From assembly GCF_001005215.1 (NCBI RefSeq), contig NZ_LBNQ01000005.1, forward strand, positions 1 to 58,895: 58,895 nucleotides of DNA, read 5' to 3'. Of the stretch, positions 1-58,895 are shown piece by piece (the stretch's first letter is position 1; each line of letters begins with the position of its first letter). Position numbers and translations under genes: made by a program. Under the pieces are notes generated by a model. It did not search any database, was not told where the DNA came from, and worked only from the letters and a program-made list of their open reading frames with translations. Source of the DNA: Lampropedia cohaerens (GTDB lineage Bacteria > Pseudomonadota > Gammaproteobacteria > Burkholderiales > Burkholderiaceae_C).

Positions 1-33
1 GAACCTGTTGACGATCTTTTCATGCGTTGCGCC
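1..33. repeat. One end of MITE-like intergenic repeat
   Basis: The first bases of the window resemble the terminal inverted repeat of the complete element at 42035-42303 (GAACCTGTT.ACG.TCTTTTCAT followed by a GC-rich stretch). Only one end is visible. It lies downstream of the rpoD terminator. Confidence 0.5.
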
Positions 34-60
34 GGTATGGGCCGCGCGCAATGGCGCAAA

Positions 61-87
61 GAAAAAGCCCGGGCGTGTGCCCGGGCC
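61..87 (-). terminator. rpoD intrinsic terminator
   Basis: An 8-bp perfect GC stem (GCCCGGGC at 67-74 and 79-86) with a 4-base loop is followed on the minus strand by five T residues. It lies about 30 bases past the rpoD stop codon and is a textbook Rho-independent terminator. Confidence 0.9.
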
Positions 88-115
88 GTACCTGCGCGCA
101 AGAGGGTGCAAAGGC

Positions 116-2614
<2,499 letters not shown>

Positions 2615-3049
2615 GTGCAACTCTCCAAGTGAATCTGACACCACAGAGTCTGTCCGCCTGCGCGAGACACTCCCATATGGGGGGCGGCTACGGGCAGACA
2701 AGGCTCATGAGGACAATAATCAAAACCCGTGCCATGCACTGGCGGGCAGGGATTGCCTGCAGCGCCACGGCATCACGGCGCCAGCGCCAGCTGCGCAAAA
2801 AAGCCGCAGGCCGGCATCGACGCCATCCATCGGGAAGAGCGCAGCAAGGGTGGGCGAACATTTGGAGTACAGTCCTTGCGAGTATGGAGGCGGTGCTGTC
2901 CTGGGCACGCTTGCCTCGTTCGGAGGTGCTGCTGTCGCGCTTGCGCTTTAGCTGCATATTATACCGCCAGCCCCTTTTTCAAGGTTTTGTCAAGACCATG
3001 CCCGTCCTGCCGAGAGGCAAGGGCGGTCCTGCAAGCCTGCGCCGCACGA
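2615..3049. other. Non-coding leader upstream of rpoD
   Basis: No convincing gene is seen. On the minus strand a perfect TATAAT (2958-2963) could drive rpoD with a leader of about 340 bases. TTGACA at 2988-2993 is 24 bases away and TTGAAA at 2977-2982 is 13 away, so neither is an ideal -35 partner. A weak stem followed by TTTTTT at about 2796-2815 on the same strand could attenuate transcription. The usual upstream neighbour dnaG is not present here. Confidence 0.4.
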
Positions 3050-3075
3050 AGAAAAGCCCGCATCAAGGGCGGGCT
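3050..3075 (-). terminator. Intrinsic terminator downstream of catalase
   Basis: A 7-bp stem (AGCCCGC at 3055-3061 with GCGGGCT at 3069-3075) is followed on the minus strand by TTTTCTT. It lies about 120 bases past the catalase stop. A second GC-rich hairpin without a T-run (about 3173-3192) lies right after the stop codon. Confidence 0.7.
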
Positions 3076-3197
3076 CGACATCCGTTGACGATCTCTCTGG
3101 TGCCTTGCATCACACCCCACGGGCAGGGCATCGCGCGGCGCGTGAAAAGAACGTGAGCGGGTCCTCAAAGGGCGCGCGGGCGCGCCGCTGCCAAGGA

Positions 3198-4664
3198 TCA
3201 GCCCAGGCGCTTGAGCGCTTCGGCCACGCCAGCACCGTAGGCAGGATCGGCCTTGGTGCAGTTGGCGATGTGGCGCTGCCTAATGAAGTCCGGCACGCCG
3301 TTCATGGCACGGGCGGTGTTGTCGAACAACGCCTGTTGCTGTTCGGGCGTCATCAGGCGAAACAGGTCGCCCGGCTGTTGGTAGTAGTCCGCGTCGTCCT
3401 CGCGGAAGTTGAACCAGTCGGCCACATCCCCCTTGATCTTCAGCGGTGGCTCGCGAAACTGCGGCTGCTCCTGCCACTGGTGGAAGCTGTTGGGTTCGTA
3501 GTGCGGCAGGCTGCCATAGTTGCCATCCACGCGGCCGATGCCGTCGCGATGGTTGCTGTGCACCGGGCAGCGCGCGGCGTTGACGGGAATCTGCTGATAA
3601 TTCGTACCCAGACGGTAGCGCTGTGCATCGGCGTAGTTGAACAGGCGCGCCTGCAGCATCTTGTCGGGCGAGACGCTGATGCCGGGCACCAGGTTGCTGG
3701 GGGCGAAGGCACTTTGTTCCACATCGGCAAAGAAGTTTTCCGGGTTGCGGTTGAGCTCGAACTCGCCGACTTCGATGAGCGGATAGTCTTTCTTCGGCCA
3801 GACCTTGGTCAGATCGAACGGGTGGTAAGGCACTTTCTCGGCCTCTTCCTCCGGCATGACCTGGATGTACATCGTCCATTTCGGGAACTCGCCGCGCTCA
3901 ATGGCGTTATAGAGATCGCGCTGGTGGCTCTCCCTGTCCTTGCCGATCAGCGCCTCGGCTTCGGCGTCAGTCAGGTTCTTGATGCCCTGCTGGGTGCGGA
4001 AGTGGAACTTGACCCAGAAGCGCTCACCCTGTTCGTTCCAGAAGCTGTAGGTGTGGGAGCCAAAGCCATGCATGTGGCGGTAGCTGGCGGGAATGCCGCG
4101 ATCGCTCATGACGATCGTGACCTGGTGCAGTGCTTCGGGCAGCAGCGTCCACCAGTCCCAGTTGTAGGTGGGCGAGCGCAGGTTGGTACGGGGGCAGCGC
4201 TTGACGGCCTTGTTCAGATCCGGGAACTTGCGTGGATCACGGATGAAGAACACGGGGGTGTTGTTGCCCACCATGTCCCAGTTGCCTTCTTCGGTATAGA
4301 ACTTCAGCGCGAAGCCGCGGATGTCGCGTTCGGCATCGGCCGCGCCACGCTCGCCAGCGACGGTGGTGAAGCGGGCGAACATCTCCGTCTTCTTGCCAAC
4401 TTCGCTGAAGATCTTGGCACGGGTGTAGCGTGTGATGTCGTGGGTGACCGTGAAGGTGCCAAAGGCACCCGAGCCCTTGGCATGCATGCGCCGCTCGGGA
4501 ATCACTTCGCGTACGAAGTTGCCCAGCTTCTCATGCAGCCAGACATCCTGCGCCAGCAATGGGCCGCGTGGGCCTGCGGTGAGGCTGTTCTGGTTGTCCG
4601 GCACCGGCGCACCGAAGTCGGTGGTCAGGTAGGTGGGCTTGAGGTCTTTGGTCGGATCGCTCAT
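3198..4664 (-). CDS. katA: Monofunctional haem catalase, small-subunit type
   Basis: Disproportionates hydrogen peroxide to water and oxygen in the cytoplasm. The 488 residues match small-subunit (clade 3) catalases. The distal haem pocket shows His61 ([14 protein letters not shown]) and Asn134/135 ([12 protein letters not shown]). The proximal haem-ligand motif [14 protein letters not shown] lies near residue 340. The start at 4664 (MSDPTKD) has AGGAG upstream; a longer frame begins at 4748 but lacks family similarity. The gene is monocistronic, between rpoD and the fghA relic. The AT-rich upstream region has ATAG/CTAT half-sites reminiscent of OxyR control, which is unproven. Confidence 0.95.
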
Positions 4665-4749
4665 CGTGGGGCTCCTGTGGGGTGGATCATGACGCACCAT
4701 GCACTTGGCTGCGCGGCAGGGATCTGCCGGTAGCGGGCACAAGCGCATC

Positions 4750-4820
4750 GCGAGTGTTTATTGTTGACTATCAAAATACTTGAGTTAATTGATAATTGCT
4801 AATTCATCGATAGGATGCCG
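4750..4820 (-). promoter_or_regulatory. AT-rich promoter region of the catalase gene
   Basis: A strikingly AT-rich stretch lies 90-150 bases upstream of the catalase start, in otherwise GC-rich DNA. It contains CTATC and GATAG half-sites and several TTGAT/ATTA motifs. OxyR commonly controls such catalases, but no full OxyR operator can be assigned by eye. Confidence 0.35.
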
Positions 4821-4849
4821 TTGTCGCCCCGACGAGGCCACCGCGCTGG

Positions 4850-4878
4850 AAAGGAAAACGGCCGCATCAAGCGGCCGA
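4850..4878 (-). terminator. Intrinsic terminator of the original fghA 3' end
   Basis: A 7-bp stem (CGGCCGC at 4859-4865 with GCGGCCG at 4871-4877) is followed on the minus strand by TTTTCCTTT. It lies about 20 bases past the stop codon of the fghA relic, as expected of the authentic end of a former fghA gene. Confidence 0.75.
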
Positions 4879-4897
4879 GTAGGGGAGCTGGACTGGC

Positions 4898-4994
4898 TCA
4901 GGCCCTGAGCGCCGCTGCGTGGTGCGCGAAATGGTCTTCCATGAAACTGGCGATGAAGTAATAGCTGTGGTCGTAGCCCGGCTGCATGCGCAGC
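4898..4994 (-). pseudogene. fghA: 3' relic of S-formylglutathione hydrolase gene
   Basis: On the minus strand this encodes the last part of FghA, from [13 protein letters not shown] through the C-terminus, ending HHAAALRA and a TGA at 4900-4898. Bases 4914-4994 are identical to the intact gene at 30199-30279. The catalytic His motif (GYDHSYYF) is retained but the rest of the enzyme is missing. Upstream of the repeat the open frame continues for some 30 codons (through [11 protein letters not shown]) into sequence I do not recognise, then hits a stop. I read this as the displaced native 3' end of fghA, left behind when the neighbouring island inserted. Confidence 0.75.
4914..4994. repeat. 81-bp direct repeat, left copy (attL-like)
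   Basis: Identical over 81 bases, and in the same orientation, to 30199-30279. The repeat is the near-terminal coding sequence of fghA (codons about 247-272 of the intact gene). Perfect identity, including third codon positions, implies a recent event or a recombination target. The two copies bracket all the iac-region genes. Confidence 0.9.
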
Positions 4995-5098
4995 ATGGTG
5001 TTGTGCATGGCACGAACGGGCGTTCCGTTTGGAGCCTCGTGGCCAATGTCAAGGGTGTAGCGAGAAAATTGATTCCGTACGGGTTTGACAGATTATGC

Positions 5099-6019
5099 TC
5101 AAACGACGCGGTCGTCTTGCAAGCGAAACTGTCGGGGCGAGAGTTCATAACGGCGCTTGAAGGCTCGGCAGTACTGAGCCGAATCGAAGAAACCCCATTT
5201 GTGCGCGATGTCGGTGATGCTAAGACGGTTGGAGGAGCGATCGCGCAGGTCTTGTTCACTACGCGCCAGGCGCATGTTAGTGATGTAACGCGCAATGCCG
5301 TTTTCTTCTTTATCAAACAAGCGGTAGAGCTGGCGCAATGAGATGCCCAGGTAGTGTGCGACGTGGGTAGGGGAGAGGCCAGGTTCACTTAGGTTCTGCG
5401 CGATGAAGCGCTCCGCCAGCACTCGCTGACCATGTGGGGAACTGTCCAGCGATTGCTCGGCGCTTGCGTCACGCGCGCGGCGAAGCAGGGTGAGCATTGC
5501 GGTCTGGATTGCCTGGGAATCTGCGACTTGGGCGCTGCCGTAAGCGAGGGGCTGTGACTGCAACTGGTGCAGCATTTCCCGCAGCATGGGCGTGCACGGG
5601 CTGCGCAAGGAAAGCTTACCTGCGATAGTTGACTGACCTGTTTGAGACATGAGCGTGCGCGGCAGATGGACGGAAATTTGTTCGATGAAACCGTGAGGGC
5701 GCATTTGCAATTGAGCACAGCTATCGAGCAATGCCATGTCGCCAGGACGCAGCGCGAAATCCTGTTGGCCATTGAGCACCGACATGACACCGCGGCGCTG
5801 GAGGACGAGAAAGCAAAAGCGGTCATCCTGACGGCCTTCCCGCGTGCGCCATATGTTTGCCGCGTTTGTCCGAATGTTGGCTACCGTCAAGCCACTCCAG
5901 ACTGCGGCATGGATGCTGCCGGCAAATGGCCGCTGATCGGCAGGTGGACTGATCCGAAAGCCACCGCAGATGCGTTGGACATCCACTTCCCATTGGTCAA
6001 GGCAGTGCGCATTACTCAT
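5099..6019 (-). CDS. AraC-family transcriptional regulator, FeaR-like
   Basis: DNA-binding regulator of 306 residues. The N-terminal half is an AraC-binding-like ligand domain (FCFLVLQRRGVMSVLNG, RPGDMALLDS). The C-terminal about 100 residues hold the double helix-turn-helix (THVAHYLGISLRQLYRLF, ITDIAHKWGFFDSAQYCRAFKRRY, SPRQFR). The layout resembles FeaR, which controls aromatic amine and aldehyde oxidation in enterobacteria. The start at 6019 (MSNAHC) has GGAG six bases upstream. It is divergent from the alcohol dehydrogenase and aldehyde dehydrogenase genes and probably activates them. It is the first island gene next to the left repeat. Confidence 0.85.
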   Translation of the reverse strand: MSNAHCLDQWEVDVQRICGGFRISPPADQRPFAGSIHAAVWSGLTVANIRTNAANIWRTREGRQDDRFCFLVLQRRGVMSVLNGQQDFALRPGDMALLDSCAQLQMRPHGFIEQISVHLPRTLMSQTGQSTIAGKLSLRSPCTPMLREMLHQLQSQPLAYGSAQVADSQAIQTAMLTLLRRARDASAEQSLDSSPHGQRVLAERFIAQNLSEPGLSPTHVAHYLGISLRQLYRLFDKEENGIARYITNMRLARSEQDLRDRSSNRLSITDIAHKWGFFDSAQYCRAFKRRYELSPRQFRLQDDRVV

Positions 6020-6339
6020 GCTGGGCTCCAAAAGGAATCGAAGGCAGGAATCAGGTGCAGTCAAGTCAAGCTGCCGTGCACAACGTGTGCTGGTTGGTGC
6101 ATGGGCGGCTCCAGATGGCGGATTGCTTGCATGTCAAGCAATTTCTGTTCCATTTCCTGTGAAAAGTCATGTAGTTGAGTCGCTTGGCACGCAGTGCATG
6201 AGATCTGGCACGTAGCGCCAATTTCCAGCGCATTGTTGGTGCTTCAATGCAGCCACAGACCTTTCTCAGATTGATTGGCGATGCGGACATGTCGCGAATC
6301 AAAATGGGTTTGCACCACACCTTCTATGAAAGCACCAAC
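6020..6339. promoter_or_regulatory. Divergent araC/GMC promoter region
   Basis: About 320 bases without a convincing gene between two divergent coding regions. It contains ATGTCAAGCAATTTCTG near 6131 and the island motif at 6155-6183 (TTCCTGTGAAAAGTCATGTA and on), which recurs in the iacA/ABC gap. An open frame starting at 6247 could extend the dehydrogenase N-terminally, but it has no family similarity. Confidence 0.5.
6155..6183 (+). promoter_or_regulatory. Shared island operator-like motif, copy C
   Basis: TTCCTGTGAAAAGTCATGTA followed by GTTGAGTCGC. It matches 18231-18259 with a few substitutions and a one-base indel, and more loosely 18470-18494. All three copies are in divergent promoter gaps of the island. 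It is a candidate binding site for the FeaR-like regulator or for IacR. Confidence 0.5.
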
Positions 6340-7935
6340 ATGCAACAGGAATTTGATTACATCGTCGTGGGCGCTGGTTCGGCTGGCTGTGTGGTCGCCA
6401 CACGGCTGATCGAGGCAAAAGCAGGTACGGTTTTGCTATTGGAGGCAGGCGGTGTCGACAAGAGCCTGTTTCACAAGATTCCGGCTACGGTGGTAAAGGT
6501 GTTCCAGCAGAAATCGTGGCCTTACATGACCGAGCCGCAGAGACACTGTGGAAATCGTTCCATGCTCATCGCCCAGGGAAAGGTGCTGGGCGGAGGCAGC
6601 TCCGTCAACGGGATGATTTACATCCGCGGCCAGCGTGACGATTACGAAGACTGGGTCAGAGATTGGGGCGCGGCGGGATGGGGCTATGAAGATGTACTGC
6701 CGTACTTCAAGAAGGCTGAGCGCAACGAAAGTTTGGGGCCGCAGTTTCATGGGCAGGCAGGTCCGTGGCCTATCAGTGAGAACCGTTTTCGCCATCCTTT
6801 GACGGAGGCGTTCATCCGCGCGGGGCAGGAAATGGGGCTGCCCTATGTCAACGATTTCAATGGAGCGAATCAGGAAGGGGTGGGTTTCTACCAGACCAAT
6901 ACACTGCGTGGCGAGCGCATGAGTACGGCTCGAGCCTATCTCCAAAGAGTTCGCACTGATCCGGCCCTGACGGTAGTTACCGACGCGCTTACGCATCGTG
7001 TCACGCTTGAGGACGGATGGGCCCGAGGCGTCGAGTTCTCCGTCAAGGGAGATGCTGTGCAGCGCATACGTGCACGCAAGGAAGTGATTGTCAGCGCCGG
7101 CACTTTCGGCACGGCAAAGATCTTGCAGCTCTCAGGCATAGGCCCTGGAGCGCATCTGCAGGACATCGGTCTGGAGACCAAGGTAGATCTGCCCGTGGGG
7201 CTCAATTTCCATGACCACTTGCACATGTCACTCAACGCGACCATCCATGCACCCATCAGTTTTTTTGGAGAAGACCGACCGCTGAGGGCGCTGAGACATA
7301 TGCTGCAATGGCTTTGGTTCCGCACAGGAATGTTGACGAGCAACGTGCTCGAAGGCGGCGCGTTCATCGATTCGCAGGGCGTGGGGCGCCCCGACATTCA
7401 GTTCCATTTTCTGCCGCTGCTTGACAATTTTGACAACACGCCCGGAGAGAAACCGAAAGCCAGCGGGCATGGTTTGTCCGTGAAGGTTGGCCATCTACGT
7501 TCGAAATCTCGCGGGCAGGTCATGCTCAGAAGTGCTGATCCGTCGGAGCTGGTGAAAATTGACGCCAATTTTCTCTCTCACCCGGAGGATTTGGACAATC
7601 AAATCCGTGCGGTGCAAACAGGCTTGAAGATCTTGGCGCAACCTGCACTGCAAAACCTGATCACCAAGGTGACAGAGCCCGATGGTCTTGCCGCAGATGA
7701 CCGCGTTGGTCTGGAGGCATTTGTGCGCAAGAACATCAAGACCACCTACCACCCAGGGGGCACGGCTTGTCTGGGGTCGGTCACCGACATGGATCTACGC
7801 GTCAAAGGCGTGCGAGGTTTGCGAGTCGTCGACATGTCTATCTGTCCTCAGGTGCCAAGTGGCAACACCAATGCCGTTGCGGTGATGATCGGTGAACGCG
7901 GTGCCGATTTCATCCTCGGGCGAAAAACCGCCTGA
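6340..7935 (+). CDS. GMC-family FAD-dependent alcohol dehydrogenase
   Basis: Flavoprotein of 531 residues that oxidises an alcohol to an aldehyde. The N-terminal ADP-binding motif is VVGAGSAGCVVATRL (residues about 8-22), followed by the GMC signature GKVLGGGSSVNGMIYIRG. The C-terminal catalytic pair is His in TTYHPGGTACLG and Asn in PSGNTNAVAV. The start at 6340 (MQQEFDYIVVG) puts the dinucleotide fold at the N-terminus as the family requires; the ribosome site is weak. It is followed after 73 bases by an aldehyde dehydrogenase, so the pair would turn an alcohol into an acid. Beside an auxin-degradation cluster, indole-3-ethanol is a plausible substrate; this is inference. Confidence 0.9.
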   Translation: MQQEFDYIVVGAGSAGCVVATRLIEAKAGTVLLLEAGGVDKSLFHKIPATVVKVFQQKSWPYMTEPQRHCGNRSMLIAQGKVLGGGSSVNGMIYIRGQRDDYEDWVRDWGAAGWGYEDVLPYFKKAERNESLGPQFHGQAGPWPISENRFRHPLTEAFIRAGQEMGLPYVNDFNGANQEGVGFYQTNTLRGERMSTARAYLQRVRTDPALTVVTDALTHRVTLEDGWARGVEFSVKGDAVQRIRARKEVIVSAGTFGTAKILQLSGIGPGAHLQDIGLETKVDLPVGLNFHDHLHMSLNATIHAPISFFGEDRPLRALRHMLQWLWFRTGMLTSNVLEGGAFIDSQGVGRPDIQFHFLPLLDNFDNTPGEKPKASGHGLSVKVGHLRSKSRGQVMLRSADPSELVKIDANFLSHPEDLDNQIRAVQTGLKILAQPALQNLITKVTEPDGLAADDRVGLEAFVRKNIKTTYHPGGTACLGSVTDMDLRVKGVRGLRVVDMSICPQVPSGNTNAVAVMIGERGADFILGRKTA

Positions 7936-8008
7936 TCAGCGCCATACCCATTTGTCCGGGCGCCTTGCAATGCGCCACCACGTCGCTCAAGCGAATTGAG
8001 GAAATCCC

Positions 8009-9499
8009 ATGCCATGTATCCAGATCCTTCCAGAAGTGTTCTCGTTCCTAGAGCGTCAGCACGGTCAGTTCATTGATGGGCAGACGCGCGCGCCAGCCAG
8101 CGGCGCGGCCATGCTGAGTGTGACCAATCCCGCTACCGAATCGGTCATTGCGCAAGTAGCCGCTGCCAGCGAGGCAGAAGTGGATGCCGCCGTCGCTGCC
8201 GCTACTGCGGCATTTGAGGGAGTATGGGCGCAGACATCTCCCTATGAGCGCGGGCAGCTGTTGCTGCGTATGGCAGATGCGATGGAGGCCCACGGAGAAG
8301 AACTTGCGCAGATCGAATCACTTACGACAGGTAAGTCCATCCACCTTTCTCGCATGCTTGATGTTGGCCAAACGGCTGTGGCATTGCGCTACTACGCAGG
8401 TTGGGCGACCAAGATCAGTGGACAGACGCTTTCGCCTTCCTTTCCCTCATTGCGGGGCGAACGCTACAGTGCAATGACATTGCGAGAACCCGTTGGCGTC
8501 GTTGCAGGAATCATTCCCTGGAATTTTGGACCAATGATTGCTGCATGGAAGTTCGGTGCAGCACTGGCGTGCGGTTGCACCATGGTGCTCAAGCCCAGTG
8601 AATTTTCACCGTTGACGCTGTTGCGCATGGTTGAGCTTTTCACAGGCGCCGGCCTGCCAGACGGCGTTCTCAACATTGTCAATGGCGGGGGCGACTGTGG
8701 TCAGCAACTGATTCATCATCCGGATGTGGCAAAAGTTTCATTCACGGGTTCCGCAGGCACGGGCATCAAGGTGGGGCGGGCGGCCGTGGCAGCCCATCTG
8801 ACGCGGTTTACGCTTGAGCTGGGGGGCAAGAACGCGGCCATCTTGCTCGCGGATGCGAACGTGGATGCCGCTGTAACCGGCTTGCTGCAGACCGGCTACG
8901 TGCACCAGGGGCAGGTGTGTGCAGCTCCCGAGCGATTGTTTGTGTCGCAGGAGCGGGTAGACGAGGTCTGCGAAAAAATGGCGCAAGCACTCAGGCACTT
9001 GAAAATTGGCTCGCCGCTTGACGAAGCGGTGCAGCAGGGTCCCATCAGCAACAAACCCCAGTATGAGAAGGTCCTGCAGTACTTCGAAACCGCTCACCGG
9101 CAAAGTCAGGTGCTGTGTGGAGCGCGTGCGGTGGACGGCACAGGCTACTTCGTGGAGCCTACGCTGATACGTGCAAGAACCCCACAGGACGTGTTGCTGT
9201 GCGAGGAGGTATTTGGCCCTGTGCTGACCGTGATGCCCTATGAGGACGAAGGGCAGATGCTGGAATGGGTCAACGACACGCCGTTTGGGTTGTCAGCTAG
9301 TTTGTGGACGAATGATCTCGCAAAGGCCATGCGCCTCATCCCGCAGGTTCAGGCGGGCACAGTATGGGTAAACATGCATACGTTTCTGGACTGTGCCGTT
9401 CCCTTTGGGGGGGTGAAGGCTTCAGGTGTGGGACGTGAGCTCGGCAGCGCCTTCATCGACGACTATACCGAATTGAAGTCTGTCATCATGGCCTACTAG
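8009..9499 (+). CDS. NAD(P)-dependent aldehyde dehydrogenase
   Basis: Aldehyde dehydrogenase superfamily, 496 residues, oxidising an aldehyde to a carboxylate. The general base is Glu270 in FTLELGGKNA and the nucleophile Cys304 in GQVCAAPERL. The cofactor motif FTGSAGTG and the late motif EEVFGPVLTV are present. GAGGAA precedes the ATG. It forms a pair with the upstream alcohol dehydrogenase, beside a FeaR-like regulator. Enzymes of this subgroup act on phenylacetaldehyde, betaine aldehyde or similar compounds. Indole-3-acetaldehyde to indole-3-acetate is my contextual guess, because the iac operon follows. Confidence 0.92.
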   Translation: MPCIQILPEVFSFLERQHGQFIDGQTRAPASGAAMLSVTNPATESVIAQVAAASEAEVDAAVAAATAAFEGVWAQTSPYERGQLLLRMADAMEAHGEELAQIESLTTGKSIHLSRMLDVGQTAVALRYYAGWATKISGQTLSPSFPSLRGERYSAMTLREPVGVVAGIIPWNFGPMIAAWKFGAALACGCTMVLKPSEFSPLTLLRMVELFTGAGLPDGVLNIVNGGGDCGQQLIHHPDVAKVSFTGSAGTGIKVGRAAVAAHLTRFTLELGGKNAAILLADANVDAAVTGLLQTGYVHQGQVCAAPERLFVSQERVDEVCEKMAQALRHLKIGSPLDEAVQQGPISNKPQYEKVLQYFETAHRQSQVLCGARAVDGTGYFVEPTLIRARTPQDVLLCEEVFGPVLTVMPYEDEGQMLEWVNDTPFGLSASLWTNDLAKAMRLIPQVQAGTVWVNMHTFLDCAVPFGGVKASGVGRELGSAFIDDYTELKSVIMAY

Positions 9500-9627
9500 G
9501 GACTCGCAACTCTGGTGCCTGCACGTGTGTGACGAGCCAGGTTTCGAGGCTTGGACCCACAGTCGGGAGACCGACTTTAAACAGGCTCTTCGACGTGAAC
9601 GCCACGTCAGCGGCATCCCAGATGCTG

Positions 9628-9643
9628 TCCAATATGAGTTGGA
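9628..9643. promoter_or_regulatory. Inverted repeat upstream of iacR
   Basis: TCCAA-N6-TTGGA about 50 bases upstream of the iacR start. MarR proteins usually bind such dyads at their own promoters. No clear second copy was seen at iacA, so the assignment is tentative. Confidence 0.3.
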
Positions 9644-9694
9644 TAGAATCGATAGGCTTTACTGCATTGGCCTTTACGGGCGATTTCCGCCGAT

Positions 9695-10168
9695 ATGACG
9701 ATTCACAAGAGAGTAAGCCGATACAACCCGGCCAGCGAGGATTTCAGTAAGGAAGACTTTCCGTTCTACTGGATCGCGCGCTTGAACAATATCTATGTTC
9801 ATCATATGGAAAAGGCCTTGCGCAAGGTTGGTGCTGATGTGCCCACCTGGCGCGTGCTGTTCATTTTGAAGCAGAACGGCACATGCAGCATGTCGGAGAT
9901 CGCGTTGCACGCGGTGGTCAAGCTCTCGACCATCACTAAGATCGTCTATCGCATGAAGGCCGATGGGCTGGTGGAGACGAGGCCGTCTGCGGTGGATGGG
10001 CGTGTCACGGAGGTCTCCCTGACTGCACATGGGGAGGAGATGATTGTCGAGATGCAACGCGCTACCGAAAAGGTGTTTGCCCGGGGGTTCAGTGGCATGT
10101 CATCAGTGAAGATCGCCCGCCTTAACCATATGTTGGCGCAGATGTTCGAAAATCTGCGCGATGAGTAG
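9695..10168 (+). CDS. iacR: MarR-family regulator of indole-acetate degradation
   Basis: Winged-helix repressor of 157 residues. The dimerisation helices flank the MarR DNA-binding core: CSMSEIALHAVVKLSTITKI as the recognition helix region and the wing VDGRVTEVSLTAHGEE. Position and family match IacR, which in known iac clusters represses the operon until indole-3-acetate is present. The gene is convergent with iacI. The start lacks a strong ribosome site, but the family length fits. Confidence 0.85.
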   Translation: MTIHKRVSRYNPASEDFSKEDFPFYWIARLNNIYVHHMEKALRKVGADVPTWRVLFILKQNGTCSMSEIALHAVVKLSTITKIVYRMKADGLVETRPSAVDGRVTEVSLTAHGEEMIVEMQRATEKVFARGFSGMSSVKIARLNHMLAQMFENLRDE

Positions 10169-10336
10169 CGAATGGCTCCTCCCCACCTTACCTCCAAGCG
10201 TTCAGCGCTCTGATGGCGTGTGGCCTGTCAGGGCGTGGTCGTAATCGGCGAGATGGGATACGCAAGTGAACAGTCTCGAGCAGGGTGTTGAGAAAAGGTG
10301 CGTTGCGCGCCTCGCCAAAGTGGGCGACCGCTGTGA

Positions 10337-10900
10337 TCATGCCGTCATCAGCACCGATTTCTCAGGGATGCTGTGCGCCCAGCCGGGAGCCAGTGGCGCA
10401 ATAAATACGTTTTCAGTCCGGGTGCGAGTAATCAGCCAGCGGTTGTCAATACGCTGGAACCGATTGTTGAGTCGGCTCGATCGCAGCAATGAAGATCCAT
10501 CGCTGAATATCCAAGGCTGCATGTGCACCCACTGCCCCTCGGCATGGTCGCCATCGACGTGAATTTGCTCAGAGGTCAGGTAATGCACGTTGAAAACTAG
10601 TGGTAGATTGCGCTCGGTGCTCCAGAACTTTTCGAAGTGCGCACGGATAGCGGCCTTGCCGACGGCTTGGCCAAACTGGCCTTCGTAGTAGCTGCCGACG
10701 CCTTCCCAGACCGCGTCATCGGCATATAGCGCCATGATGCGATCGATGCGCTCGGCGTCATTTGCGACGGGTTCCGGGCATGGCGTGTCGCAGAGAAACA
10801 TGTATCGGGCCTGGATTCGGCGGATCTCGGATTCCGCCTCAAGACGGTCAACGCGGGAGCGCAAGGCGTTGATTGTGATGCTCAGCTCCTCAGTACGCAT
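10337..10900 (-). CDS. iacI: SnoaL-like protein IacI
   Basis: SnoaL/NTF2-like alpha-beta barrel protein of 187 residues. The N-terminal helix (LRSRVDRLEAESEIRRIQARY) and the pattern DRIMALYADDAVWEG...IRAHFEKFW...VHYLTSEQIHVDGDHAEGQW are typical of the fold. It is the last gene of the iac operon, 131 bases after iacH. In described clusters iacI accompanies iacH and its exact chemistry is not settled. AGGAAA lies upstream of the start. Confidence 0.85.
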   Translation of the reverse strand: MRTEELSITINALRSRVDRLEAESEIRRIQARYMFLCDTPCPEPVANDAERIDRIMALYADDAVWEGVGSYYEGQFGQAVGKAAIRAHFEKFWSTERNLPLVFNVHYLTSEQIHVDGDHAEGQWVHMQPWIFSDGSSLLRSSRLNNRFQRIDNRWLITRTRTENVFIAPLAPGWAHSIPEKSVLMTA

Positions 10901-11031
10901 GAATTAGGTTTCCTGTTTTGATGGTAAGTGGAATGGGAAGCCAAGTGATACTGCCGTGCAGGTACCGCGCGATATCTGCAAATCTGGTCCTCTGGCCGCG
11001 GCGATGTGCCGCAAATCCCAATGCGACGCGA

Positions 11032-12315
11032 TTACCGCAGGCGTGGTAGCAGCCAAGCTGCAGCGGCTAGCGTGGCATGATCGGCGTGAGGGGCGCCTAT
11101 GGCCTGCAGGCCTAGTGGCAGGCCGCGTGGGCCGCGCGCAAAAGGCAGGTGTATGCACGGCAAGCCCAGCAGTGTCCAGGGCCGACAGTAGAGTGGATCG
11201 CCTGTGCCTTCCTCGAACAGGGGCGCTTCGCCAGCGGCGCTGGGAGCCAGCAGTACATCCGCGTCCCTAAACAGATCGGCCAGTTGTCCGCGGGCTCGTG
11301 CGGCACGGTCTAACTGTGCGGCGTAATGGGCATGCGGCATCTCTAGGCCTCGCGCGATGACGCCGCGCAACGTGACGCCGAGCTGCTCTTCATGACGTAG
11401 CCGTTCGTCGCTGAGCGCCCGCGCTGTCTCGTAAGCCATGATGTCGATGTGTGCCTGCGCGAGGTCATCAAAACCGGCGGGCAGGTCGATGTCGGTGACC
11501 GTGGCGCCTGCGCGTTCAAGCATGCCGGGCACCATGGCTAAGAGTGCCTTGGTCTCGGCGGCAACACCGTCCCATTGCGCCGTGCGGCACAATCCCACGC
11601 GTGGTGCGTGGTCGATGGAAAGGTCCATCAGCTGCTGATTGCCACTGAGGCAGGCTGCCAGCAGTGCTACATCTTCGACCTCGCGCCCGATCGCACCGAT
11701 GGTGTCGAGCGAATCGCTCAGGCCCTTAACGCCCGTACGGGCAATGGCGCCGAAGGAAGGCTTGTAGCCCACCACCCCACAGTAGGCGGCAGGACGGATG
11801 ATGGAGGCGGCCGTTTGCGAGCCAAATGCCATCGGCACCATGCCCGCTGCCACAGCTGCGCAAGAGCCGCTGGAAGATCCACCCGGCGTATGCGCGTGAT
11901 TGTGCGGGTTGCGCGTGGGTCCCGCCTGGAAGGTGGCAAATTCTGTTGTCACAGTCTTGCCTAACGCAATGGCACCGGCTTCGCGGCACAGCGCAACGGT
12001 GGCGGCATCGGCGCAGGGCTGATGGCCTGCATAGATGGGGGATCCATAAGCGGTAGGCATATCCCACGTGTCGAAGACATCTTTAATGCCCAAGGGCAAG
12101 CCATGAAGCATGCCCTGAACGGCTCCGGCGTCGAGTTGGCGTGCGCGATTGAGTGCCGTATCTTTGGCGACGTGGGTCCAGGCCTGAAGTTGTGGCTCTA
12201 GCTCGGCGATGCGTTCCAGACAGGCATACACCACATCGGTGGCGCGGAAATCGCGTTGTTGCAGGCCGCGCGCCAGCGCAGCGGCACCGAGTTCGTTCAG
12301 AGGTGGGTGGTTCAT
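11032..12315 (-). CDS. iacH: Amidase-signature hydrolase IacH
   Basis: Amidase-signature enzyme of 427 residues. The Ser-cisSer-Lys triad is visible: Lys78 (LPLGIKDVFDT), the Gly/Ser-rich motif GGSSSGS at 145-151, and the nucleophile Ser171 in GSQTAASIIRPAAYCG. It is expected to cleave an amide or the lactam of an oxindole-type intermediate; its precise role in the pathway is undefined in the literature I know. It sits 29 bases after iacG, in the order seen in other iac operons. Confidence 0.88.
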   Translation of the reverse strand: MNHPPLNELGAAALARGLQQRDFRATDVVYACLERIAELEPQLQAWTHVAKDTALNRARQLDAGAVQGMLHGLPLGIKDVFDTWDMPTAYGSPIYAGHQPCADAATVALCREAGAIALGKTVTTEFATFQAGPTRNPHNHAHTPGGSSSGSCAAVAAGMVPMAFGSQTAASIIRPAAYCGVVGYKPSFGAIARTGVKGLSDSLDTIGAIGREVEDVALLAACLSGNQQLMDLSIDHAPRVGLCRTAQWDGVAAETKALLAMVPGMLERAGATVTDIDLPAGFDDLAQAHIDIMAYETARALSDERLRHEEQLGVTLRGVIARGLEMPHAHYAAQLDRAARARGQLADLFRDADVLLAPSAAGEAPLFEEGTGDPLYCRPWTLLGLPCIHLPFARGPRGLPLGLQAIGAPHADHATLAAAAWLLPRLR

Positions 12316-12344
12316 GATTGTGGTTCAGGTAGAGAGGGAGGGCG

Positions 12345-12872
12345 TCAGCGCTCGAGAACCGAGCGGTGGTCAATCTGGTGGTAGTTGCGGTTGAAGTAGG
12401 CCAGTGCTTCACCGTCCGGCTCGGCGCGAATGTCTAGTACGCGGCAAAAGCACACGTCATGCGTGCCGACGGTGTGCGTGTGCTCGATGGCACAGTCGAG
12501 GCTGACCAGCGCGTGACGCAGTACCGGGGCGCCGGAGACCAGGGTGTCCCACTCCGCCTGGGCGAAGCGCTCTTGCTGACTTAGCGCAGGATCGGAGAAG
12601 CATGCAGAGAAAGGCTGTTGTTGTGCATTGAGGACATTGACGCACAGCACACCATTACGGCGGAACATGGGGTTGGACCAGGCTGCGGTACGCATGCATA
12701 CTAGGATGGTGGGGGGGGTATCGCAGACGCTGCAGACCGCAGAGGCGGTGAAGCCGGCGCGGCCAGCTTCACCGTCGGTGGTGATTAGTGTTACAGCGCC
12801 GGTTAGCAGCGCGAGCGCGCTGCGAAATTGTTGCTGGGAAACTCCTGTGTCGGAGACGGGGGCAGGGATCAT
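12345..12872 (-). CDS. iacG: NAD(P)H:flavin oxidoreductase IacG
   Basis: Flavin-reductase-domain protein of 175 residues (FRSALALLTGAVTLITT, TASAVCSVCDTPPTILVCM, FCRVLDI). It supplies reduced flavin to a two-component monooxygenase, most likely IacA, which has an acyl-CoA-dehydrogenase fold. AGGAG precedes the ATG. It lies 31 bases after iacF and 29 before iacH. Confidence 0.9.
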   Translation of the reverse strand: MIPAPVSDTGVSQQQFRSALALLTGAVTLITTDGEAGRAGFTASAVCSVCDTPPTILVCMRTAAWSNPMFRRNGVLCVNVLNAQQQPFSACFSDPALSQQERFAQAEWDTLVSGAPVLRHALVSLDCAIEHTHTVGTHDVCFCRVLDIRAEPDGEALAYFNRNYHQIDHRSVLER

Positions 12873-12903
12873 GACAGGGCTCCTGTGGCGCGAGGGGATG
12901 CTC

Positions 12904-13863
12904 TCAGATATCCAGAATCAGGCGCGGCGTGAGCGAACGTGAGCAGCACACTGCGATCTGGTCGTTTTCAGCCTTCTCTTCGTCGGTCTGGTAAGAATCG
13001 CGATGCTCGGGAATGCCTTCGAGGACGGTACACATGCATGTGCCGCACACACCTTGCTCGCAGGACATCTGCACCCGGATGCCGATGCGCGTCAGTGCCT
13101 GCGCGATGCTCTCGTTGGGGCCTACCGCGACTTCCTTGCCGCTGGCTGCGGCCACGACTTCGAAGCTAGTACCGCCGAGTTCCATCTCCGCCTGAAAGTA
13201 CTCGTGGTGGATGCGCTCCTGTGAGAACCCCATCGTGCGGGCAGCATCCATTACCCAATCCATGAAACCTTTGGGGCCGCAGACGTAGACGTGGCTGTCA
13301 TCGGCAGCGCCGCCTAGCAGTGTTGCGATGTTCGCAGGCGCGGGCGGCTCGACCTGATCGCAGTGTGTGAACACCTTGTCGGCAAATGGTGCGGCACCGA
13401 GTTCGTCGAGGAACGCCATGTGCTCGGGGGATCGGCCGCAGTAATGCAGTTCGAAGGCCAGCTTGGCATGGTGCAGGCTGTAGGCCATGGCGATCATCGG
13501 CGTGATGCCGATGCCGCCGCCGAAGAGGTAACTCTTGCCGCCTCCGGCAGCCAGCGGAAAAAGGTTGCGTGGTGTACTGATCGTTATTTCACTGCCTGGC
13601 AACAGTTGCTCGTGAACAGTCACCGAGCCACCGCGGGAGTTTGGGTCCCGGAGGATGCCGATACGGTACAGGCCGGACTCCATGGGGTCGGAGCACAAGG
13701 AGTACTGACGGACTAATCCGCCAGGAAGATGCAGGTCTATATGTGCGCCGGCTTCGAACATTGGCAAACGTTCCGTGCCGGCAGGCTCGAGGTCCAGCAC
13801 GACGATGTCTTTCGCGGCGAGCGTGCGGCGTGCCACACGTACCGTCAGGGTTGAATCATTCAT
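12904..13863 (-). CDS. iacF: Ferredoxin-NAD(P)H reductase IacF
   Basis: Electron-transfer component of 319 residues for the Rieske dioxygenase IacCD. Architecture is of the phthalate-dioxygenase-reductase type: an N-terminal flavin domain (GLVRQYSLCSDP), a nucleotide domain (GGGIGITPMIAMAY), then a C-terminal plant-type [2Fe-2S] domain with Cys268, Cys273, Cys276 (CEQGVCGTC) and a late Cys at about 306. The start at 13863 (MNDSTL) lies 17 bases after iacE; an in-frame upstream start would overlap iacE. The substrate is electrons from NAD(P)H. Confidence 0.92.
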   Translation of the reverse strand: MNDSTLTVRVARRTLAAKDIVVLDLEPAGTERLPMFEAGAHIDLHLPGGLVRQYSLCSDPMESGLYRIGILRDPNSRGGSVTVHEQLLPGSEITISTPRNLFPLAAGGGKSYLFGGGIGITPMIAMAYSLHHAKLAFELHYCGRSPEHMAFLDELGAAPFADKVFTHCDQVEPPAPANIATLLGGAADDSHVYVCGPKGFMDWVMDAARTMGFSQERIHHEYFQAEMELGGTSFEVVAAASGKEVAVGPNESIAQALTRIGIRVQMSCEQGVCGTCMCTVLEGIPEHRDSYQTDEEKAENDQIAVCCSRSLTPRLILDI

Positions 13864-13880
13864 GAGTAGCCCGCCCTTGC

Positions 13881-14645
13881 TCAGCGCATAAAAATGCCGC
13901 CATTGATGTCCCACGCCGCGCCGGTGACGAAGCCCGCTTGTGGTGAAGCCAGATGCACAACCGTGTCCGCAATGAAGCGGGGGTCACCGAGCTGGTGCAC
14001 TGGGATCACGTGGTCGATGATGTGCTGCAGTTTCTCGGCAGGCACGCTCGCGCGCACAGCCGGCAGATCAATCGGTCCTGGTGCTATGGCATTGACGGTG
14101 ACGCCGCGCCCTGCCAGTTCCTTGGCAAAGATCTTGGTCAGCACCAGAATGCCTGCTTTGGAGGACGCATAGTGCGCGCCGGCAGCTGTGCCTCCGTTTT
14201 GCCCGGCCAGCGATGCAAGATTGATGATCCGACCATAGCCGCACGCACCGAAATGGCTGCCAAAGACCTGGCAGCCCAGCAGGTTGCCCCGCAGATTTGT
14301 ATCGAGCACACTGCTGAACTCGTCCGGAGAAATCTGCATGACGGGCGTGTGCAGCGTCACCGCAGCATTGTTGACCAGTACGTGTACGCCGCCCCAGCGC
14401 GCCCTCAGGCTGTCGAGCGCGGTTTCGAAGTCGACTTTCTCGCGCACGTCGAGCTTGATCGCGACTGCGGTTGCCCCGCTGCCATCGAGCTGACTGGCCA
14501 GGGACTGTGCGGCTTCAAGGTGGATGTCAGCAATTGCGACGCAGTAACCTGCGGCATGCAAGCGTTCTGCGATGACCTGGCCGAGGCCCTGGGCGGCACC
14601 GGTCACGACTGCAACATGGGCTGTTTGTGGCGCGTGGTGGGCCAT
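13881..14645 (-). CDS. iacE: Short-chain dehydrogenase/reductase IacE
   Basis: Classical SDR of 254 residues. The cofactor motif is VTGAAQGLGQ (14-23), followed by NNAAV, and the catalytic Ser145, Tyr159 and Lys163 (HYASSKAG). In the iac pathway IacE works after IacA on a hydroxylated indole-acetate, towards dioxindole-3-acetate. AAGGAAC precedes the start. It is spaced 17 bases from both neighbours, so is part of one transcription unit. Confidence 0.9.
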   Translation of the reverse strand: MAHHAPQTAHVAVVTGAAQGLGQVIAERLHAAGYCVAIADIHLEAAQSLASQLDGSGATAVAIKLDVREKVDFETALDSLRARWGGVHVLVNNAAVTLHTPVMQISPDEFSSVLDTNLRGNLLGCQVFGSHFGACGYGRIINLASLAGQNGGTAAGAHYASSKAGILVLTKIFAKELAGRGVTVNAIAPGPIDLPAVRASVPAEKLQHIIDHVIPVHQLGDPRFIADTVVHLASPQAGFVTGAAWDINGGIFMR

Positions 14646-14662
14646 TGTGATGTTCCTTGTGG

Positions 14663-15139
14663 TCAGAGGATGTAGCCGATGGTCTGCAGCACGTCGTCCG
14701 AGTTGATGAGTCGCACGACCTTTTGCACGATCTGAAAGCTATCGCCATCGCGGCGCAGGGTATAAACGAGATTGGCGGTGTACTGGTGCGTGTTTTCCTT
14801 GCGGAAATCAGTGAGAAACTGCGCGCAGCGCACTGTCACCGTCGTTGCGTCCTGCGCAGCCACACGAAAGCGCGAGACCATGCGCACGGTCCGTGGCTCA
14901 GGGCTGGTGGAGATCGACTCGCCCCCGGTGAGGCGTCGCACACGCAGCTCTCGCATATGCGCGTTGTCGTAGGCGTAGTTGAGGGTATTGGCGAAGTCGG
15001 TCGCCTTGGGATCGATGGGCACGACGTAGAGGCCATCCTCGCTCCAGAGATTGAGCCAGTCCTGGTAGAGCTCGTTATCGAGCATGTCCGCTTCCTGCCA
15101 GATGAAGGCCGCGACTTCGTTGAGCAATGCAATGTTCAT
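14663..15139 (-). CDS. iacD: Ring-hydroxylating dioxygenase small subunit IacD
   Basis: Beta subunit of a Rieske non-haem iron oxygenase, 158 residues, with an NTF2-like fold (FIWQEADMLDNELYQDWLNLW, RFRVAAQDATTVTVRCAQFL). It stabilises the alpha subunit IacC. I chose the ATG at 15139 because GGGGAAC lies seven bases upstream. Starts at 15154 (ATG) and 15160 (GTG) in the same frame are alternatives. Confidence 0.9.
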   Translation of the reverse strand: MNIALLNEVAAFIWQEADMLDNELYQDWLNLWSEDGLYVVPIDPKATDFANTLNYAYDNAHMRELRVRRLTGGESISTSPEPRTVRMVSRFRVAAQDATTVTVRCAQFLTDFRKENTHQYTANLVYTLRRDGDSFQIVQKVVRLINSDDVLQTIGYIL

Positions 15140-15160
15140 TTTTGGGTTCCCCATGAGCAC

Positions 15161-16459
15161 TCAGGCCGTCATTGATTTGAGCCATTGGCGGTAGGCGGCG
15201 CGCATGCCGGTCTCGGCACTGACATCGCTCTTGCGGCCATCGGCCGTCTGCACCTCGCCGGGCAGTCCGCGGTTGACCATGATCCAGAGGTCCTCACCGG
15301 CATGTGCACCTTTTTGCACACGTTCCCAAGCCTCGGAATCATCGGGCGTACCAAAACCCATCGGGCCCTGAAAGTGCTCATGCAGCCGCAGTCGGTACTG
15401 ATTGGCGATCTCTGGACCGCCATCCATGACGATGGCCGCATGGTGGATTTCGGTCTTGTCCACCGCAATGGGGCGCAGTACGCGAAAGAACGCCATGGAA
15501 CAGGCCACATTGGGATAGATGTTGAGGTTGAAGCCGGTCCCGCCTACGGCTCGCACGATGCGACGGACCTGCGCTTCCTCGTGACCCTCGTCGCGCAAGG
15601 CTTGCGCAAGTTCCTCGAAGCGCTCGGGAATTGGCTTGTCCAGATCGGCCTCCAAGTCCACCAGGTCGGGGATCATGACCATCACGCTGTGGCCGTTGCC
15701 CAGGTCTTCGACATAACCGGGCCCCTCAACGAAATCAAAAATCTTCTTCGTTTCTTCGTCCAGTGAGGTCAGGAAGGACTTGTGCACCAGCGGAAAGTGG
15801 TAGGCGTCAGTCGTGTTTTCCAGCTGGATCTTCCAGTTGCCAGGAAAGCTGAATCGGTGCTCGCCTGCAACCTTCACAGGGTAGCCGCCAGCTTGCTTCA
15901 TGAAGAGGTCCATCCACTTCTTGGCTGGTCCCAGCCACTCCTGCAATGGCAGGATGTCGTCCTTGAAAGTGGCAAACACCATGCCGGCGTACTGCTCCAC
16001 GCGCAGACTCACCAGCGGAAACTCTGCCTTGTCAATGCTGTCGCCGTAGCTTTCCGGATGTGGAACACCGCGCAGTGAGCCGTCTAGGCCGTAGCCCCAG
16101 CCGTGATAGGGGCAGACGAAGCTGCTGGTCTTGCCCTTCTTGTGTTCGCAGACAGTGGCACCGCGATGGCGACAGCGGTTGAGCAACACATGCAGATTCT
16201 TCTTGCGGTCACGTACCAGAATGACCGGCTGCTGGCCGATCCAGGTGGACTTGAAGCTGCCAGGTTCGGCTACCTCACTGACATGGCCAACCCATACCCA
16301 GTTCGAATAAAAGACTTTCTCCATCTCCTCTTCAAAGATGGCAGGGTCGGTGTAGAGAGAGGTGTGAACGCGGTCGGGCTTGACCAGTGTTTCATAGCAG
16401 CGGCCAGCGCCGCGATCGGAGGTCTTTTCGACCGGCTGGATAGGAATGACGGTGGTCAT
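15161..16459 (-). CDS. iacC: Rieske ring-hydroxylating dioxygenase large subunit IacC
   Basis: Catalytic alpha subunit of 432 residues. The Rieske [2Fe-2S] ligands are Cys96, His98, Cys116 and His119 (CRHRG...CPYHGW). The mononuclear iron site is His221 and His226, with the bridging Asp218 (DAYHFPLVH). With IacD and the reductase IacF it converts dioxindole-3-acetate on towards catechol in known iac systems. AGGAG precedes the ATG. It is spaced 112 bases after iacB, the largest gap within iacA-iacH. Confidence 0.93.
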   Translation of the reverse strand: MTTVIPIQPVEKTSDRGAGRCYETLVKPDRVHTSLYTDPAIFEEEMEKVFYSNWVWVGHVSEVAEPGSFKSTWIGQQPVILVRDRKKNLHVLLNRCRHRGATVCEHKKGKTSSFVCPYHGWGYGLDGSLRGVPHPESYGDSIDKAEFPLVSLRVEQYAGMVFATFKDDILPLQEWLGPAKKWMDLFMKQAGGYPVKVAGEHRFSFPGNWKIQLENTTDAYHFPLVHKSFLTSLDEETKKIFDFVEGPGYVEDLGNGHSVMVMIPDLVDLEADLDKPIPERFEELAQALRDEGHEEAQVRRIVRAVGGTGFNLNIYPNVACSMAFFRVLRPIAVDKTEIHHAAIVMDGGPEIANQYRLRLHEHFQGPMGFGTPDDSEAWERVQKGAHAGEDLWIMVNRGLPGEVQTADGRKSDVSAETGMRAAYRQWLKSMTA

Positions 16460-16571
16460 AGTGTGGGGCTCCTAGTGAGGTAGGTCTACGCAGCAGGCAG
16501 GGGACGACGTCTGGGGTAGTAATCGCCTACAGCGAGGGGGCAGATGGCGGCGCAGAAAGCCTGTGCGCCTG

Positions 16572-16931
16572 TCACGCAGGCACCTCCAGTTCGCGGCCAA
16601 TTCGCGCCTCGACCTTGGCGTACTTCCAGAGTTTGTAGGTGCCATCGCCAACGGGGGTAACGCGAAAGAGGTTGCACGCGGCGGTGACAGTGGCAATGTC
16701 GGGGACATCGGCCAGAATGTAGGTAGTCCAGGGCCAGCTGGGCGAAGGACCGACCATGATGCGGTCATCATCCATATTGCCCAGCACGTTGACGCCAGGC
16801 AGATCTGCGATGCCTTTCATCATGCTGGCGAAGGCCGCCCATACTTCCTTGGCCTCGGCAGTAGTGGCGTCGAAGAAGTTTTGCTGGATACCGATGCAAA
16901 AAAGCACGCGCAGGGGTTTGGGACTGCTCAT
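16572..16931 (-). CDS. iacB: Small conserved protein IacB
   Basis: Protein of 119 residues. It matches IacB by size, by position between iacA and iacC, and by a dimeric alpha/beta-barrel look (two beta-alpha-beta halves, RVLFCIGIQQNFF and TTYILADVPDIATVTAACNLF). The biochemical role of IacB is not firmly established. The start at 16931 (MSSPKP) has AGGAGA upstream; a longer frame to 16976 runs into iacA. Confidence 0.82.
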   Translation of the reverse strand: MSSPKPLRVLFCIGIQQNFFDATTAEAKEVWAAFASMMKGIADLPGVNVLGNMDDDRIMVGPSPSWPWTTYILADVPDIATVTAACNLFRVTPVGDGTYKLWKYAKVEARIGRELEVPA

Positions 16932-16972
16932 CGTTTCTCTCCTTATGTCAGTGAGGGTGTTGGGCCAATGGA

Positions 16973-18172
16973 TCACACATAGCCGGGCAGGGGATTGCGG
17001 CCGAACAGCATGGCTCCGCCGTTTTGGAATGTCACTTCGCCAAGGAAGGCATGCTGCGTGACGACATTGGCATCGCGCACGCAGCGTGCCAGAGGGCTGC
17101 GGTTGTAGATTCCGGCCATGCCCGAAAGCATCTGCATGCTGCGTGCAACCTCGGCACCGACGCGCGCGGCGTGTGATGCGGAAAGGCGCAGCATGTTGGT
17201 CTGTTCATGCGAGACCGGATCTCCGGCCAGAAGGCTGGCCCACGCTTCATCAATAGCTTCGAAAAACCAGCTTCTTGCCGCGCGCAGTTGCGCCTCCGCA
17301 TGGCCAAGCTGGGTTTGCGTGACCGGACGATCTCCTAGCGTTGGTGCGCCGGTAACGGCCTTGTAGCCACCGGCCAGCCGGCGCAGTTCGTCGATGGCGG
17401 CGCGGCCAATGCCGAGGTTGACCACTGCAAGCACCTGTGCGGCGAAAGCCAGTGTCGGGTAGCGGAACATCGGCTCATCAAGGTTGGACTGACCACCACG
17501 CACGAAGGTCCAATCCTCCGGAACGGTCACGTTATCAACAACGAGGTCATGACTGCCCGTGCCGGCAAGGCCACTGACATCCCAGGTTTGCACGATCTGC
17601 ACCTTCTCGCGTGGGATCACAGCCATGCGGGGAAGACCGGTGGTGTCGCCTTTGCGCGGACTGATGCCGACACCTACAACGGTGGCGCCCATGCAACCGC
17701 TGGAGAAGCTCCAGCGGCCACTTACTCGGATGCCTTCATCCACGTAGAAGGCTGGCTGTGGTGGAAAGATGCCGCCGGCGAAAACGGTGTCGACGTTGTC
17801 GGTGTAGATCTTCTCGAAGGTTGCACGTGGCAGCGCGGCCAGGTAAGTCGGCGCCATACCGAAGCTGGCGACCCAGCCAGCGGAGCCATCGGCGCGTGAG
17901 ATGGTCTCGATGAGCTCGCAGAACTGGCGCGCAGTCCATTCATTGCCGCCCAGTCGCTTGGGCACAAGCGCGCGATAAACCCCGATGCGCTTGAACGCAT
18001 CGATCACGTCCTGCGAGAGGTGGCGTTGTTGCTCGAATTCGGCCGCGCGGTTACGCAGGTTCGCGAGCAACTCCTGCAAGCCAGCGTCAGGCGCGCATCG
18101 CGCCTGAATCGGGACGGTTCCGATAGCGGTAGCGGTGCTCGTGCCGGTCAACGCGTCAGCGGTAGTCGTCAT
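16973..18172 (-). CDS. iacA: Indole-3-acetate monooxygenase IacA
   Basis: Flavin-dependent monooxygenase with an acyl-CoA-dehydrogenase fold, 399 residues, like HsaA and DszC. Features include the N-terminal helical domain (VIDAFKRIGVYRALVPKRLGGNEWTARQFCELIETIS), the mid beta-domain (SGRWSFSSGCMGATVVGVGI) and the C-terminal helical bundle (GAEVARSMQMLSGMAGIYN). In iac pathways it performs the first attack on the indole ring of indole-3-acetate, using reduced flavin from IacG. The start at 18172 (MTTTADAL) has GGAG upstream. It is the first gene of the operon. Confidence 0.9.
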   Translation of the reverse strand: MTTTADALTGTSTATAIGTVPIQARCAPDAGLQELLANLRNRAAEFEQQRHLSQDVIDAFKRIGVYRALVPKRLGGNEWTARQFCELIETISRADGSAGWVASFGMAPTYLAALPRATFEKIYTDNVDTVFAGGIFPPQPAFYVDEGIRVSGRWSFSSGCMGATVVGVGISPRKGDTTGLPRMAVIPREKVQIVQTWDVSGLAGTGSHDLVVDNVTVPEDWTFVRGGQSNLDEPMFRYPTLAFAAQVLAVVNLGIGRAAIDELRRLAGGYKAVTGAPTLGDRPVTQTQLGHAEAQLRAARSWFFEAIDEAWASLLAGDPVSHEQTNMLRLSASHAARVGAEVARSMQMLSGMAGIYNRSPLARCVRDANVVTQHAFLGEVTFQNGGAMLFGRNPLPGYV

Positions 18173-18230
18173 GTTTTCTCCATCGAGAGGAAATGTGTCG
18201 CACAAAGTACATCACAAAAAAGATACTTCA

Positions 18231-18259
18231 TTCATGTGAAAAATCATGTATTTGGTCGC
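18231..18259 (+). promoter_or_regulatory. Shared island operator-like motif, copy A
   Basis: TTCATGTGAAAAATCATGTA followed by TTTGGTCGC. It is nearly the same as 6155-6183 and lies where an activator or repressor of iacA would bind. Confidence 0.5.
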
Positions 18260-18469
18260 TGTTTCGCCATGTGGGGCGATCTTTCGAACATGGTCTTCGG
18301 TGCATACGAAAGCAACTATCGGGCCAGCTTATCTTCGAGGCATTTTTGGCGATATCTCATGGGTTTCGCATGTTTGGTGCGTGACGCGCCTTGTACTGGT
18401 GCGCTCGTTTGATCTGTGCACCATTTCATGATTAAACATCTTCTCGTCATGTATATAAATTCTCTACTT

Positions 18470-18494
18470 TTCAAGTGAAAAAGATGTTTTTTGG
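18470..18494 (+). promoter_or_regulatory. Shared island operator-like motif, copy B
   Basis: TTCAAGTGAAAAAGATG followed by a T-rich run and TTGG. It is the most degenerate of the three copies and lies upstream of the ABC-importer operon. Confidence 0.35.
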
Positions 18495-18571
18495 CACGGA
18501 ACCTGCTTGTTGCTCGGGCCGGCGCCGTTCGGGCCGGACGTTGATATGGCAACAAGACTTGGAGAATGGGC

Positions 18572-19714
18572 ATGGCGATGAAGCAGAAGGTGGCGGTGTT
18601 GATGGCGGGCGTGTGCGTTGCGCTTGCGGCGCAAGCGCAAGTCAAGGTCGGGGTGGTGACGTCGTCATCCGGTCCGATTGCGTTGGTTGGAATTCCCCAG
18701 AAGAATTCGGTTGCGCTGCTGCCGCGCACGGCCGGTGATCTGGATATTGAATACATTTCGCTTGATGACGCCAGTAACCCCACTGCTTCTGTCAGTGCGT
18801 TTAAGAAGCTCATCGGCGATGGTGTGGATGCCATCATTGGGCCCAGTGGTACGCCCAACGCGATGGGAGTGATCCAAATCGCGGCGGAGGCGCAGGTGCC
18901 CATGTTGGCTCCCGTAGGTAGCGCTGCGGTGATTCATCCGCCTACCGAGGCAAAAAAGTGGGTATTCAAGACCACGCAGAACGATGACATCATCGCTTCT
19001 GCACTGGTTGAGCACATGAGTCAGACAGGCGTGAAAACGCTGGGGTTTATTGGCACGGCCGATCCCTTTGGAGAGAGTTGGCTCAACGTTCTCTCTGAAC
19101 TTGCAGAAGGTGCCGGTATCAAGATCGTGGCGGCTGAGCGCTTTCAGCGTCAGGACACGTCGCTGACGGCGCAATCGATCAAGCTCATTGCAGCCCGTCC
19201 CGATGCCATTCTTATCGCAGCTCCTGGCAGCTCATCCGTGCTTCCACACACGACGCTGGTCGATCAGCGCTACGGTGGGCAGATCTACCAGACTCATGGG
19301 GCGGCACTGCCTGATTTTCTCGAGCTCGGGGGCAAGAAGGTTGAAGGCACCATCTTGGCAGCTAGCCTGATGCTCGTGATGGATGAGGTGTCGGACGCCC
19401 ACCCGTCGAAGCCGGTGGCGCGCAAATACATCGATGACTACACCGCCTTGTACGGCAGTGAACCAGCCACGTTTGGTGCCAACGTATATGACGCGGGACT
19501 GCTGTTGGAGGCGGCCATTCCTGTCGCTGCGAAGGTGGCGGAGCCGGGGACCGCGGCGTTCCGTGTGGCATTGCGTGATGCACTGGAAAACGTGCGTGAG
19601 TTGCCCGCGACGCAGGGCGTCTACAACATGACACCGGAGGATCACAGCGGTTTCGATGAGCGTGGGAGGGAGCTGATTACCGTCAAGGAAGGCGCCTGGA
19701 GGCTGCTGAAGTGA
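18572..19714 (+). CDS. Periplasmic substrate-binding protein, Liv-type ABC importer
   Basis: Type I periplasmic binding protein of 380 residues. It has a signal peptide (MKQKVAVLMAGVCVALAAQA) and the family's start of the mature domain (VKVGVVTSSSGPIALVG). It captures a ligand for the permeases encoded downstream. Members of this family near aromatic catabolic genes often bind aromatic acids rather than branched-chain amino acids, so indole-3-acetate or a precursor is a candidate. The start at 18572 puts GGAG seven bases upstream; ATG codons at 18566 and 18578 are alternatives. Confidence 0.9.
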   Translation: MAMKQKVAVLMAGVCVALAAQAQVKVGVVTSSSGPIALVGIPQKNSVALLPRTAGDLDIEYISLDDASNPTASVSAFKKLIGDGVDAIIGPSGTPNAMGVIQIAAEAQVPMLAPVGSAAVIHPPTEAKKWVFKTTQNDDIIASALVEHMSQTGVKTLGFIGTADPFGESWLNVLSELAEGAGIKIVAAERFQRQDTSLTAQSIKLIAARPDAILIAAPGSSSVLPHTTLVDQRYGGQIYQTHGAALPDFLELGGKKVEGTILAASLMLVMDEVSDAHPSKPVARKYIDDYTALYGSEPATFGANVYDAGLLLEAAIPVAAKVAEPGTAAFRVALRDALENVRELPATQGVYNMTPEDHSGFDERGRELITVKEGAWRLLK

Positions 19715-19724
19715 TGCATACGGT

Positions 19725-19781
19725 GCGTGGCGCGAAGAGGTTGTGCGCGCCACGCGCTGGCAAGGGGCGCAAGCCCCCTTG
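19725..19781 (+). promoter_or_regulatory. Tandem hairpins between binding protein and permease genes
   Basis: A 10-bp stem (GCGTGGCGCG at 19725-19734 with CGCGCCACGC at 19746-19755) is followed by CAAGGGG/CCCCTTG (19761-19767, 19775-19781). Neither has a T-run. Such hairpins after a binding-protein gene commonly protect the upstream mRNA and damp downstream expression; this is inferred here. Confidence 0.5.
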
Positions 19782-19818
19782 TATCGCCTGAATTGACAAA
19801 TCAATTTCCGTATACACG

Positions 19819-20856
19819 ATGAATCTGCAAATCATTGCCTTGCTCGGCCAGGACGGAGTGAGCAACGGCGCTATCTACGCGCTGGTGGCGCTTTCCATCA
19901 TCTTGGTGTTCTCCGTCACCCGTATTCTGCTGATCCCGTTGGGTGAGTTTGTCGCCTTCAGCGCACTGACGATGGCGGCGATGGAAAGTGGCCGGGCGAC
20001 CTCGATTGGCTGGCTGATCATGGTGATGGCCCTTGCAGCGGCAGCTGCGGATGCATGGGCGGGTGTGCGCAAGCAAGGCAGATCAGTTCGGTCATGGAAG
20101 TTGCTTCCCATGCCAGTCTATGCGCTGGTGTTGCTGATACTACTGGCTGTTTTGCCGCTTGATCGCCTGCCAACGCTGTTGCAGGCGCTGTTGACACTGG
20201 CCGCAATCACACCACTTGGCCCATTGATGTATCGGCTCTTTTTCCAGCCGGTAGCCAATGCCTCGGGCCTGCTGCTGATGATCATCGCTATCGCGGTGCA
20301 TGTCAGTCTCCTTGGGGTCGGTCTTCTCGTGTTCGGTGCCGAGGGCAGGCGCACGGCGCCCTTTTCCGATGGCGTGGTGGAGCTGGGTGTGATCGCTATC
20401 AATAGCCAGACGATCTGGGTGCTGTTGGCTTCCGTGGTTCTGATTCTTGCGCTTTTCCTGATGTTTGGTCGCACGCTGTATGGCAAGGCGCTGCGCGCTA
20501 CTGCTGTGAACCAGTTTGGAGCGCAGCTGATGGGCATCTCCCCGACACTGGCAGGCAAGGTCAGCTTTGCACTAGCGGCATTCATGTGCGCCTTGTCGGG
20601 CATTCTGATTGCGCCGCTGACGACGCTGTACTACGACTCCGGCTTCATCATCAGTCTCAAGGGATTTGTCGGCGCGATCATCGGTGGTTTGGCGAGTTAT
20701 CCGGTTGCTGCCGTAGGTGCCGTGGCTGTGGGCTTGGTTGAATCCTTTTCGACGTTCTGGGCTAGCAGTTACAAGGAAGTCATTGTCTTCACACTGATCC
20801 TGCCATTTCTGCTGTGGCGATCGTTGAAAACGGGTTCGCACGGGGAGGGGCATTGA
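19819..20856 (+). CDS. ABC-importer permease, LivH type
   Basis: Inner-membrane permease of 345 residues with about eight to ten hydrophobic segments. It has LivH-type signatures at the start (GVSNGAIYALVALSIILVFS), in the middle (GKALRATAVNQFGAQLMGI) and near the end (GFVGAIIGGLASYPVAAVGAVAVGL). It pairs with the second permease fused to an ATPase downstream. No strong ribosome site precedes the ATG. Confidence 0.88.
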   Translation: MNLQIIALLGQDGVSNGAIYALVALSIILVFSVTRILLIPLGEFVAFSALTMAAMESGRATSIGWLIMVMALAAAAADAWAGVRKQGRSVRSWKLLPMPVYALVLLILLAVLPLDRLPTLLQALLTLAAITPLGPLMYRLFFQPVANASGLLLMIIAIAVHVSLLGVGLLVFGAEGRRTAPFSDGVVELGVIAINSQTIWVLLASVVLILALFLMFGRTLYGKALRATAVNQFGAQLMGISPTLAGKVSFALAAFMCALSGILIAPLTTLYYDSGFIISLKGFVGAIIGGLASYPVAAVGAVAVGLVESFSTFWASSYKEVIVFTLILPFLLWRSLKTGSHGEGH

Positions 20857-20857
20857 G

Positions 20858-22663
20858 ATGGCGCGTTCCTTTTCCCGTATGTGGCTGCCGCTGATCCTGC
20901 TGCTGTTGGTCATACCCCTTGTGGTTTCGACCTTCTACATTTCGGTGCTTAACAACATTGGCATGTTTGCCCTTGCGACGCTGGGTGTCGTTCTCCTGAC
21001 CGGCATAGCCGGCATGACGAGCTTCGGACAGGCGGCATTTGTGGGTTTGTCGGCGTACACGACTGCTGCGCTGATCGCGCCCTCGACGCTTAATCTGGGC
21101 GCGATGATGGGCGCTCCCTGGCTGGCGCTTGCCGCTGGCTTGGCTTTGACGCTGCTGTTTGCCCTCGTGCTGGGATTGCTGACGTTGCGGTTACAAGGTC
21201 ATTACCTGCCGCTTGGCACTATCGCCTGGGGCATGGCACTGTATTCGCTGTTTGGCACTATTGAGAGTCTCGGCGGGCACTCCGGCGTGCCAGATCTGCC
21301 CCCGCTGCGCATTTTCGGGCTCACATTCGGCGATGGGCCACGCATGTTCTATTTGATCTGGGGCTGCGTGCTGCTGGCCATCGTGCTGATCCGCAACCTG
21401 TTGGAGTCACGTCTTGGCCGCGCCATTCGTGCACTGCGTGGAGGCCAGGAGATGGCGGCGTCAATGGGCGTGGATGTATTCCGCACCAAGATGATCGTGT
21501 TCCTGATCGCCGCTGCGCTGGCAGGACTGTCTGGCTGGCTGTATGCCTACACGCAGCGCTTCGTGAGTCCCGGACCATTCGGGGTTCAAGCCGGAATTGA
21601 TTACCTGTTCATGGCGCTGCTGGGCGGCATCGGCAGCTTATGGGGTGCGGTCATAGGCTCCGCGGCTGTGGTGCTGATGCGCGAGTGGTTGCAGGACTGG
21701 CTGCCGGCGCTGCTGGGGCACGGTGGCAACTATGAGAGCATTGTGTTCGGGCTGCTGATCGTCCTGGTGATGCACCGTTGGCCGGGTGGTATCTGGCAGG
21801 GGGTCGCCAGGCGATTGAAGTTGCGTCAGCACGGCCATATGCGTTTGCCGCAGACCGGCGCCGCAGTTGAGCCCCTTCCGCGTCGCCCGAGGCCCAAGCC
21901 GCGTGAGCGCATTCTTGACGTTCGCGACGTGACTCGCCGGTTCGGGGGGCTGGTGGCGAACAGGCAGATGTCGTTGCGCGTGGATGCCGGGGAAATTGTT
22001 GCCGTCATTGGTCCCAACGGGGCGGGCAAGAGCACGCTGTTCAATCTGGTCTCTGGCGTAGATGTGCCGGATGAGGGAGATGTGCTTTTCCGTGGCCACC
22101 GCATCAATGGCCGCACCCCGCGCGAGTTGGCGGCCAGGGGACTCTCACGCACTTTCCAGCATGTCAAGCTCCTGCCGGAAATGACGGTGTTGGAGAACGC
22201 GGCCATCGGCGCTCATCTGCGCGGACACAAGGGCGTGTTTGCGTCAGCGCTGCATTTGGATGGAGAAGATGAAGCCCGGCTTTTGGCCGAAGCGCGAAGG
22301 CAGCTGGAACGCGTGGGCCTGGGAGAACACCTGGAGCGCACCGCTGGCAGCCTTGCTCTGGGCCAGCAGCGCATCCTGGAAATTGCCCGCGCGCTGTGTG
22401 CAGATCCCTGCCTGTTGCTGCTTGACGAACCTGCCGCTGGCTTGCGTCACAAGGAAAAGCAGGCACTGGCGGAGCTTTTGCGCAAGCTGCGCAGCGAAGG
22501 GGTGGCAGTACTTCTGGTTGAGCATGACATGGACTTCGTGATGGGACTGGTCGATCGCGTCATCGTGATGGAGTTTGGCCAGCGCATTGCCGAAGGCCGC
22601 CCCGAGGAAGTGCAGCGCGACCCTGCGGTGCTTAAGGCCTATCTGGGAGGAGTGGAAGAATGA
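20858..22663 (+). CDS. Fused ABC permease-ATPase (LivM-LivG)
   Basis: Single protein of 601 residues. The N-terminal about 320 residues are a LivM permease (hydrophobic segments, GMTSFGQAAFVGLSAYTTA, the EAA-like GRAIRALRGGQEMAASMGVD). From about 345 a LivG ATPase follows: Walker A GPNGAGKS near 385, signature LALGQQR near 500, Walker B LLLLDEP near 519. The two are usually separate genes; a fusion keeps them in fixed stoichiometry and is found in several proteobacteria. It starts two bases after the LivH stop and overlaps the next ATPase by ATGA. Confidence 0.9.
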   Translation: MARSFSRMWLPLILLLLVIPLVVSTFYISVLNNIGMFALATLGVVLLTGIAGMTSFGQAAFVGLSAYTTAALIAPSTLNLGAMMGAPWLALAAGLALTLLFALVLGLLTLRLQGHYLPLGTIAWGMALYSLFGTIESLGGHSGVPDLPPLRIFGLTFGDGPRMFYLIWGCVLLAIVLIRNLLESRLGRAIRALRGGQEMAASMGVDVFRTKMIVFLIAAALAGLSGWLYAYTQRFVSPGPFGVQAGIDYLFMALLGGIGSLWGAVIGSAAVVLMREWLQDWLPALLGHGGNYESIVFGLLIVLVMHRWPGGIWQGVARRLKLRQHGHMRLPQTGAAVEPLPRRPRPKPRERILDVRDVTRRFGGLVANRQMSLRVDAGEIVAVIGPNGAGKSTLFNLVSGVDVPDEGDVLFRGHRINGRTPRELAARGLSRTFQHVKLLPEMTVLENAAIGAHLRGHKGVFASALHLDGEDEARLLAEARRQLERVGLGEHLERTAGSLALGQQRILEIARALCADPCLLLLDEPAAGLRHKEKQALAELLRKLRSEGVAVLLVEHDMDFVMGLVDRVIVMEFGQRIAEGRPEEVQRDPAVLKAYLGGVEE

Positions 22664-23454
22664 GCGAAGTCAGCGCTGCAAACCGTTTGGGAGACGCTGC
22701 AGCAGACGCTTGCGCGCTGCTGAGCGTGCGCAAGCTCGGGGCCTCCTATGGCCATATCGACGCGATATTCGATGTGGACATTGAAGTGCGGCAAGGACAG
22801 ATCGTCACCGTCATCGGTCCCAATGGTGCGGGCAAGACAACAACCTTGGCGGCGATTATGGGCGTGCTTCGCGCGCGAGGGCGGGTTTTGCTGGAGGGGC
22901 ATGACTTGACGCGCGCCAGCATTGAGGAGCATGTCGCGCACGGCATGGCATTGGTGCCGGAGACGCGCGCGTTGTTTTCCAGCATGAGCGTGCGGGAGAA
23001 CCTGGAACTGGGGGCCTTCCGTTTTCGTCATCGGCCCAGGCGGTTCCGAGAGGAGGCGCTGGAGGAGGTCTTTGCCCTGTTTCCTCGCCTGAAGGAGCGC
23101 AGTCATCAAGAAGCCGGTACGCTCTCTGGAGGAGAGCGCCAGATGTTGGCAGTGGGCCGTGCACTAATGGGTAAGCCGCGCCTGCTGATGCTCGATGAGC
23201 CCAGCCTCGGCCTGGCTCCGCTCATCGTGCGCGACATTTTTCGCATCATTGCCTCGCTGCGAGAGAGGGGGGTGTCCATTCTTCTGATCGAGCAGAACGC
23301 ACGCGCCGCACTCAATGTTGCCGACTATGCCTATGTGCTGGAACTCGGGCGCGTCATCATGCGGGGCCCCGCCAGCGCGCTGGCACATGATCCCCGTGTG
23401 ATCGAAGCCTATTTGGGCGCTGCCGGTGGCCATCAGGAGTTGCTGGTCACATGA
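22660..23454 (+). CDS. ABC-importer ATPase, LivF type
   Basis: Second nucleotide-binding subunit of 264 residues. Walker A is GPNGAGKT, the Q-loop region follows, then the signature LSGGERQ and Walker B LLMLDEP with SLGLAPLIVRDIF typical of LivF. It overlaps the preceding fusion gene by four bases (ATGA) and the next gene likewise, indicating translational coupling. Confidence 0.92.
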   Translation: MSEVSAANRLGDAAADACALLSVRKLGASYGHIDAIFDVDIEVRQGQIVTVIGPNGAGKTTTLAAIMGVLRARGRVLLEGHDLTRASIEEHVAHGMALVPETRALFSSMSVRENLELGAFRFRHRPRRFREEALEEVFALFPRLKERSHQEAGTLSGGERQMLAVGRALMGKPRLLMLDEPSLGLAPLIVRDIFRIIASLRERGVSILLIEQNARAALNVADYAYVLELGRVIMRGPASALAHDPRVIEAYLGAAGGHQELLVT

Positions 23455-24527
23455 ATACGCGCAATGTCTCTTCGGCGCTGCGCGTAGGCATCGCGGGTGC
23501 TGGTGCCATCGGCTGCACGCTGGCTGCATTACTTGCACGAGCCGGGGCGCGCGTGCATGTACTCGCCCGCGGCGCCAGCCTGACCAGCTTGCGCAGCGAG
23601 GGTGTTCGACTGCACCGCAGAGGCGACTGCTTGCAGGCGCCAGTGCTGGCGAGCGATGATGCAAGTGGGCTGGGACCGCAGGATGTGTTGTTTCTCTGCG
23701 CCAAGGCACACGACATGCAACAGTTGCTGCGGTCCGCGCTGCCCATGATCGGTCCTGAGACCTGCGTCGTGCCGTTAGTCAATGGCGTGCCGTGGTGGTA
23801 CTTTCAGGCGCTGCCCGGTCCCTGGCAAGGGCGCCGGGTGCAGGCGGTCGACCCCGAGGGAACGCTGTCAGCGTTGCTGCCGGCCACCCAGATCGTCGGA
23901 GCAGTAGTTTTTATTACCGCCGAGCGTGTGCGCCCAGGAGAGGTGGTTTCCGACAACCCACTGCTCATGGTTCTTGGCGAAATTGACCATGCAGGCAGTT
24001 CCGCTCGGCTTCAGCGGCTGGCCGACTGGCTGGAGAGAGCTGGTATTGAGGCGCGCGTCACACCGCAAATCCGCGATGCGTTATGGACCAAGATTTTGGC
24101 CAATCTGACTTCGAATCCCTTGTCTGTCATCAGTGGCGCAACGTTGCAATCCATCTACGGTGACACACGACTGCTCGCCATCGTGTGGGAGATGCTGCGC
24201 GAGGGCCTGTCTCTGGCGGCGGCATTCGGTGCACGCATCGCCTTCACACCGGCAAATTTCATCCGCGAGGGCGCTGCGATGGGGGCAGTGCGTACTTCAA
24301 TGCTGCAGGACTTTGAGGCAGGTCGGCGGTTGGAACTCGCTGCTATTGGCGATGCGGTATTGGAGTTAGCCACTCTTCAGGATATTGCCATGCCTGTCAC
24401 CGAGCGTGTGATTGCGCTGGCGCATTTCCGCGACGAGGCACGTGCCGCATCCGATGACATCGCGCCCGTCGATCCCACCCAACTCCCAAAACCCAACAAG
24501 GAGGTTTTTCATGAACAGTGTCGCTGA
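23451..24527 (+). CDS. Ketopantoate reductase (ApbA/PanE) family protein
   Basis: NADPH-dependent 2-dehydropantoate 2-reductase family member of 358 residues, longer than PanE (about 300). The Rossmann motif is VGIAGAGAIGCTLAALLARAG at the N-terminus. The catalytic-lysine motif is LWTKILANLTSNP, and the C-terminal helical domain is present. It overlaps LivF by ATGA and the aldolase gene by 17 bases. In a catabolic operon it more probably reduces or oxidises a 2-keto or hydroxymethyl compound than makes pantoate. The substrate is unknown. Confidence 0.85.
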   Translation: MNTRNVSSALRVGIAGAGAIGCTLAALLARAGARVHVLARGASLTSLRSEGVRLHRRGDCLQAPVLASDDASGLGPQDVLFLCAKAHDMQQLLRSALPMIGPETCVVPLVNGVPWWYFQALPGPWQGRRVQAVDPEGTLSALLPATQIVGAVVFITAERVRPGEVVSDNPLLMVLGEIDHAGSSARLQRLADWLERAGIEARVTPQIRDALWTKILANLTSNPLSVISGATLQSIYGDTRLLAIVWEMLREGLSLAAAFGARIAFTPANFIREGAAMGAVRTSMLQDFEAGRRLELAAIGDAVLELATLQDIAMPVTERVIALAHFRDEARAASDDIAPVDPTQLPKPNKEVFHEQCR

Positions 24528-25299
24528 CTTTTCTTCCGCACCTGTTGAGATGCACCGCGCGCCCGATTGCTCCGACGAGGAGTGGAGGTTGCGCTGCCAG
24601 CTCGCCGAGTGCTACCACCTGATCGACTATATGGGCTGGACGGAGACGATTTTCAACCATATTTCGGCTCGTCTGCCTGGTCCAGCCCATCACTATCTGG
24701 TCAATCCGTTCGGTCTGAACTATACGGAAATCACGCCCGCCAACTTGCTGAAAGTCGACCTGGATGGCCACAAGCTGCAGGAGTCGCCCTACGACGGTAA
24801 TCCCGCAGGATTTGCTCTGCACGCTGCCATTCATGCCGCCCGCGAGGATGTGCAATGTGTCATTCACACGCACACCACGCCGCTGTCTGCCGTGGCTCAG
24901 AAGCAAGCGGGTTTCGATCACAACAACTTTTATGGCGCACAGCTTTACGGCCGCGTTGGCTATCACAGCTTCGAGGGCATCACGTTGTTTGCGGATGAGA
25001 AGGAGCGCATGGTTGCCAGTCTGGGCGACAAGCACATCCTGGTGCTCCGCAACCATGGTATCGCGGTGGCAGAAGGGTCCATCGCCAAGGCGTTCTTCCT
25101 GCTTTGGACGGTGCAGCGCGCCGGGGAGATCCAGTGTGCTTCGGCTGCGCTGCCTGGACCGGACACGCAGCTGCCCGATGCCATCAAGACCAAATGCATG
25201 GAATTGACCGCGATGTTGATCCGAGAGGGAGATTTTGCCAACAAGTTCTTCGATGCGATGGTGCGCAAAATGCGCGCCGAACGTGGTCCGAGCTGGTGA
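24511..25299 (+). CDS. Class II aldolase/adducin-family protein
   Basis: Protein of 262 residues with the zinc-binding pattern of class II aldolases: HTHTTPLSAVAQ and a late His in LRNHGIAVAEGS. AAGGAGG precedes the start at 24511. It could cleave or decarboxylate a hydroxyacid made by the preceding reductase. The family also includes non-aldolase catabolic enzymes, so the reaction cannot be assigned. Confidence 0.87.
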   Translation: MNSVADFSSAPVEMHRAPDCSDEEWRLRCQLAECYHLIDYMGWTETIFNHISARLPGPAHHYLVNPFGLNYTEITPANLLKVDLDGHKLQESPYDGNPAGFALHAAIHAAREDVQCVIHTHTTPLSAVAQKQAGFDHNNFYGAQLYGRVGYHSFEGITLFADEKERMVASLGDKHILVLRNHGIAVAEGSIAKAFFLLWTVQRAGEIQCASAALPGPDTQLPDAIKTKCMELTAMLIREGDFANKFFDAMVRKMRAERGPSW

Positions 25300-25353
25300 G
25301 CGAACTCACACAGCCGTGCTGTTTTCTTCACGAGACATACCGGGAGCATTGAA

Positions 25354-26325
25354 ATGACAGACCGTTTCAAGGCAGCGTGGGTAGCCACGGTACTTGCCGC
25401 TGTTAGTGTTGCCACGCAGGCGCAGGAGGTGACGCTCAAGGCGATCAATGCCTTCCAAGAGGGCACCTACTTCGCCCAGAACTTCGAGGCCTTCGTGAAG
25501 AAAGTCAACGAGGAAGGCAAGGGGCTTGTGCAGATCCAATACATTGGTGGGCCCAAGGCGATTCCGACGCTGGAGCAGCCTGCGGCGTTACGCAATGGTG
25601 TCGTGGATATGGCCGCCACCACGGCCTCCTATGCAGGTGGCATCGTGCCTGAGGTGCAGGCGCTCAACTATGCCACGGTGCCATTTCAGGAGCTGCGCAG
25701 AAATGGCGCGCTAGATTACATCAACCAGCTGATGGCCGAGAAAAACTTGATGTACTTTGCGCGTACCGGTGATGGCGTCAAGTACCACCTTTATTTGACA
25801 AAGCCGATTAGCCGACCTGATCTCAGCGGTCTGAAGGTCCGCATTGCGCCCAACTTTCGTGAATTTTTCCAAGCACTGGGTGCCACCGTCATTCAGACCC
25901 CGCCAGGTGAGGTTTATACCGCGCTGGAGCGTGGAGTTGTCGATGGCTATGGGTGGCCACTGCTGGGCGTGTTTGATATGGGGTGGCAGCAAGTCACGAA
26001 GTACCGCGTTGATCCAGGTTTTCATAACCTGGAGATGGGGGTGCAGTTCAACCTCAAGTCCTGGCAAAAACTCTCCCCCGAGCAGCAAACCTTTCTTGAG
26101 CGTCAGCGTGATTGGCTGGAGAGGCTGGCTCTGGAGAAATCCATGGCGGATGTGGCCATTGATCTCCAGCGCCAACAAGATGCAGGGATTCAGGTCATTA
26201 CGTTCAAAGGTGAGGATGCGCAGGAGTATCTGCGCAAGTCACTTGATACCGCGTGGGCCGGCATCATTCGACTCAGCCCGGAGCACGGGCCCAAGCTTCG
26301 TGAACTCATGGTCGCAGAGCAATGA
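25354..26325 (+). CDS. TRAP transporter periplasmic binding protein (DctP)
   Basis: Solute-binding protein of 323 residues. It has a signal peptide (MTDRFKAAWVATVLAAVSVA) and DctP-family landmarks (YIGGPKAIPTLEQPAALRNG, DLSGLKVRIAPNFREFFQALGA, ALERGVVDGYGWPLLG). The Arg in KVRIAP usually contacts the ligand carboxylate, so the cargo is probably an organic acid. It begins the TRAP set (P, Q, M) 54 bases after the aldolase gene. Confidence 0.9.
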   Translation: MTDRFKAAWVATVLAAVSVATQAQEVTLKAINAFQEGTYFAQNFEAFVKKVNEEGKGLVQIQYIGGPKAIPTLEQPAALRNGVVDMAATTASYAGGIVPEVQALNYATVPFQELRRNGALDYINQLMAEKNLMYFARTGDGVKYHLYLTKPISRPDLSGLKVRIAPNFREFFQALGATVIQTPPGEVYTALERGVVDGYGWPLLGVFDMGWQQVTKYRVDPGFHNLEMGVQFNLKSWQKLSPEQQTFLERQRDWLERLALEKSMADVAIDLQRQQDAGIQVITFKGEDAQEYLRKSLDTAWAGIIRLSPEHGPKLRELMVAEQ

Positions 26326-26364
26326 CGGCTGATTCCTTGAGAAAAATGCAGGGGTGCCTGAGCC

Positions 26365-26859
26365 ATGAAGGCCTATGACTATTTGATGCGCGGCCTGGGT
26401 GCCTGTGCCGCGTGCATTGTCGCTGTATTGACGGTTGTCGTAACTTATGACGTGCTGGCGCGCAATCTGGGCTTGGGCAGCCTGGACTGGATTCTCGAAG
26501 TGTCCGAATATGCACTGCCGACGCTCATCAGTTTGACTGCTCCTTGGTTGATGTACCGCAACCAGCATGTGCGACTGGATGTGCTGCAGTCCATGCTGCC
26601 GGAATCCGCGCGGCGCCTGGTCGAACGCGCGGCTGCGGCCATCGGGATGGTTGCGGCGGCGATGTTCGCCTGGTATGCGTTGACTTTGCTGCTTGATTCG
26701 CGTCAGTCTGGCGCACTGGTGATCAAAGCGTTGGTGTTTCCGGAATGGTGGCTGTATATCGGCATGCCGATTGGCTTTGCGCTTTTGTCCATTGAATGCG
26801 CGCGTCGCATGTTTCTGCCAGCGACTGCGCAGGACGAAGCCGCACCGGGAGGACTGTGA
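26365..26859 (+). CDS. TRAP transporter small membrane subunit (DctQ)
   Basis: Protein of 164 residues with four predicted membrane segments and the family motif LDWILEVSEYALPTLISLTAPWL...RLDVL. It joins the DctP protein and the large DctM subunit. Its stop overlaps the next start as TGATG. Confidence 0.88.
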   Translation: MKAYDYLMRGLGACAACIVAVLTVVVTYDVLARNLGLGSLDWILEVSEYALPTLISLTAPWLMYRNQHVRLDVLQSMLPESARRLVERAAAAIGMVAAAMFAWYALTLLLDSRQSGALVIKALVFPEWWLYIGMPIGFALLSIECARRMFLPATAQDEAAPGGL

Positions 26860-28187
26860 TGGAGTGGTGGCAGACTCTGATTCTTTTTTTTGGCGGCCTG
26901 ACGCTTTTGCTGTGTGCTGGTCTGCCTGCGGGCCTTACGTTCATTTGCATCAATCTGATCGGTGCATTTGTGTACCTAGGCGGCGAGGCCGGTCTTATGC
27001 AGTCGGTGCGCAACGGTATTGCATCGGTTACTAACTTCTCACTGACACCGATTCCGTTCTTCCTGCTGATGGGGGAGCTGCTTTTTCGTTCCGGAGTTGC
27101 GTTCAAGGCCATCGATGCGTTTGATCGGGTCATTCGCCGAGTGCCGGGACGGCTGGCTGTGGTGGCAGTAGTGGGTGGAACGGTGTTCTCGGCGATATCC
27201 GGCTCATCGGTAGCGACCACCGCATTGCTGGGAAGCGTGCTTTTGCCGGAGATGCTGCGACGCAGGTACCACCCTCGACTGGCTACCGGCCCCATCATGG
27301 CGATTGGTGCGGTGGACATGCTGATTCCACCATCGGCAATAGCGGTGCTGTTGGGCAGCCTGGGGCAGATCTCGATTGCAGGCTTGCTCATCGCTGGACT
27401 CATGCCGGGCTTGCTGCTGGCGCTGATGTTCATCGTGTTCATCATCGTTCGCGTACGTATTTCGCCCGACTGGGCCCCCGGCTCAGATGGAGAGGCCGAG
27501 GACGGTCTCGATGGCTGGCAGCGCTGGCGCGCGTTGGTGCTGCATGTGCTGCCGCTGGTAGCGATCTTCGTGCTGGTTGTGCTTTCAATGACATTGGGTT
27601 GGGCAACCCCTACGGAGTCGGCCGCTGTGGGCGCATCGGCATGTCTGCTGGTGTGCCTGTTGCATCGCAGCCTGACGTGGAAAAATCTGACGGTATCGCT
27701 GATGAACACGGCGGCGTTGACCGGCATGATTCTGTTCATCATCATTGGCGCGTCGACGTTTTCGCAGATTCTGGCCTTTTCTGGTGCAACTGATGGGTTA
27801 GTGCGCGGCATCCTCGGCTCGGGCCTGCAGTCCTGGATGGTGCTGGCGTTGATGATGCTGATCCTGCTGCTGCTTGGCTGTTTTGTCGACCAGGTCAGCA
27901 TGATGCTGATGACGTTGCCCTTCTACATACCGCTGATGCAGCATTTTGGGTGGGATCCGTTATGGTTTGGTGTGCTTTATCTGATCTGTATGCAGCTTGG
28001 ACTGTTGACCCCACCGTTTGGCATGCTCGTGCTGACAATGCGTAGCGTGACACCTCCCAATATTGCGACGTCCGAGCTGTTCCTGGCCGTCGCGCCGTAT
28101 GTCCTGTTCGGATTGATGATGCTCGTGCTGGTGATAGTTCTGCCAGGTATCGCTACTTGGTTGCCAGCCTGGCTGTCGATCCACTGA
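26859..28187 (+). CDS. TRAP transporter large membrane subunit (DctM)
   Basis: Permease of 442 residues with about twelve hydrophobic segments and DctM signatures (GRLAVVAVVGGTVFSAISGSS, PPSAIAVLLGSLGQISIAGL, PTESAAVGA, LLTPPFGMLVLTM). It drives secondary, ion-coupled uptake of the ligand delivered by DctP. The start at 26859 is preferred because it overlaps the DctQ stop by one base; the frame is open further upstream. Confidence 0.9.
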   Translation: MEWWQTLILFFGGLTLLLCAGLPAGLTFICINLIGAFVYLGGEAGLMQSVRNGIASVTNFSLTPIPFFLLMGELLFRSGVAFKAIDAFDRVIRRVPGRLAVVAVVGGTVFSAISGSSVATTALLGSVLLPEMLRRRYHPRLATGPIMAIGAVDMLIPPSAIAVLLGSLGQISIAGLLIAGLMPGLLLALMFIVFIIVRVRISPDWAPGSDGEAEDGLDGWQRWRALVLHVLPLVAIFVLVVLSMTLGWATPTESAAVGASACLLVCLLHRSLTWKNLTVSLMNTAALTGMILFIIIGASTFSQILAFSGATDGLVRGILGSGLQSWMVLALMMLILLLLGCFVDQVSMMLMTLPFYIPLMQHFGWDPLWFGVLYLICMQLGLLTPPFGMLVLTMRSVTPPNIATSELFLAVAPYVLFGLMMLVLVIVLPGIATWLPAWLSIH

Positions 28188-28232
28188 CGTGGCTGCGCAC
28201 GAGCTGGACGCATTGAATCGGAGATATAGACA

Positions 28233-28736
28233 ATGACTGCCGAAGCGACGACTGCCCACGGTGTTCCTGCCTCGCATGTGCACGCATTGCATGCGGTGCG
28301 CAAAAACGGCTATTGGCTGGCGCTTTTGCCGCAGGCCTGGCGCGACGATGAAACGATTGTGCGAGAGGCTGTCGCGCGCACCGGAATGGCGCTGGAGTTC
28401 GCTTCTTCGCGTCTACGTGCAGACAGGCAGGTAGTGATGCTGGCGGTATCGAACGATGGGTTGGCGCTCAGTGTGGCAGACCAGTCACTGCGCGGTGATC
28501 GGGAGGTGTTGCGATGCGCTGCCCGCAACAACTTTCTGGTTTACAGCCTCGCAGCCAGGGAGCTCCGTGCGGATGAGGACTTCATGGTGGACCTTTTTCG
28601 CAACGTGGTGCGACCGCAGATCCTGTGCGGATTCATGCCTGAAGAGGTTCCTCAGCTGCTCGATGAGGCTCTGCAGCAGAGGCGCCACGCGCGTATGGCT
28701 TTTTTCCAAGAACTCCATATTTCTGAGCTTTCCTGA
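28233..28736 (+). CDS. DUF4116-type repeat protein
   Basis: Protein of 167 residues built from short repeats of the pattern (L.AS..LR.D..VV..AV...G.AL..A), as in DUF4116 domains. Examples are FASSRLRADRQVVMLAVSNDGLALSVADQSLRGD, split over two units. No signal peptide or membrane segment is seen. It follows the TRAP genes after 45 bases and ends at a strong terminator. The function of the family is unknown. Confidence 0.7.
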   Translation: MTAEATTAHGVPASHVHALHAVRKNGYWLALLPQAWRDDETIVREAVARTGMALEFASSRLRADRQVVMLAVSNDGLALSVADQSLRGDREVLRCAARNNFLVYSLAARELRADEDFMVDLFRNVVRPQILCGFMPEEVPQLLDEALQQRRHARMAFFQELHISELS

Positions 28737-28776
28737 GCGCTTGCCAATTTGCCTCGGCGGAATGGACCGATAAAGG

Positions 28777-28802
28777 AAAAGGTCATCAAACGATGACCTT
28801 TT
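28777..28802. terminator. Bidirectional intrinsic terminator
   Basis: An 11-bp perfect stem (AAAAGGTCATC with GATGACCTTTT) and a 4-base loop between two convergent genes. It has T-runs on both strands and ends both the ABC/TRAP operon and the porin gene. Confidence 0.9.
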
Positions 28803-28836
28803 GGAGCGTTGCCGCAGGGGGAAAGTAGAGCGCTGC

Positions 28837-29853
28837 TCAAAAACGGTGCCGCAGACCGACTGCCAGACCTACGCGGGAATCCTTGCCACTGGCAGGAACG
28901 AGCGCATCCGAGAACTTGGTGTAGTCAATGCCGATGTAGGGCTGGGTACGCTTGGAGAGGTAGTACTCGGCCGTCAGAATACCGGCTGTGCGCTTCCCAC
29001 TGATGTTGCTGATATCGCTTTTGGTGTGCAGCATTTCACCAAGCAACTTCATGCTGGATGAAACGTCATAGCCAAACCCGACCGCATAGGTCTTGTCTTC
29101 ACGATTCGTGACATCGTTCTTGTGTCCGAGATAAAAGGCGTGGAGCTTGATCGCGTTGAACTGGTAGGTGCCGCCAAGCGAATAGCTCTTGCGTTTGGCA
29201 TCGGTCGTTTCGATGCTGGGCTTTTCCTGCATGTAGGCGCCTCCAAACTGCCAGTTCGCGCCTTTGTAGACCAAGGCGGCTCCAAGTGGATAGCTCGTCT
29301 TACTCTTGCTGTTGTCAATCACACCCATTGCGCTGACGACAAAGCCGCCAATCTGGTGTGTGTAGCGCACCGAGCTGTCATAGCGCGGCGTGTACTGTGC
29401 ACCCACGTAGTAGGCCCATTCCGGATAGTTGGCAACGTCCAGTGCGTCAATGCCGTTGAAGGCCAGAAACTCATGGATCATTCCATATTGACGTCCAATG
29501 GTGATTTGGCCCAAGGACTTGCTCTTGAGGCCAACGGATGTGAGGCGGTTGAAGTAACGAGAGCCATCACCAGCGGCGCCGGTAGTAGGATCTAGCCCGA
29601 TCTCCATGGCAAAGATGGCCTGCAGATCGTCACTGAGTGTTTCATTGCCTCGAAAGCCCAATCGGGATGCAGTGCGTGAACCGTTGGACAGCTTGGTGCT
29701 GCTGTCAGCGGAGGCATCCGTGTTGTTGGTGTAGCGGATCCCCGCATCAACTAAGCCATAAATGGCAACTGAGGAGCCTGCCTGCGCAAACAGTGCTGAT
29801 GACAGCACCGAGCCTGCGAGGATCACAGGATATTGCTTGAGTTTCAGAGACAT
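28837..29853 (-). CDS. Gram-negative outer-membrane porin
   Basis: General porin of the betaproteobacterial trimeric type, 338 residues. It has a signal peptide (MSLKLKQYPVILAGSVLSSA to FAQA), the mature start SSVAIYGLVDAGIRYTN, the eyelet-loop region after GLDPTTGAAGDGSRYFNR, and a C-terminal Phe (VGLAVGLRHRF) needed for outer-membrane insertion. The start at 29853 has AAGGAA upstream. As the last island gene, it probably gives passage to the island's substrates. Confidence 0.92.
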   Translation of the reverse strand: MSLKLKQYPVILAGSVLSSALFAQAGSSVAIYGLVDAGIRYTNNTDASADSSTKLSNGSRTASRLGFRGNETLSDDLQAIFAMEIGLDPTTGAAGDGSRYFNRLTSVGLKSKSLGQITIGRQYGMIHEFLAFNGIDALDVANYPEWAYYVGAQYTPRYDSSVRYTHQIGGFVVSAMGVIDNSKSKTSYPLGAALVYKGANWQFGGAYMQEKPSIETTDAKRKSYSLGGTYQFNAIKLHAFYLGHKNDVTNREDKTYAVGFGYDVSSSMKLLGEMLHTKSDISNISGKRTAGILTAEYYLSKRTQPYIGIDYTKFSDALVPASGKDSRVGLAVGLRHRF

Positions 29854-29956
29854 GGGAGGGTTCCTTCTTCCGTGAGGCACACAAAGAGGTTTTGGATTTT
29901 CATGCCCAAAACTTCTCCGCATGGCTTTTGACTTTCATCGAATGGTGATGCGTTCA

Positions 29957-29971
29957 TGACCAAATTGGTCA
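29957..29971. promoter_or_regulatory. Palindromic operator-like site upstream of porin
   Basis: TGACCAAATTGGTCA is a perfect dyad about 105 bases upstream of the porin start. Sites of this form bind GntR, MarR or LysR-type regulators. The regulator is unknown. Confidence 0.45.
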
Positions 29972-30009
29972 GGAAGATGGCCAGCAAAAAACATGCCAAT
30001 TCACGGTTT

Positions 30010-30035
30010 AAATCATTTGAAATTTCAAATGATTT
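30010..30035. promoter_or_regulatory. 26-base perfect AT-rich palindrome
   Basis: AAATCATTTGAAA with its exact reverse complement directly abutting, followed on the plus strand by a pyrimidine tract. It could be an operator for the porin or a recombination-end feature. As a terminator it would lack a loop. Confidence 0.45.
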
Positions 30036-30079
30036 TCTGTTCTTTTTCTCTTGGTTGGTACAGTGTGAAGAACGCGGGA

Positions 30080-30129
30080 AGGCCTGTGCACCGATTGCGA
30101 CCATCTGTTCGCAATCGGTGCACGGGCCT
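30080..30129. repeat. Large hairpin near right island end
   Basis: Arms of 21 bases with one mismatch (TGCACCGATTGCGA core, 14 bp perfect) around an 8-base loop. It lies 48 bases beyond the fghA stop and 70 bases from the right 81-bp repeat. No T-run follows on the minus strand, so it is not a classic terminator. Confidence 0.7.
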
Positions 30130-30176
30130 GACTAGGCAGAGAGCGTACTGGACGGTTGCTGGGTGTGCCCGCCGAC

Positions 30177-31016
30177 TCAGCGCGGATTCGCAAATGCTGC
30201 TGCGTGGTGCGCGAAATGGTCTTCCATGAAACTGGCGATGAAGTAATAGCTGTGGTCGTAGCCCGGCTGCATGCGCAGCGTGATGGGGTGGCCCGCCGCC
30301 TCGCAGGCAGCCTGCAGCAGCTGGGGACGCAGCTGTTCAGCGAGGAATTCATCTGCCTCGCCCTGGTCGACCAGCAGGGGCAGACGTTCCTTGGCGGTCG
30401 CGATCAGCGCCGTGGCATCCCAGTTCAGCCATTGTTCACGGTCATTGCCGAGATAGGCCGCCAGTGCCTTCTGACCCCAGGGAACCTGGCTGGGTGCCAC
30501 GATGGGCGAGAACGCAGATACCGACCGGTAGCGGCCGGGGTTGCGCAAGGCCGTGACGAGCGCACCATGGCCGCCCATGGAGTGGCCAAAGATGCCGCGC
30601 ACGTCCGTGGCTGGAAAGTGCTGCTCAATCAGCGCGGGCAATTCCTCGGCCACATAGCGCTGCATCTGGTAATGCGTGGCCCAGGGCGCCTGCGTGGCAT
30701 CGACATAGAAGCCGGCGCCCTGGCCCAGGTCGTAGGCGGGGTCGTCTGCCACGCCCTCGCCGCGCGGGCTGCTGTCCGGCGCGACGACAATGATGCCGTG
30801 GCGCGCGGCGTACTGCTGTGCGCCGGCCTTGGTGATGAAGTTCTGCTCGGTGCACGTCAGCCCAGACAGCCAGTACAGCACCGGGCAGCGCTGGCCCTGC
30901 AGTGCGGCAGGAGGCAGATAGACCGCCACTTTCATCGTGCAGTTCAGTGTGGTGGAGGCGTGTTGCCAGACTTCCTGGCGGCCGCCAAAGCTGGCGTGTT
31001 GTTCGATGCGTTGCAT
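30177..31016 (-). CDS. fghA: S-formylglutathione hydrolase
   Basis: Serine hydrolase of 279 residues, the last step of glutathione-dependent formaldehyde oxidation (S-formylglutathione to formate and glutathione). The nucleophile is Ser146 (GHSMGG), with Asp222 (GEADEF) and His254 (GYDHSYYF). AGGAG precedes the ATG. It lies at the end of the frmR-adhC-methyltransferase operon. The last residues (FANPR) differ from the relic at 4898-4994 (LRA), so the C-terminal tail appears to come from the inserted island. The catalytic residues are intact. Confidence 0.95.
   Translation of the reverse strand: MQRIEQHASFGGRQEVWQHASTTLNCTMKVAVYLPPAALQGQRCPVLYWLSGLTCTEQNFITKAGAQQYAARHGIIVVAPDSSPRGEGVADDPAYDLGQGAGFYVDATQAPWATHYQMQRYVAEELPALIEQHFPATDVRGIFGHSMGGHGALVTALRNPGRYRSVSAFSPIVAPSQVPWGQKALAAYLGNDREQWLNWDATALIATAKERLPLLVDQGEADEFLAEQLRPQLLQAACEAAGHPITLRMQPGYDHSYYFIASFMEDHFAHHAAAFANPR
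30199..30279. repeat. 81-bp direct repeat, right copy (attR-like)
   Basis: Identical to 4914-4994. It lies inside the intact fghA, spanning the catalytic-His motif and ending six codons before the stop. Confidence 0.9.
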
Positions 31017-31031
31017 GTTCGGCTCCTTGTT

Positions 31032-33100
<2,069 letters not shown>

Positions 33101-33154
33101 GAAGATTCCGTATGAATGACGCCGCATCGGGCGGCATGGGTTGAATGCTCTCAA

Positions 33155-33174
33155 ATACTATGGGGGAGTATAGT
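33155..33174 (-). promoter_or_regulatory. FrmR operator and promoter
   Basis: ATACTATGGGGGAGTATAGT has a G-tract flanked by AT-rich inverted arms, the usual form of CsoR/RcnR/FrmR sites. On the minus strand it overlaps a TATACT -10 (33167-33172). It lies 55 bases upstream of the frmR start. Confidence 0.75.
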
Positions 33175-33489
33175 TTATGGGCGGAAAAATGCAAGTGCTC
33201 CGGTGCAAGGCTTGCGCCGGCGAGGCAACAGCACAGGCTGTCCATGCTTCTCGGTGCGGCAGCACGTTGCGCCGAGTCAGGAACGCACCGCCATTGCCTG
33301 CAACGTCTTTGGCACAACTGCTATCGCCGCTGGGTGGCAGGGCGCACGCCTCTCCTGCGCAGGCATGGCGCGCCAGCGAGGCGGACGCTGCGCAGGTTGC
33401 AAGCGAACACCTGGGCATGTCGCACCACTTGTGCGGTGCGCAGTGGCGGGGAGCTGCCCAAGGGGACGAAAAATCCGAAAGGGAAGGGC
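33175..33489. other. Intergenic stretch without recognised features
   Basis: About 315 GC-rich bases between the frmR promoter and the 3' end of the histidine kinase gene. Open frames exist on both strands but show no family similarity and no ribosome sites. Confidence 0.5.
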
Positions 33490-34926
33490 TTACGCGGGGT
33501 GGCTGGCGGCTGCGGCTGGTGCGGCCGCTTCCGTGTTGACGGCGGGCAGCGGAATCGTCGCCTGGACGGTGGTGCCGGCGCCGGGGCGGGACTCCACCAC
33601 CAGTTGCCCGCCGAGGGCCTCGACCCGGTGGCGCATGCCGCGAATGCCGTGTGTGGCGGTGCTGACGCTGTCGGGCTCAAAACCCTGCCCATCATCGCTG
33701 ATGCTGACCAGCAGGTGTTTGGGGTAGCGATGCACGATGGTCTTGACGGTACTGGCCTTGGCGTACTTGGAGATATTGGTCAGCGCCTCCTGAACGATGC
33801 GGTAGACAGTCAGCTCCAGGTTGCGATCGCCCAGATCCAGATCCTCATGGTCGGACTGGATCTGCAGCTCGGTGCGTCGGGAGAACTCCTGCAGCAGGTT
33901 GTCCAGCGCAGCGTTCAAGCCCAGGGTATTGAGGGAGGAGGGGCGCAAGTCTTCGACGATGCGGCGTTTGAGGGCGATGACCTGGTTGAGCGTCTCGGTC
34001 AGATGCGCGACGCGCTCGGCGATCACCTCGTTCTTCATGTCAATGCGTGGGCGCAGCCGTGCGATGTCGAGCTTGGCGGCTGTCAGCAGCGCGCCCAGCT
34101 CATCATGCAGTTCATTGGCGAGGTGGCTGCGTTCGTGCTCGCGCACCTGCTGCAGGTAGGAGGCCAGCTCCGATAGCGATGCCGTGCGCTGGCGTACCAG
34201 CCGCTCCAATGCGTCGCGCTCACGCTCCAGGTGCTTCTGCACCAGCATGTCCTCGGCCTTGCGCGCACTGATCTGGCGAAGATAGAGCCAGAACGCCACC
34301 AGCGCGACCAGCGTGAGCAGCGCCACGCCCACGCGTGAGATGCCCAGAAAGCCTTGCAAGGTCTCACGCGACTGCATTTTTTTGTCATCCTGGTAGGCCA
34401 GCAGTTGCTGGCTCAGGGTCGCAGGGCGCTGGAACAGGCCGCTTGAGCGGTCACTGCTGAGCAGGAACTCCAGCGCTTCCATGCGATTTTGCTGGTAGAG
34501 CCGCAGGGCCAGCTCCATCTCCGTGATCTGGTAGACCACTTCATCGCGTAGTTCCAGCGCCGCCTCCCGATCCAGTCCTTGCTCCATCGCTGCCAGTTCG
34601 AGTTGCTCGATGTCCGAGGACAGCGACTGCAGCGCCTGTCTGTGTTGCTCGAGCAGTGACTCGTCGTCGGAGAGTAGGTAGCTGCGCAGGCTGGCCTGGG
34701 CAATGAACAGCGACTGCGTCAGCTTGTAGAGCGCGGTGCGGTGCTCCTGCAAGCCATAGTCGGTTTCCGCGGCCTTGCGTGCGCCCTGGTACGCATACTC
34801 ATTGAGGCCCAGGAAGGCGATCGCCACGCAAACCGCCATGGCAAACAGCACCCTCGGATCAAGCATTTTCCTGCGCGGCGGCAGAGCGCGCCGGTCAGCG
34901 GCTGCGGGGCGGGGGGATTCGGTCAT
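33490..34926 (-). CDS. Membrane sensor histidine kinase, NarL/HisKA_3 type
   Basis: Sensor kinase of 478 residues. The first membrane segment (VLFAMAVCVAIAFLGL) and a second near 200 (VGVALLTLVALVAFWLYL) bracket a periplasmic helical CHASE3-like domain. A coiled coil, the HisKA_3 phosphoacceptor (LANELHDELGALL, His in ELHDE) and the HATPase core (VQEALTNISKYA, ISDDGQGF, GIRGMRHRVEALGG) follow. The start at 34926 (MTESPRP) is the best guess; 34968 and farther upstream are possible. It is divergent from the response regulator gene and is presumably its partner. Confidence 0.88.
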   Translation of the reverse strand: MTESPRPAAADRRALPPRRKMLDPRVLFAMAVCVAIAFLGLNEYAYQGARKAAETDYGLQEHRTALYKLTQSLFIAQASLRSYLLSDDESLLEQHRQALQSLSSDIEQLELAAMEQGLDREAALELRDEVVYQITEMELALRLYQQNRMEALEFLLSSDRSSGLFQRPATLSQQLLAYQDDKKMQSRETLQGFLGISRVGVALLTLVALVAFWLYLRQISARKAEDMLVQKHLERERDALERLVRQRTASLSELASYLQQVREHERSHLANELHDELGALLTAAKLDIARLRPRIDMKNEVIAERVAHLTETLNQVIALKRRIVEDLRPSSLNTLGLNAALDNLLQEFSRRTELQIQSDHEDLDLGDRNLELTVYRIVQEALTNISKYAKASTVKTIVHRYPKHLLVSISDDGQGFEPDSVSTATHGIRGMRHRVEALGGQLVVESRPGAGTTVQATIPLPAVNTEAAAPAAAASHPA

Positions 34927-35235
34927 GGCGCGAAGCAGATAGCGGTGGCAAGGAGCCAAACGTACCATGGTTTTCTGGCCGTTGACGTAGGCCAGCGCTG
35001 GTTGTTGGGTTACGCGGTCCGGCGTTGCCAATGCAACATAGCGTTTCTTCTTACGTCGCTGTCTGACAAGCTCAAGCACAATTTGCTGAACAAAAAGAGT
35101 GGTACTGTCTGTCGGACGGAGTAGGGCCGCCCACTGGGCGGATGGCGTTTTCGCTGCATGTTTGCGGCACCGGCAGTGCTGTTTCTGGTCCGAGTCAGGC
35201 AACGTTTATCTGGCAGTTTTTTTCGGAGAGGTTTC
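34927..35235. other. Divergent promoter region of two-component genes
   Basis: About 310 bases. It may include a longer N-terminus of the kinase, whose frame stays open to 35202, but no similarity supports this. The promoters of both genes must lie here. Confidence 0.4.
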
Positions 35236-35868
35236 ATGATCACAGTTGGCATCGTGGATGACCACGCCATCGTCCGTTCAGGTCTGCGCCAGTTCCTTGC
35301 CGAGCATGTAGATATACGTGTTGTCGGCGAGGCCGCATCGGGGCGCGCCGCCATCGATCTGGTGCGCAAGGAGCAGATCGATGTGCTGATCATGGACATT
35401 GCCATGCCCGATCAGAATGGCCTGGACGTGCTGGCCATGCTGCGCGCCAAGGCACCGGACATGGGCGTGCTGATTCTCAGCGGATACCCTGAGGAGCACT
35501 ACGCCGTCAACCTGATTCGCCAGGGGGCAAGTGGCTATCTCAACAAGGAGTGCGATCCTGCGGAAATCGTCGAGGCGATTCGCGTTATCTCGCTGGGCAA
35601 GCGCTACATCAGCCCCGGCGTGGCCGACCTGCTGGCGCAGCGGCTGGGCAAGGAGGATGAATCACTGCCGCATGAGCAGCTCTCCGAGCGCGAGTTTCAG
35701 GTCTTTCTCAAGCTCGCCAAGGGCAGAACGGCGGGTGCCATTGCCGAGGAGCTCTCGCTGAGCGTAAAGACCGTCAGCACCTACCGCACCCGTCTGATGA
35801 CGAAGATGGCGCTGAACTCCAACAGCGACCTGACCTATTACGCGCTCAAGAACGGCCTGCTGGACTGA
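35236..35868 (+). CDS. Response regulator, NarL/LuxR type
   Basis: DNA-binding response regulator of 210 residues. The receiver shows acidic Asp8/Asp9 (VDDHAIVRSG), phosphoacceptor Asp54 (VLIMDIAMPDQNG) and Lys near 105 (GYLNKE). The C-terminal LuxR helix-turn-helix is ELSLSVKTVSTYRTRLMTKM. GGAGAGG precedes the start at 35236. The targets are unknown. Confidence 0.93.
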   Translation: MITVGIVDDHAIVRSGLRQFLAEHVDIRVVGEAASGRAAIDLVRKEQIDVLIMDIAMPDQNGLDVLAMLRAKAPDMGVLILSGYPEEHYAVNLIRQGASGYLNKECDPAEIVEAIRVISLGKRYISPGVADLLAQRLGKEDESLPHEQLSEREFQVFLKLAKGRTAGAIAEELSLSVKTVSTYRTRLMTKMALNSNSDLTYYALKNGLLD

Positions 35869-35902
35869 GCAAGCAGCCACTGCCAACGGCAGCGCACAAA
35901 AC

Positions 35903-35936
35903 AAAAGGGACAGGCTTTGTAAAACCTGTCCCTTTT
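35903..35936. terminator. Bidirectional intrinsic terminator
   Basis: A 12-bp perfect stem (AAAAGGGACAGG with CCTGTCCCTTTT) and a 10-base loop. It ends the response-regulator gene on the plus strand and the tRNA-Asn on the minus strand. Confidence 0.92.
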
Positions 35937-35943
35937 CCAATTC

Positions 35944-36019
35944 TGGCTCCCCGACCTGGGCTCGAACCAGGGACCTGCGGATTAACAGTCCGTCGCTCTA
36001 CCGACTGAGCTATCGGGGA
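35944..36019 (-). tRNA. tRNA-Asn (GUU), copy 1
   Basis: 76 bases including an encoded CCA. The acceptor stem TCCCCGA pairs with TCGGGGA, the anticodon loop reads CTGTTAA (anticodon GTT), and the T-loop is GGTTCGAGCC. A TATAAT (36032-36037 on the minus strand) lies just upstream. The sequence is identical to the copy at 36263-36338. Confidence 0.98.
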
Positions 36020-36262
36020 AAGAAGCCCGTGATTATATATCGAAAAAATCGTGTGCAGAACGCCGCGCATTCCGCCATCACCGAAGCTGGCAGCGGTCAT
36101 GCTTGTCAGCTTTGGCACTGCCAAACAGCGATGGACCCAGGCGAGACCGACGTTCCCGAACCCCATTCACATCAAACCACAGTAAAAAATGGCAGTTGAT
36201 GCGCGGCAACGCACTTTTTGTATCGGGTACTGCCAACTCTCTGCTATGATGCGCGGCTTCTT

Positions 36263-36338
36263 TCCCCGATAGCTCAGTCGGTAGAGCGACGGACTGTTAA
36301 TCCGCAGGTCCCTGGTTCGAGCCCAGGTCGGGGAGCCA
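36263..36338 (+). tRNA. tRNA-Asn (GUU), copy 2
   Basis: Identical in all 76 bases to the minus-strand copy, in head-to-head arrangement with 243 bases between. A TATGAT -10 box is at 36245-36250. Encoded CCA. Confidence 0.98.
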
Positions 36339-36346
36339 GTACAAGC

Positions 36347-36374
36347 AAAAAGCACCAGGCCTGGTGCTTTTTTT
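36347..36374 (+). terminator. tRNA-Asn terminator
   Basis: Perfect palindrome AAAAAGCACCAGG/CCTGGTGCTTTTT followed by further T residues, eight bases past the tRNA end. Overlapping hairpin halves give a strong Rho-independent terminator. Confidence 0.9.
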
Positions 36375-36420
36375 GCGCCCATCCAGCGTGCACCAGCAGT
36401 TGTGCGGCATCCTGAGCATC

Positions 36421-37020
36421 ATGGCCACCACATTGGCGCGTGCGGCGCACAGCGAAATCATCATCAAAAAAAGCCGCTTCATCGGCTGCGTGCAGCCTGT
36501 CTCCGGGCGGGCGCAGGCGCAGGAGGTTGTTGCGGCGCTGTGGCGTGCGCATCCCCAGGCGCGCCACGTATGCTGGGCGCTGATGGCAGGCGGGCAATCG
36601 GCGGCCAATGACGATGGCGAGCCCAGCGGTACGGCCGGCAGGCCGATGCTGGAGGTGCTGCGCCACCACCAGCTCGACGGAGTGCTCGCCACCGTAGTGC
36701 GCTACTTCGGGGGCATCAAGCTGGGAGCTGGCGGTCTGGTGCGTGCCTACACCGACGCCGTTGCGCAGGCGCTGGCGGGGGCGGAGAAGGTGCTGCTGCA
36801 GCGCCAGTGGCAGTGGCTGCTGCGTGCCGACTACGCGCATGAGAACACCATCCGGCATGTGGCCGCCCAGCATGGTGCAACCATCGTGTCGGTCGACTAT
36901 GGTCAACAAGTGATGCTGCGCATCTCGGTACTGGAGGCGCAGGCCCAACCCTTGCGCCAAGCCATCGACAATGCCACCCAGGGCGGTGTGCATTGGCAGG
37001 AAGGCCACGCCTTAGCGTGA
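36421..37020 (+). CDS. yigZ: YigZ/IMPACT-family protein
   Basis: Protein of 199 residues. The UPF0029/IMPACT N-terminal domain is recognisable (KSRFIGCVQPV, ANDDGEPSGTAGRPMLEVLR, YFGGIKLGAGGLVRAY), followed by the DUF1949 C-terminal domain (HVAAQHGATIVSVDYGQQVMLRISV). The bacterial function is uncertain, with roles near translation stress proposed. The start at 36421 (MATTLARA) is chosen by alignment with the family. Confidence 0.88.
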   Translation: MATTLARAAHSEIIIKKSRFIGCVQPVSGRAQAQEVVAALWRAHPQARHVCWALMAGGQSAANDDGEPSGTAGRPMLEVLRHHQLDGVLATVVRYFGGIKLGAGGLVRAYTDAVAQALAGAEKVLLQRQWQWLLRADYAHENTIRHVAAQHGATIVSVDYGQQVMLRISVLEAQAQPLRQAIDNATQGGVHWQEGHALA

Positions 37021-37031
37021 ACAGGTTCTGA
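37018..37031. repeat. Fragment of MITE-like repeat end
   Basis: GTGAACAGGTTCTG is the reverse of the terminal repeat seen at 42035. It abuts the yigZ stop. The rest of the element is not recognisable. Confidence 0.4.
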
Positions 37032-37174
37032 GAGGCACGCGGCTGTAACGCAGGTGACGAAAACGGCCGCGTTCTGCGGGCGCGCCCCGTTGCCCTGGGG
37101 CAGGGGCGCGGCTAGCCTGTATGGACCGGGCTGCGCGCATGCGTTGCCTGCCCCTCTTTCCCGGAGTCCATGCC

Positions 37175-38896
37175 ATGCCTTTGCACGATGCGTTCTGGCC
37201 CGAGCGCGTGCCGCGTCACGTCCCTGCAATTGCCACTTCCGTCTGGCACAACCTCGCGGTGAGTGCGGCGCGCTACCCCGACAAGGCTGCGCTGGTGTTC
37301 TTCGGCACCGTCACTACCTATGCGCAGCTGGCTGGGCAGGCCGAGCAGCTGGCTGCTTACCTGTACCAGCTGGGCGTGCAAAAGGGCGCGCGCGTCATCG
37401 TTTTCATGCAGAACTGCCCCCAACTGGTGATTGCGCACTACGCCATCCTGCGCGCCAACGCGGTGGTGGTGCCGGTCAACCCGATGAACCTTGCCGAGGA
37501 GCTGGCCCACTACATCCGCGACTCCGGCGCGTCGGTGGCGCTGTGCACCGCAGACCTCGCACCGCAGCTGGTCCAGGCTGCCAATGCGGTCGGGGCTGAG
37601 GGAGATCCGTCGCTGCAGCATCTGATCGTGACTGCATTCACCGATGCGTTCGATCCACAGGCAATGGGCGATGACGCGCCGCCTGCGGCATGGCGGGACT
37701 GGCTGTGTGGCGCGCCTGACGGCGCCATGCTGCAAGAAGGCCGCCACCATGCCTGGCGTGAGGCACTGGCATGCAGCGCGCCACCGCCGCCGCACACTGC
37801 GGGTCCGGCCGATCTGGCCGTGTTGCCCTACACCAGCGGAACCACGGGGCTGCCCAAAGGCTGCATGCATCCGCACCGCAGCATCCAGCACAACGTGGTG
37901 GGCGCTGCGCTGTGGGGGCAGCAGACCATGCAGGCCGTGTCACTGTCGGTAGTGCCGATGTTTCACATCACCGGCATGGTGGTGGTCATGCACGGCAGCA
38001 TCTACCTGGGGGCTACGCAAATCCTGATGCCCCGCTGGGACAGGGAGCTGGCGGGGCGGCTGATTTCTAAATGGAAAGTGACGACGTGGACCAACATTCC
38101 GACGATGGTCATTGATCTGCTGGCCAGCCCCAATATCGCCGATTTCGATCTTGGCAGCCTCGAACACATCGGCGGCGGCGGTGCCGCCATGCCGCAAGCT
38201 GTTGCCCAGCGCCTGCAGGGTCAGTTCGGACTGGCGTATGTGGAAGGCTACGGGCTGACCGAGACCGCCGCGCCCACCCACAGCAATCCGCACCACCGGC
38301 CCAAGCAGCAGTGTCTGGGCATTCCCATCATCGGTACCTGCGCGTGCATTGTCGACCCCGATACCCTGGCGGTATTGCCGCCCGGCGCCCAAGGGGAAAT
38401 TCTGGTGCATGGCCCCCAGGTATTCGATGGCTACTGGCGTAACCAGGCAGCCACCGATGCGGCTTTTGTGACACTGGAGGGCAGGCGATTCTTTCGCACC
38501 GGCGATCTGGGCCATATGGACGAGGAGGGCTATTTCTTTTTGACCGACCGGCTCAAGCGCATGATCAATGCTTCTGGCTTCAAGGTATGGCCTGCCGAAG
38601 TCGAAGCTTTGATGTTCCGCCATCCTGCTGTGCAGGAAGCGTGCGTTATCGGCGCGCGCGATGCCTACCGCGGTGAGACGGTCAAGGCATTTGTCGTGCT
38701 ACGGCCAGGCCATGAGGCGCTCACGGAGGATGCCCTGATCGCATGGTGTCGCAACCACATGGCCGCCTACAAGGCGCCCCGGCTGGTGGAATTCGTCGAT
38801 GCGCTGCCCAAGAGTGGCAGTGGCAAGGTGATGTGGCGCGCGCTACAGCAGCGCCAGGAGGCGATCGATCGGCAAGGTGTGGCCGCGGGACCATGA
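37175..38896 (+). CDS. Long-chain acyl-CoA synthetase family protein
   Basis: AMP-forming ligase of 573 residues that activates a carboxylic acid to its CoA thioester. Motifs: YTSGTTGLPKGC for AMP binding, VEGYGLTETAAPTH, the hinge FFRTGDLGHMDEEGYFFLTDRLKRMI, and the catalytic Lys near the end (PKSGSGKVMWR). CGGAG lies upstream of the chosen start at 37175. It stands alone. The chain length or aromatic specificity cannot be read. Confidence 0.92.
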   Translation: MPLHDAFWPERVPRHVPAIATSVWHNLAVSAARYPDKAALVFFGTVTTYAQLAGQAEQLAAYLYQLGVQKGARVIVFMQNCPQLVIAHYAILRANAVVVPVNPMNLAEELAHYIRDSGASVALCTADLAPQLVQAANAVGAEGDPSLQHLIVTAFTDAFDPQAMGDDAPPAAWRDWLCGAPDGAMLQEGRHHAWREALACSAPPPPHTAGPADLAVLPYTSGTTGLPKGCMHPHRSIQHNVVGAALWGQQTMQAVSLSVVPMFHITGMVVVMHGSIYLGATQILMPRWDRELAGRLISKWKVTTWTNIPTMVIDLLASPNIADFDLGSLEHIGGGGAAMPQAVAQRLQGQFGLAYVEGYGLTETAAPTHSNPHHRPKQQCLGIPIIGTCACIVDPDTLAVLPPGAQGEILVHGPQVFDGYWRNQAATDAAFVTLEGRRFFRTGDLGHMDEEGYFFLTDRLKRMINASGFKVWPAEVEALMFRHPAVQEACVIGARDAYRGETVKAFVVLRPGHEALTEDALIAWCRNHMAAYKAPRLVEFVDALPKSGSGKVMWRALQQRQEAIDRQGVAAGP

Positions 38897-38936
38897 CGTG
38901 CGCTGCGGCATCGGGCGCATGCGCTGCGCAGGGCGT

Positions 38937-39914
38937 TCACGCCCGGGGCAGCCAGTGAATCAGCAGCGCCAGTGTGACCGTGGAGGCGAGCGTGGAGAAC
39001 AGCACGGTGCGGGCGGTCACCAGGCCGTCGCGCCGGTACATGTCAGCCAGCATGTAGGGGCCTGTGCCAGTGGGGAGTGCCGCCAGAATGACCGCTATTT
39101 GCCACAGCGGTGCGGGCAGGGCGAACACCCACACCGCCAGTAGCCAGGTCAGCGCGGGCATCAGCACGAGCTTGATGGCAGTGAGCTGCCAGGCGCTGCG
39201 CGTGGCGTGGCTGTCGTCCGCACGGATGGCTTGTTCGGCGTGCAGGGCGGTGCCGCTTCGGCTGGCCAGAAACAGGCCCAGACTGACCAGCGCGCAAGGG
39301 CTGGCTGCGGCGGCCAGCAGGTTCAGCAGCTGGTCGGCAGCCTGCGGCAGCCGCCAGTCAAGAGCGGCCAGCACTCCGCCAGCCAGCGGCGCGGCAATCA
39401 ACGGGTTTTTCAGCAGGGACAGGCATACCCGCGGCAGCCACGCGTGCACCCGGCCCTGACCTGCCTGGCGCGCCGCCTCAATGCAGACAATGGCCAGGCC
39501 AAACATGACACACACCACCAGCATGGAAGCGATGGTGGTCGGCACCAGCGAGGCATCCCCATACAGTAGCAGCGTGAGTGGAAAGCCCATGTAGCCTGCG
39601 TTCGGGTAGGCCCCGGCCAGCGCAGTGACGCTGGCATCGGCCATGCTCTGGCCGCAGCGGCGTTGCCAGAGCAGCACGATCGCAAACAGGCCTAATCCGG
39701 CTACGGCGTAGGTGGCAATGAAGCCCGGCTGCAGCAGACTGGCGAAGTCGGCCTTGGCGAGGTTCTGAAACAGCATTGCCGGCAGCGCCAGCCAGACTAC
39801 GAAACGATTGAGTTCGGCTGCCGATGCCGGGCCCAGCACCCCGATGCGGCGGCACAGATAACCTGCCGCAATCAGGCCAAAGACGGGAAAAATGATGGCA
39901 AGGACGTGGCCCAT
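38937..39914 (-). CDS. AEC-family membrane transporter
   Basis: Inner-membrane protein of 325 residues with about ten hydrophobic segments and AEC (auxin efflux carrier family) features at the N-terminus (IIFPVFGLIAAGYLCRR, ELNRFVVWLALPAMLF). Bacterial members mostly move malate, malonate or other carboxylates; the family name does not imply auxin. It lies outside the iac island, converging on the synthetase gene. Confidence 0.88.
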   Translation of the reverse strand: MGHVLAIIFPVFGLIAAGYLCRRIGVLGPASAAELNRFVVWLALPAMLFQNLAKADFASLLQPGFIATYAVAGLGLFAIVLLWQRRCGQSMADASVTALAGAYPNAGYMGFPLTLLLYGDASLVPTTIASMLVVCVMFGLAIVCIEAARQAGQGRVHAWLPRVCLSLLKNPLIAAPLAGGVLAALDWRLPQAADQLLNLLAAAASPCALVSLGLFLASRSGTALHAEQAIRADDSHATRSAWQLTAIKLVLMPALTWLLAVWVFALPAPLWQIAVILAALPTGTGPYMLADMYRRDGLVTARTVLFSTLASTVTLALLIHWLPRA

Positions 39915-40116
39915 GACGCGATGCGGAAAAATTCGGGTGCGGCGGTGCTCGGCAGTGTACCCAGCATGCGCACATGGCGCAGTCAGGGGCCTTGCGGTCG
40001 ATAATGTGCGTTTGCCTTATGCACGCAGATAGCGCGGCGGCAGTCTGGTGCCCCATGTGCCATCGCGCGCTGTCTGCGCCTGCTTGCCGCAGGTTTCTGT
40101 CCGAACTTGGTTTACT

Positions 40117-41994
40117 GTGTCCTCCCCCGCTTTTTCCCAGGCGCTGCATGTGTTGCAGCAGGTATTTGGCTACCCCGCCTTCCGTGGCCTGCAGGCCGAG
40201 ATCATCGCCAATGCCATCGACGGGCACGATGCGCTGGTGCTGATGCCCACAGGGGGAGGCAAGTCGCTGTGCTATCAGATCCCGGCGATTGTGCGCCAGC
40301 AGCAGGGCCGGGGACTGACCGTTGTCGTGTCGCCACTGATTGCGCTGATGCACGACCAGGTGCGCGCACTGCAGCAGGTGGGCGTGGCGGCCCAGTGCCT
40401 GCATTCGGCACTGGATTTCGCGCAGGCGCAGAGTGTGCTGGCGCAGGCGCGCAGCGGCCAGTTGACCCTGCTGTATGCCGCGCCCGAACGCGTGACGTCT
40501 GCGCCGTTCCAGGACTTTCTCGCTGCGCTTTACCAGCGTGGGCAGCTTGCCCTGTTTGCTATCGACGAGGCCCATTGCGTCAGCCAGTGGGGGCATGACT
40601 TCCGCCCGGAATACCGGCAACTGGCGTTGCTGCACGAGCGCTTTCCACAGGTGCCCCGCCTGGCGCTGACGGCCACGGCCGATGCCGTCACGCGGGAAGA
40701 CATTATCGAGCGCCTGCAACTGCAACAGGCACAGTGCTATGTGAGCAGTTTCGACCGCCCCAACATCTGCTATCACGTGGTCGAGAAAAGTGATGCGCGC
40801 CGGCAGCTGCTGCGCTTCATTGAGGACGAGCACGAAGGCGATGCCGGCATCGTCTACTGCCAGAGCCGCAAAAAAGTCGAGGAAACAGCCGAATGGCTGG
40901 TGCAAAACGGCATCGACGCCTTGCCCTATCACGCCGGTCTGCCGGCCGATGAGCGCCAGCGCCACCAGGACCGCTTCCTGCGAGAGGAAGGCCTGGTGAT
41001 GACGGCAACCATTGCCTTTGGCATGGGCATCGACAAGCCGGACGTGCGGTTTGTCGCCCATCTGGACATGCCCAAGAACATTGAAGGTTATTACCAGGAG
41101 ACTGGCCGGGCAGGGCGCGATGGCTTGCCTGCCGATGCCTGGATGGCCTACGGTCTGGCCGACGTCGTCAACCAGCGACGCATGATCGACGATCCGCAAA
41201 GCCCGGCCAGCGAAGCCCATCGCCAGGTCATGCGCGCCAAGCTGGACGCGCTGCTGGCCATGGCAGAGACCACCGAGTGCCGGCGCGTGCATCTGCTGGC
41301 GTACTTCGGCGAACATTCCGAGCCGTGCGGCAACTGCGACAACTGCCTGTTCCCGCCCGAGACCTGGGACGCCACCGAGGCAGCGCGCAAGCTGCTCTCG
41401 TGCATCTGGCGCGTGCAGCAAAAAAGCGGCATTGCGTTTGGTGCGGGCCACCTCATCGATATCCTGCGTGGCAAGCCCACGCCCAAGGTCGAGCAGCATG
41501 GCCACGCGCAGCTGTCCACATTCGGCATCGGCGCCGATCTGGGCGAGCGCCAGTGGAGTACGTTGATCCGGCAGCTGGTGGCGCGCGACGCCATCGTCGC
41601 CGACGCGGCCAGCTTCAACACCCTGCGTCTGGGGCCTGCGGCCAAGGCCGTGTTGGCCGGCACCCAGCCGATCCGCCTGCGTGTGGCCAGCGAGAAGCCC
41701 GCGCGCGGCAACGGCAGCCTGCGGCGCGCAACGCCAAGCACAAGCAGCGCGCGTGATGCGCAACTGGTCCAGCTTGATGCGGCCGCGCGCCAGCGCTTGC
41801 AGTCTCTCAAAGCGTGGCGCGCGGAGGTCGCGCGCGAGCACGGCATGCCCGCCTATGTGATCTTTCACGACGCGACACTGCTGGCCATCGCCACCGCACA
41901 GCCCGGAACGCTCGACGATCTGCGTGGCATTTCCGGCGTGGGCGAAAAGAAGCTGCAGGCCTACGGCGAGGAGGTGCTGCGACTTTGTCGCTAG
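40117..41994 (+). CDS. recQ: ATP-dependent DNA helicase RecQ
   Basis: 3'-5' helicase of 625 residues from the GTG at 40117. Domains: motif 0/I ([25 protein letters not shown]), motif II ([20 protein letters not shown]), motif VI ([12 protein letters not shown]), the RQC zinc cluster (CRRVHLL...CGNCDNC) and a C-terminal HRDC domain ending near [15 protein letters not shown]. An ATG at 40048 in the same frame would add 23 residues without similarity. Confidence 0.95.
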
Positions 41995-42034
41995 TGGCCG
42001 GGGCGCAGACGCTCCGCGCTGGTGCAGAGGACTT

Positions 42035-42303
42035 AGAACCTGTTTACGCTCTTTTCATACGCCGCGTTGCCTCACCAGGCGATGCGATGCAAGGCGCAAA
42101 CCGCAGTCGGGCTGTTGGCCCGACGAGGATTGGCAACGCCGCAGCGTGCGCCTGGCGAGCCAACCCCAAGGGCAGCCAGGCAAAGGCGCACCGGGCCGCG
42201 TTGCCCGCCTTGCGCAGACGCCCAGTCTGGGCTGCGGCAGGCGCCTTGCCCGCCGCGCCTTTGCCTGGCTGCGCGGCGCATGAAAAGACCGTAAACAGGT
42301 TCT
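42035..42303. mobile_element. Complete MITE-like element, 269 bp
   Basis: Terminal inverted repeats of 24 bases with one mismatch (AGAACCTGTTTACG followed by C or G, then TCTTTTCAT), extending to about 32 bases with two. The GC-rich inside has no coding capacity and several self-complementary stretches. Related ends occur at 1, 37018, 44849 and 54509, all in intergenic DNA. No target duplication could be fixed by eye. Confidence 0.75.
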
Positions 42304-42452
42304 TATCACTTCAACTCGATTGCGCATAGCCAGGCGGCTCACGCAGCGCCTTCGCCGTCAGGAAAGGGCGATACGAGCGCAGTCGATGGCTTGCGTCAAA
42401 ATCGCTCCGTCGCACAAACGCAACGCGTCTAAAACACGCTGAATAATCGATA

Positions 42453-42475
42453 TAAAAACAATTCGTATTAACTAT
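42453..42475 (+). promoter_or_regulatory. Fur-box-like site upstream of TonB receptor
   Basis: TAAAAACAATTCGTATTAAC, read in reverse, resembles AT-rich Fur sites of betaproteobacteria (TAATACGAATTGTTTTT). It lies about 40-60 bases upstream of a siderophore-receptor start, inside an AT-rich promoter. Confidence 0.5.
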
Positions 42476-42509
42476 ACTTTCGGTTTCTGTTGTTTGACTG
42501 GAGCCGATT

Positions 42510-44798
42510 ATGCGTTGTGCGCATACAACTGTTCGTACGTTCTTCCTGTACCACCACGCCGTTGCTGCAGCGGTCTGCGCAATGGTTGCCGCGCCTGGCT
42601 GGACGCAGGTGCAGGAGCCGGACACCTTGCCCGAGGTCGAGGTATTGGGAACGGCAGCCGATGCATGGAAGCAGGCGCCTGGGGTCTCCATCGTCACAGA
42701 GGAGGACTTGCGCAATCCGCCATCGAATGATCTGGCCGAGGTGCTGCGCAGGCAACCCGGCGTGAACCTCACTGGTAACTCCGCCAGCGGGCAGCGGGGC
42801 AACAACCGGCAGATCGACATCCGCGGCATGGGGCCGGAGAACACGCTGATCTTGATCGACGGGCGGCCCGTCAACAGCCGCAGCTCGGTGCGCTACGGCT
42901 GGCGCGGCGAACGCGATACGCGCGGTGACATGAATTGGGTGCCGGCCGACGCGGTCGAACGCATCGAGGTGCTGCGTGGCCCGGCTGCGGCACGCTACGG
43001 CAACGGCGCCGCGGGCGGTGTGGTCAACATCATCACCAAGGCGGTGCCGGAAAAGCTCAGCGGCAGCGCCACCGCTTACTACCTGCTGCCGGAAGATTCG
43101 CGCGATGGCGATGCGCGCCGCGCCACCTTCAGCCTGGCGGGGCCGATCTCCGAGAAGCTGGGTTTTCGCATCAACGCCAACGTGGCCAAGACCGATGCCG
43201 ACGCATGGGACATCAACCGCAACCATGCCTCCACCCGCACCGGTATCTACGCCGGCACATTCCCGGCTGGTCGAGAGGGTGTGCGTAACCGTGATATTGC
43301 AGGGCGATTGTCGTTGGCGCCCAATGCCGATCACAGCATCGATCTGGACGTGGCCTTCAGCCGCCAGGGCAATATCTACGCGGGCGACACGCAGAACACC
43401 AATAATTTTGTTGTCGGAACTGATGGTCAGCTGACGCCTACGTCGCAAAAGGTGTTTGATGTGCTGGGCAGCGAAACCAACCGGATGTACCGCTCGACCT
43501 ATGCGCTCACGCACAAGGGCCGCTATGCATTCGGCACGTCCATGGCGTATCTGCAATACGAGAGCACACGCAACAATCGCTTGGGTGAAGGGCTGGCCGG
43601 TGGGACCGAGGGGCTGCCTTCAGGTGAATTTACGATGTCTAAACTGGATACGATCACGGCCCATGGCGAGCTGAGCTTTCCTGCCGGATGGGGCGGGCGC
43701 AACCACATGGTGACGGTGGGCGCCGAGTGGGTGGAACAAAAGCTCAATGACCGCAACTCGGTAACCCAGAAAACGGACGAGGCCGGCAGCGTGCCTGGGA
43801 TTCCCGACAGCGGGCGTGACAGCAAGATGTCCGCACGCATCGCCTCGTTGTTCCTGGAGGACAACATCGAGATCGGCAACGCCACCATTCTCACGCCCGG
43901 CGTGCGGGTGGATCACCACGACAAGGTCGGCATCAACTGGAGCCCTTCGGTGAACCTGTCGCACTACCTGACGGAGCAGGTCACGCTCAAGGCGGGGGTG
44001 GCGCGGGCCTACAAGGCGCCGAACCTGTACCAGCTCAACCCGAACTACCTGCTCTACAGCCGCGGCATTGGCTGCTGGGGTGCAGGGGGATCGTGCTATT
44101 TGCAGGGCAATGCCGATCTGGATGCGGAAACCAGCATCAACAAGGAACTGGGCATCGAATTCGCAGGCGAGAGCCTGCTGGCCGGGCTGACTTACTTCCA
44201 CAACGACTACCGCGACAAGATCGAGGCGGGACAGACGCCGGTTGGCCAGGCTATCGGTGGAAAAGGGGACTATGCCAATGCGAACATATTCCGCTGGCAT
44301 AACGTCCCCAAGGCCGTGATCTCGGGGCTGGAAGGCACAGTGAACTGGCACATCACGCCTGCACTGTCGTGGAGCAATAACTTCACCTACATGATCGACA
44401 GCAAGAACAAGACGACGGGCGAGCAGCTTTCGGTCATTCCAAAATACACCATCAACTCGCGCCTGGACTGGCAGGCCAGCGCGGCGCTGGACGTATTTGC
44501 CAGCGTGACGTTCTATGGGCGCCAGAAGCCCAACCGGCTCGACTACCAGGGGCTGGAAAAGACCGGCGAGGAAATGCAGAGTGTCTCTCCCTACGCACTG
44601 GTAGGCATCGGCGGCAGCTACGCCCTCGACGAGGACGTCACCCTCAGCGCAGGGGTCAACAACCTGTTCGACAAGCGGCTCTACCGCAAGGGCAACGCGG
44701 TGGGCGTGAACAACCCGCGCACCATCTACGGTGCGGGTGCAGCCACCTACAACGAACCGGGACGGGCGTTCTACGTGTCGCTGAACGCGCGGTTCTGA
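42510..44798 (+). CDS. TonB-dependent siderophore receptor, FepA-like
   Basis: Outer-membrane receptor of 762 residues. It has a signal peptide ending near GWTQ, then a TonB-box region (DTLPEVEVLGTA). The plug domain follows (LAEVLRRQPGVNLTG, GQRGNNRQIDIRGMGPENTL, ILIDGRPVNSR, RIEVLRGPAAARYGNGAAGG, VVNIITK), then a 22-strand barrel ending in Phe (FYVSLNARF). The closest look is that of catecholate receptors (FepA/BfrA type). It is preceded by a Fur-box-like site, so is probably induced by iron starvation. Confidence 0.93.
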   Translation: MRCAHTTVRTFFLYHHAVAAAVCAMVAAPGWTQVQEPDTLPEVEVLGTAADAWKQAPGVSIVTEEDLRNPPSNDLAEVLRRQPGVNLTGNSASGQRGNNRQIDIRGMGPENTLILIDGRPVNSRSSVRYGWRGERDTRGDMNWVPADAVERIEVLRGPAAARYGNGAAGGVVNIITKAVPEKLSGSATAYYLLPEDSRDGDARRATFSLAGPISEKLGFRINANVAKTDADAWDINRNHASTRTGIYAGTFPAGREGVRNRDIAGRLSLAPNADHSIDLDVAFSRQGNIYAGDTQNTNNFVVGTDGQLTPTSQKVFDVLGSETNRMYRSTYALTHKGRYAFGTSMAYLQYESTRNNRLGEGLAGGTEGLPSGEFTMSKLDTITAHGELSFPAGWGGRNHMVTVGAEWVEQKLNDRNSVTQKTDEAGSVPGIPDSGRDSKMSARIASLFLEDNIEIGNATILTPGVRVDHHDKVGINWSPSVNLSHYLTEQVTLKAGVARAYKAPNLYQLNPNYLLYSRGIGCWGAGGSCYLQGNADLDAETSINKELGIEFAGESLLAGLTYFHNDYRDKIEAGQTPVGQAIGGKGDYANANIFRWHNVPKAVISGLEGTVNWHITPALSWSNNFTYMIDSKNKTTGEQLSVIPKYTINSRLDWQASAALDVFASVTFYGRQKPNRLDYQGLEKTGEEMQSVSPYALVGIGGSYALDEDVTLSAGVNNLFDKRLYRKGNAVGVNNPRTIYGAGAATYNEPGRAFYVSLNARF

Positions 44799-45192
44799 GA
44801 ACCTGACTGATCGCAACCCCTTCATGCGCCGCTGGCAGGCTGCTCCTAGGAACATGTTCACGATCTTGCAGACCTCGCGTTGATCCGCCCGGGGGAAGGC
44901 AACGCAAGGCGCACACTGCAAGCTGGGCTGGGTGCCCTGCGAGGGTCTGCCGTGCGGGCGACTCAACCGCGAGGGCGGCCACGCAAGGACCGTGAACAAC
45001 AGATGCCCATGACCACTGCGCAGTTGGCGTTGCGCCAGGGGCACTGCCATCGGATGGTCACAGGGCTGTGCTAGTGGCTTGCAGACGGTTGCGGGCGCGC
45101 GATTGCATAATGGCAGATTGGGGCGACGCGCCGAAGCCTGCGTATTTCGGGCGCCGCACGCATCCATTCCTCGTAGCACCGCGCACCCAACC
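44799..45192. other. Intergenic region with degenerate repeat
   Basis: About 390 bases. The left part carries a degraded copy of the MITE-like element. The right part (GCATAAT near 45106) may be the promoter of the methyltransferase gene. No gene is seen. Confidence 0.4.
44849..45000. repeat. Degenerate MITE-like element
   Basis: Begins GGAACATGTTCACGATCTT and ends GGACCGTGAACAAC, imperfect inverted ends related to the element at 42035-42303. The inside is shorter, about 150 bases in all. Confidence 0.45.
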
Positions 45193-45825
45193 ATGAGAAC
45201 AGCCGACAGGCAAGAACAGTTCAAGGCGGCATTCCAGGCCAGAAAAGCCAAGGCTCGCGAGTACAAGTATTTCTTTGATGCATGGCGCAAGAATCCCAAG
45301 GCAGTGGGGGCGCTGCTGCCCTCCAGCCCCGCACTGGCACGCGCCATCACGCGCCATCTGCAACCGGGTGATGGGCCGGTGCTCGAACTGGGCGTGGGCA
45401 CGGGCGTGTTCACGCGAGCCATGCTGGCGAGGGGCGTGCGCCAGGAGGACCTGATTCTGGTTGAGCGCGATCCGGCGATGGCGGCGGCGCTGGCACGAGC
45501 CTTCCCGCTGGCGCACATCGTCACTGACGACGCCTCCCGCTTGGGGCGCCCAGGTCACGCTGACAGCGGGCCGATTCCACCCCTTTCAGCCGCTGTTTGC
45601 GGGCTGCCCCTGCTCAATATGTGCGCCGCAGCGCAGCTGCGCATTGTGCGCAGCGTGTTTGCGGCGCTGCTGCCTGGCAGGGCGCTGTATCTGTTTACCT
45701 ACGGCTGGCGCTGCCCGGTGCGCGGCAGTGTGCTTGAGCGACTGGGTGTCGAGGCCGAGCGACTTGAGACGGTGATGGCCAATGTGCCGCCAGCCCATGT
45801 CTGGCGCCTGCGGCTCGCTCAGTGA
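45193..45825 (+). CDS. Phospholipid-methyltransferase-like SAM enzyme
   Basis: Protein of 210 residues resembling the PmtA group: an N-terminal amphipathic stretch (EYKYFFDAWRKNPKAVGALLPSS), motif I PVLELGVGTGVFTRAML, and VERDPAMAAALARAFP. Such enzymes methylate phosphatidylethanolamine or dimethylate rRNA-like substrates. The start at 45193 (MRTADRQ) is chosen because the upstream frame lacks similarity. It lies beside a lysophospholipid acyltransferase fusion on the other strand. Confidence 0.8.
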   Translation: MRTADRQEQFKAAFQARKAKAREYKYFFDAWRKNPKAVGALLPSSPALARAITRHLQPGDGPVLELGVGTGVFTRAMLARGVRQEDLILVERDPAMAAALARAFPLAHIVTDDASRLGRPGHADSGPIPPLSAAVCGLPLLNMCAAAQLRIVRSVFAALLPGRALYLFTYGWRCPVRGSVLERLGVEAERLETVMANVPPAHVWRLRLAQ

Positions 45826-45905
45826 ATACGGATGCGTCAGCGCTTTGCAGCACTCCGTGAACAGTGCCGAGCCCTTTCCCTGACGTGCGGTTCATAACGA
45901 GCTTC

Positions 45906-47855
45906 TCAAGGCGCGTCCAGCAAGTGCTGTACCTGCGCCTGCAGCTGCTCGGGAGAGGATGACGGGCCGTTCACTGGTGCGCCGATGCGCAGCTCAACGC
46001 GATTGAACACGCCTCTGCGCAATGGTCGGACCATGGCCACGTTTTCGCCATTGCGTACCTCGATGCGCGAGAAATAGGAGCCCCACAGACCCCGCAGTGC
46101 CATCGGAATGATCGGCACAGCAATGCCCTGGGCGTGGGCGTCGCGCACGATTTTCTGCACGCCTTTGCGGAATCGCTGCAGCCGGCCATCGCGCGTGATG
46201 GCACCTTCCGGGAAGATGCCCAGCAGCTGGCCATCGCGCAACACCTGTGCGGCACGGGCGAAAGCCGCATCGAAGGCTTCGGGGTCCTCTTTTTGCGGGG
46301 CAATCGGTATCGCCTTGGCGAGCCGGAAGATCGGCCCCAGCAGTCGGTTGCGGAAGATACGGCTGTCCATGAGAAAGTAGATGGGCCGAGGGCTTGCTGC
46401 CATCAGCAAGATGGCATCCACGAAACTCACGTGGTTGCATGCCAGCACGGCGGCGCCCTGGGTGGGGATGTGCTCGCGGCCGACAACTCTGAAGCGGTAC
46501 ACCAGGTGCGTGAGTACCCAGGCGAGAAACCGCAGTAGGTATTCCGGCACGCGCAGAAAGATGTAGCCGGCCACCACGGCGTTGGCCAGCGCGAGTGCCA
46601 GGAAAATCTGCGGGATGCTTACGCCCGCGTTCAGCAACAGGCCGGTGAGGATTGCGCTGACGATCATGAAGACCGCATTGAGAATGTTGTTGGCGGCGAT
46701 GATGCGGGCGCGGTGCGAAGGCTGCGCGCGCAGCTGGATCAGTGCGTACAGCGGCACGCTGTAGAGGCCGGTGAACAGGCACAGCAGAAACAGGTCGGCC
46801 AGCACCCGCCAGTTGTGGCCGAGGACAAGAAACTGCCAGGCCGAGTGCAGCTCGGGCGGCTGCGGCAGTGCACGGGTGGCAAGGTACAGATCGAGCAGGA
46901 ACACGCTCATAAAGAATGCGCCCAATGGCACGAGGCCGATTTCCACCTGCTTGCGCGACAAGACCTCGCACAGCAGGGAACCTGCGCCAATGCCGACGGC
47001 AAACACCACCAGCAGCAGCGATGCCACCTGGGTGTTGCCATGCAGCACGTCCTTGGCGATGACGGGGAACTGGCTCATCAGCACTGAGCCTACGAACCAC
47101 ATCCAGCTGATGCCCAGCAATGCGCGAAACACGGCCATGTCCTGGTGAGCCAACCGAAGATTCCGCCAGGTAACCACGAATGGATTCCAGCGCATGGCCA
47201 GTTGCGGGTCCGTAGCCGCGGCAGCCGGAATGCCTCTACTGGTCGCGTAGCCAATGCCTGCCACAAGCAGGCAGCCAGCGGCCACCAACATGCGGCCGTG
47301 CTCACCCACATCAACCAGCACGCCACCAGCCAGGCTGCCCAGAACGATGGCCACGAATGTGCCCGTCTCCACCATGCCATTGCCGCCTGTCAGCTCCGCT
47401 GGATGCAGCCGCTGCGGAAGATAGGCGTACTTTACGGGGCCAAACAGGGTCGATTGCAGGCCCATCAGGAAAATGCATACTAGCAAGACCGCTGTTGCGT
47501 GAAACCAGAACGCCAACGCCGCAATGGCCATGATGACGACTTCCAGCATCTTCAGGCGACGAATGATTGCATGGTGTTCATACTTGTCCGCCAGCTGGCC
47601 GGCCGTGGCGGAAAACAGCAGATACGGAAGGATGAACAGGGCTCCAATCACAAGACCGGCAAGCTCTGGTGGAAGCCAGCTGACTTGCAGCTGGTAGGTC
47701 ACCAGCACCGTGAATGCGAACTTGAACAGGTTGTCGTTGAATGCGCCCGCAAACTGCGTCCAGAAGAAGGCCGCAAAGCGCCGCTGGCGCAGCAGATGAA
47801 ACTGGCCAACAGGTTCGCAGGTGCTGGAGCAGGTAGCGGATGGTTCGTTTGACAT
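45906..47855 (-). CDS. MFS transporter fused to PlsC-type acyltransferase
   Basis: Protein of 649 residues with two parts. Residues about 15-420 form an MFS carrier with twelve hydrophobic segments (FAAFFWTQFAGAFNDNLFKF is the LplT-type start). Residues about 430-649 are a 1-acylglycerol-phosphate acyltransferase with the HX4D motif (NHVSFVDAILL) and FPEGAITRDG. This is the LplT-PlsC half of the Aas lysophospholipid recycling system, flipping lysophospholipid inward and re-acylating it; the AMP-binding ligase part is absent here. Confidence 0.92.
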   Translation of the reverse strand: MSNEPSATCSSTCEPVGQFHLLRQRRFAAFFWTQFAGAFNDNLFKFAFTVLVTYQLQVSWLPPELAGLVIGALFILPYLLFSATAGQLADKYEHHAIIRRLKMLEVVIMAIAALAFWFHATAVLLVCIFLMGLQSTLFGPVKYAYLPQRLHPAELTGGNGMVETGTFVAIVLGSLAGGVLVDVGEHGRMLVAAGCLLVAGIGYATSRGIPAAAATDPQLAMRWNPFVVTWRNLRLAHQDMAVFRALLGISWMWFVGSVLMSQFPVIAKDVLHGNTQVASLLLVVFAVGIGAGSLLCEVLSRKQVEIGLVPLGAFFMSVFLLDLYLATRALPQPPELHSAWQFLVLGHNWRVLADLFLLCLFTGLYSVPLYALIQLRAQPSHRARIIAANNILNAVFMIVSAILTGLLLNAGVSIPQIFLALALANAVVAGYIFLRVPEYLLRFLAWVLTHLVYRFRVVGREHIPTQGAAVLACNHVSFVDAILLMAASPRPIYFLMDSRIFRNRLLGPIFRLAKAIPIAPQKEDPEAFDAAFARAAQVLRDGQLLGIFPEGAITRDGRLQRFRKGVQKIVRDAHAQGIAVPIIPMALRGLWGSYFSRIEVRNGENVAMVRPLRRGVFNRVELRIGAPVNGPSSSPEQLQAQVQHLLDAP

Positions 47856-48028
47856 AGGCGCGAAATCGGGCGGGATGGTGGCAAAAGCAGGCGCAGTATG
47901 CGCGCAACCTCGCCGTAGTGGGAATTACAGCCGCGCAGTGCCGGTTGCGCGCAGACACGGTATTAAGATGTGATACTGCGCATGCGCAAATGCGGCTGGC
48001 GCAATCAACGCCTTTGTAGGAGCACACG

Positions 48029-48763
48029 ATGGGATCAACGCAGGATTTGGTGACGGTGCTCAAGCGTGAGCTCAAGAGCCGGCGCATGACGTATGCCAGT
48101 CTCGCGCAGGCGCTGGGCATGGCCGAGTCCAGCGTCAAGCGCATGCTGGCCAAGGGTGACATGGCGCTCTCGCGCATTGATGCGATATGCGCCGTGCTGG
48201 GGATGGATTTTGCCGAGCTGGCGCAGCGCGTTGCCGAGCTGCAACCCATGCTCACCGAGTTGACGCTGGAGCAGGAACGCGCCGTTGTTGCCGATCGCAA
48301 GCTGCTACTCGTGGCCGTCAATGCGATGAGCCTGTGGACTGTCGAGCAGATGGTGGCAACTTACCGCCTCAGCGAAGCTGAATGCGTCAAATACCTGGTG
48401 CAGCTCGATCGTCTGGGTATCCTGGAGCTGCGGCCGCTCAACCGCTATCGCCTCAAGCTCGCCAAGACGTTCAAGTGGCGCGCCAACGGGCCGGTGATGC
48501 AGTTCTTTCGCGAGCATGTCGCACTGGATTACTTTGCCGGGGCATTCGCCCACGAGGATGAAGGCTTGTTTCTCGTGCATGGCAACATCAGCCGCGCCGC
48601 AGCGCCTGGCCTGTGCGAACGCATGCGCAAGCTGGGCCATGATTTTTCCCAGCAGCATCTCAGTGACCAAAAGGTCCCGGAGGCAGAGCGCGAGGGCTAC
48701 ACTATGATTCTGGCGCTCAGGCGCTGGGAATACTCAGCCTTCATCGCACTGCGGCGCCATTGA
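48029..48763 (+). CDS. Helix-turn-helix (XRE-type) regulator with C-terminal domain
   Basis: Regulator of 244 residues. The N-terminal XRE-type helix-turn-helix is MTYASLAQALGMAESSVKRMLAKGDMALSRIDAICAVL, described by its parts ASLAQALGMAESSVKRML. The rest (LTLEQERAVVADRKLLLVA, YRLSEAECVKYLVQLDRLGI, ELRPLNRYRLKL) looks like a second winged-helix plus an effector region. AGGAG precedes the start. It is divergent from the MFS-acyltransferase gene. The target is unknown. Confidence 0.8.
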   Translation: MGSTQDLVTVLKRELKSRRMTYASLAQALGMAESSVKRMLAKGDMALSRIDAICAVLGMDFAELAQRVAELQPMLTELTLEQERAVVADRKLLLVAVNAMSLWTVEQMVATYRLSEAECVKYLVQLDRLGILELRPLNRYRLKLAKTFKWRANGPVMQFFREHVALDYFAGAFAHEDEGLFLVHGNISRAAAPGLCERMRKLGHDFSQQHLSDQKVPEAEREGYTMILALRRWEYSAFIALRRH

Positions 48764-48781
48764 GTCCTGTCTGCCATTTCT

Positions 48782-51286
48782 TCATGCGCGCTGCTGCGGC
48801 CACGGCTGGAATCGCCGCAGTCGCAGCGCATTGGTCAGCACGAATACGCTCGACAGTGCCATCGCCGCCGCCGCGAAAATGGGAGAGAGCAGGATCCCGA
48901 AGTGCGGATAGAGCACGCCTGCTGCAATCGGTATCAGTGCCGTGTTGTACGCAAAGGCCCAGAACAGATTCTGATGAATGTTGGCGATGGTGGCGCGCGA
49001 GAGCGCTATCGCGGCGGGCACGCCCTGCAGGCTGCCCGACATCAATACTACGTCGGCAGACTCGATGGCCACGTCGGTGCCGGTACCGATGGCAATGCCC
49101 ACGTCCGCCTCTGCCAGGGCTGGCGCATCGTTGATGCCATCGCCCACGAAAGCGATGCGGCCATGTTGGCGGCGCAGTGCGCGAACGGCCTCGACCTTGC
49201 CATCGGGCAGTACCTCGGCCATGACTTCATCGATGCCGAGCTGGCGCGCGATGGCTTGCGCAGTGTGGCGATTGTCGCCGCTGACCATGGCGACCTTGAG
49301 GCCCAGTCCATGCAGCGCGGCAATGGCCGCAGGCGTGTCTGGCTTGATCGGATCGGCCACGGCAATGATGGCTGCAAGCTTGCCGTCGATGGCCGCATAC
49401 AGCGGCGACTTGCCTTCATCGCCGAGCCGCGTGGCGACTGACGCAAATGGCGTGACATCCAGCCCCAGCTGCTGCATGAAGCGGTCCGACCCGATGGCGA
49501 CGCGCCTACCGCCCGCATCGGCGGCGGTTTGCGCCTGCACGCCATGGCCGGTGACGGACTCGAACGTGGTCAGTGCCGGCAGCGCCAGCTGCTGCTCCTG
49601 GGCCGCGCGCACGATGGCGCGGCCGATCGGGTGCTCCGAGCGCGCCTCGACCGCGGCGATCTGCGCCAGCACCTCGGTGCGGGAAAAGCCCTCTGCGACT
49701 TCCAGATCCGTCAGCGCGGGCGCGCCCTGTGTCAGCGTTCCGGTCTTGTCCAGCGCGACGATGCGCACTTCGCGCAGCAGTTGCAGCGCCTCGCCCTTGC
49801 GAAACAGCACACCCAGCTCGGCGCCGCGCCCTGTGCCGCCCATGATGGAAGTTGGCGTTGCCAGGCCCATCGCGCATGGGCAGGCGATGATGAGCACGGC
49901 CACGGCATTGACCAGGGCGAACGTCAAGGCGGGCTGTGGCCCGAAGGCCAGCCAGAGCACAAAGGTCAGCAGGGCGGCGGCCATCACCGCCGGAACAAAC
50001 CAGAGCGTGACCTTGTCGACCAAGGCCTGAATCGGCAGCTTGTCACCCTGTGCCTGCTCGACCATGCGGATGATCTGCGCCAGCAGTGTGGCCTCGCCGA
50101 CGGCGGTGGCGCGCATAGCGAAGCTGCCGGTCTGGTTGATGGTGCCGCCGACCACGGTATCGCCAACCTGCTTGGACACCGGCACCGGCTCGCCAGTGAT
50201 CATTGCCTCGTCAACGTAGCTCTGCCCCTCGACAAGCTGGCCATCGACCGGGACACGCTCGCCCGGGCGCACCTCCAGTACATCGCCCGGCTGCACCTCG
50301 GCAATGGGCAGTTCGATACGTTGGCCGTCGCGGCGCACCAGTGCGGTCCTGGGTTGCAGCTGCACCAGCCGCTGGATGGCCTGGGAGGTGCGCCCCTTGG
50401 CGCGCGCCTCCAGGTAGCGGCCCAGCAGGATCAGCGTGACGATGACCGCTGCCGCCTCGTAGTAGACGGCCACGGTGCCTTCGGGCAGAAGACCTGGTGC
50501 GAACGTCGCCACCAGCGAGTAGCCGTAGGCCGCAGCCGTACCCACTGCCACCAGTGCATTCATATCCGGTGCCAGCCGCAGCAATGCGGGGATGCCGTGC
50601 CGGTAAAACCGCAACCCGGGCCAGAACAGCACGAGCGTAGTCAGCACGCACTGCAGCAGCCAGCTTTGCTGCGTGCCAATCGTGTGCGCCACCCAATGGT
50701 GCATGGCCGGGATGGCGTGGCTGCCCATTTCCAGAATGAACACCGGCGCTGCCAGCAGCGCGGAGATGGCCAGATCGCGCCCGAGCGCAGCCTGCTCCTG
50801 CTTCTTGCGCGCGCCTTGCTGGACAGAGGCTGCAGCGGCGCTCCCCGTCTGATCGGTGGCCACAGTCTGCGCGGTATAGCCTGCTGCCTCTACCGCGGCG
50901 ATCAGTGCGGCAACGTCGGCATGGCCTTGAACCTGGGCTCGCTCGGTAGCGAGGTTGACGCTGGCGGACTGTACGCCGGGCACGGCCCGCAGGGCTTTTT
51001 CCACCCGCCCCACGCAGGACGCGCAAGACATGCCTGCAATTGCCAGTGTGATCCGGCTGCCCTCAGGCATGCTGGCGACGTCGTAACCGGCGTGCCGCAC
51101 TGCGGCTGCCAGCGCCTCGGGCCGCGCGCTGGATTCGTGGTCCCAGATGACGATGGCCGTCTCGGTGGCCGGATTGACGCTGGCCTGGGCCACTCCCGCC
51201 ACCGCGCGCAGTGCGCGCTCGACGCGTGCGGCGCACGACGCGCAGGTCATGCCGGTAATGGAGAGCTGGGTGGTAACGTCCGACAT
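48782..51286 (-). CDS. copA: Copper-translocating P-type ATPase
   Basis: Cu(I)-exporting P1B-ATPase of 834 residues. Two N-terminal heavy-metal domains carry GMTCASC and GMSCASC. The membrane CPC motif is [13 protein letters not shown], with actuator MITGEPVPV, phosphorylation DKTGTLT and hinge [10 protein letters not shown]. The start at 51286 (MSDVTTQ) puts the first metal-binding domain at the N-terminus. The frame stays open up to 52138 opposite the PAS and Roadblock genes, but that part is not coding. It removes excess copper from the cytoplasm. Confidence 0.95.
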
Positions 51287-51455
51287 GGTTAGTAAGGATA
51301 GATTCGCGGCTGCCTGTACCTGTAGTGGCAGGATAGCGGATATACAGCGGCGCACAAATTGCTTTAGCTTTTCAGAAACTTCTATACACTCTTGGAACTG
51401 TAACAAAATAGTGACATCTGGCCCGTTACTGCGAGCCACTAACCACTTTCCTGCC

Positions 51456-51818
51456 ATGCGTATTGACTTACTTGAGAGCACATTGAAGGAGCTCAATGGC
51501 TCGACCGCCGACATTGAGGCCTCGGCACTGATTTCCGTGGATGGCCTGCTCATCACTTCAGCGATGCCGCAAGGCATGGATGAGGATCGCGTTGGTGCAA
51601 TGTCGGCGGCCATTCTTTCCATGGGCGAGCGCGCCTCGCGCGAGCTGGCCCGGGGAGTGCTGGAGCGGGTGCTGATCCAGGGTGCCAATGGCTGCATCAT
51701 CATGACATCGGCGGGGCCGGAAGCGGTGCTGACCGTAACGGCCCGCGCTAACGCGAAGCTGGGTCTGCTGTTTCTGGATATCAAGCGTGCTGCCCAGACG
51801 CTGGCGCAGGCACTGTGA
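51456..51818 (+). CDS. Roadblock/LC7-domain protein
   Basis: Small protein of 120 residues that is a whole Roadblock/LC7 domain ([59 protein letters not shown]). In bacteria such domains partner small GTPases (MglB type) or other signalling proteins. The start at 51456 (MRIDLLE) is chosen by domain limits; no strong ribosome site is seen. It is first of five collinear, tightly spaced genes. Confidence 0.88.
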
Positions 51819-51829
51819 GGAGACTGGCC

Positions 51830-52336
51830 ATGGCTTTGCCTGAAATGGTGCTGGCACGCAGTGACTGCAATTTCCGTGAATGGACGTACTACGATGGTTA
51901 CCGTCGCACCATCGCCTGGATCGACGAGGAAGTTGCCTATCCGGAGGGGCAGCTGATCGTCTCGCGCACCGACCTCAACGGGATCATCACGCACGCCAAC
52001 GATGCCTTCGTGCTGATGAGCGGGTACACCCGCGAGGAACTGATCGGCGCGCAACACTACATCCTGCGCCATCCCGACATGCCCAAGTGCGCATTTGCCA
52101 GTCTGTGGGACGATGCGCTGGCGCGCAAGAAGTGGCATGGCTACGTCAAGAACCTGCGCAAGGACGGTCGCTACTACTGGGTCTACGCCACGGTCGTGCC
52201 CAATGTGCGCGGCGGGCAGGTGGTGGGCTACACCTCGGTGCGGCGCAAGCCATCACGCAAGCGCATCGAGGAGGTGAGTGCGCTTTACCGCGACTGGCTG
52301 GCGCAGGAGACTGCAGCAAAGGGAGGCCAGGCATGA
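51830..52336 (+). CDS. PAS-domain protein, Aer-like
   Basis: Protein of 168 residues. The PAS domain covers about 35-145 (ISRTDLNG-type start as [58 protein letters not shown]), most like the PAS of aerotaxis receptors, which binds FAD or haem. There is no methyl-accepting, kinase or cyclase output domain. GAGGAG precedes the start and it ends as ATGA on the next gene. Output is presumably through its neighbours. Confidence 0.9.
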
Positions 52337-53082
52337 CGCTGAACCTTCTGGTGGCACCGGATTTTCCGCCGCAGAGCTTCGCCGGGTGGCACCTGTTCAA
52401 TACGGTGCTGCAGCGCCGCTCGGGCATGCGCCTGCACCTGCTGATGCCGCAGGATGCGGCCGAACAGGCGGCCATGCTGGCAGACGGCAATGTGGATGTG
52501 CTCTATGCCAATCCATTCGACGCGGCCAGCCTCATTCGTGAGGAGGGCTACCTCCCGTTTGCGCGCCCGGTCAACCGCCCCAACGAAATCGTGATCGCAG
52601 CGGCGGCCAACGCAGCGCTGGCAGGTGTGGAGGATCTGCGTCCAGGTTGCCGTATCGCCTTGACCGCCAACCATGACGTCAAGTTGCTCGGGCTGCGGCT
52701 GCTCGAGCCTGCCGACCTGACCGATGCCGATGTGCAGTGGGTGCCTGCCGAAACCTATCAGGCCGCCGCCAGGCAGGTGATCCAGGGGGAAGTGGATGCC
52801 GGCTTCTTTCTGGCGTCTGCCTATCACAGCCTGTCGAATCTGACCAAGAGTCGCCTGCGTCCCTTGATCGAGAGTTCGCTGCGTGATATCTCCCATCTGC
52901 TGATTGCCCATCCGCGCGTAGCAGCCGATCTGCCGCGCATCCAGCAGGCCATGCTCGCAATCGGCAGCCAACCGGGCGATGATGCGGTGCTTGAGGGTAT
53001 GGGCCTGAGCGACGGGCTGCAGGCGCTGAGCCAGGAGGAGGCGGAATTCATGCTCGATGTGATCGACACCTTGATGGATTGA
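52333..53082 (+). CDS. PhnD-like binding protein without signal peptide
   Basis: Protein of 249 residues with the PhnD/phosphonate-binding-type periplasmic fold (LNLLVAPDFPPQSFAGW, VDVLYANPFDAASLIREEGYLPFARP, GCRIALTANHDVKLLGLRLLE, GEVDAGFFLASAYH). No signal peptide or lipobox is present; the domain starts at residue 2. It would therefore be cytoplasmic and act as a sensor rather than an importer component. Overlaps the PAS gene by ATGA. Confidence 0.82.
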   Translation: MTLNLLVAPDFPPQSFAGWHLFNTVLQRRSGMRLHLLMPQDAAEQAAMLADGNVDVLYANPFDAASLIREEGYLPFARPVNRPNEIVIAAAANAALAGVEDLRPGCRIALTANHDVKLLGLRLLEPADLTDADVQWVPAETYQAAARQVIQGEVDAGFFLASAYHSLSNLTKSRLRPLIESSLRDISHLLIAHPRVAADLPRIQQAMLAIGSQPGDDAVLEGMGLSDGLQALSQEEAEFMLDVIDTLMD

Positions 53083-53090
53083 GCAGAACT

Positions 53091-53183
53091 ATGCCTTGTG
53101 CGCAGGACTTTTGCCGTGCCGATGGCGCCTTGTGCGTCGCAGGCGGCGCCGTTGCGTATTGGTGCGACGGAGGGCGGCGATGA
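53091..53183 (+). CDS. Possible 30-residue Cys-rich peptide
   Basis: ATG at 53091 to TGA at 53183, MPCAQDFCRADGALC and on, four Cys in 30 residues. It fills the only gap in the five-gene cluster and overlaps the next start by ATGA, a coupling arrangement. The ribosome site is weak, so it may be chance. Confidence 0.25.
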   Translation: MPCAQDFCRADGALCVAGGAVAYWCDGGRR

Positions 53184-53836
53184 CCGGTGAGCCGTTACGC
53201 GATGCCGTGCAGATGGAGCAGCGCCAGCGCTTTCGCGCGATGGGCAAGCAGGTGCGCCAGGCCCCGCAGGATCCCGATCTTCATGTGCGTCGCCTGCAGG
53301 CAGCACTGGCCTGGCAGGACGACGAACCGCTGCAGGGCGCCATTGCCGATCTGTTTCATGCCATGCCGGGCCATGTAGGCCACAGCGTCTACGGCTTGGC
53401 TTGTGAGCTGGCGGCTGCGCGGCTGCCACGCCATGTTGCGCAAGGCTTCATGGCTCAGCTGCAGCAGCACCGGGCATTGCCAGCGGTCCATTGGCTGGCC
53501 ACGCGCTGGAGCGTGCTGGTGCAGCCATCGGCTTCCGTCTCGGCGCTGCGCCGCCGCGTAAGCGTGGACGAATCGCGCCGCCTGGCGGCCGCCATTGTTC
53601 AGGCCCGCACGGAACTGGCTGGCAGTGATGCGCAGAAGTTGGCTGAACTTGAGCAGGAGTTCTTCGCGCATTGCCAGGCGTGTGACGATCGCCTGGCCTT
53701 CATGCTGGCGCGACGGCAACTGCTGGCGCGTGGTTCCTTGCCCGACGCCTGGCAGGCTGCCGAAGTGCAATTGGCTCAGGATGGCGCAGCCGCAGTGGCC
53801 CCCATTGCAGAAAATTCCCCGCAGGCTGAATCATGA
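53180..53836 (+). CDS. Unrecognised helical protein in Roadblock/PAS cluster
   Basis: Protein of 218 residues, rich in Ala, Gln and Arg, predicted mostly helical, with no membrane segment or motif I can name. GGAGGG precedes the start at 53180 (MTGEPLRD). It overlaps the next gene by ATGA, so belongs to the same unit. Confidence 0.75.
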   Translation: MTGEPLRDAVQMEQRQRFRAMGKQVRQAPQDPDLHVRRLQAALAWQDDEPLQGAIADLFHAMPGHVGHSVYGLACELAAARLPRHVAQGFMAQLQQHRALPAVHWLATRWSVLVQPSASVSALRRRVSVDESRRLAAAIVQARTELAGSDAQKLAELEQEFFAHCQACDDRLAFMLARRQLLARGSLPDAWQAAEVQLAQDGAAAVAPIAENSPQAES

Positions 53837-54510
53837 GTGCTGTTTTCCCCCATTCTACCGATGCGCGTGCAGGCGCCAGCGCTGCACGCAAAGACTCCAG
53901 CGCGCTTTACGGCACCTGGCTGACCCTGACGCCGCAAGGCGTGCTGCATGCCTTTGGCACGCCTGAGCCGGATGCGCAGCAGCAGGCACTGCAGGCCCTG
54001 CTGAGCCAGCCGCGCGCCATCAGCAAGGCCGAGTGGGGCGGCACCCAGCTGGCCAACGCGGACCTGCCGCAATGCCTGAAGAACCAGTGGGTACAGTCGC
54101 TGGCCCATGCCGTGAATGGCCCGGACACGCGCCTGTCGGACTTCATCCGCCATGTGATTGCGCCGATCTCGGGAACGCGGCGTGCCGTGCTGGCTTCAGA
54201 TTCGGGCTTTTGTCTGGACCGGATCGGCATCGCGCAGGAGGAGGCGGATGCTGTCAGTGCGGCAGCGGCCGATTTTTCAGAATACGCGCGGCGCCAGTCC
54301 CGGCGCGGCTGGCACGCGGCCAATCGCTATGTGGCGTTTTATGACGATCCGATGCTGCTGATGCCGGCGTGGACGTTCGTGCCGTTCTGGGTTGCCGGAG
54401 CCGGCTATTGGCTCATCATTGCCGGCGAGCCGCTGCTGAACAACCTGGCGCTGGTGGAGCTGGTCTGGGGTATTTGCCTGGCCGGCAATCGTTTCCGGTC
54501 GGAATTCTGA
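53833..54510 (+). CDS. Roadblock-like protein with C-terminal hydrophobic part
   Basis: Protein of 225 residues. The middle stretch (RRAVLASDSGFCLDRIGI, AQEEADAVSAAAADFSEYARR) follows the Roadblock/LC7 pattern of the first gene of this cluster. A hydrophobic stretch follows (LLMPAWTFVPFWVAGAGYWL), then a Leu-rich end. It may dimerise with the 51456 product; this is inferred from pattern, not proven. Confidence 0.7.
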   Translation: MSAVFPHSTDARAGASAARKDSSALYGTWLTLTPQGVLHAFGTPEPDAQQQALQALLSQPRAISKAEWGGTQLANADLPQCLKNQWVQSLAHAVNGPDTRLSDFIRHVIAPISGTRRAVLASDSGFCLDRIGIAQEEADAVSAAAADFSEYARRQSRRGWHAANRYVAFYDDPMLLMPAWTFVPFWVAGAGYWLIIAGEPLLNNLALVELVWGICLAGNRFRSEF

Positions 54511-54540
54511 GAACCCATTTGCGCTTTTTCCATGCGTTGC
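54509..54540. repeat. Partial end of MITE-like repeat
   Basis: GAGAACCCATTTGCGC followed by TTTTTCCATGCGTTGCGC resembles the outer end of the element at 42035. Only one end is seen. Confidence 0.4.
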
Positions 54541-54551
54541 GCAGTCCGGTA

Positions 54552-54593
54552 AGAACGAAAAGGCGCTGCAACCTGCGTGGTTGGCAGCGCCTT
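54552..54593 (-). terminator. Intrinsic terminator of nitroreductase gene
   Basis: A 10-bp stem (AAGGCGCTGC at 54560-54569 with GCAGCGCCTT at 54584-54593), extended by inner complementarity, is followed on the minus strand by TTTTCGTT. It lies about 50 bases past the stop codon. Confidence 0.85.
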
Positions 54594-54640
54594 GGGATGC
54601 CGTTTGCCAGCGGCCGCGCAGAGGCGGCGGGGCGGGTCAA

Positions 54641-55240
54641 TCAGCCGGCAAAGGTCTTGAAGCGGATGCTGTCGTCGATGAAGCTCTTGTCGCCAAACGG
54701 CGCCTCGTTGGAGCCAAAGGGCATTTGGGCCGAGAGCTGCCAGTTGGCGGGCACGTTCCAGGTCTTTTGCACCATTTCATCGACCAGCGGCGAGTAATGC
54801 TGCAGGCTGGCGCCGATTCCGGCCGCTGCCAGCGCTGTCCAGACCGCAAACTGGGCCATGCCGGCGGAATGTTCGGCAAACTTGGGGAACGCATCGGCGT
54901 ACAGCGGGAAATCGGCCTGTAGCTTCTTGATCGTGTCCTGGTCTTCGAAGAACAGGACGGTACCCACGCCAGCAGCGAAGCTGTCCATCTTCTTGCTGGT
55001 GGAGTCGAACTTGTCGGCCGGGGTTACGCCGCGCAGGATTTCACGCGTGGCATCCCAGAACTTGACGCTTTCGGCGCCAAACAGGATGACGGCGCGCGAG
55101 CTTTGCGAGTTGAACGACGATGGCGCAAGGCGCACGGCCTGCTTGATGATCTGCTCGATCTCCGATTGCGGCAGCGACACATTCTTGCCCAAAGCATATT
55201 GGGTGCGGCGTTTGGCGAACAGTTCGAGAGCTTGGTTCAT
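54641..55240 (-). CDS. Nitroreductase-family oxidoreductase
   Basis: FMN-dependent protein of 199 residues of the NfsB/YdgI-like oxidoreductase group (RRTQYALGKNVSLP, RLAPSSFNSQSSRAVILFG, GMAQFAVWTALAAAGIGASLQHYSP). It reduces nitro or quinone compounds with NAD(P)H. CAGGAG precedes the start at 55240 (MNQALEL). It is divergent from ppc. Confidence 0.93.
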   Translation of the reverse strand: MNQALELFAKRRTQYALGKNVSLPQSEIEQIIKQAVRLAPSSFNSQSSRAVILFGAESVKFWDATREILRGVTPADKFDSTSKKMDSFAAGVGTVLFFEDQDTIKKLQADFPLYADAFPKFAEHSAGMAQFAVWTALAAAGIGASLQHYSPLVDEMVQKTWNVPANWQLSAQMPFGSNEAPFGDKSFIDDSIRFKTFAG

Positions 55241-55460
55241 GATGGACTCCTGATTGAGGCGGCCGCCGCGCAAGGCCGGGCGGCACGCCATGAAGAAAAG
55301 GGCGGGCGCTGGCATCAGCGCCACGGTTGACGGACAAAGCATACTGCAGCGCAGCAAAATCGGCATCGAAACGCACTGTTGCGCACGCCGCACTAATTCT
55401 GCGGTGGTATCGGCACCGCATAATCGGAGCCTGTTCGTTGACTTTTTACATTCCACTGCC

Positions 55461-58295
55461 ATGACTGCTGTCGAGACCGTTGCCGCCCCTCACGAACTTG
55501 CCAAGGAACAGCCGTTGCTGGAGGATATCCGTCTGCTGGGGCGCATCCTTGGCGATGTGATCCGGGAGCAGGATGGCGAGGCCGCCTTTGCCCTGATCGA
55601 GCGGATCCGGCAGCTGGCCGTGGCCGACCGGCGTGACAGCAACTCCTGTAGCGCGGCCGCGCTGCAGGAGTTGCTGCATGGCCTTACGGGTGAGGAAACG
55701 GTGACGGTGGTGCGCGCCTTTACTTACTTCAGCCACTTGGCCAATCTGGCCGAGGACCGGCACTTCCTGCGTCGCCGCCACGTGCATGAACGCCGTGGCG
55801 AGCATTCGCGCGGCAGCCTGGCCGCAGCCCTGCAGCGGCTGGAGAAGGCGGGCGTCACCGCCGGGCAGATTGCCGACGCGCTGCGCCATGCTTACGTCTC
55901 GCCGGTGCTGACGGCGCATCCGACCGAGGTGCAGCGCAAGAGCATTCTCGATGCCGAGAAGGCAATTGCCGAGCTGCTGGCTGCACGCAGCCATCTGCAG
56001 CGCCTGGGCGCGCTGGAGCAGGCTGCAGGCGAGACCGATGCACGGTTGGCCAGCCAGCTGGCCGCCAACGAAGCCGCCATTCGCGCACGCGTGACACAGC
56101 TGTGGCAAACCCGCCTGATCCGCCATGCGCGCCTGACGGTGCAGGACGAGATCGAGAACGCGCTGAGCTATTACGAGGCCACCTTCCTGCAGGAAGTCCC
56201 GCAGCTCTATGCCACGCTGGAGCAGCACCTTGAAGGCAGGGCGCTGCCCGCGTTCTTCCGCATGGGCCAGTGGATCGGCGGTGACCGCGACGGCAATCCG
56301 AACGTCACGGCGCAGACGCTGCGGCACGCGCTGGCGCGCCAGGCAGCGGTTGCGCTGCGCCACTATCTGCAGGAAGTGCACCTGCTGGGCTCGGAACTGT
56401 CCATGTCGGAAAAGCGCGTGCAGGTCAGCGCGCCGCTGCGCGCGCTGGCCGATGCGTCGCAGGATCGCAGCAGCCATCGCGCCGATGAGCCGTATCGCCG
56501 CGCGCTCAGCGGCATCTATGCACGTCTGGCTGCCACCTTGCAGGCGCTGGCGCCCGGCGAGGTCGCGCCGCTGACCGTGCGCGCGCACGGCCAGGCCTAC
56601 CCGGATGCCGGCGCGTTCGAGGCCGATCTGCGCACCATCGCGCAATCGCTGCGCGAGCACCATGGTCAGGCACTGTTGCCCGCGCGCCTGCTGCCGTTGA
56701 TCCGCAAGGTGGAGGTGTTCGGCTTTCACCTGACGACGCTGGATCTGCGCCAAAGCTCCGACCAGCACGAGGCCGTACTGGCCGAACTGCTGCGCGTGGC
56801 CCGCCTTTGCGACGATTACAGCGCGCTGGATGAGGCAGCGCGTCAGCAGTTGCTGCTGCAGCGCCTCAATGACGTGCGGCCACTGCGTGTGCCGGGCCAC
56901 GCCTATTCGGAACTGGCCACCAGCGAGTTGGCCATCTTCGATGCCGCGCGCGAGGCACTGGAGCGGTATGGCCGCGCAGCCATTCGCCACTACATCATCA
57001 GTCACACGGAGACCGTCAGCGATCTGCTTGAAGTGCTGGTGCTGATGCAGCAGGCCCAGCTGGTGCAGGGGACGCTGGAGGAGGGCGCAACGGCGCGCAT
57101 CATCGTCGTGCCGCTGTTCGAGACCATTGCCGATCTGCGCAACGCGCCCGGCATCATGCAGGACTACTACGCGCTGCCGGGCATTGCCCGCATGGTGCTC
57201 AACTCCGGCGCCGAGCAGGACATCATGCTGGGTTATTCCGACAGCAACAAGGATGGCGGCATCTTCACCAGCAACTGGGAGCTGTATGTGGCCGAGACCG
57301 CGCTGGTGGAGACCTTCAACGCCATCGGCCAGCGCCATGGCGGGCAGGTGCGGCTGCGCATGTTCCATGGCCGCGGCGGGGCCGTGGGGCGCGGCGGCGG
57401 GCCCAGCTACGATGCCATCCTGGCGCAGCCGCACGGCACCGTGCGCGGCCAGATTCGCCTGACCGAGCAGGGCGAGGTCATCGCCTCCAAGTACGCGAAC
57501 CCGGAAATCGGCCGCCGCAACCTGGAGACGCTGGTCGCCGCCACGCTGGAGGCGACGCTGCTGCCGCAGACCGAGCCGGTGCCCCAGGCCTTTCTGCAGG
57601 CGGCGCAGGCGCTGTCGGATGCCAGCATGCAGGCCTACCGGCAGCTCGTGTACGAAACGCCTGACTTCGCCAGCTACTTTTTCAACGCCACGCCGGTGCG
57701 CGAGATTGCCGAGCTCAACATCGGCTCACGCCCGGCCTCGCGCAAGCCCGGTCAGCGGCTGGAGGATTTGCGTGCCATCCCCTGGGGCTTTGGCTGGGGC
57801 CAGAGCCGCCTGACGCTGCCCGGCTGGTACGGCTTTGGCAGCGCCGTCGAGGCGTTTCTGTGCGCCGATGGCGAAGCGGGCCGCGCGGCGCGGCTGGCGC
57901 AGCTGCAGGAGATGGCCGCGCGCTGGCCGTTCTTCCAGACGCTGCTGTCCAACATGGACATGGTGCTGGCCAAGAGCGATCTGGCACTGGCGCAGCGCTA
58001 CAGCCAGCTGGTGCCCGACCGGCAGCTGGCGCAGCATGTGTTCGCCGAAATTTCCGCCGAATGGCAACGCACCGTCGATGCGCTGAACGCCATTACCGGC
58101 GAAGCCGAGCGCCTCAAGAACAACCCGGGGCTGGCACGCTCCATCCGCCACCGCTTCCCCTACATCGACCCGCTGCACCACATCCAGGTCGAACTGCTGG
58201 CCCGCTGGCGCGCCGGCGAGACCGACGAGCGCGTGCAGACCGCTATCCACATCAGCATCAATGGGATTGCGGCGGCGTTGAGGAACACTGGCTGA
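55461..58295 (+). CDS. ppc: Phosphoenolpyruvate carboxylase
   Basis: Anaplerotic enzyme of 944 residues that carboxylates phosphoenolpyruvate to oxaloacetate. Motifs: [14 protein letters not shown] with the catalytic His, [43 protein letters not shown] and the C-terminal [11 protein letters not shown]. The start at 55461 (MTAVETV) fits the family; the frame is open further but lacks similarity. Confidence 0.97.
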
Positions 58296-58426
58296 GGCTT
58301 ATGGTTGATCAAACGGGTTTTAATTAGAAACAGAAAATCCTGCAGAAATTCGTTGTGCAGAAAGTGCACGGCTAACGGCGTCAACATAGGTGGGCAACTT
58401 GTTGCGGGATCAACGACGGAGTGCTG
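58296..58426. other. ppc-IS intergenic stretch
   Basis: About 130 AT-richer bases, with weak inverted complementarity around CTGCA but no clear terminator. Confidence 0.3.
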
Positions 58427-58895
58427 GGGCGTTGTTGCACAAACGTCCCGAGTCTGTAGGCTAGCGCACCCATGACCAAGCCCGCTGCCGCCCAATACCG
58501 CAGCACCAACTGGAAAGATTACAACGCAGCCCTCAAGGCCAGAGGCTCGCTCTCGGTCTGGCTGGATCGTGACATGCAATGGCACGGCCAGCCCACCGGT
58601 CGTCGTGGTCGATCACCGACGTTCAGCGATGCCGCCATCCAGTTCTGCCTGACCATCAAGGGGCTGTTCGGCCTGCCGTTGCGCCAAGTCATCGGTTTCG
58701 TGCAGAGCCTGATGCATCTGGCGGGCCTGGATTGGCCCGTGCCTGACTACAGCACGGTCTGCCGCCGCCAGAAAACGCTGACCGTGAACATACCCTATCG
58801 CCCCAGTCGTGGTGGCTTGCATCTGCTGGTCGACAGCACCGGCGTGAAGATGCTGGGCGAAGGCGAATGGAAAACGAAGAAACATGGCTCGGAAT
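58427..58895 (+). mobile_element. IS5-family insertion sequence, left part
   Basis: The left end reads GGGCGTTGTTGCACAAAC, close to the inverted repeats of IS5/IS903-type elements. It is followed by the transposase gene, which runs off the window. The right end is not visible. Confidence 0.8.
58472..58895 (+). CDS. IS5-family transposase, 3'-truncated by window end
   Basis: The first 141 residues of a DDE transposase. They have the typical IS5/IS903 N-terminus (YRSTNWKDYNAALKARGSL, SVWLDRDMQWHG, RGRSPTFSDAAIQFCLTIK) and begin the DDE core (LLVDSTGVKMLGEGEW, with the first Asp). It is partial only because the window ends. Confidence 0.9.
   Translation, partial: MTKPAAAQYRSTNWKDYNAALKARGSLSVWLDRDMQWHGQPTGRRGRSPTFSDAAIQFCLTIKGLFGLPLRQVIGFVQSLMHLAGLDWPVPDYSTVCRRQKTLTVNIPYRPSRGGLHLLVDSTGVKMLGEGEWKTKKHGSE

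Follow-up and report, generated by a model that had tools for sequence, protein, structure and literature searches.

Introduction

Genomic islands and prophages are known from the 3′ ends of protein-coding genes such as icd, guaA and prfC, where the end of the gene serves as the repeat, the gene is rebuilt with a new end and the old end is displaced. To our knowledge, no island has been placed in fghA, the gene for S-formylglutathione hydrolase, and a literature search did not find it as an island insertion site. In Pseudomonas putida 1290, the iac cluster lies on a software-predicted genomic island of about 30 kb, which also holds genes that act on phenylacetaldehyde and further plant compounds; the portion of that report available mentions neither an fghA target nor a repeat (PMC6624763). 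On the Acinetobacter plasmids NZ_CP015595 and CP042210, the iac genes share one stretch with a branched-chain-type ABC transporter, an ApbA/aldolase pair and feaR-GMC-ALDH genes. A different precedent comes from T6SS effector modules and Rhs genes, whose C-terminal displacement has been attributed tentatively to homology-facilitated illegitimate recombination, in which, as far as the accessible text describes it, incoming DNA is anchored in a conserved stretch and the old downstream part is pushed off and kept (PMC5361080).

The window described here is a stretch of 58,895 nucleotides (contig NZ_LBNQ01000005.1) from the hot-spring bacterium Lampropedia cohaerens CT6T, which appears to have recently acquired an auxin-degradation block behind fghA (Table 1). 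The locus shares its anatomy with the islands in icd, guaA and prfC, but the block carries no integrase. It resembles the P. putida 1290 island in what accompanies the iac genes, and also the Acinetobacter plasmids, whose compared stretches are, however, plasmid-borne and contain no TRAP transporter or fghA match. The likeness to the T6SS and Rhs cases lies in the old end that is pushed off and kept, whereas those concern effector-immunity modules rather than a 25-kb catabolic block, and the homology anchor in CT6T is putative.

Table 1. Features of the fghA locus and the block behind it in L. cohaerens CT6T
Feature	Coordinates	Strand	Basis
Catalase, left flank	3198..4748	-	Pfam PF00199/PF06628; GC3 0.82, host-like
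Terminator-like hairpin behind displaced fghA end	4859..4877	-	Hairpin scan
fghA 3′ relic: repeat copy 4914-4994, original LRA tail and stop 4898-4913	4898..4994	-	Sequence comparison
Inserted block between repeat copies, 25,204 bp	4995..30198		Composition, anatomy
FeaR-type AraC regulator	5099..6064	-	NCBIfam NF007243, 265.3 bits, cut-off 199
GMC oxidoreductase, probably alcohol dehydrogenase	6247..7935	+	Pfam; 61% to the GMC gene next to the iac cluster of Acinetobacter plasmids NZ_CP015595 and CP042210
Aldehyde dehydrogenase; closest to models for StyD-type phenylacetaldehyde dehydrogenase, though below cut-off	8009..9499	+	Pfam, NCBIfam
MarR regulator, iacR-like	9695..10168	+	Pfam; 93% to G003
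SnoaL-like protein, iacI-like	10337..10900	-	Pfam; comparison with Acinetobacter iac stretches
Amidase, iacH-like	11032..12315	-	Pfam; 28-29% to Acinetobacter amidases
Flavin reductase, iacG-like	12345..12872	-	Pfam
2Fe-2S reductase, iacF-like	12904..13914	-	Pfam; 50% to Acinetobacter plasmid counterpart
SDR, iacE-like	13881..14645	-	Pfam; 50-53% to Acinetobacter plasmid counterparts
Ring-hydroxylating dioxygenase small subunit, iacD-like	14663..15160	-	NCBIfam similarity below cut-offs; 55-56% to Acinetobacter
Rieske dioxygenase large subunit, iacC-like	15161..16459	-	Pfam; 93% to G003; 74-75% to Acinetobacter plasmids NZ_CP015595/CP042210
iacB-like	16572..16976	-	66% to protein annotated IacB on NZ_CP015595; no NCBIfam match
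Acyl-CoA-dehydrogenase-like protein, iacA-like	16973..18205	-	Pfam; 55% to Acinetobacter plasmid counterpart
Branched-chain-type ABC transporter (binding protein, permease, permease-ATPase, ATPase)	18566..23454	+	Pfam
ApbA/PanE-type reductase and class II aldolase	23451..25299	+	Pfam
TRAP transporter dctPQM	25354..28187	+	Pfam
DUF4116 protein	28233..28736	+	Pfam
Porin, right end of block	28837..29922	-	Pfam; 81% to fghA-adjoining porin in G003
Perfect 13+13 palindrome, upstream of porin and mostly conserved in G003; may be an operator	30010..30035		Repeat search
24-bp inverted repeat, 92%, porin-fghA interval	30080..30129		Repeat search
New fghA tail, FANPR and stop	30177..30198	-	Sequence comparison
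fghA, S-formylglutathione hydrolase, intact	30177..31016	-	TIGR02821, 413.7 bits, cut-off 281.7
Right 81-bp repeat copy, within fghA	30199..30279	-	Sequence comparison
adhC, zinc-dependent alcohol dehydrogenase in the neighbourhood of fghA; context suggests a glutathione-dependent formaldehyde dehydrogenase	31642..32754	-	Pfam; 94% to G003

The direct repeat and the two ends of fghA

The preliminary description had reported identical, direct 81-bp copies at both ends of the block, and these were re-confirmed letter for letter, with a start-to-start distance of 25,285 bp. The right copy corresponds to nucleotides 738-818 of the intact fghA (279 codons), the repeat including the 3′ end of the target gene, and the left copy aligns with fghA from about residue 242; the GC3 of the repeat itself, counted by hand, is host-like (21/26). 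A search of the 95-bp repeat surround against the whole genome returned these two sites only, and a chance origin is excluded because the direct repeats of at least 25 bp reported for the window include just one other, a 25-mer at 84%.

A mis-join in the assembly would offer another account, with a chromosome reading fghA(LRA)-hairpin-catalase and the block forming a 25,285-bp circle with one 81-mer, or with both forms coexisting. According to the available part of its report, the published assembly was built with ABySS at k=51 from 3,056,502,960 bases in 33,961,144 reads, or about 90 bp each (PMC5015223); because one such read is hardly longer than the 81-bp repeat, the two joins rest on read pairs, but paired libraries of 500 bp and 2 kb were part of the data and could resolve the repeat. 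A mis-join is very improbable in our view, with no replication gene among the 22 scanned block ORFs and with the block of a second genome of the genus, G003, also lying beside fghA, on a contig of 457 kb.

The left copy had been described as a relic with a tail of its own, and the comparison bears this out. It ends in AAALRA and a stop codon at 4898-4900, and this tail is the canonical one: across 99 distinct fghA 3′ ends, drawn from 109 loci, leucine occupies the tail position in 91 and LRA is the ending in seven, whereas phenylalanine occurs there in one and FANPR in none. The intact gene, with 279 aa and a TIGR02821 score above the cut-off, thus carries the non-canonical end, and as FANPR resembles no native fghA tail seen, read-through into foreign DNA fits better than a donor fghA end. 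The proper terminator proposed at 4850-4878 nearly coincides with one terminator-like hairpin at 4859-4877 on the minus strand, which is weak evidence alone because shuffled sequences average 0.6 hairpins.

Gene content and composition of the block

The block combines an iac cluster with feaR, alcohol and aldehyde dehydrogenase genes and transporters, and its predicted role, read from the sequence, is auxin breakdown. By domains and protein matches, iacA to iacI occur together with a MarR-type iacR. The iac letters were assigned from gene order, with a published account (PMC11373566) as one guide. Matches (E<=1e-5) were found for 9/10 iac proteins in the iac stretch of NZ_CP015595 and for 10/10 in that of CP042210, some at 25-35% only.

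A check of GC across 4995-30198 had been proposed, and the block does look foreign. The mean GC3 of 16 script-picked genes is 0.687, each of them below the lower quartile of the background (0.760), against a background mean of 0.788 (sd 0.050; 178 genes from 16 stretches, picked in the same way; p=1.7e-9). The lowest mean of any background stretch is 0.740, and the flank genes of the window (n=19) average 0.773. Single block genes are low yet inside the host range, given these flank genes and a background 5th percentile of 0.688. In G003 the block has a GC3 of 0.888 (19 genes), close to rpoD (0.91), fghA (0.83) and adhC (0.84) of that genome, so the low GC3 in CT6T is not imposed by the genes themselves.

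The block in related genomes

Among nine other genomes of the genus the block is present in G003 only, where it too immediately follows fghA and has the same orientation, but with no fghA relic at the block. Given this shared position, fghA is hardly a random target, and the block either travelled with fghA homology or is an fghA-targeting element. Over 76 bp the fghA of G003 differs by 12%, while the CT6T relic is identical to its own fghA, which places the duplication, or its homogenisation, after the split of CT6T and G003.

The empty site expected in relatives was not found: fghA ends in relatives are canonical, as described above, but the order fghA-LRA-hairpin-catalase occurs in none of them. 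No fghA-catalase adjacency exists among 59 relatives, only 27 of which have a catalase match, and the nearest pair on one contig is 15 kb apart (G049). An identical relic without the island would have spoken against the proposal; the 59 relatives contain no comparable relic and one decayed fragment (G011). The CT6T relic is not a second decayed copy of that kind, being 100% identical, whereas the fragment in G011 shows 53% identity and contains a stop; G011 has no other fghA match, and no integrase was seen close to the fragment. Among 200 family genomes (own included), isolated fghA-end fragments are confined to CT6T and G011, and partial matches in G078 and G087 resemble halves of split genes.

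An old insertion common to CT6T and G003 could have been inherited vertically, its relic kept identical in CT6T by gene conversion and lost in G003. Divergence at 4-fold sites between the two genomes overlaps for block genes (0.34-0.57), fghA (0.50) and adhC (0.35), so that divergence alone is compatible with old vertical presence; the two also pair in an unrooted rpoD+adhC+fghA tree of eight genomes (support 0.994), and the porin-side spacer aligns at 84% over 70 bp. In single-gene trees the pairing receives 0.491 with rpoD and 0.873 with fghA, whereas the adhC tree separates the two genomes. Vertical inheritance is disfavoured because an old resident is expected to have host-like GC3, and the block stands at 0.69 in CT6T against 0.89 in G003, where rpoD, fghA and adhC (with the catalase in CT6T) range over 0.80-0.83 and 0.83-0.91, respectively. 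Moreover, feaR-GMC-ALDH is missing at the G003 block (best GMC match in G003, 38%), and gene conversion of just 81 bp across 25 kb would have to be frequent. Such a history is therefore judged improbable.

As to the donor, genome searches of the family and order yielded no block closer than that of G003 (IacC 93%), and the left end of the block (4995-5098) matches no compared locus outside its own genome. In the family, 13/399 genomes (own included) matched at E<=1e-150, G003 not being among the matches listed and so apparently outside the sample, and in the order 2/399 (own included) at E<=1e-200. Plasmids likewise yielded no close block, with coverage of an iacC-iacA stretch below 80% in every record. 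No fghA match was found in 11 iac regions from other genera, some of them on short contigs and with G360 and G461 not included. In G409, adhC lies about 3 kb from the iac block, with two genes between porin and adhC, an adjacency that may be chance alone given that 11 regions of 5-60 kb were inspected.

The integrase question

Insertion by an integrase would make the fghA 3′ end the attB site and the 81 bp the attL and attR cores, with the integrase lost or acting in trans. The anatomy is that of islands at gene 3′ ends (identical core, rebuilt gene, displaced old end), the G003 block has the same place and orientation, and FANPR resembles element-supplied sequence. The statement that no integrase is present was upheld, in that the genome has seven PF00589 matches and none on this contig; these other proteins could act in trans. 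Weighing against such an element, the 22 scanned block ORFs include no integrase or transfer gene. The repeats at the block ends offer no clear arm-site candidates.

The fghA loci of other genomes point the same way. Their ORFs were screened with a profile of 17 integrases, on unequal flanks (many of the genome loci 1.5 kb only, so that a more distant integrase could be missed), and integrase-like ORFs were found in four distinct genomes, none directly behind fghA; the nearest lies 1.9 kb away (L081), with two ORFs between. Two of the others are presumably XerC/D-like in domain make-up. Within the flanks covered, the idea of fghA as a general integrase hot spot was rejected on these matches. 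The genomes behind L034 and L081 hold no extra relic-type fghA end, and that behind L081 (G428) has a second full-length fghA copy (55%). In 124 fghA loci (some genomes twice) no long second fghA 3′ end was found, only five matches of 23-46 bp, which also counts against an integrase island, as does the confinement of isolated fragments to CT6T and the decayed G011 case. Scanning viral contigs with one pattern returned a single contig, which is unrelated, and among 11 phage records with a match a single one, OR845573 (2 kb), ends in an fghA fragment. At the start of the viral contig L258, a 3′ fragment resembling fghA shares its reading frame with a phage-like gene, and no integrase was seen by eye among its listed ORFs. 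On balance, an integrase-type island is considered unlikely.

Discussion

Insertion of the block, by whatever route, is probable. The earlier proposal of an island at the fghA 3′ end that gave the gene a new tail is largely supported by the composition, the displaced canonical tail, the odd new tail and the patchy distribution; its implication of an integrase attachment site finds no support on this contig or directly behind fghA in the loci compared. Our leading reading, put forward tentatively and at a little less than an even chance for the joint claim, is that the block was inserted there by a homology-anchored route, which we favour over integrase insertion with modest confidence because the G003 block lies directly behind fghA, adhC of G409 is near iac and the contig lacks an integrase. 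The shared position in G003 points to homology-guided transfer no less than to insertion at a specific site.

Read from the repeat, the tails, the composition and the distribution, the direction of change, the donor and the recombination route may be reconstructed as follows. The ancestral CT6T order would have been adhC-methyltransferase-fghA(LRA)-terminator-catalase, into which an auxin-catabolic block of about 25 kb, from a donor of lower GC3, would have entered at the fghA 3′ end, with duplication of its last 81 bp. The reading frame of fghA would have been kept and the new tail AAFANPR gained, leaving the displaced original end (AAALRA and hairpin) beyond the block. The likeliest route would be RecA-type recombination anchored in fghA, either through one crossover with a circle that bore a 3′ piece of fghA or through homology-facilitated illegitimate recombination, from a donor that may already have had the block beside fghA, as in G003; an integrase of the block's own would be less likely. 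Homology-anchored capture does not sit easily with the unusual FANPR tail or with the perfect repeat: a donor diverged like G003 predicts several differences, yet 81/81 bp agree, so that either the donor fghA end was near-identical or both copies are host-derived. Nor does the spacer on the fghA side align significantly with G003.

A wider proposal, which we hold to be doubtful, is that auxin-catabolic islands have repeatedly landed at the fghA 3′ end in the family, and that the 81-bp repeat lets an integrase-free 25-kb block exit and re-enter as a circle via recombination in fghA, the tail being switched each time. The locus presents a recent-looking, still identical junction, which shows how a whole auxin-degradation pathway can come to lie behind a housekeeping gene with no recombinase in evidence. 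The fghA 3′ end is thereby a named, testable site for such transfers and, if the entry was homology-anchored, the locus would be a clean natural case of gene-end displacement at the scale of a complete pathway.

The two ends of fghA

The CT6T genome comprises 3,158,922 bases in 41 contigs, with the window on contig C5, and a whole-genome search placed the 81-bp repeat at two positions, as exact copies. The preliminary description had reported identical copies, the right one within intact fghA (S-formylglutathione hydrolase) and the left one in a relic ending in LRA with a terminator behind it, and this was recovered, the terminator as a terminator-like hairpin. In the left copy similarity to fghA starts at approximately residue 242; the copy closes with AAALRA-stop, and behind it come the hairpin, which carries a T-run, and then catalase.

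The 3' ends of fghA were compared across 109 loci, giving 99 distinct ends. Leu occupied the relic's Leu position in 91 of these and Phe, the residue of the intact copy, in one; seven ended in LRA and none in FANPR. This distribution points to the relic as the native-looking end and to the end of the intact gene as acquired-looking, in line with the earlier proposal that the original end was displaced and the intact gene received a new tail.

Between the porin gene and fghA lie a 24-bp inverted repeat and a perfect palindrome of 13+13 bases, most of which is conserved in G003 (the only other one of the ten genus genomes with the block); the palindrome is possibly an operator and the inverted repeat a terminator.

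Coordinates of features in the window and in relatives' loci
Feature	Location	Strand	Remark
Hairpin with T-run	4859-4877		
Relic	4898-4994	-	stop 4898-4900
Left repeat copy	4914-4994		
Block	4995-30198		
Palindrome	30010-30035		
Inverted repeat	30080-30129		
fghA	30177-31016	-	
Right repeat copy	30199-30279		fghA nt 738-818
adhC	31642-32754	-	
tRNA-Asn	35944-36019	-	
tRNA-Asn	36263-36338	+	
MITE-like element	42035-42303		
MITE-like copy, G003	L139 16300-16569		right of marR
iac block to adhC, G409	L205 11346-15148		
fghA fragment, G011	L137 ~8250-8350		G011:C15:193249-193350
fghA-like fragment, viral contig	L258 1-327		contig start

Composition and age of the block

Sixteen block genes were compared with 178 background genes, picked by the same script from 16 stretches elsewhere in the CT6T genome. 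The GC and codon usage comparison proposed in the preliminary description gave a lower GC3 in the block (mean 0.687) than in the background (mean 0.788, sd 0.050; Mann-Whitney p=1.7e-9), with individual block genes lying within the host range (background 5th percentile 0.688). All 16 fell under the background lower quartile (0.760), and no background stretch had a mean below 0.740. The 19 flank genes of the window averaged 0.773, and GC was 0.587 in the block vs 0.636 in the remaining window. In G003 the 19 shared block genes have a mean GC3 of 0.888, near that of its rpoD, fghA and adhC; the encoded products therefore do not dictate the low CT6T value.

An unrooted tree built from three genes of eight genomes groups CT6T with G003 (support 0.994); adhC alone does not pair them, and rpoD alone does so weakly. 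Their differences at 4-fold sites are 34-57% in block genes, 50% in fghA and 35% in adhC, values from which alone the arrival of the block is not datable. The relic does give a date: it is identical to CT6T fghA, whereas the G003 gene shows 12% difference over 76 bp, and the duplication of the fghA end, or its last homogenisation, is recent.

The assembly report gives k=51 and reads of ~90 bp (PMC5015223), so both repeat joins rest on read pairs. On this basis a 25,285-bp extrachromosomal circle alongside an intact fghA ending in LRA could be envisaged, which we regard as improbable.

Genomic place in relatives

Among ten genus genomes including CT6T, two of them just 77-80% complete, the block was found in CT6T and G003 only (IacC 93%); IacC matches in the other eight did not exceed 38%. 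The marR-to-porin part of the block sits immediately behind fghA in G003 too, with gene order and orientation unchanged; this agreement of place and orientation is unlikely to be coincidental. The fghA-porin spacers are 84% identical over 70 bp on the porin side and lack significant alignment on the fghA side. G003 fghA ends in KTLSASA with the usual Leu, and no fghA relic was found in this genome. The feaR-GMC-ALDH genes are absent from the left end of its block (GMC matches elsewhere in G003 reach 38% at best), and the genome has no match to the CT6T flank catalase.

No fghA match was seen in 11 fetched iac regions of other genera. In G409, from another genus, the iac block is followed by porin, a MarR-type gene, a siderophore-interacting-type gene and an adhC 91% identical to that of CT6T. 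The presence of adhC could be coincidental; the layout hints at an older link between the iac block and formaldehyde-oxidation genes, or at chance.

The window also holds a MITE-like element, ~270 bp long and bounded by terminal inverted repeats of 25 bp (AGAACCTGTTTACG...), with a related copy in G003 and single-end matches in 4 of 20 CT6T genome stretches, and two oppositely oriented tRNA-Asn genes, 243 bp apart and identical at 76/76 bases.

Possible routes of the proposed insertion

Three routes yield this anatomy. One is a crossover in fghA with an incoming molecule carrying fghA sequence, and the G003 arrangement favours such anchoring. Against it stand the perfect 81-bp identity, which requires that the donor's fghA end was almost the same, and the FANPR tail, which is unlike any native tail compared; homology-anchored capture is therefore given slightly less than an even chance. 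Long target duplication through end joining gives the same anatomy.

The third route, an integrase acting on an att site in the fghA 3' end, is given a lower probability than capture by homology. As previously described, contig C5 carries no integrase; integrase-like ORFs occur close to fghA in other genomes, but none adjoins it in the loci examined. Isolated fghA-end fragments are also rare, being confined among 200 family genomes to CT6T and a decayed one in G011; partial matches in G078 and G087 seem to stem from genes split in two. The proposed island insertion at the fghA 3' end retains support from the native-looking displaced end and the foreign-looking GC3, and lacks an integrase on this contig.

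The G011 fragment (residues 242-275, with a stop) covers nearly the same residues as the CT6T relic, is the only fghA match in that genome and lies right behind an ORF resembling, by eye, a GGDEF/EAL gene. On the viral contig, an fghA-like 3' fragment continues in frame into a phage-like gene, and an ORF resembling, by eye, a portal gene lies downstream; this fusion is possibly a chimera.

Islands at gene 3' ends are a known kind. Displaced gene ends are likewise known (PMC5361080), and the iac cluster of P. putida 1290 lies on a predicted island of 30 kb (PMC6624763). Full-text search with integration terms retrieved no passage with fghA or S-formylglutathione hydrolase as an integration site; ICEPni1, an element described in one of the papers retrieved, carries frmA/frmB as cargo and inserts in tRNA-Gly genes. 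What is new here is the placement at fghA and the lack of an integrase.

Gene content and predicted function

By domain content and gene order the block holds iacA to iacI and iacR. It also encodes two transporters, one of ABC and one of TRAP type, along with an ApbA/aldolase pair, a DUF4116 protein and a porin; the iacB product shares 66% identity with a protein that bears the annotation IacB. In the left module a FeaR equivalog (265.3 bits against a cut-off of 199) is accompanied by a GMC oxidoreductase and an aldehyde dehydrogenase. Since two Acinetobacter plasmids likewise combine iac genes, ABC transporter, ApbA/aldolase pair and feaR-GMC-ALDH, the block reads as one catabolic unit. The left module would channel alcohols or aldehydes, for instance tryptophol or indole-acetaldehyde, towards IAA, and the predicted iac enzymes would then convert IAA to catechol.
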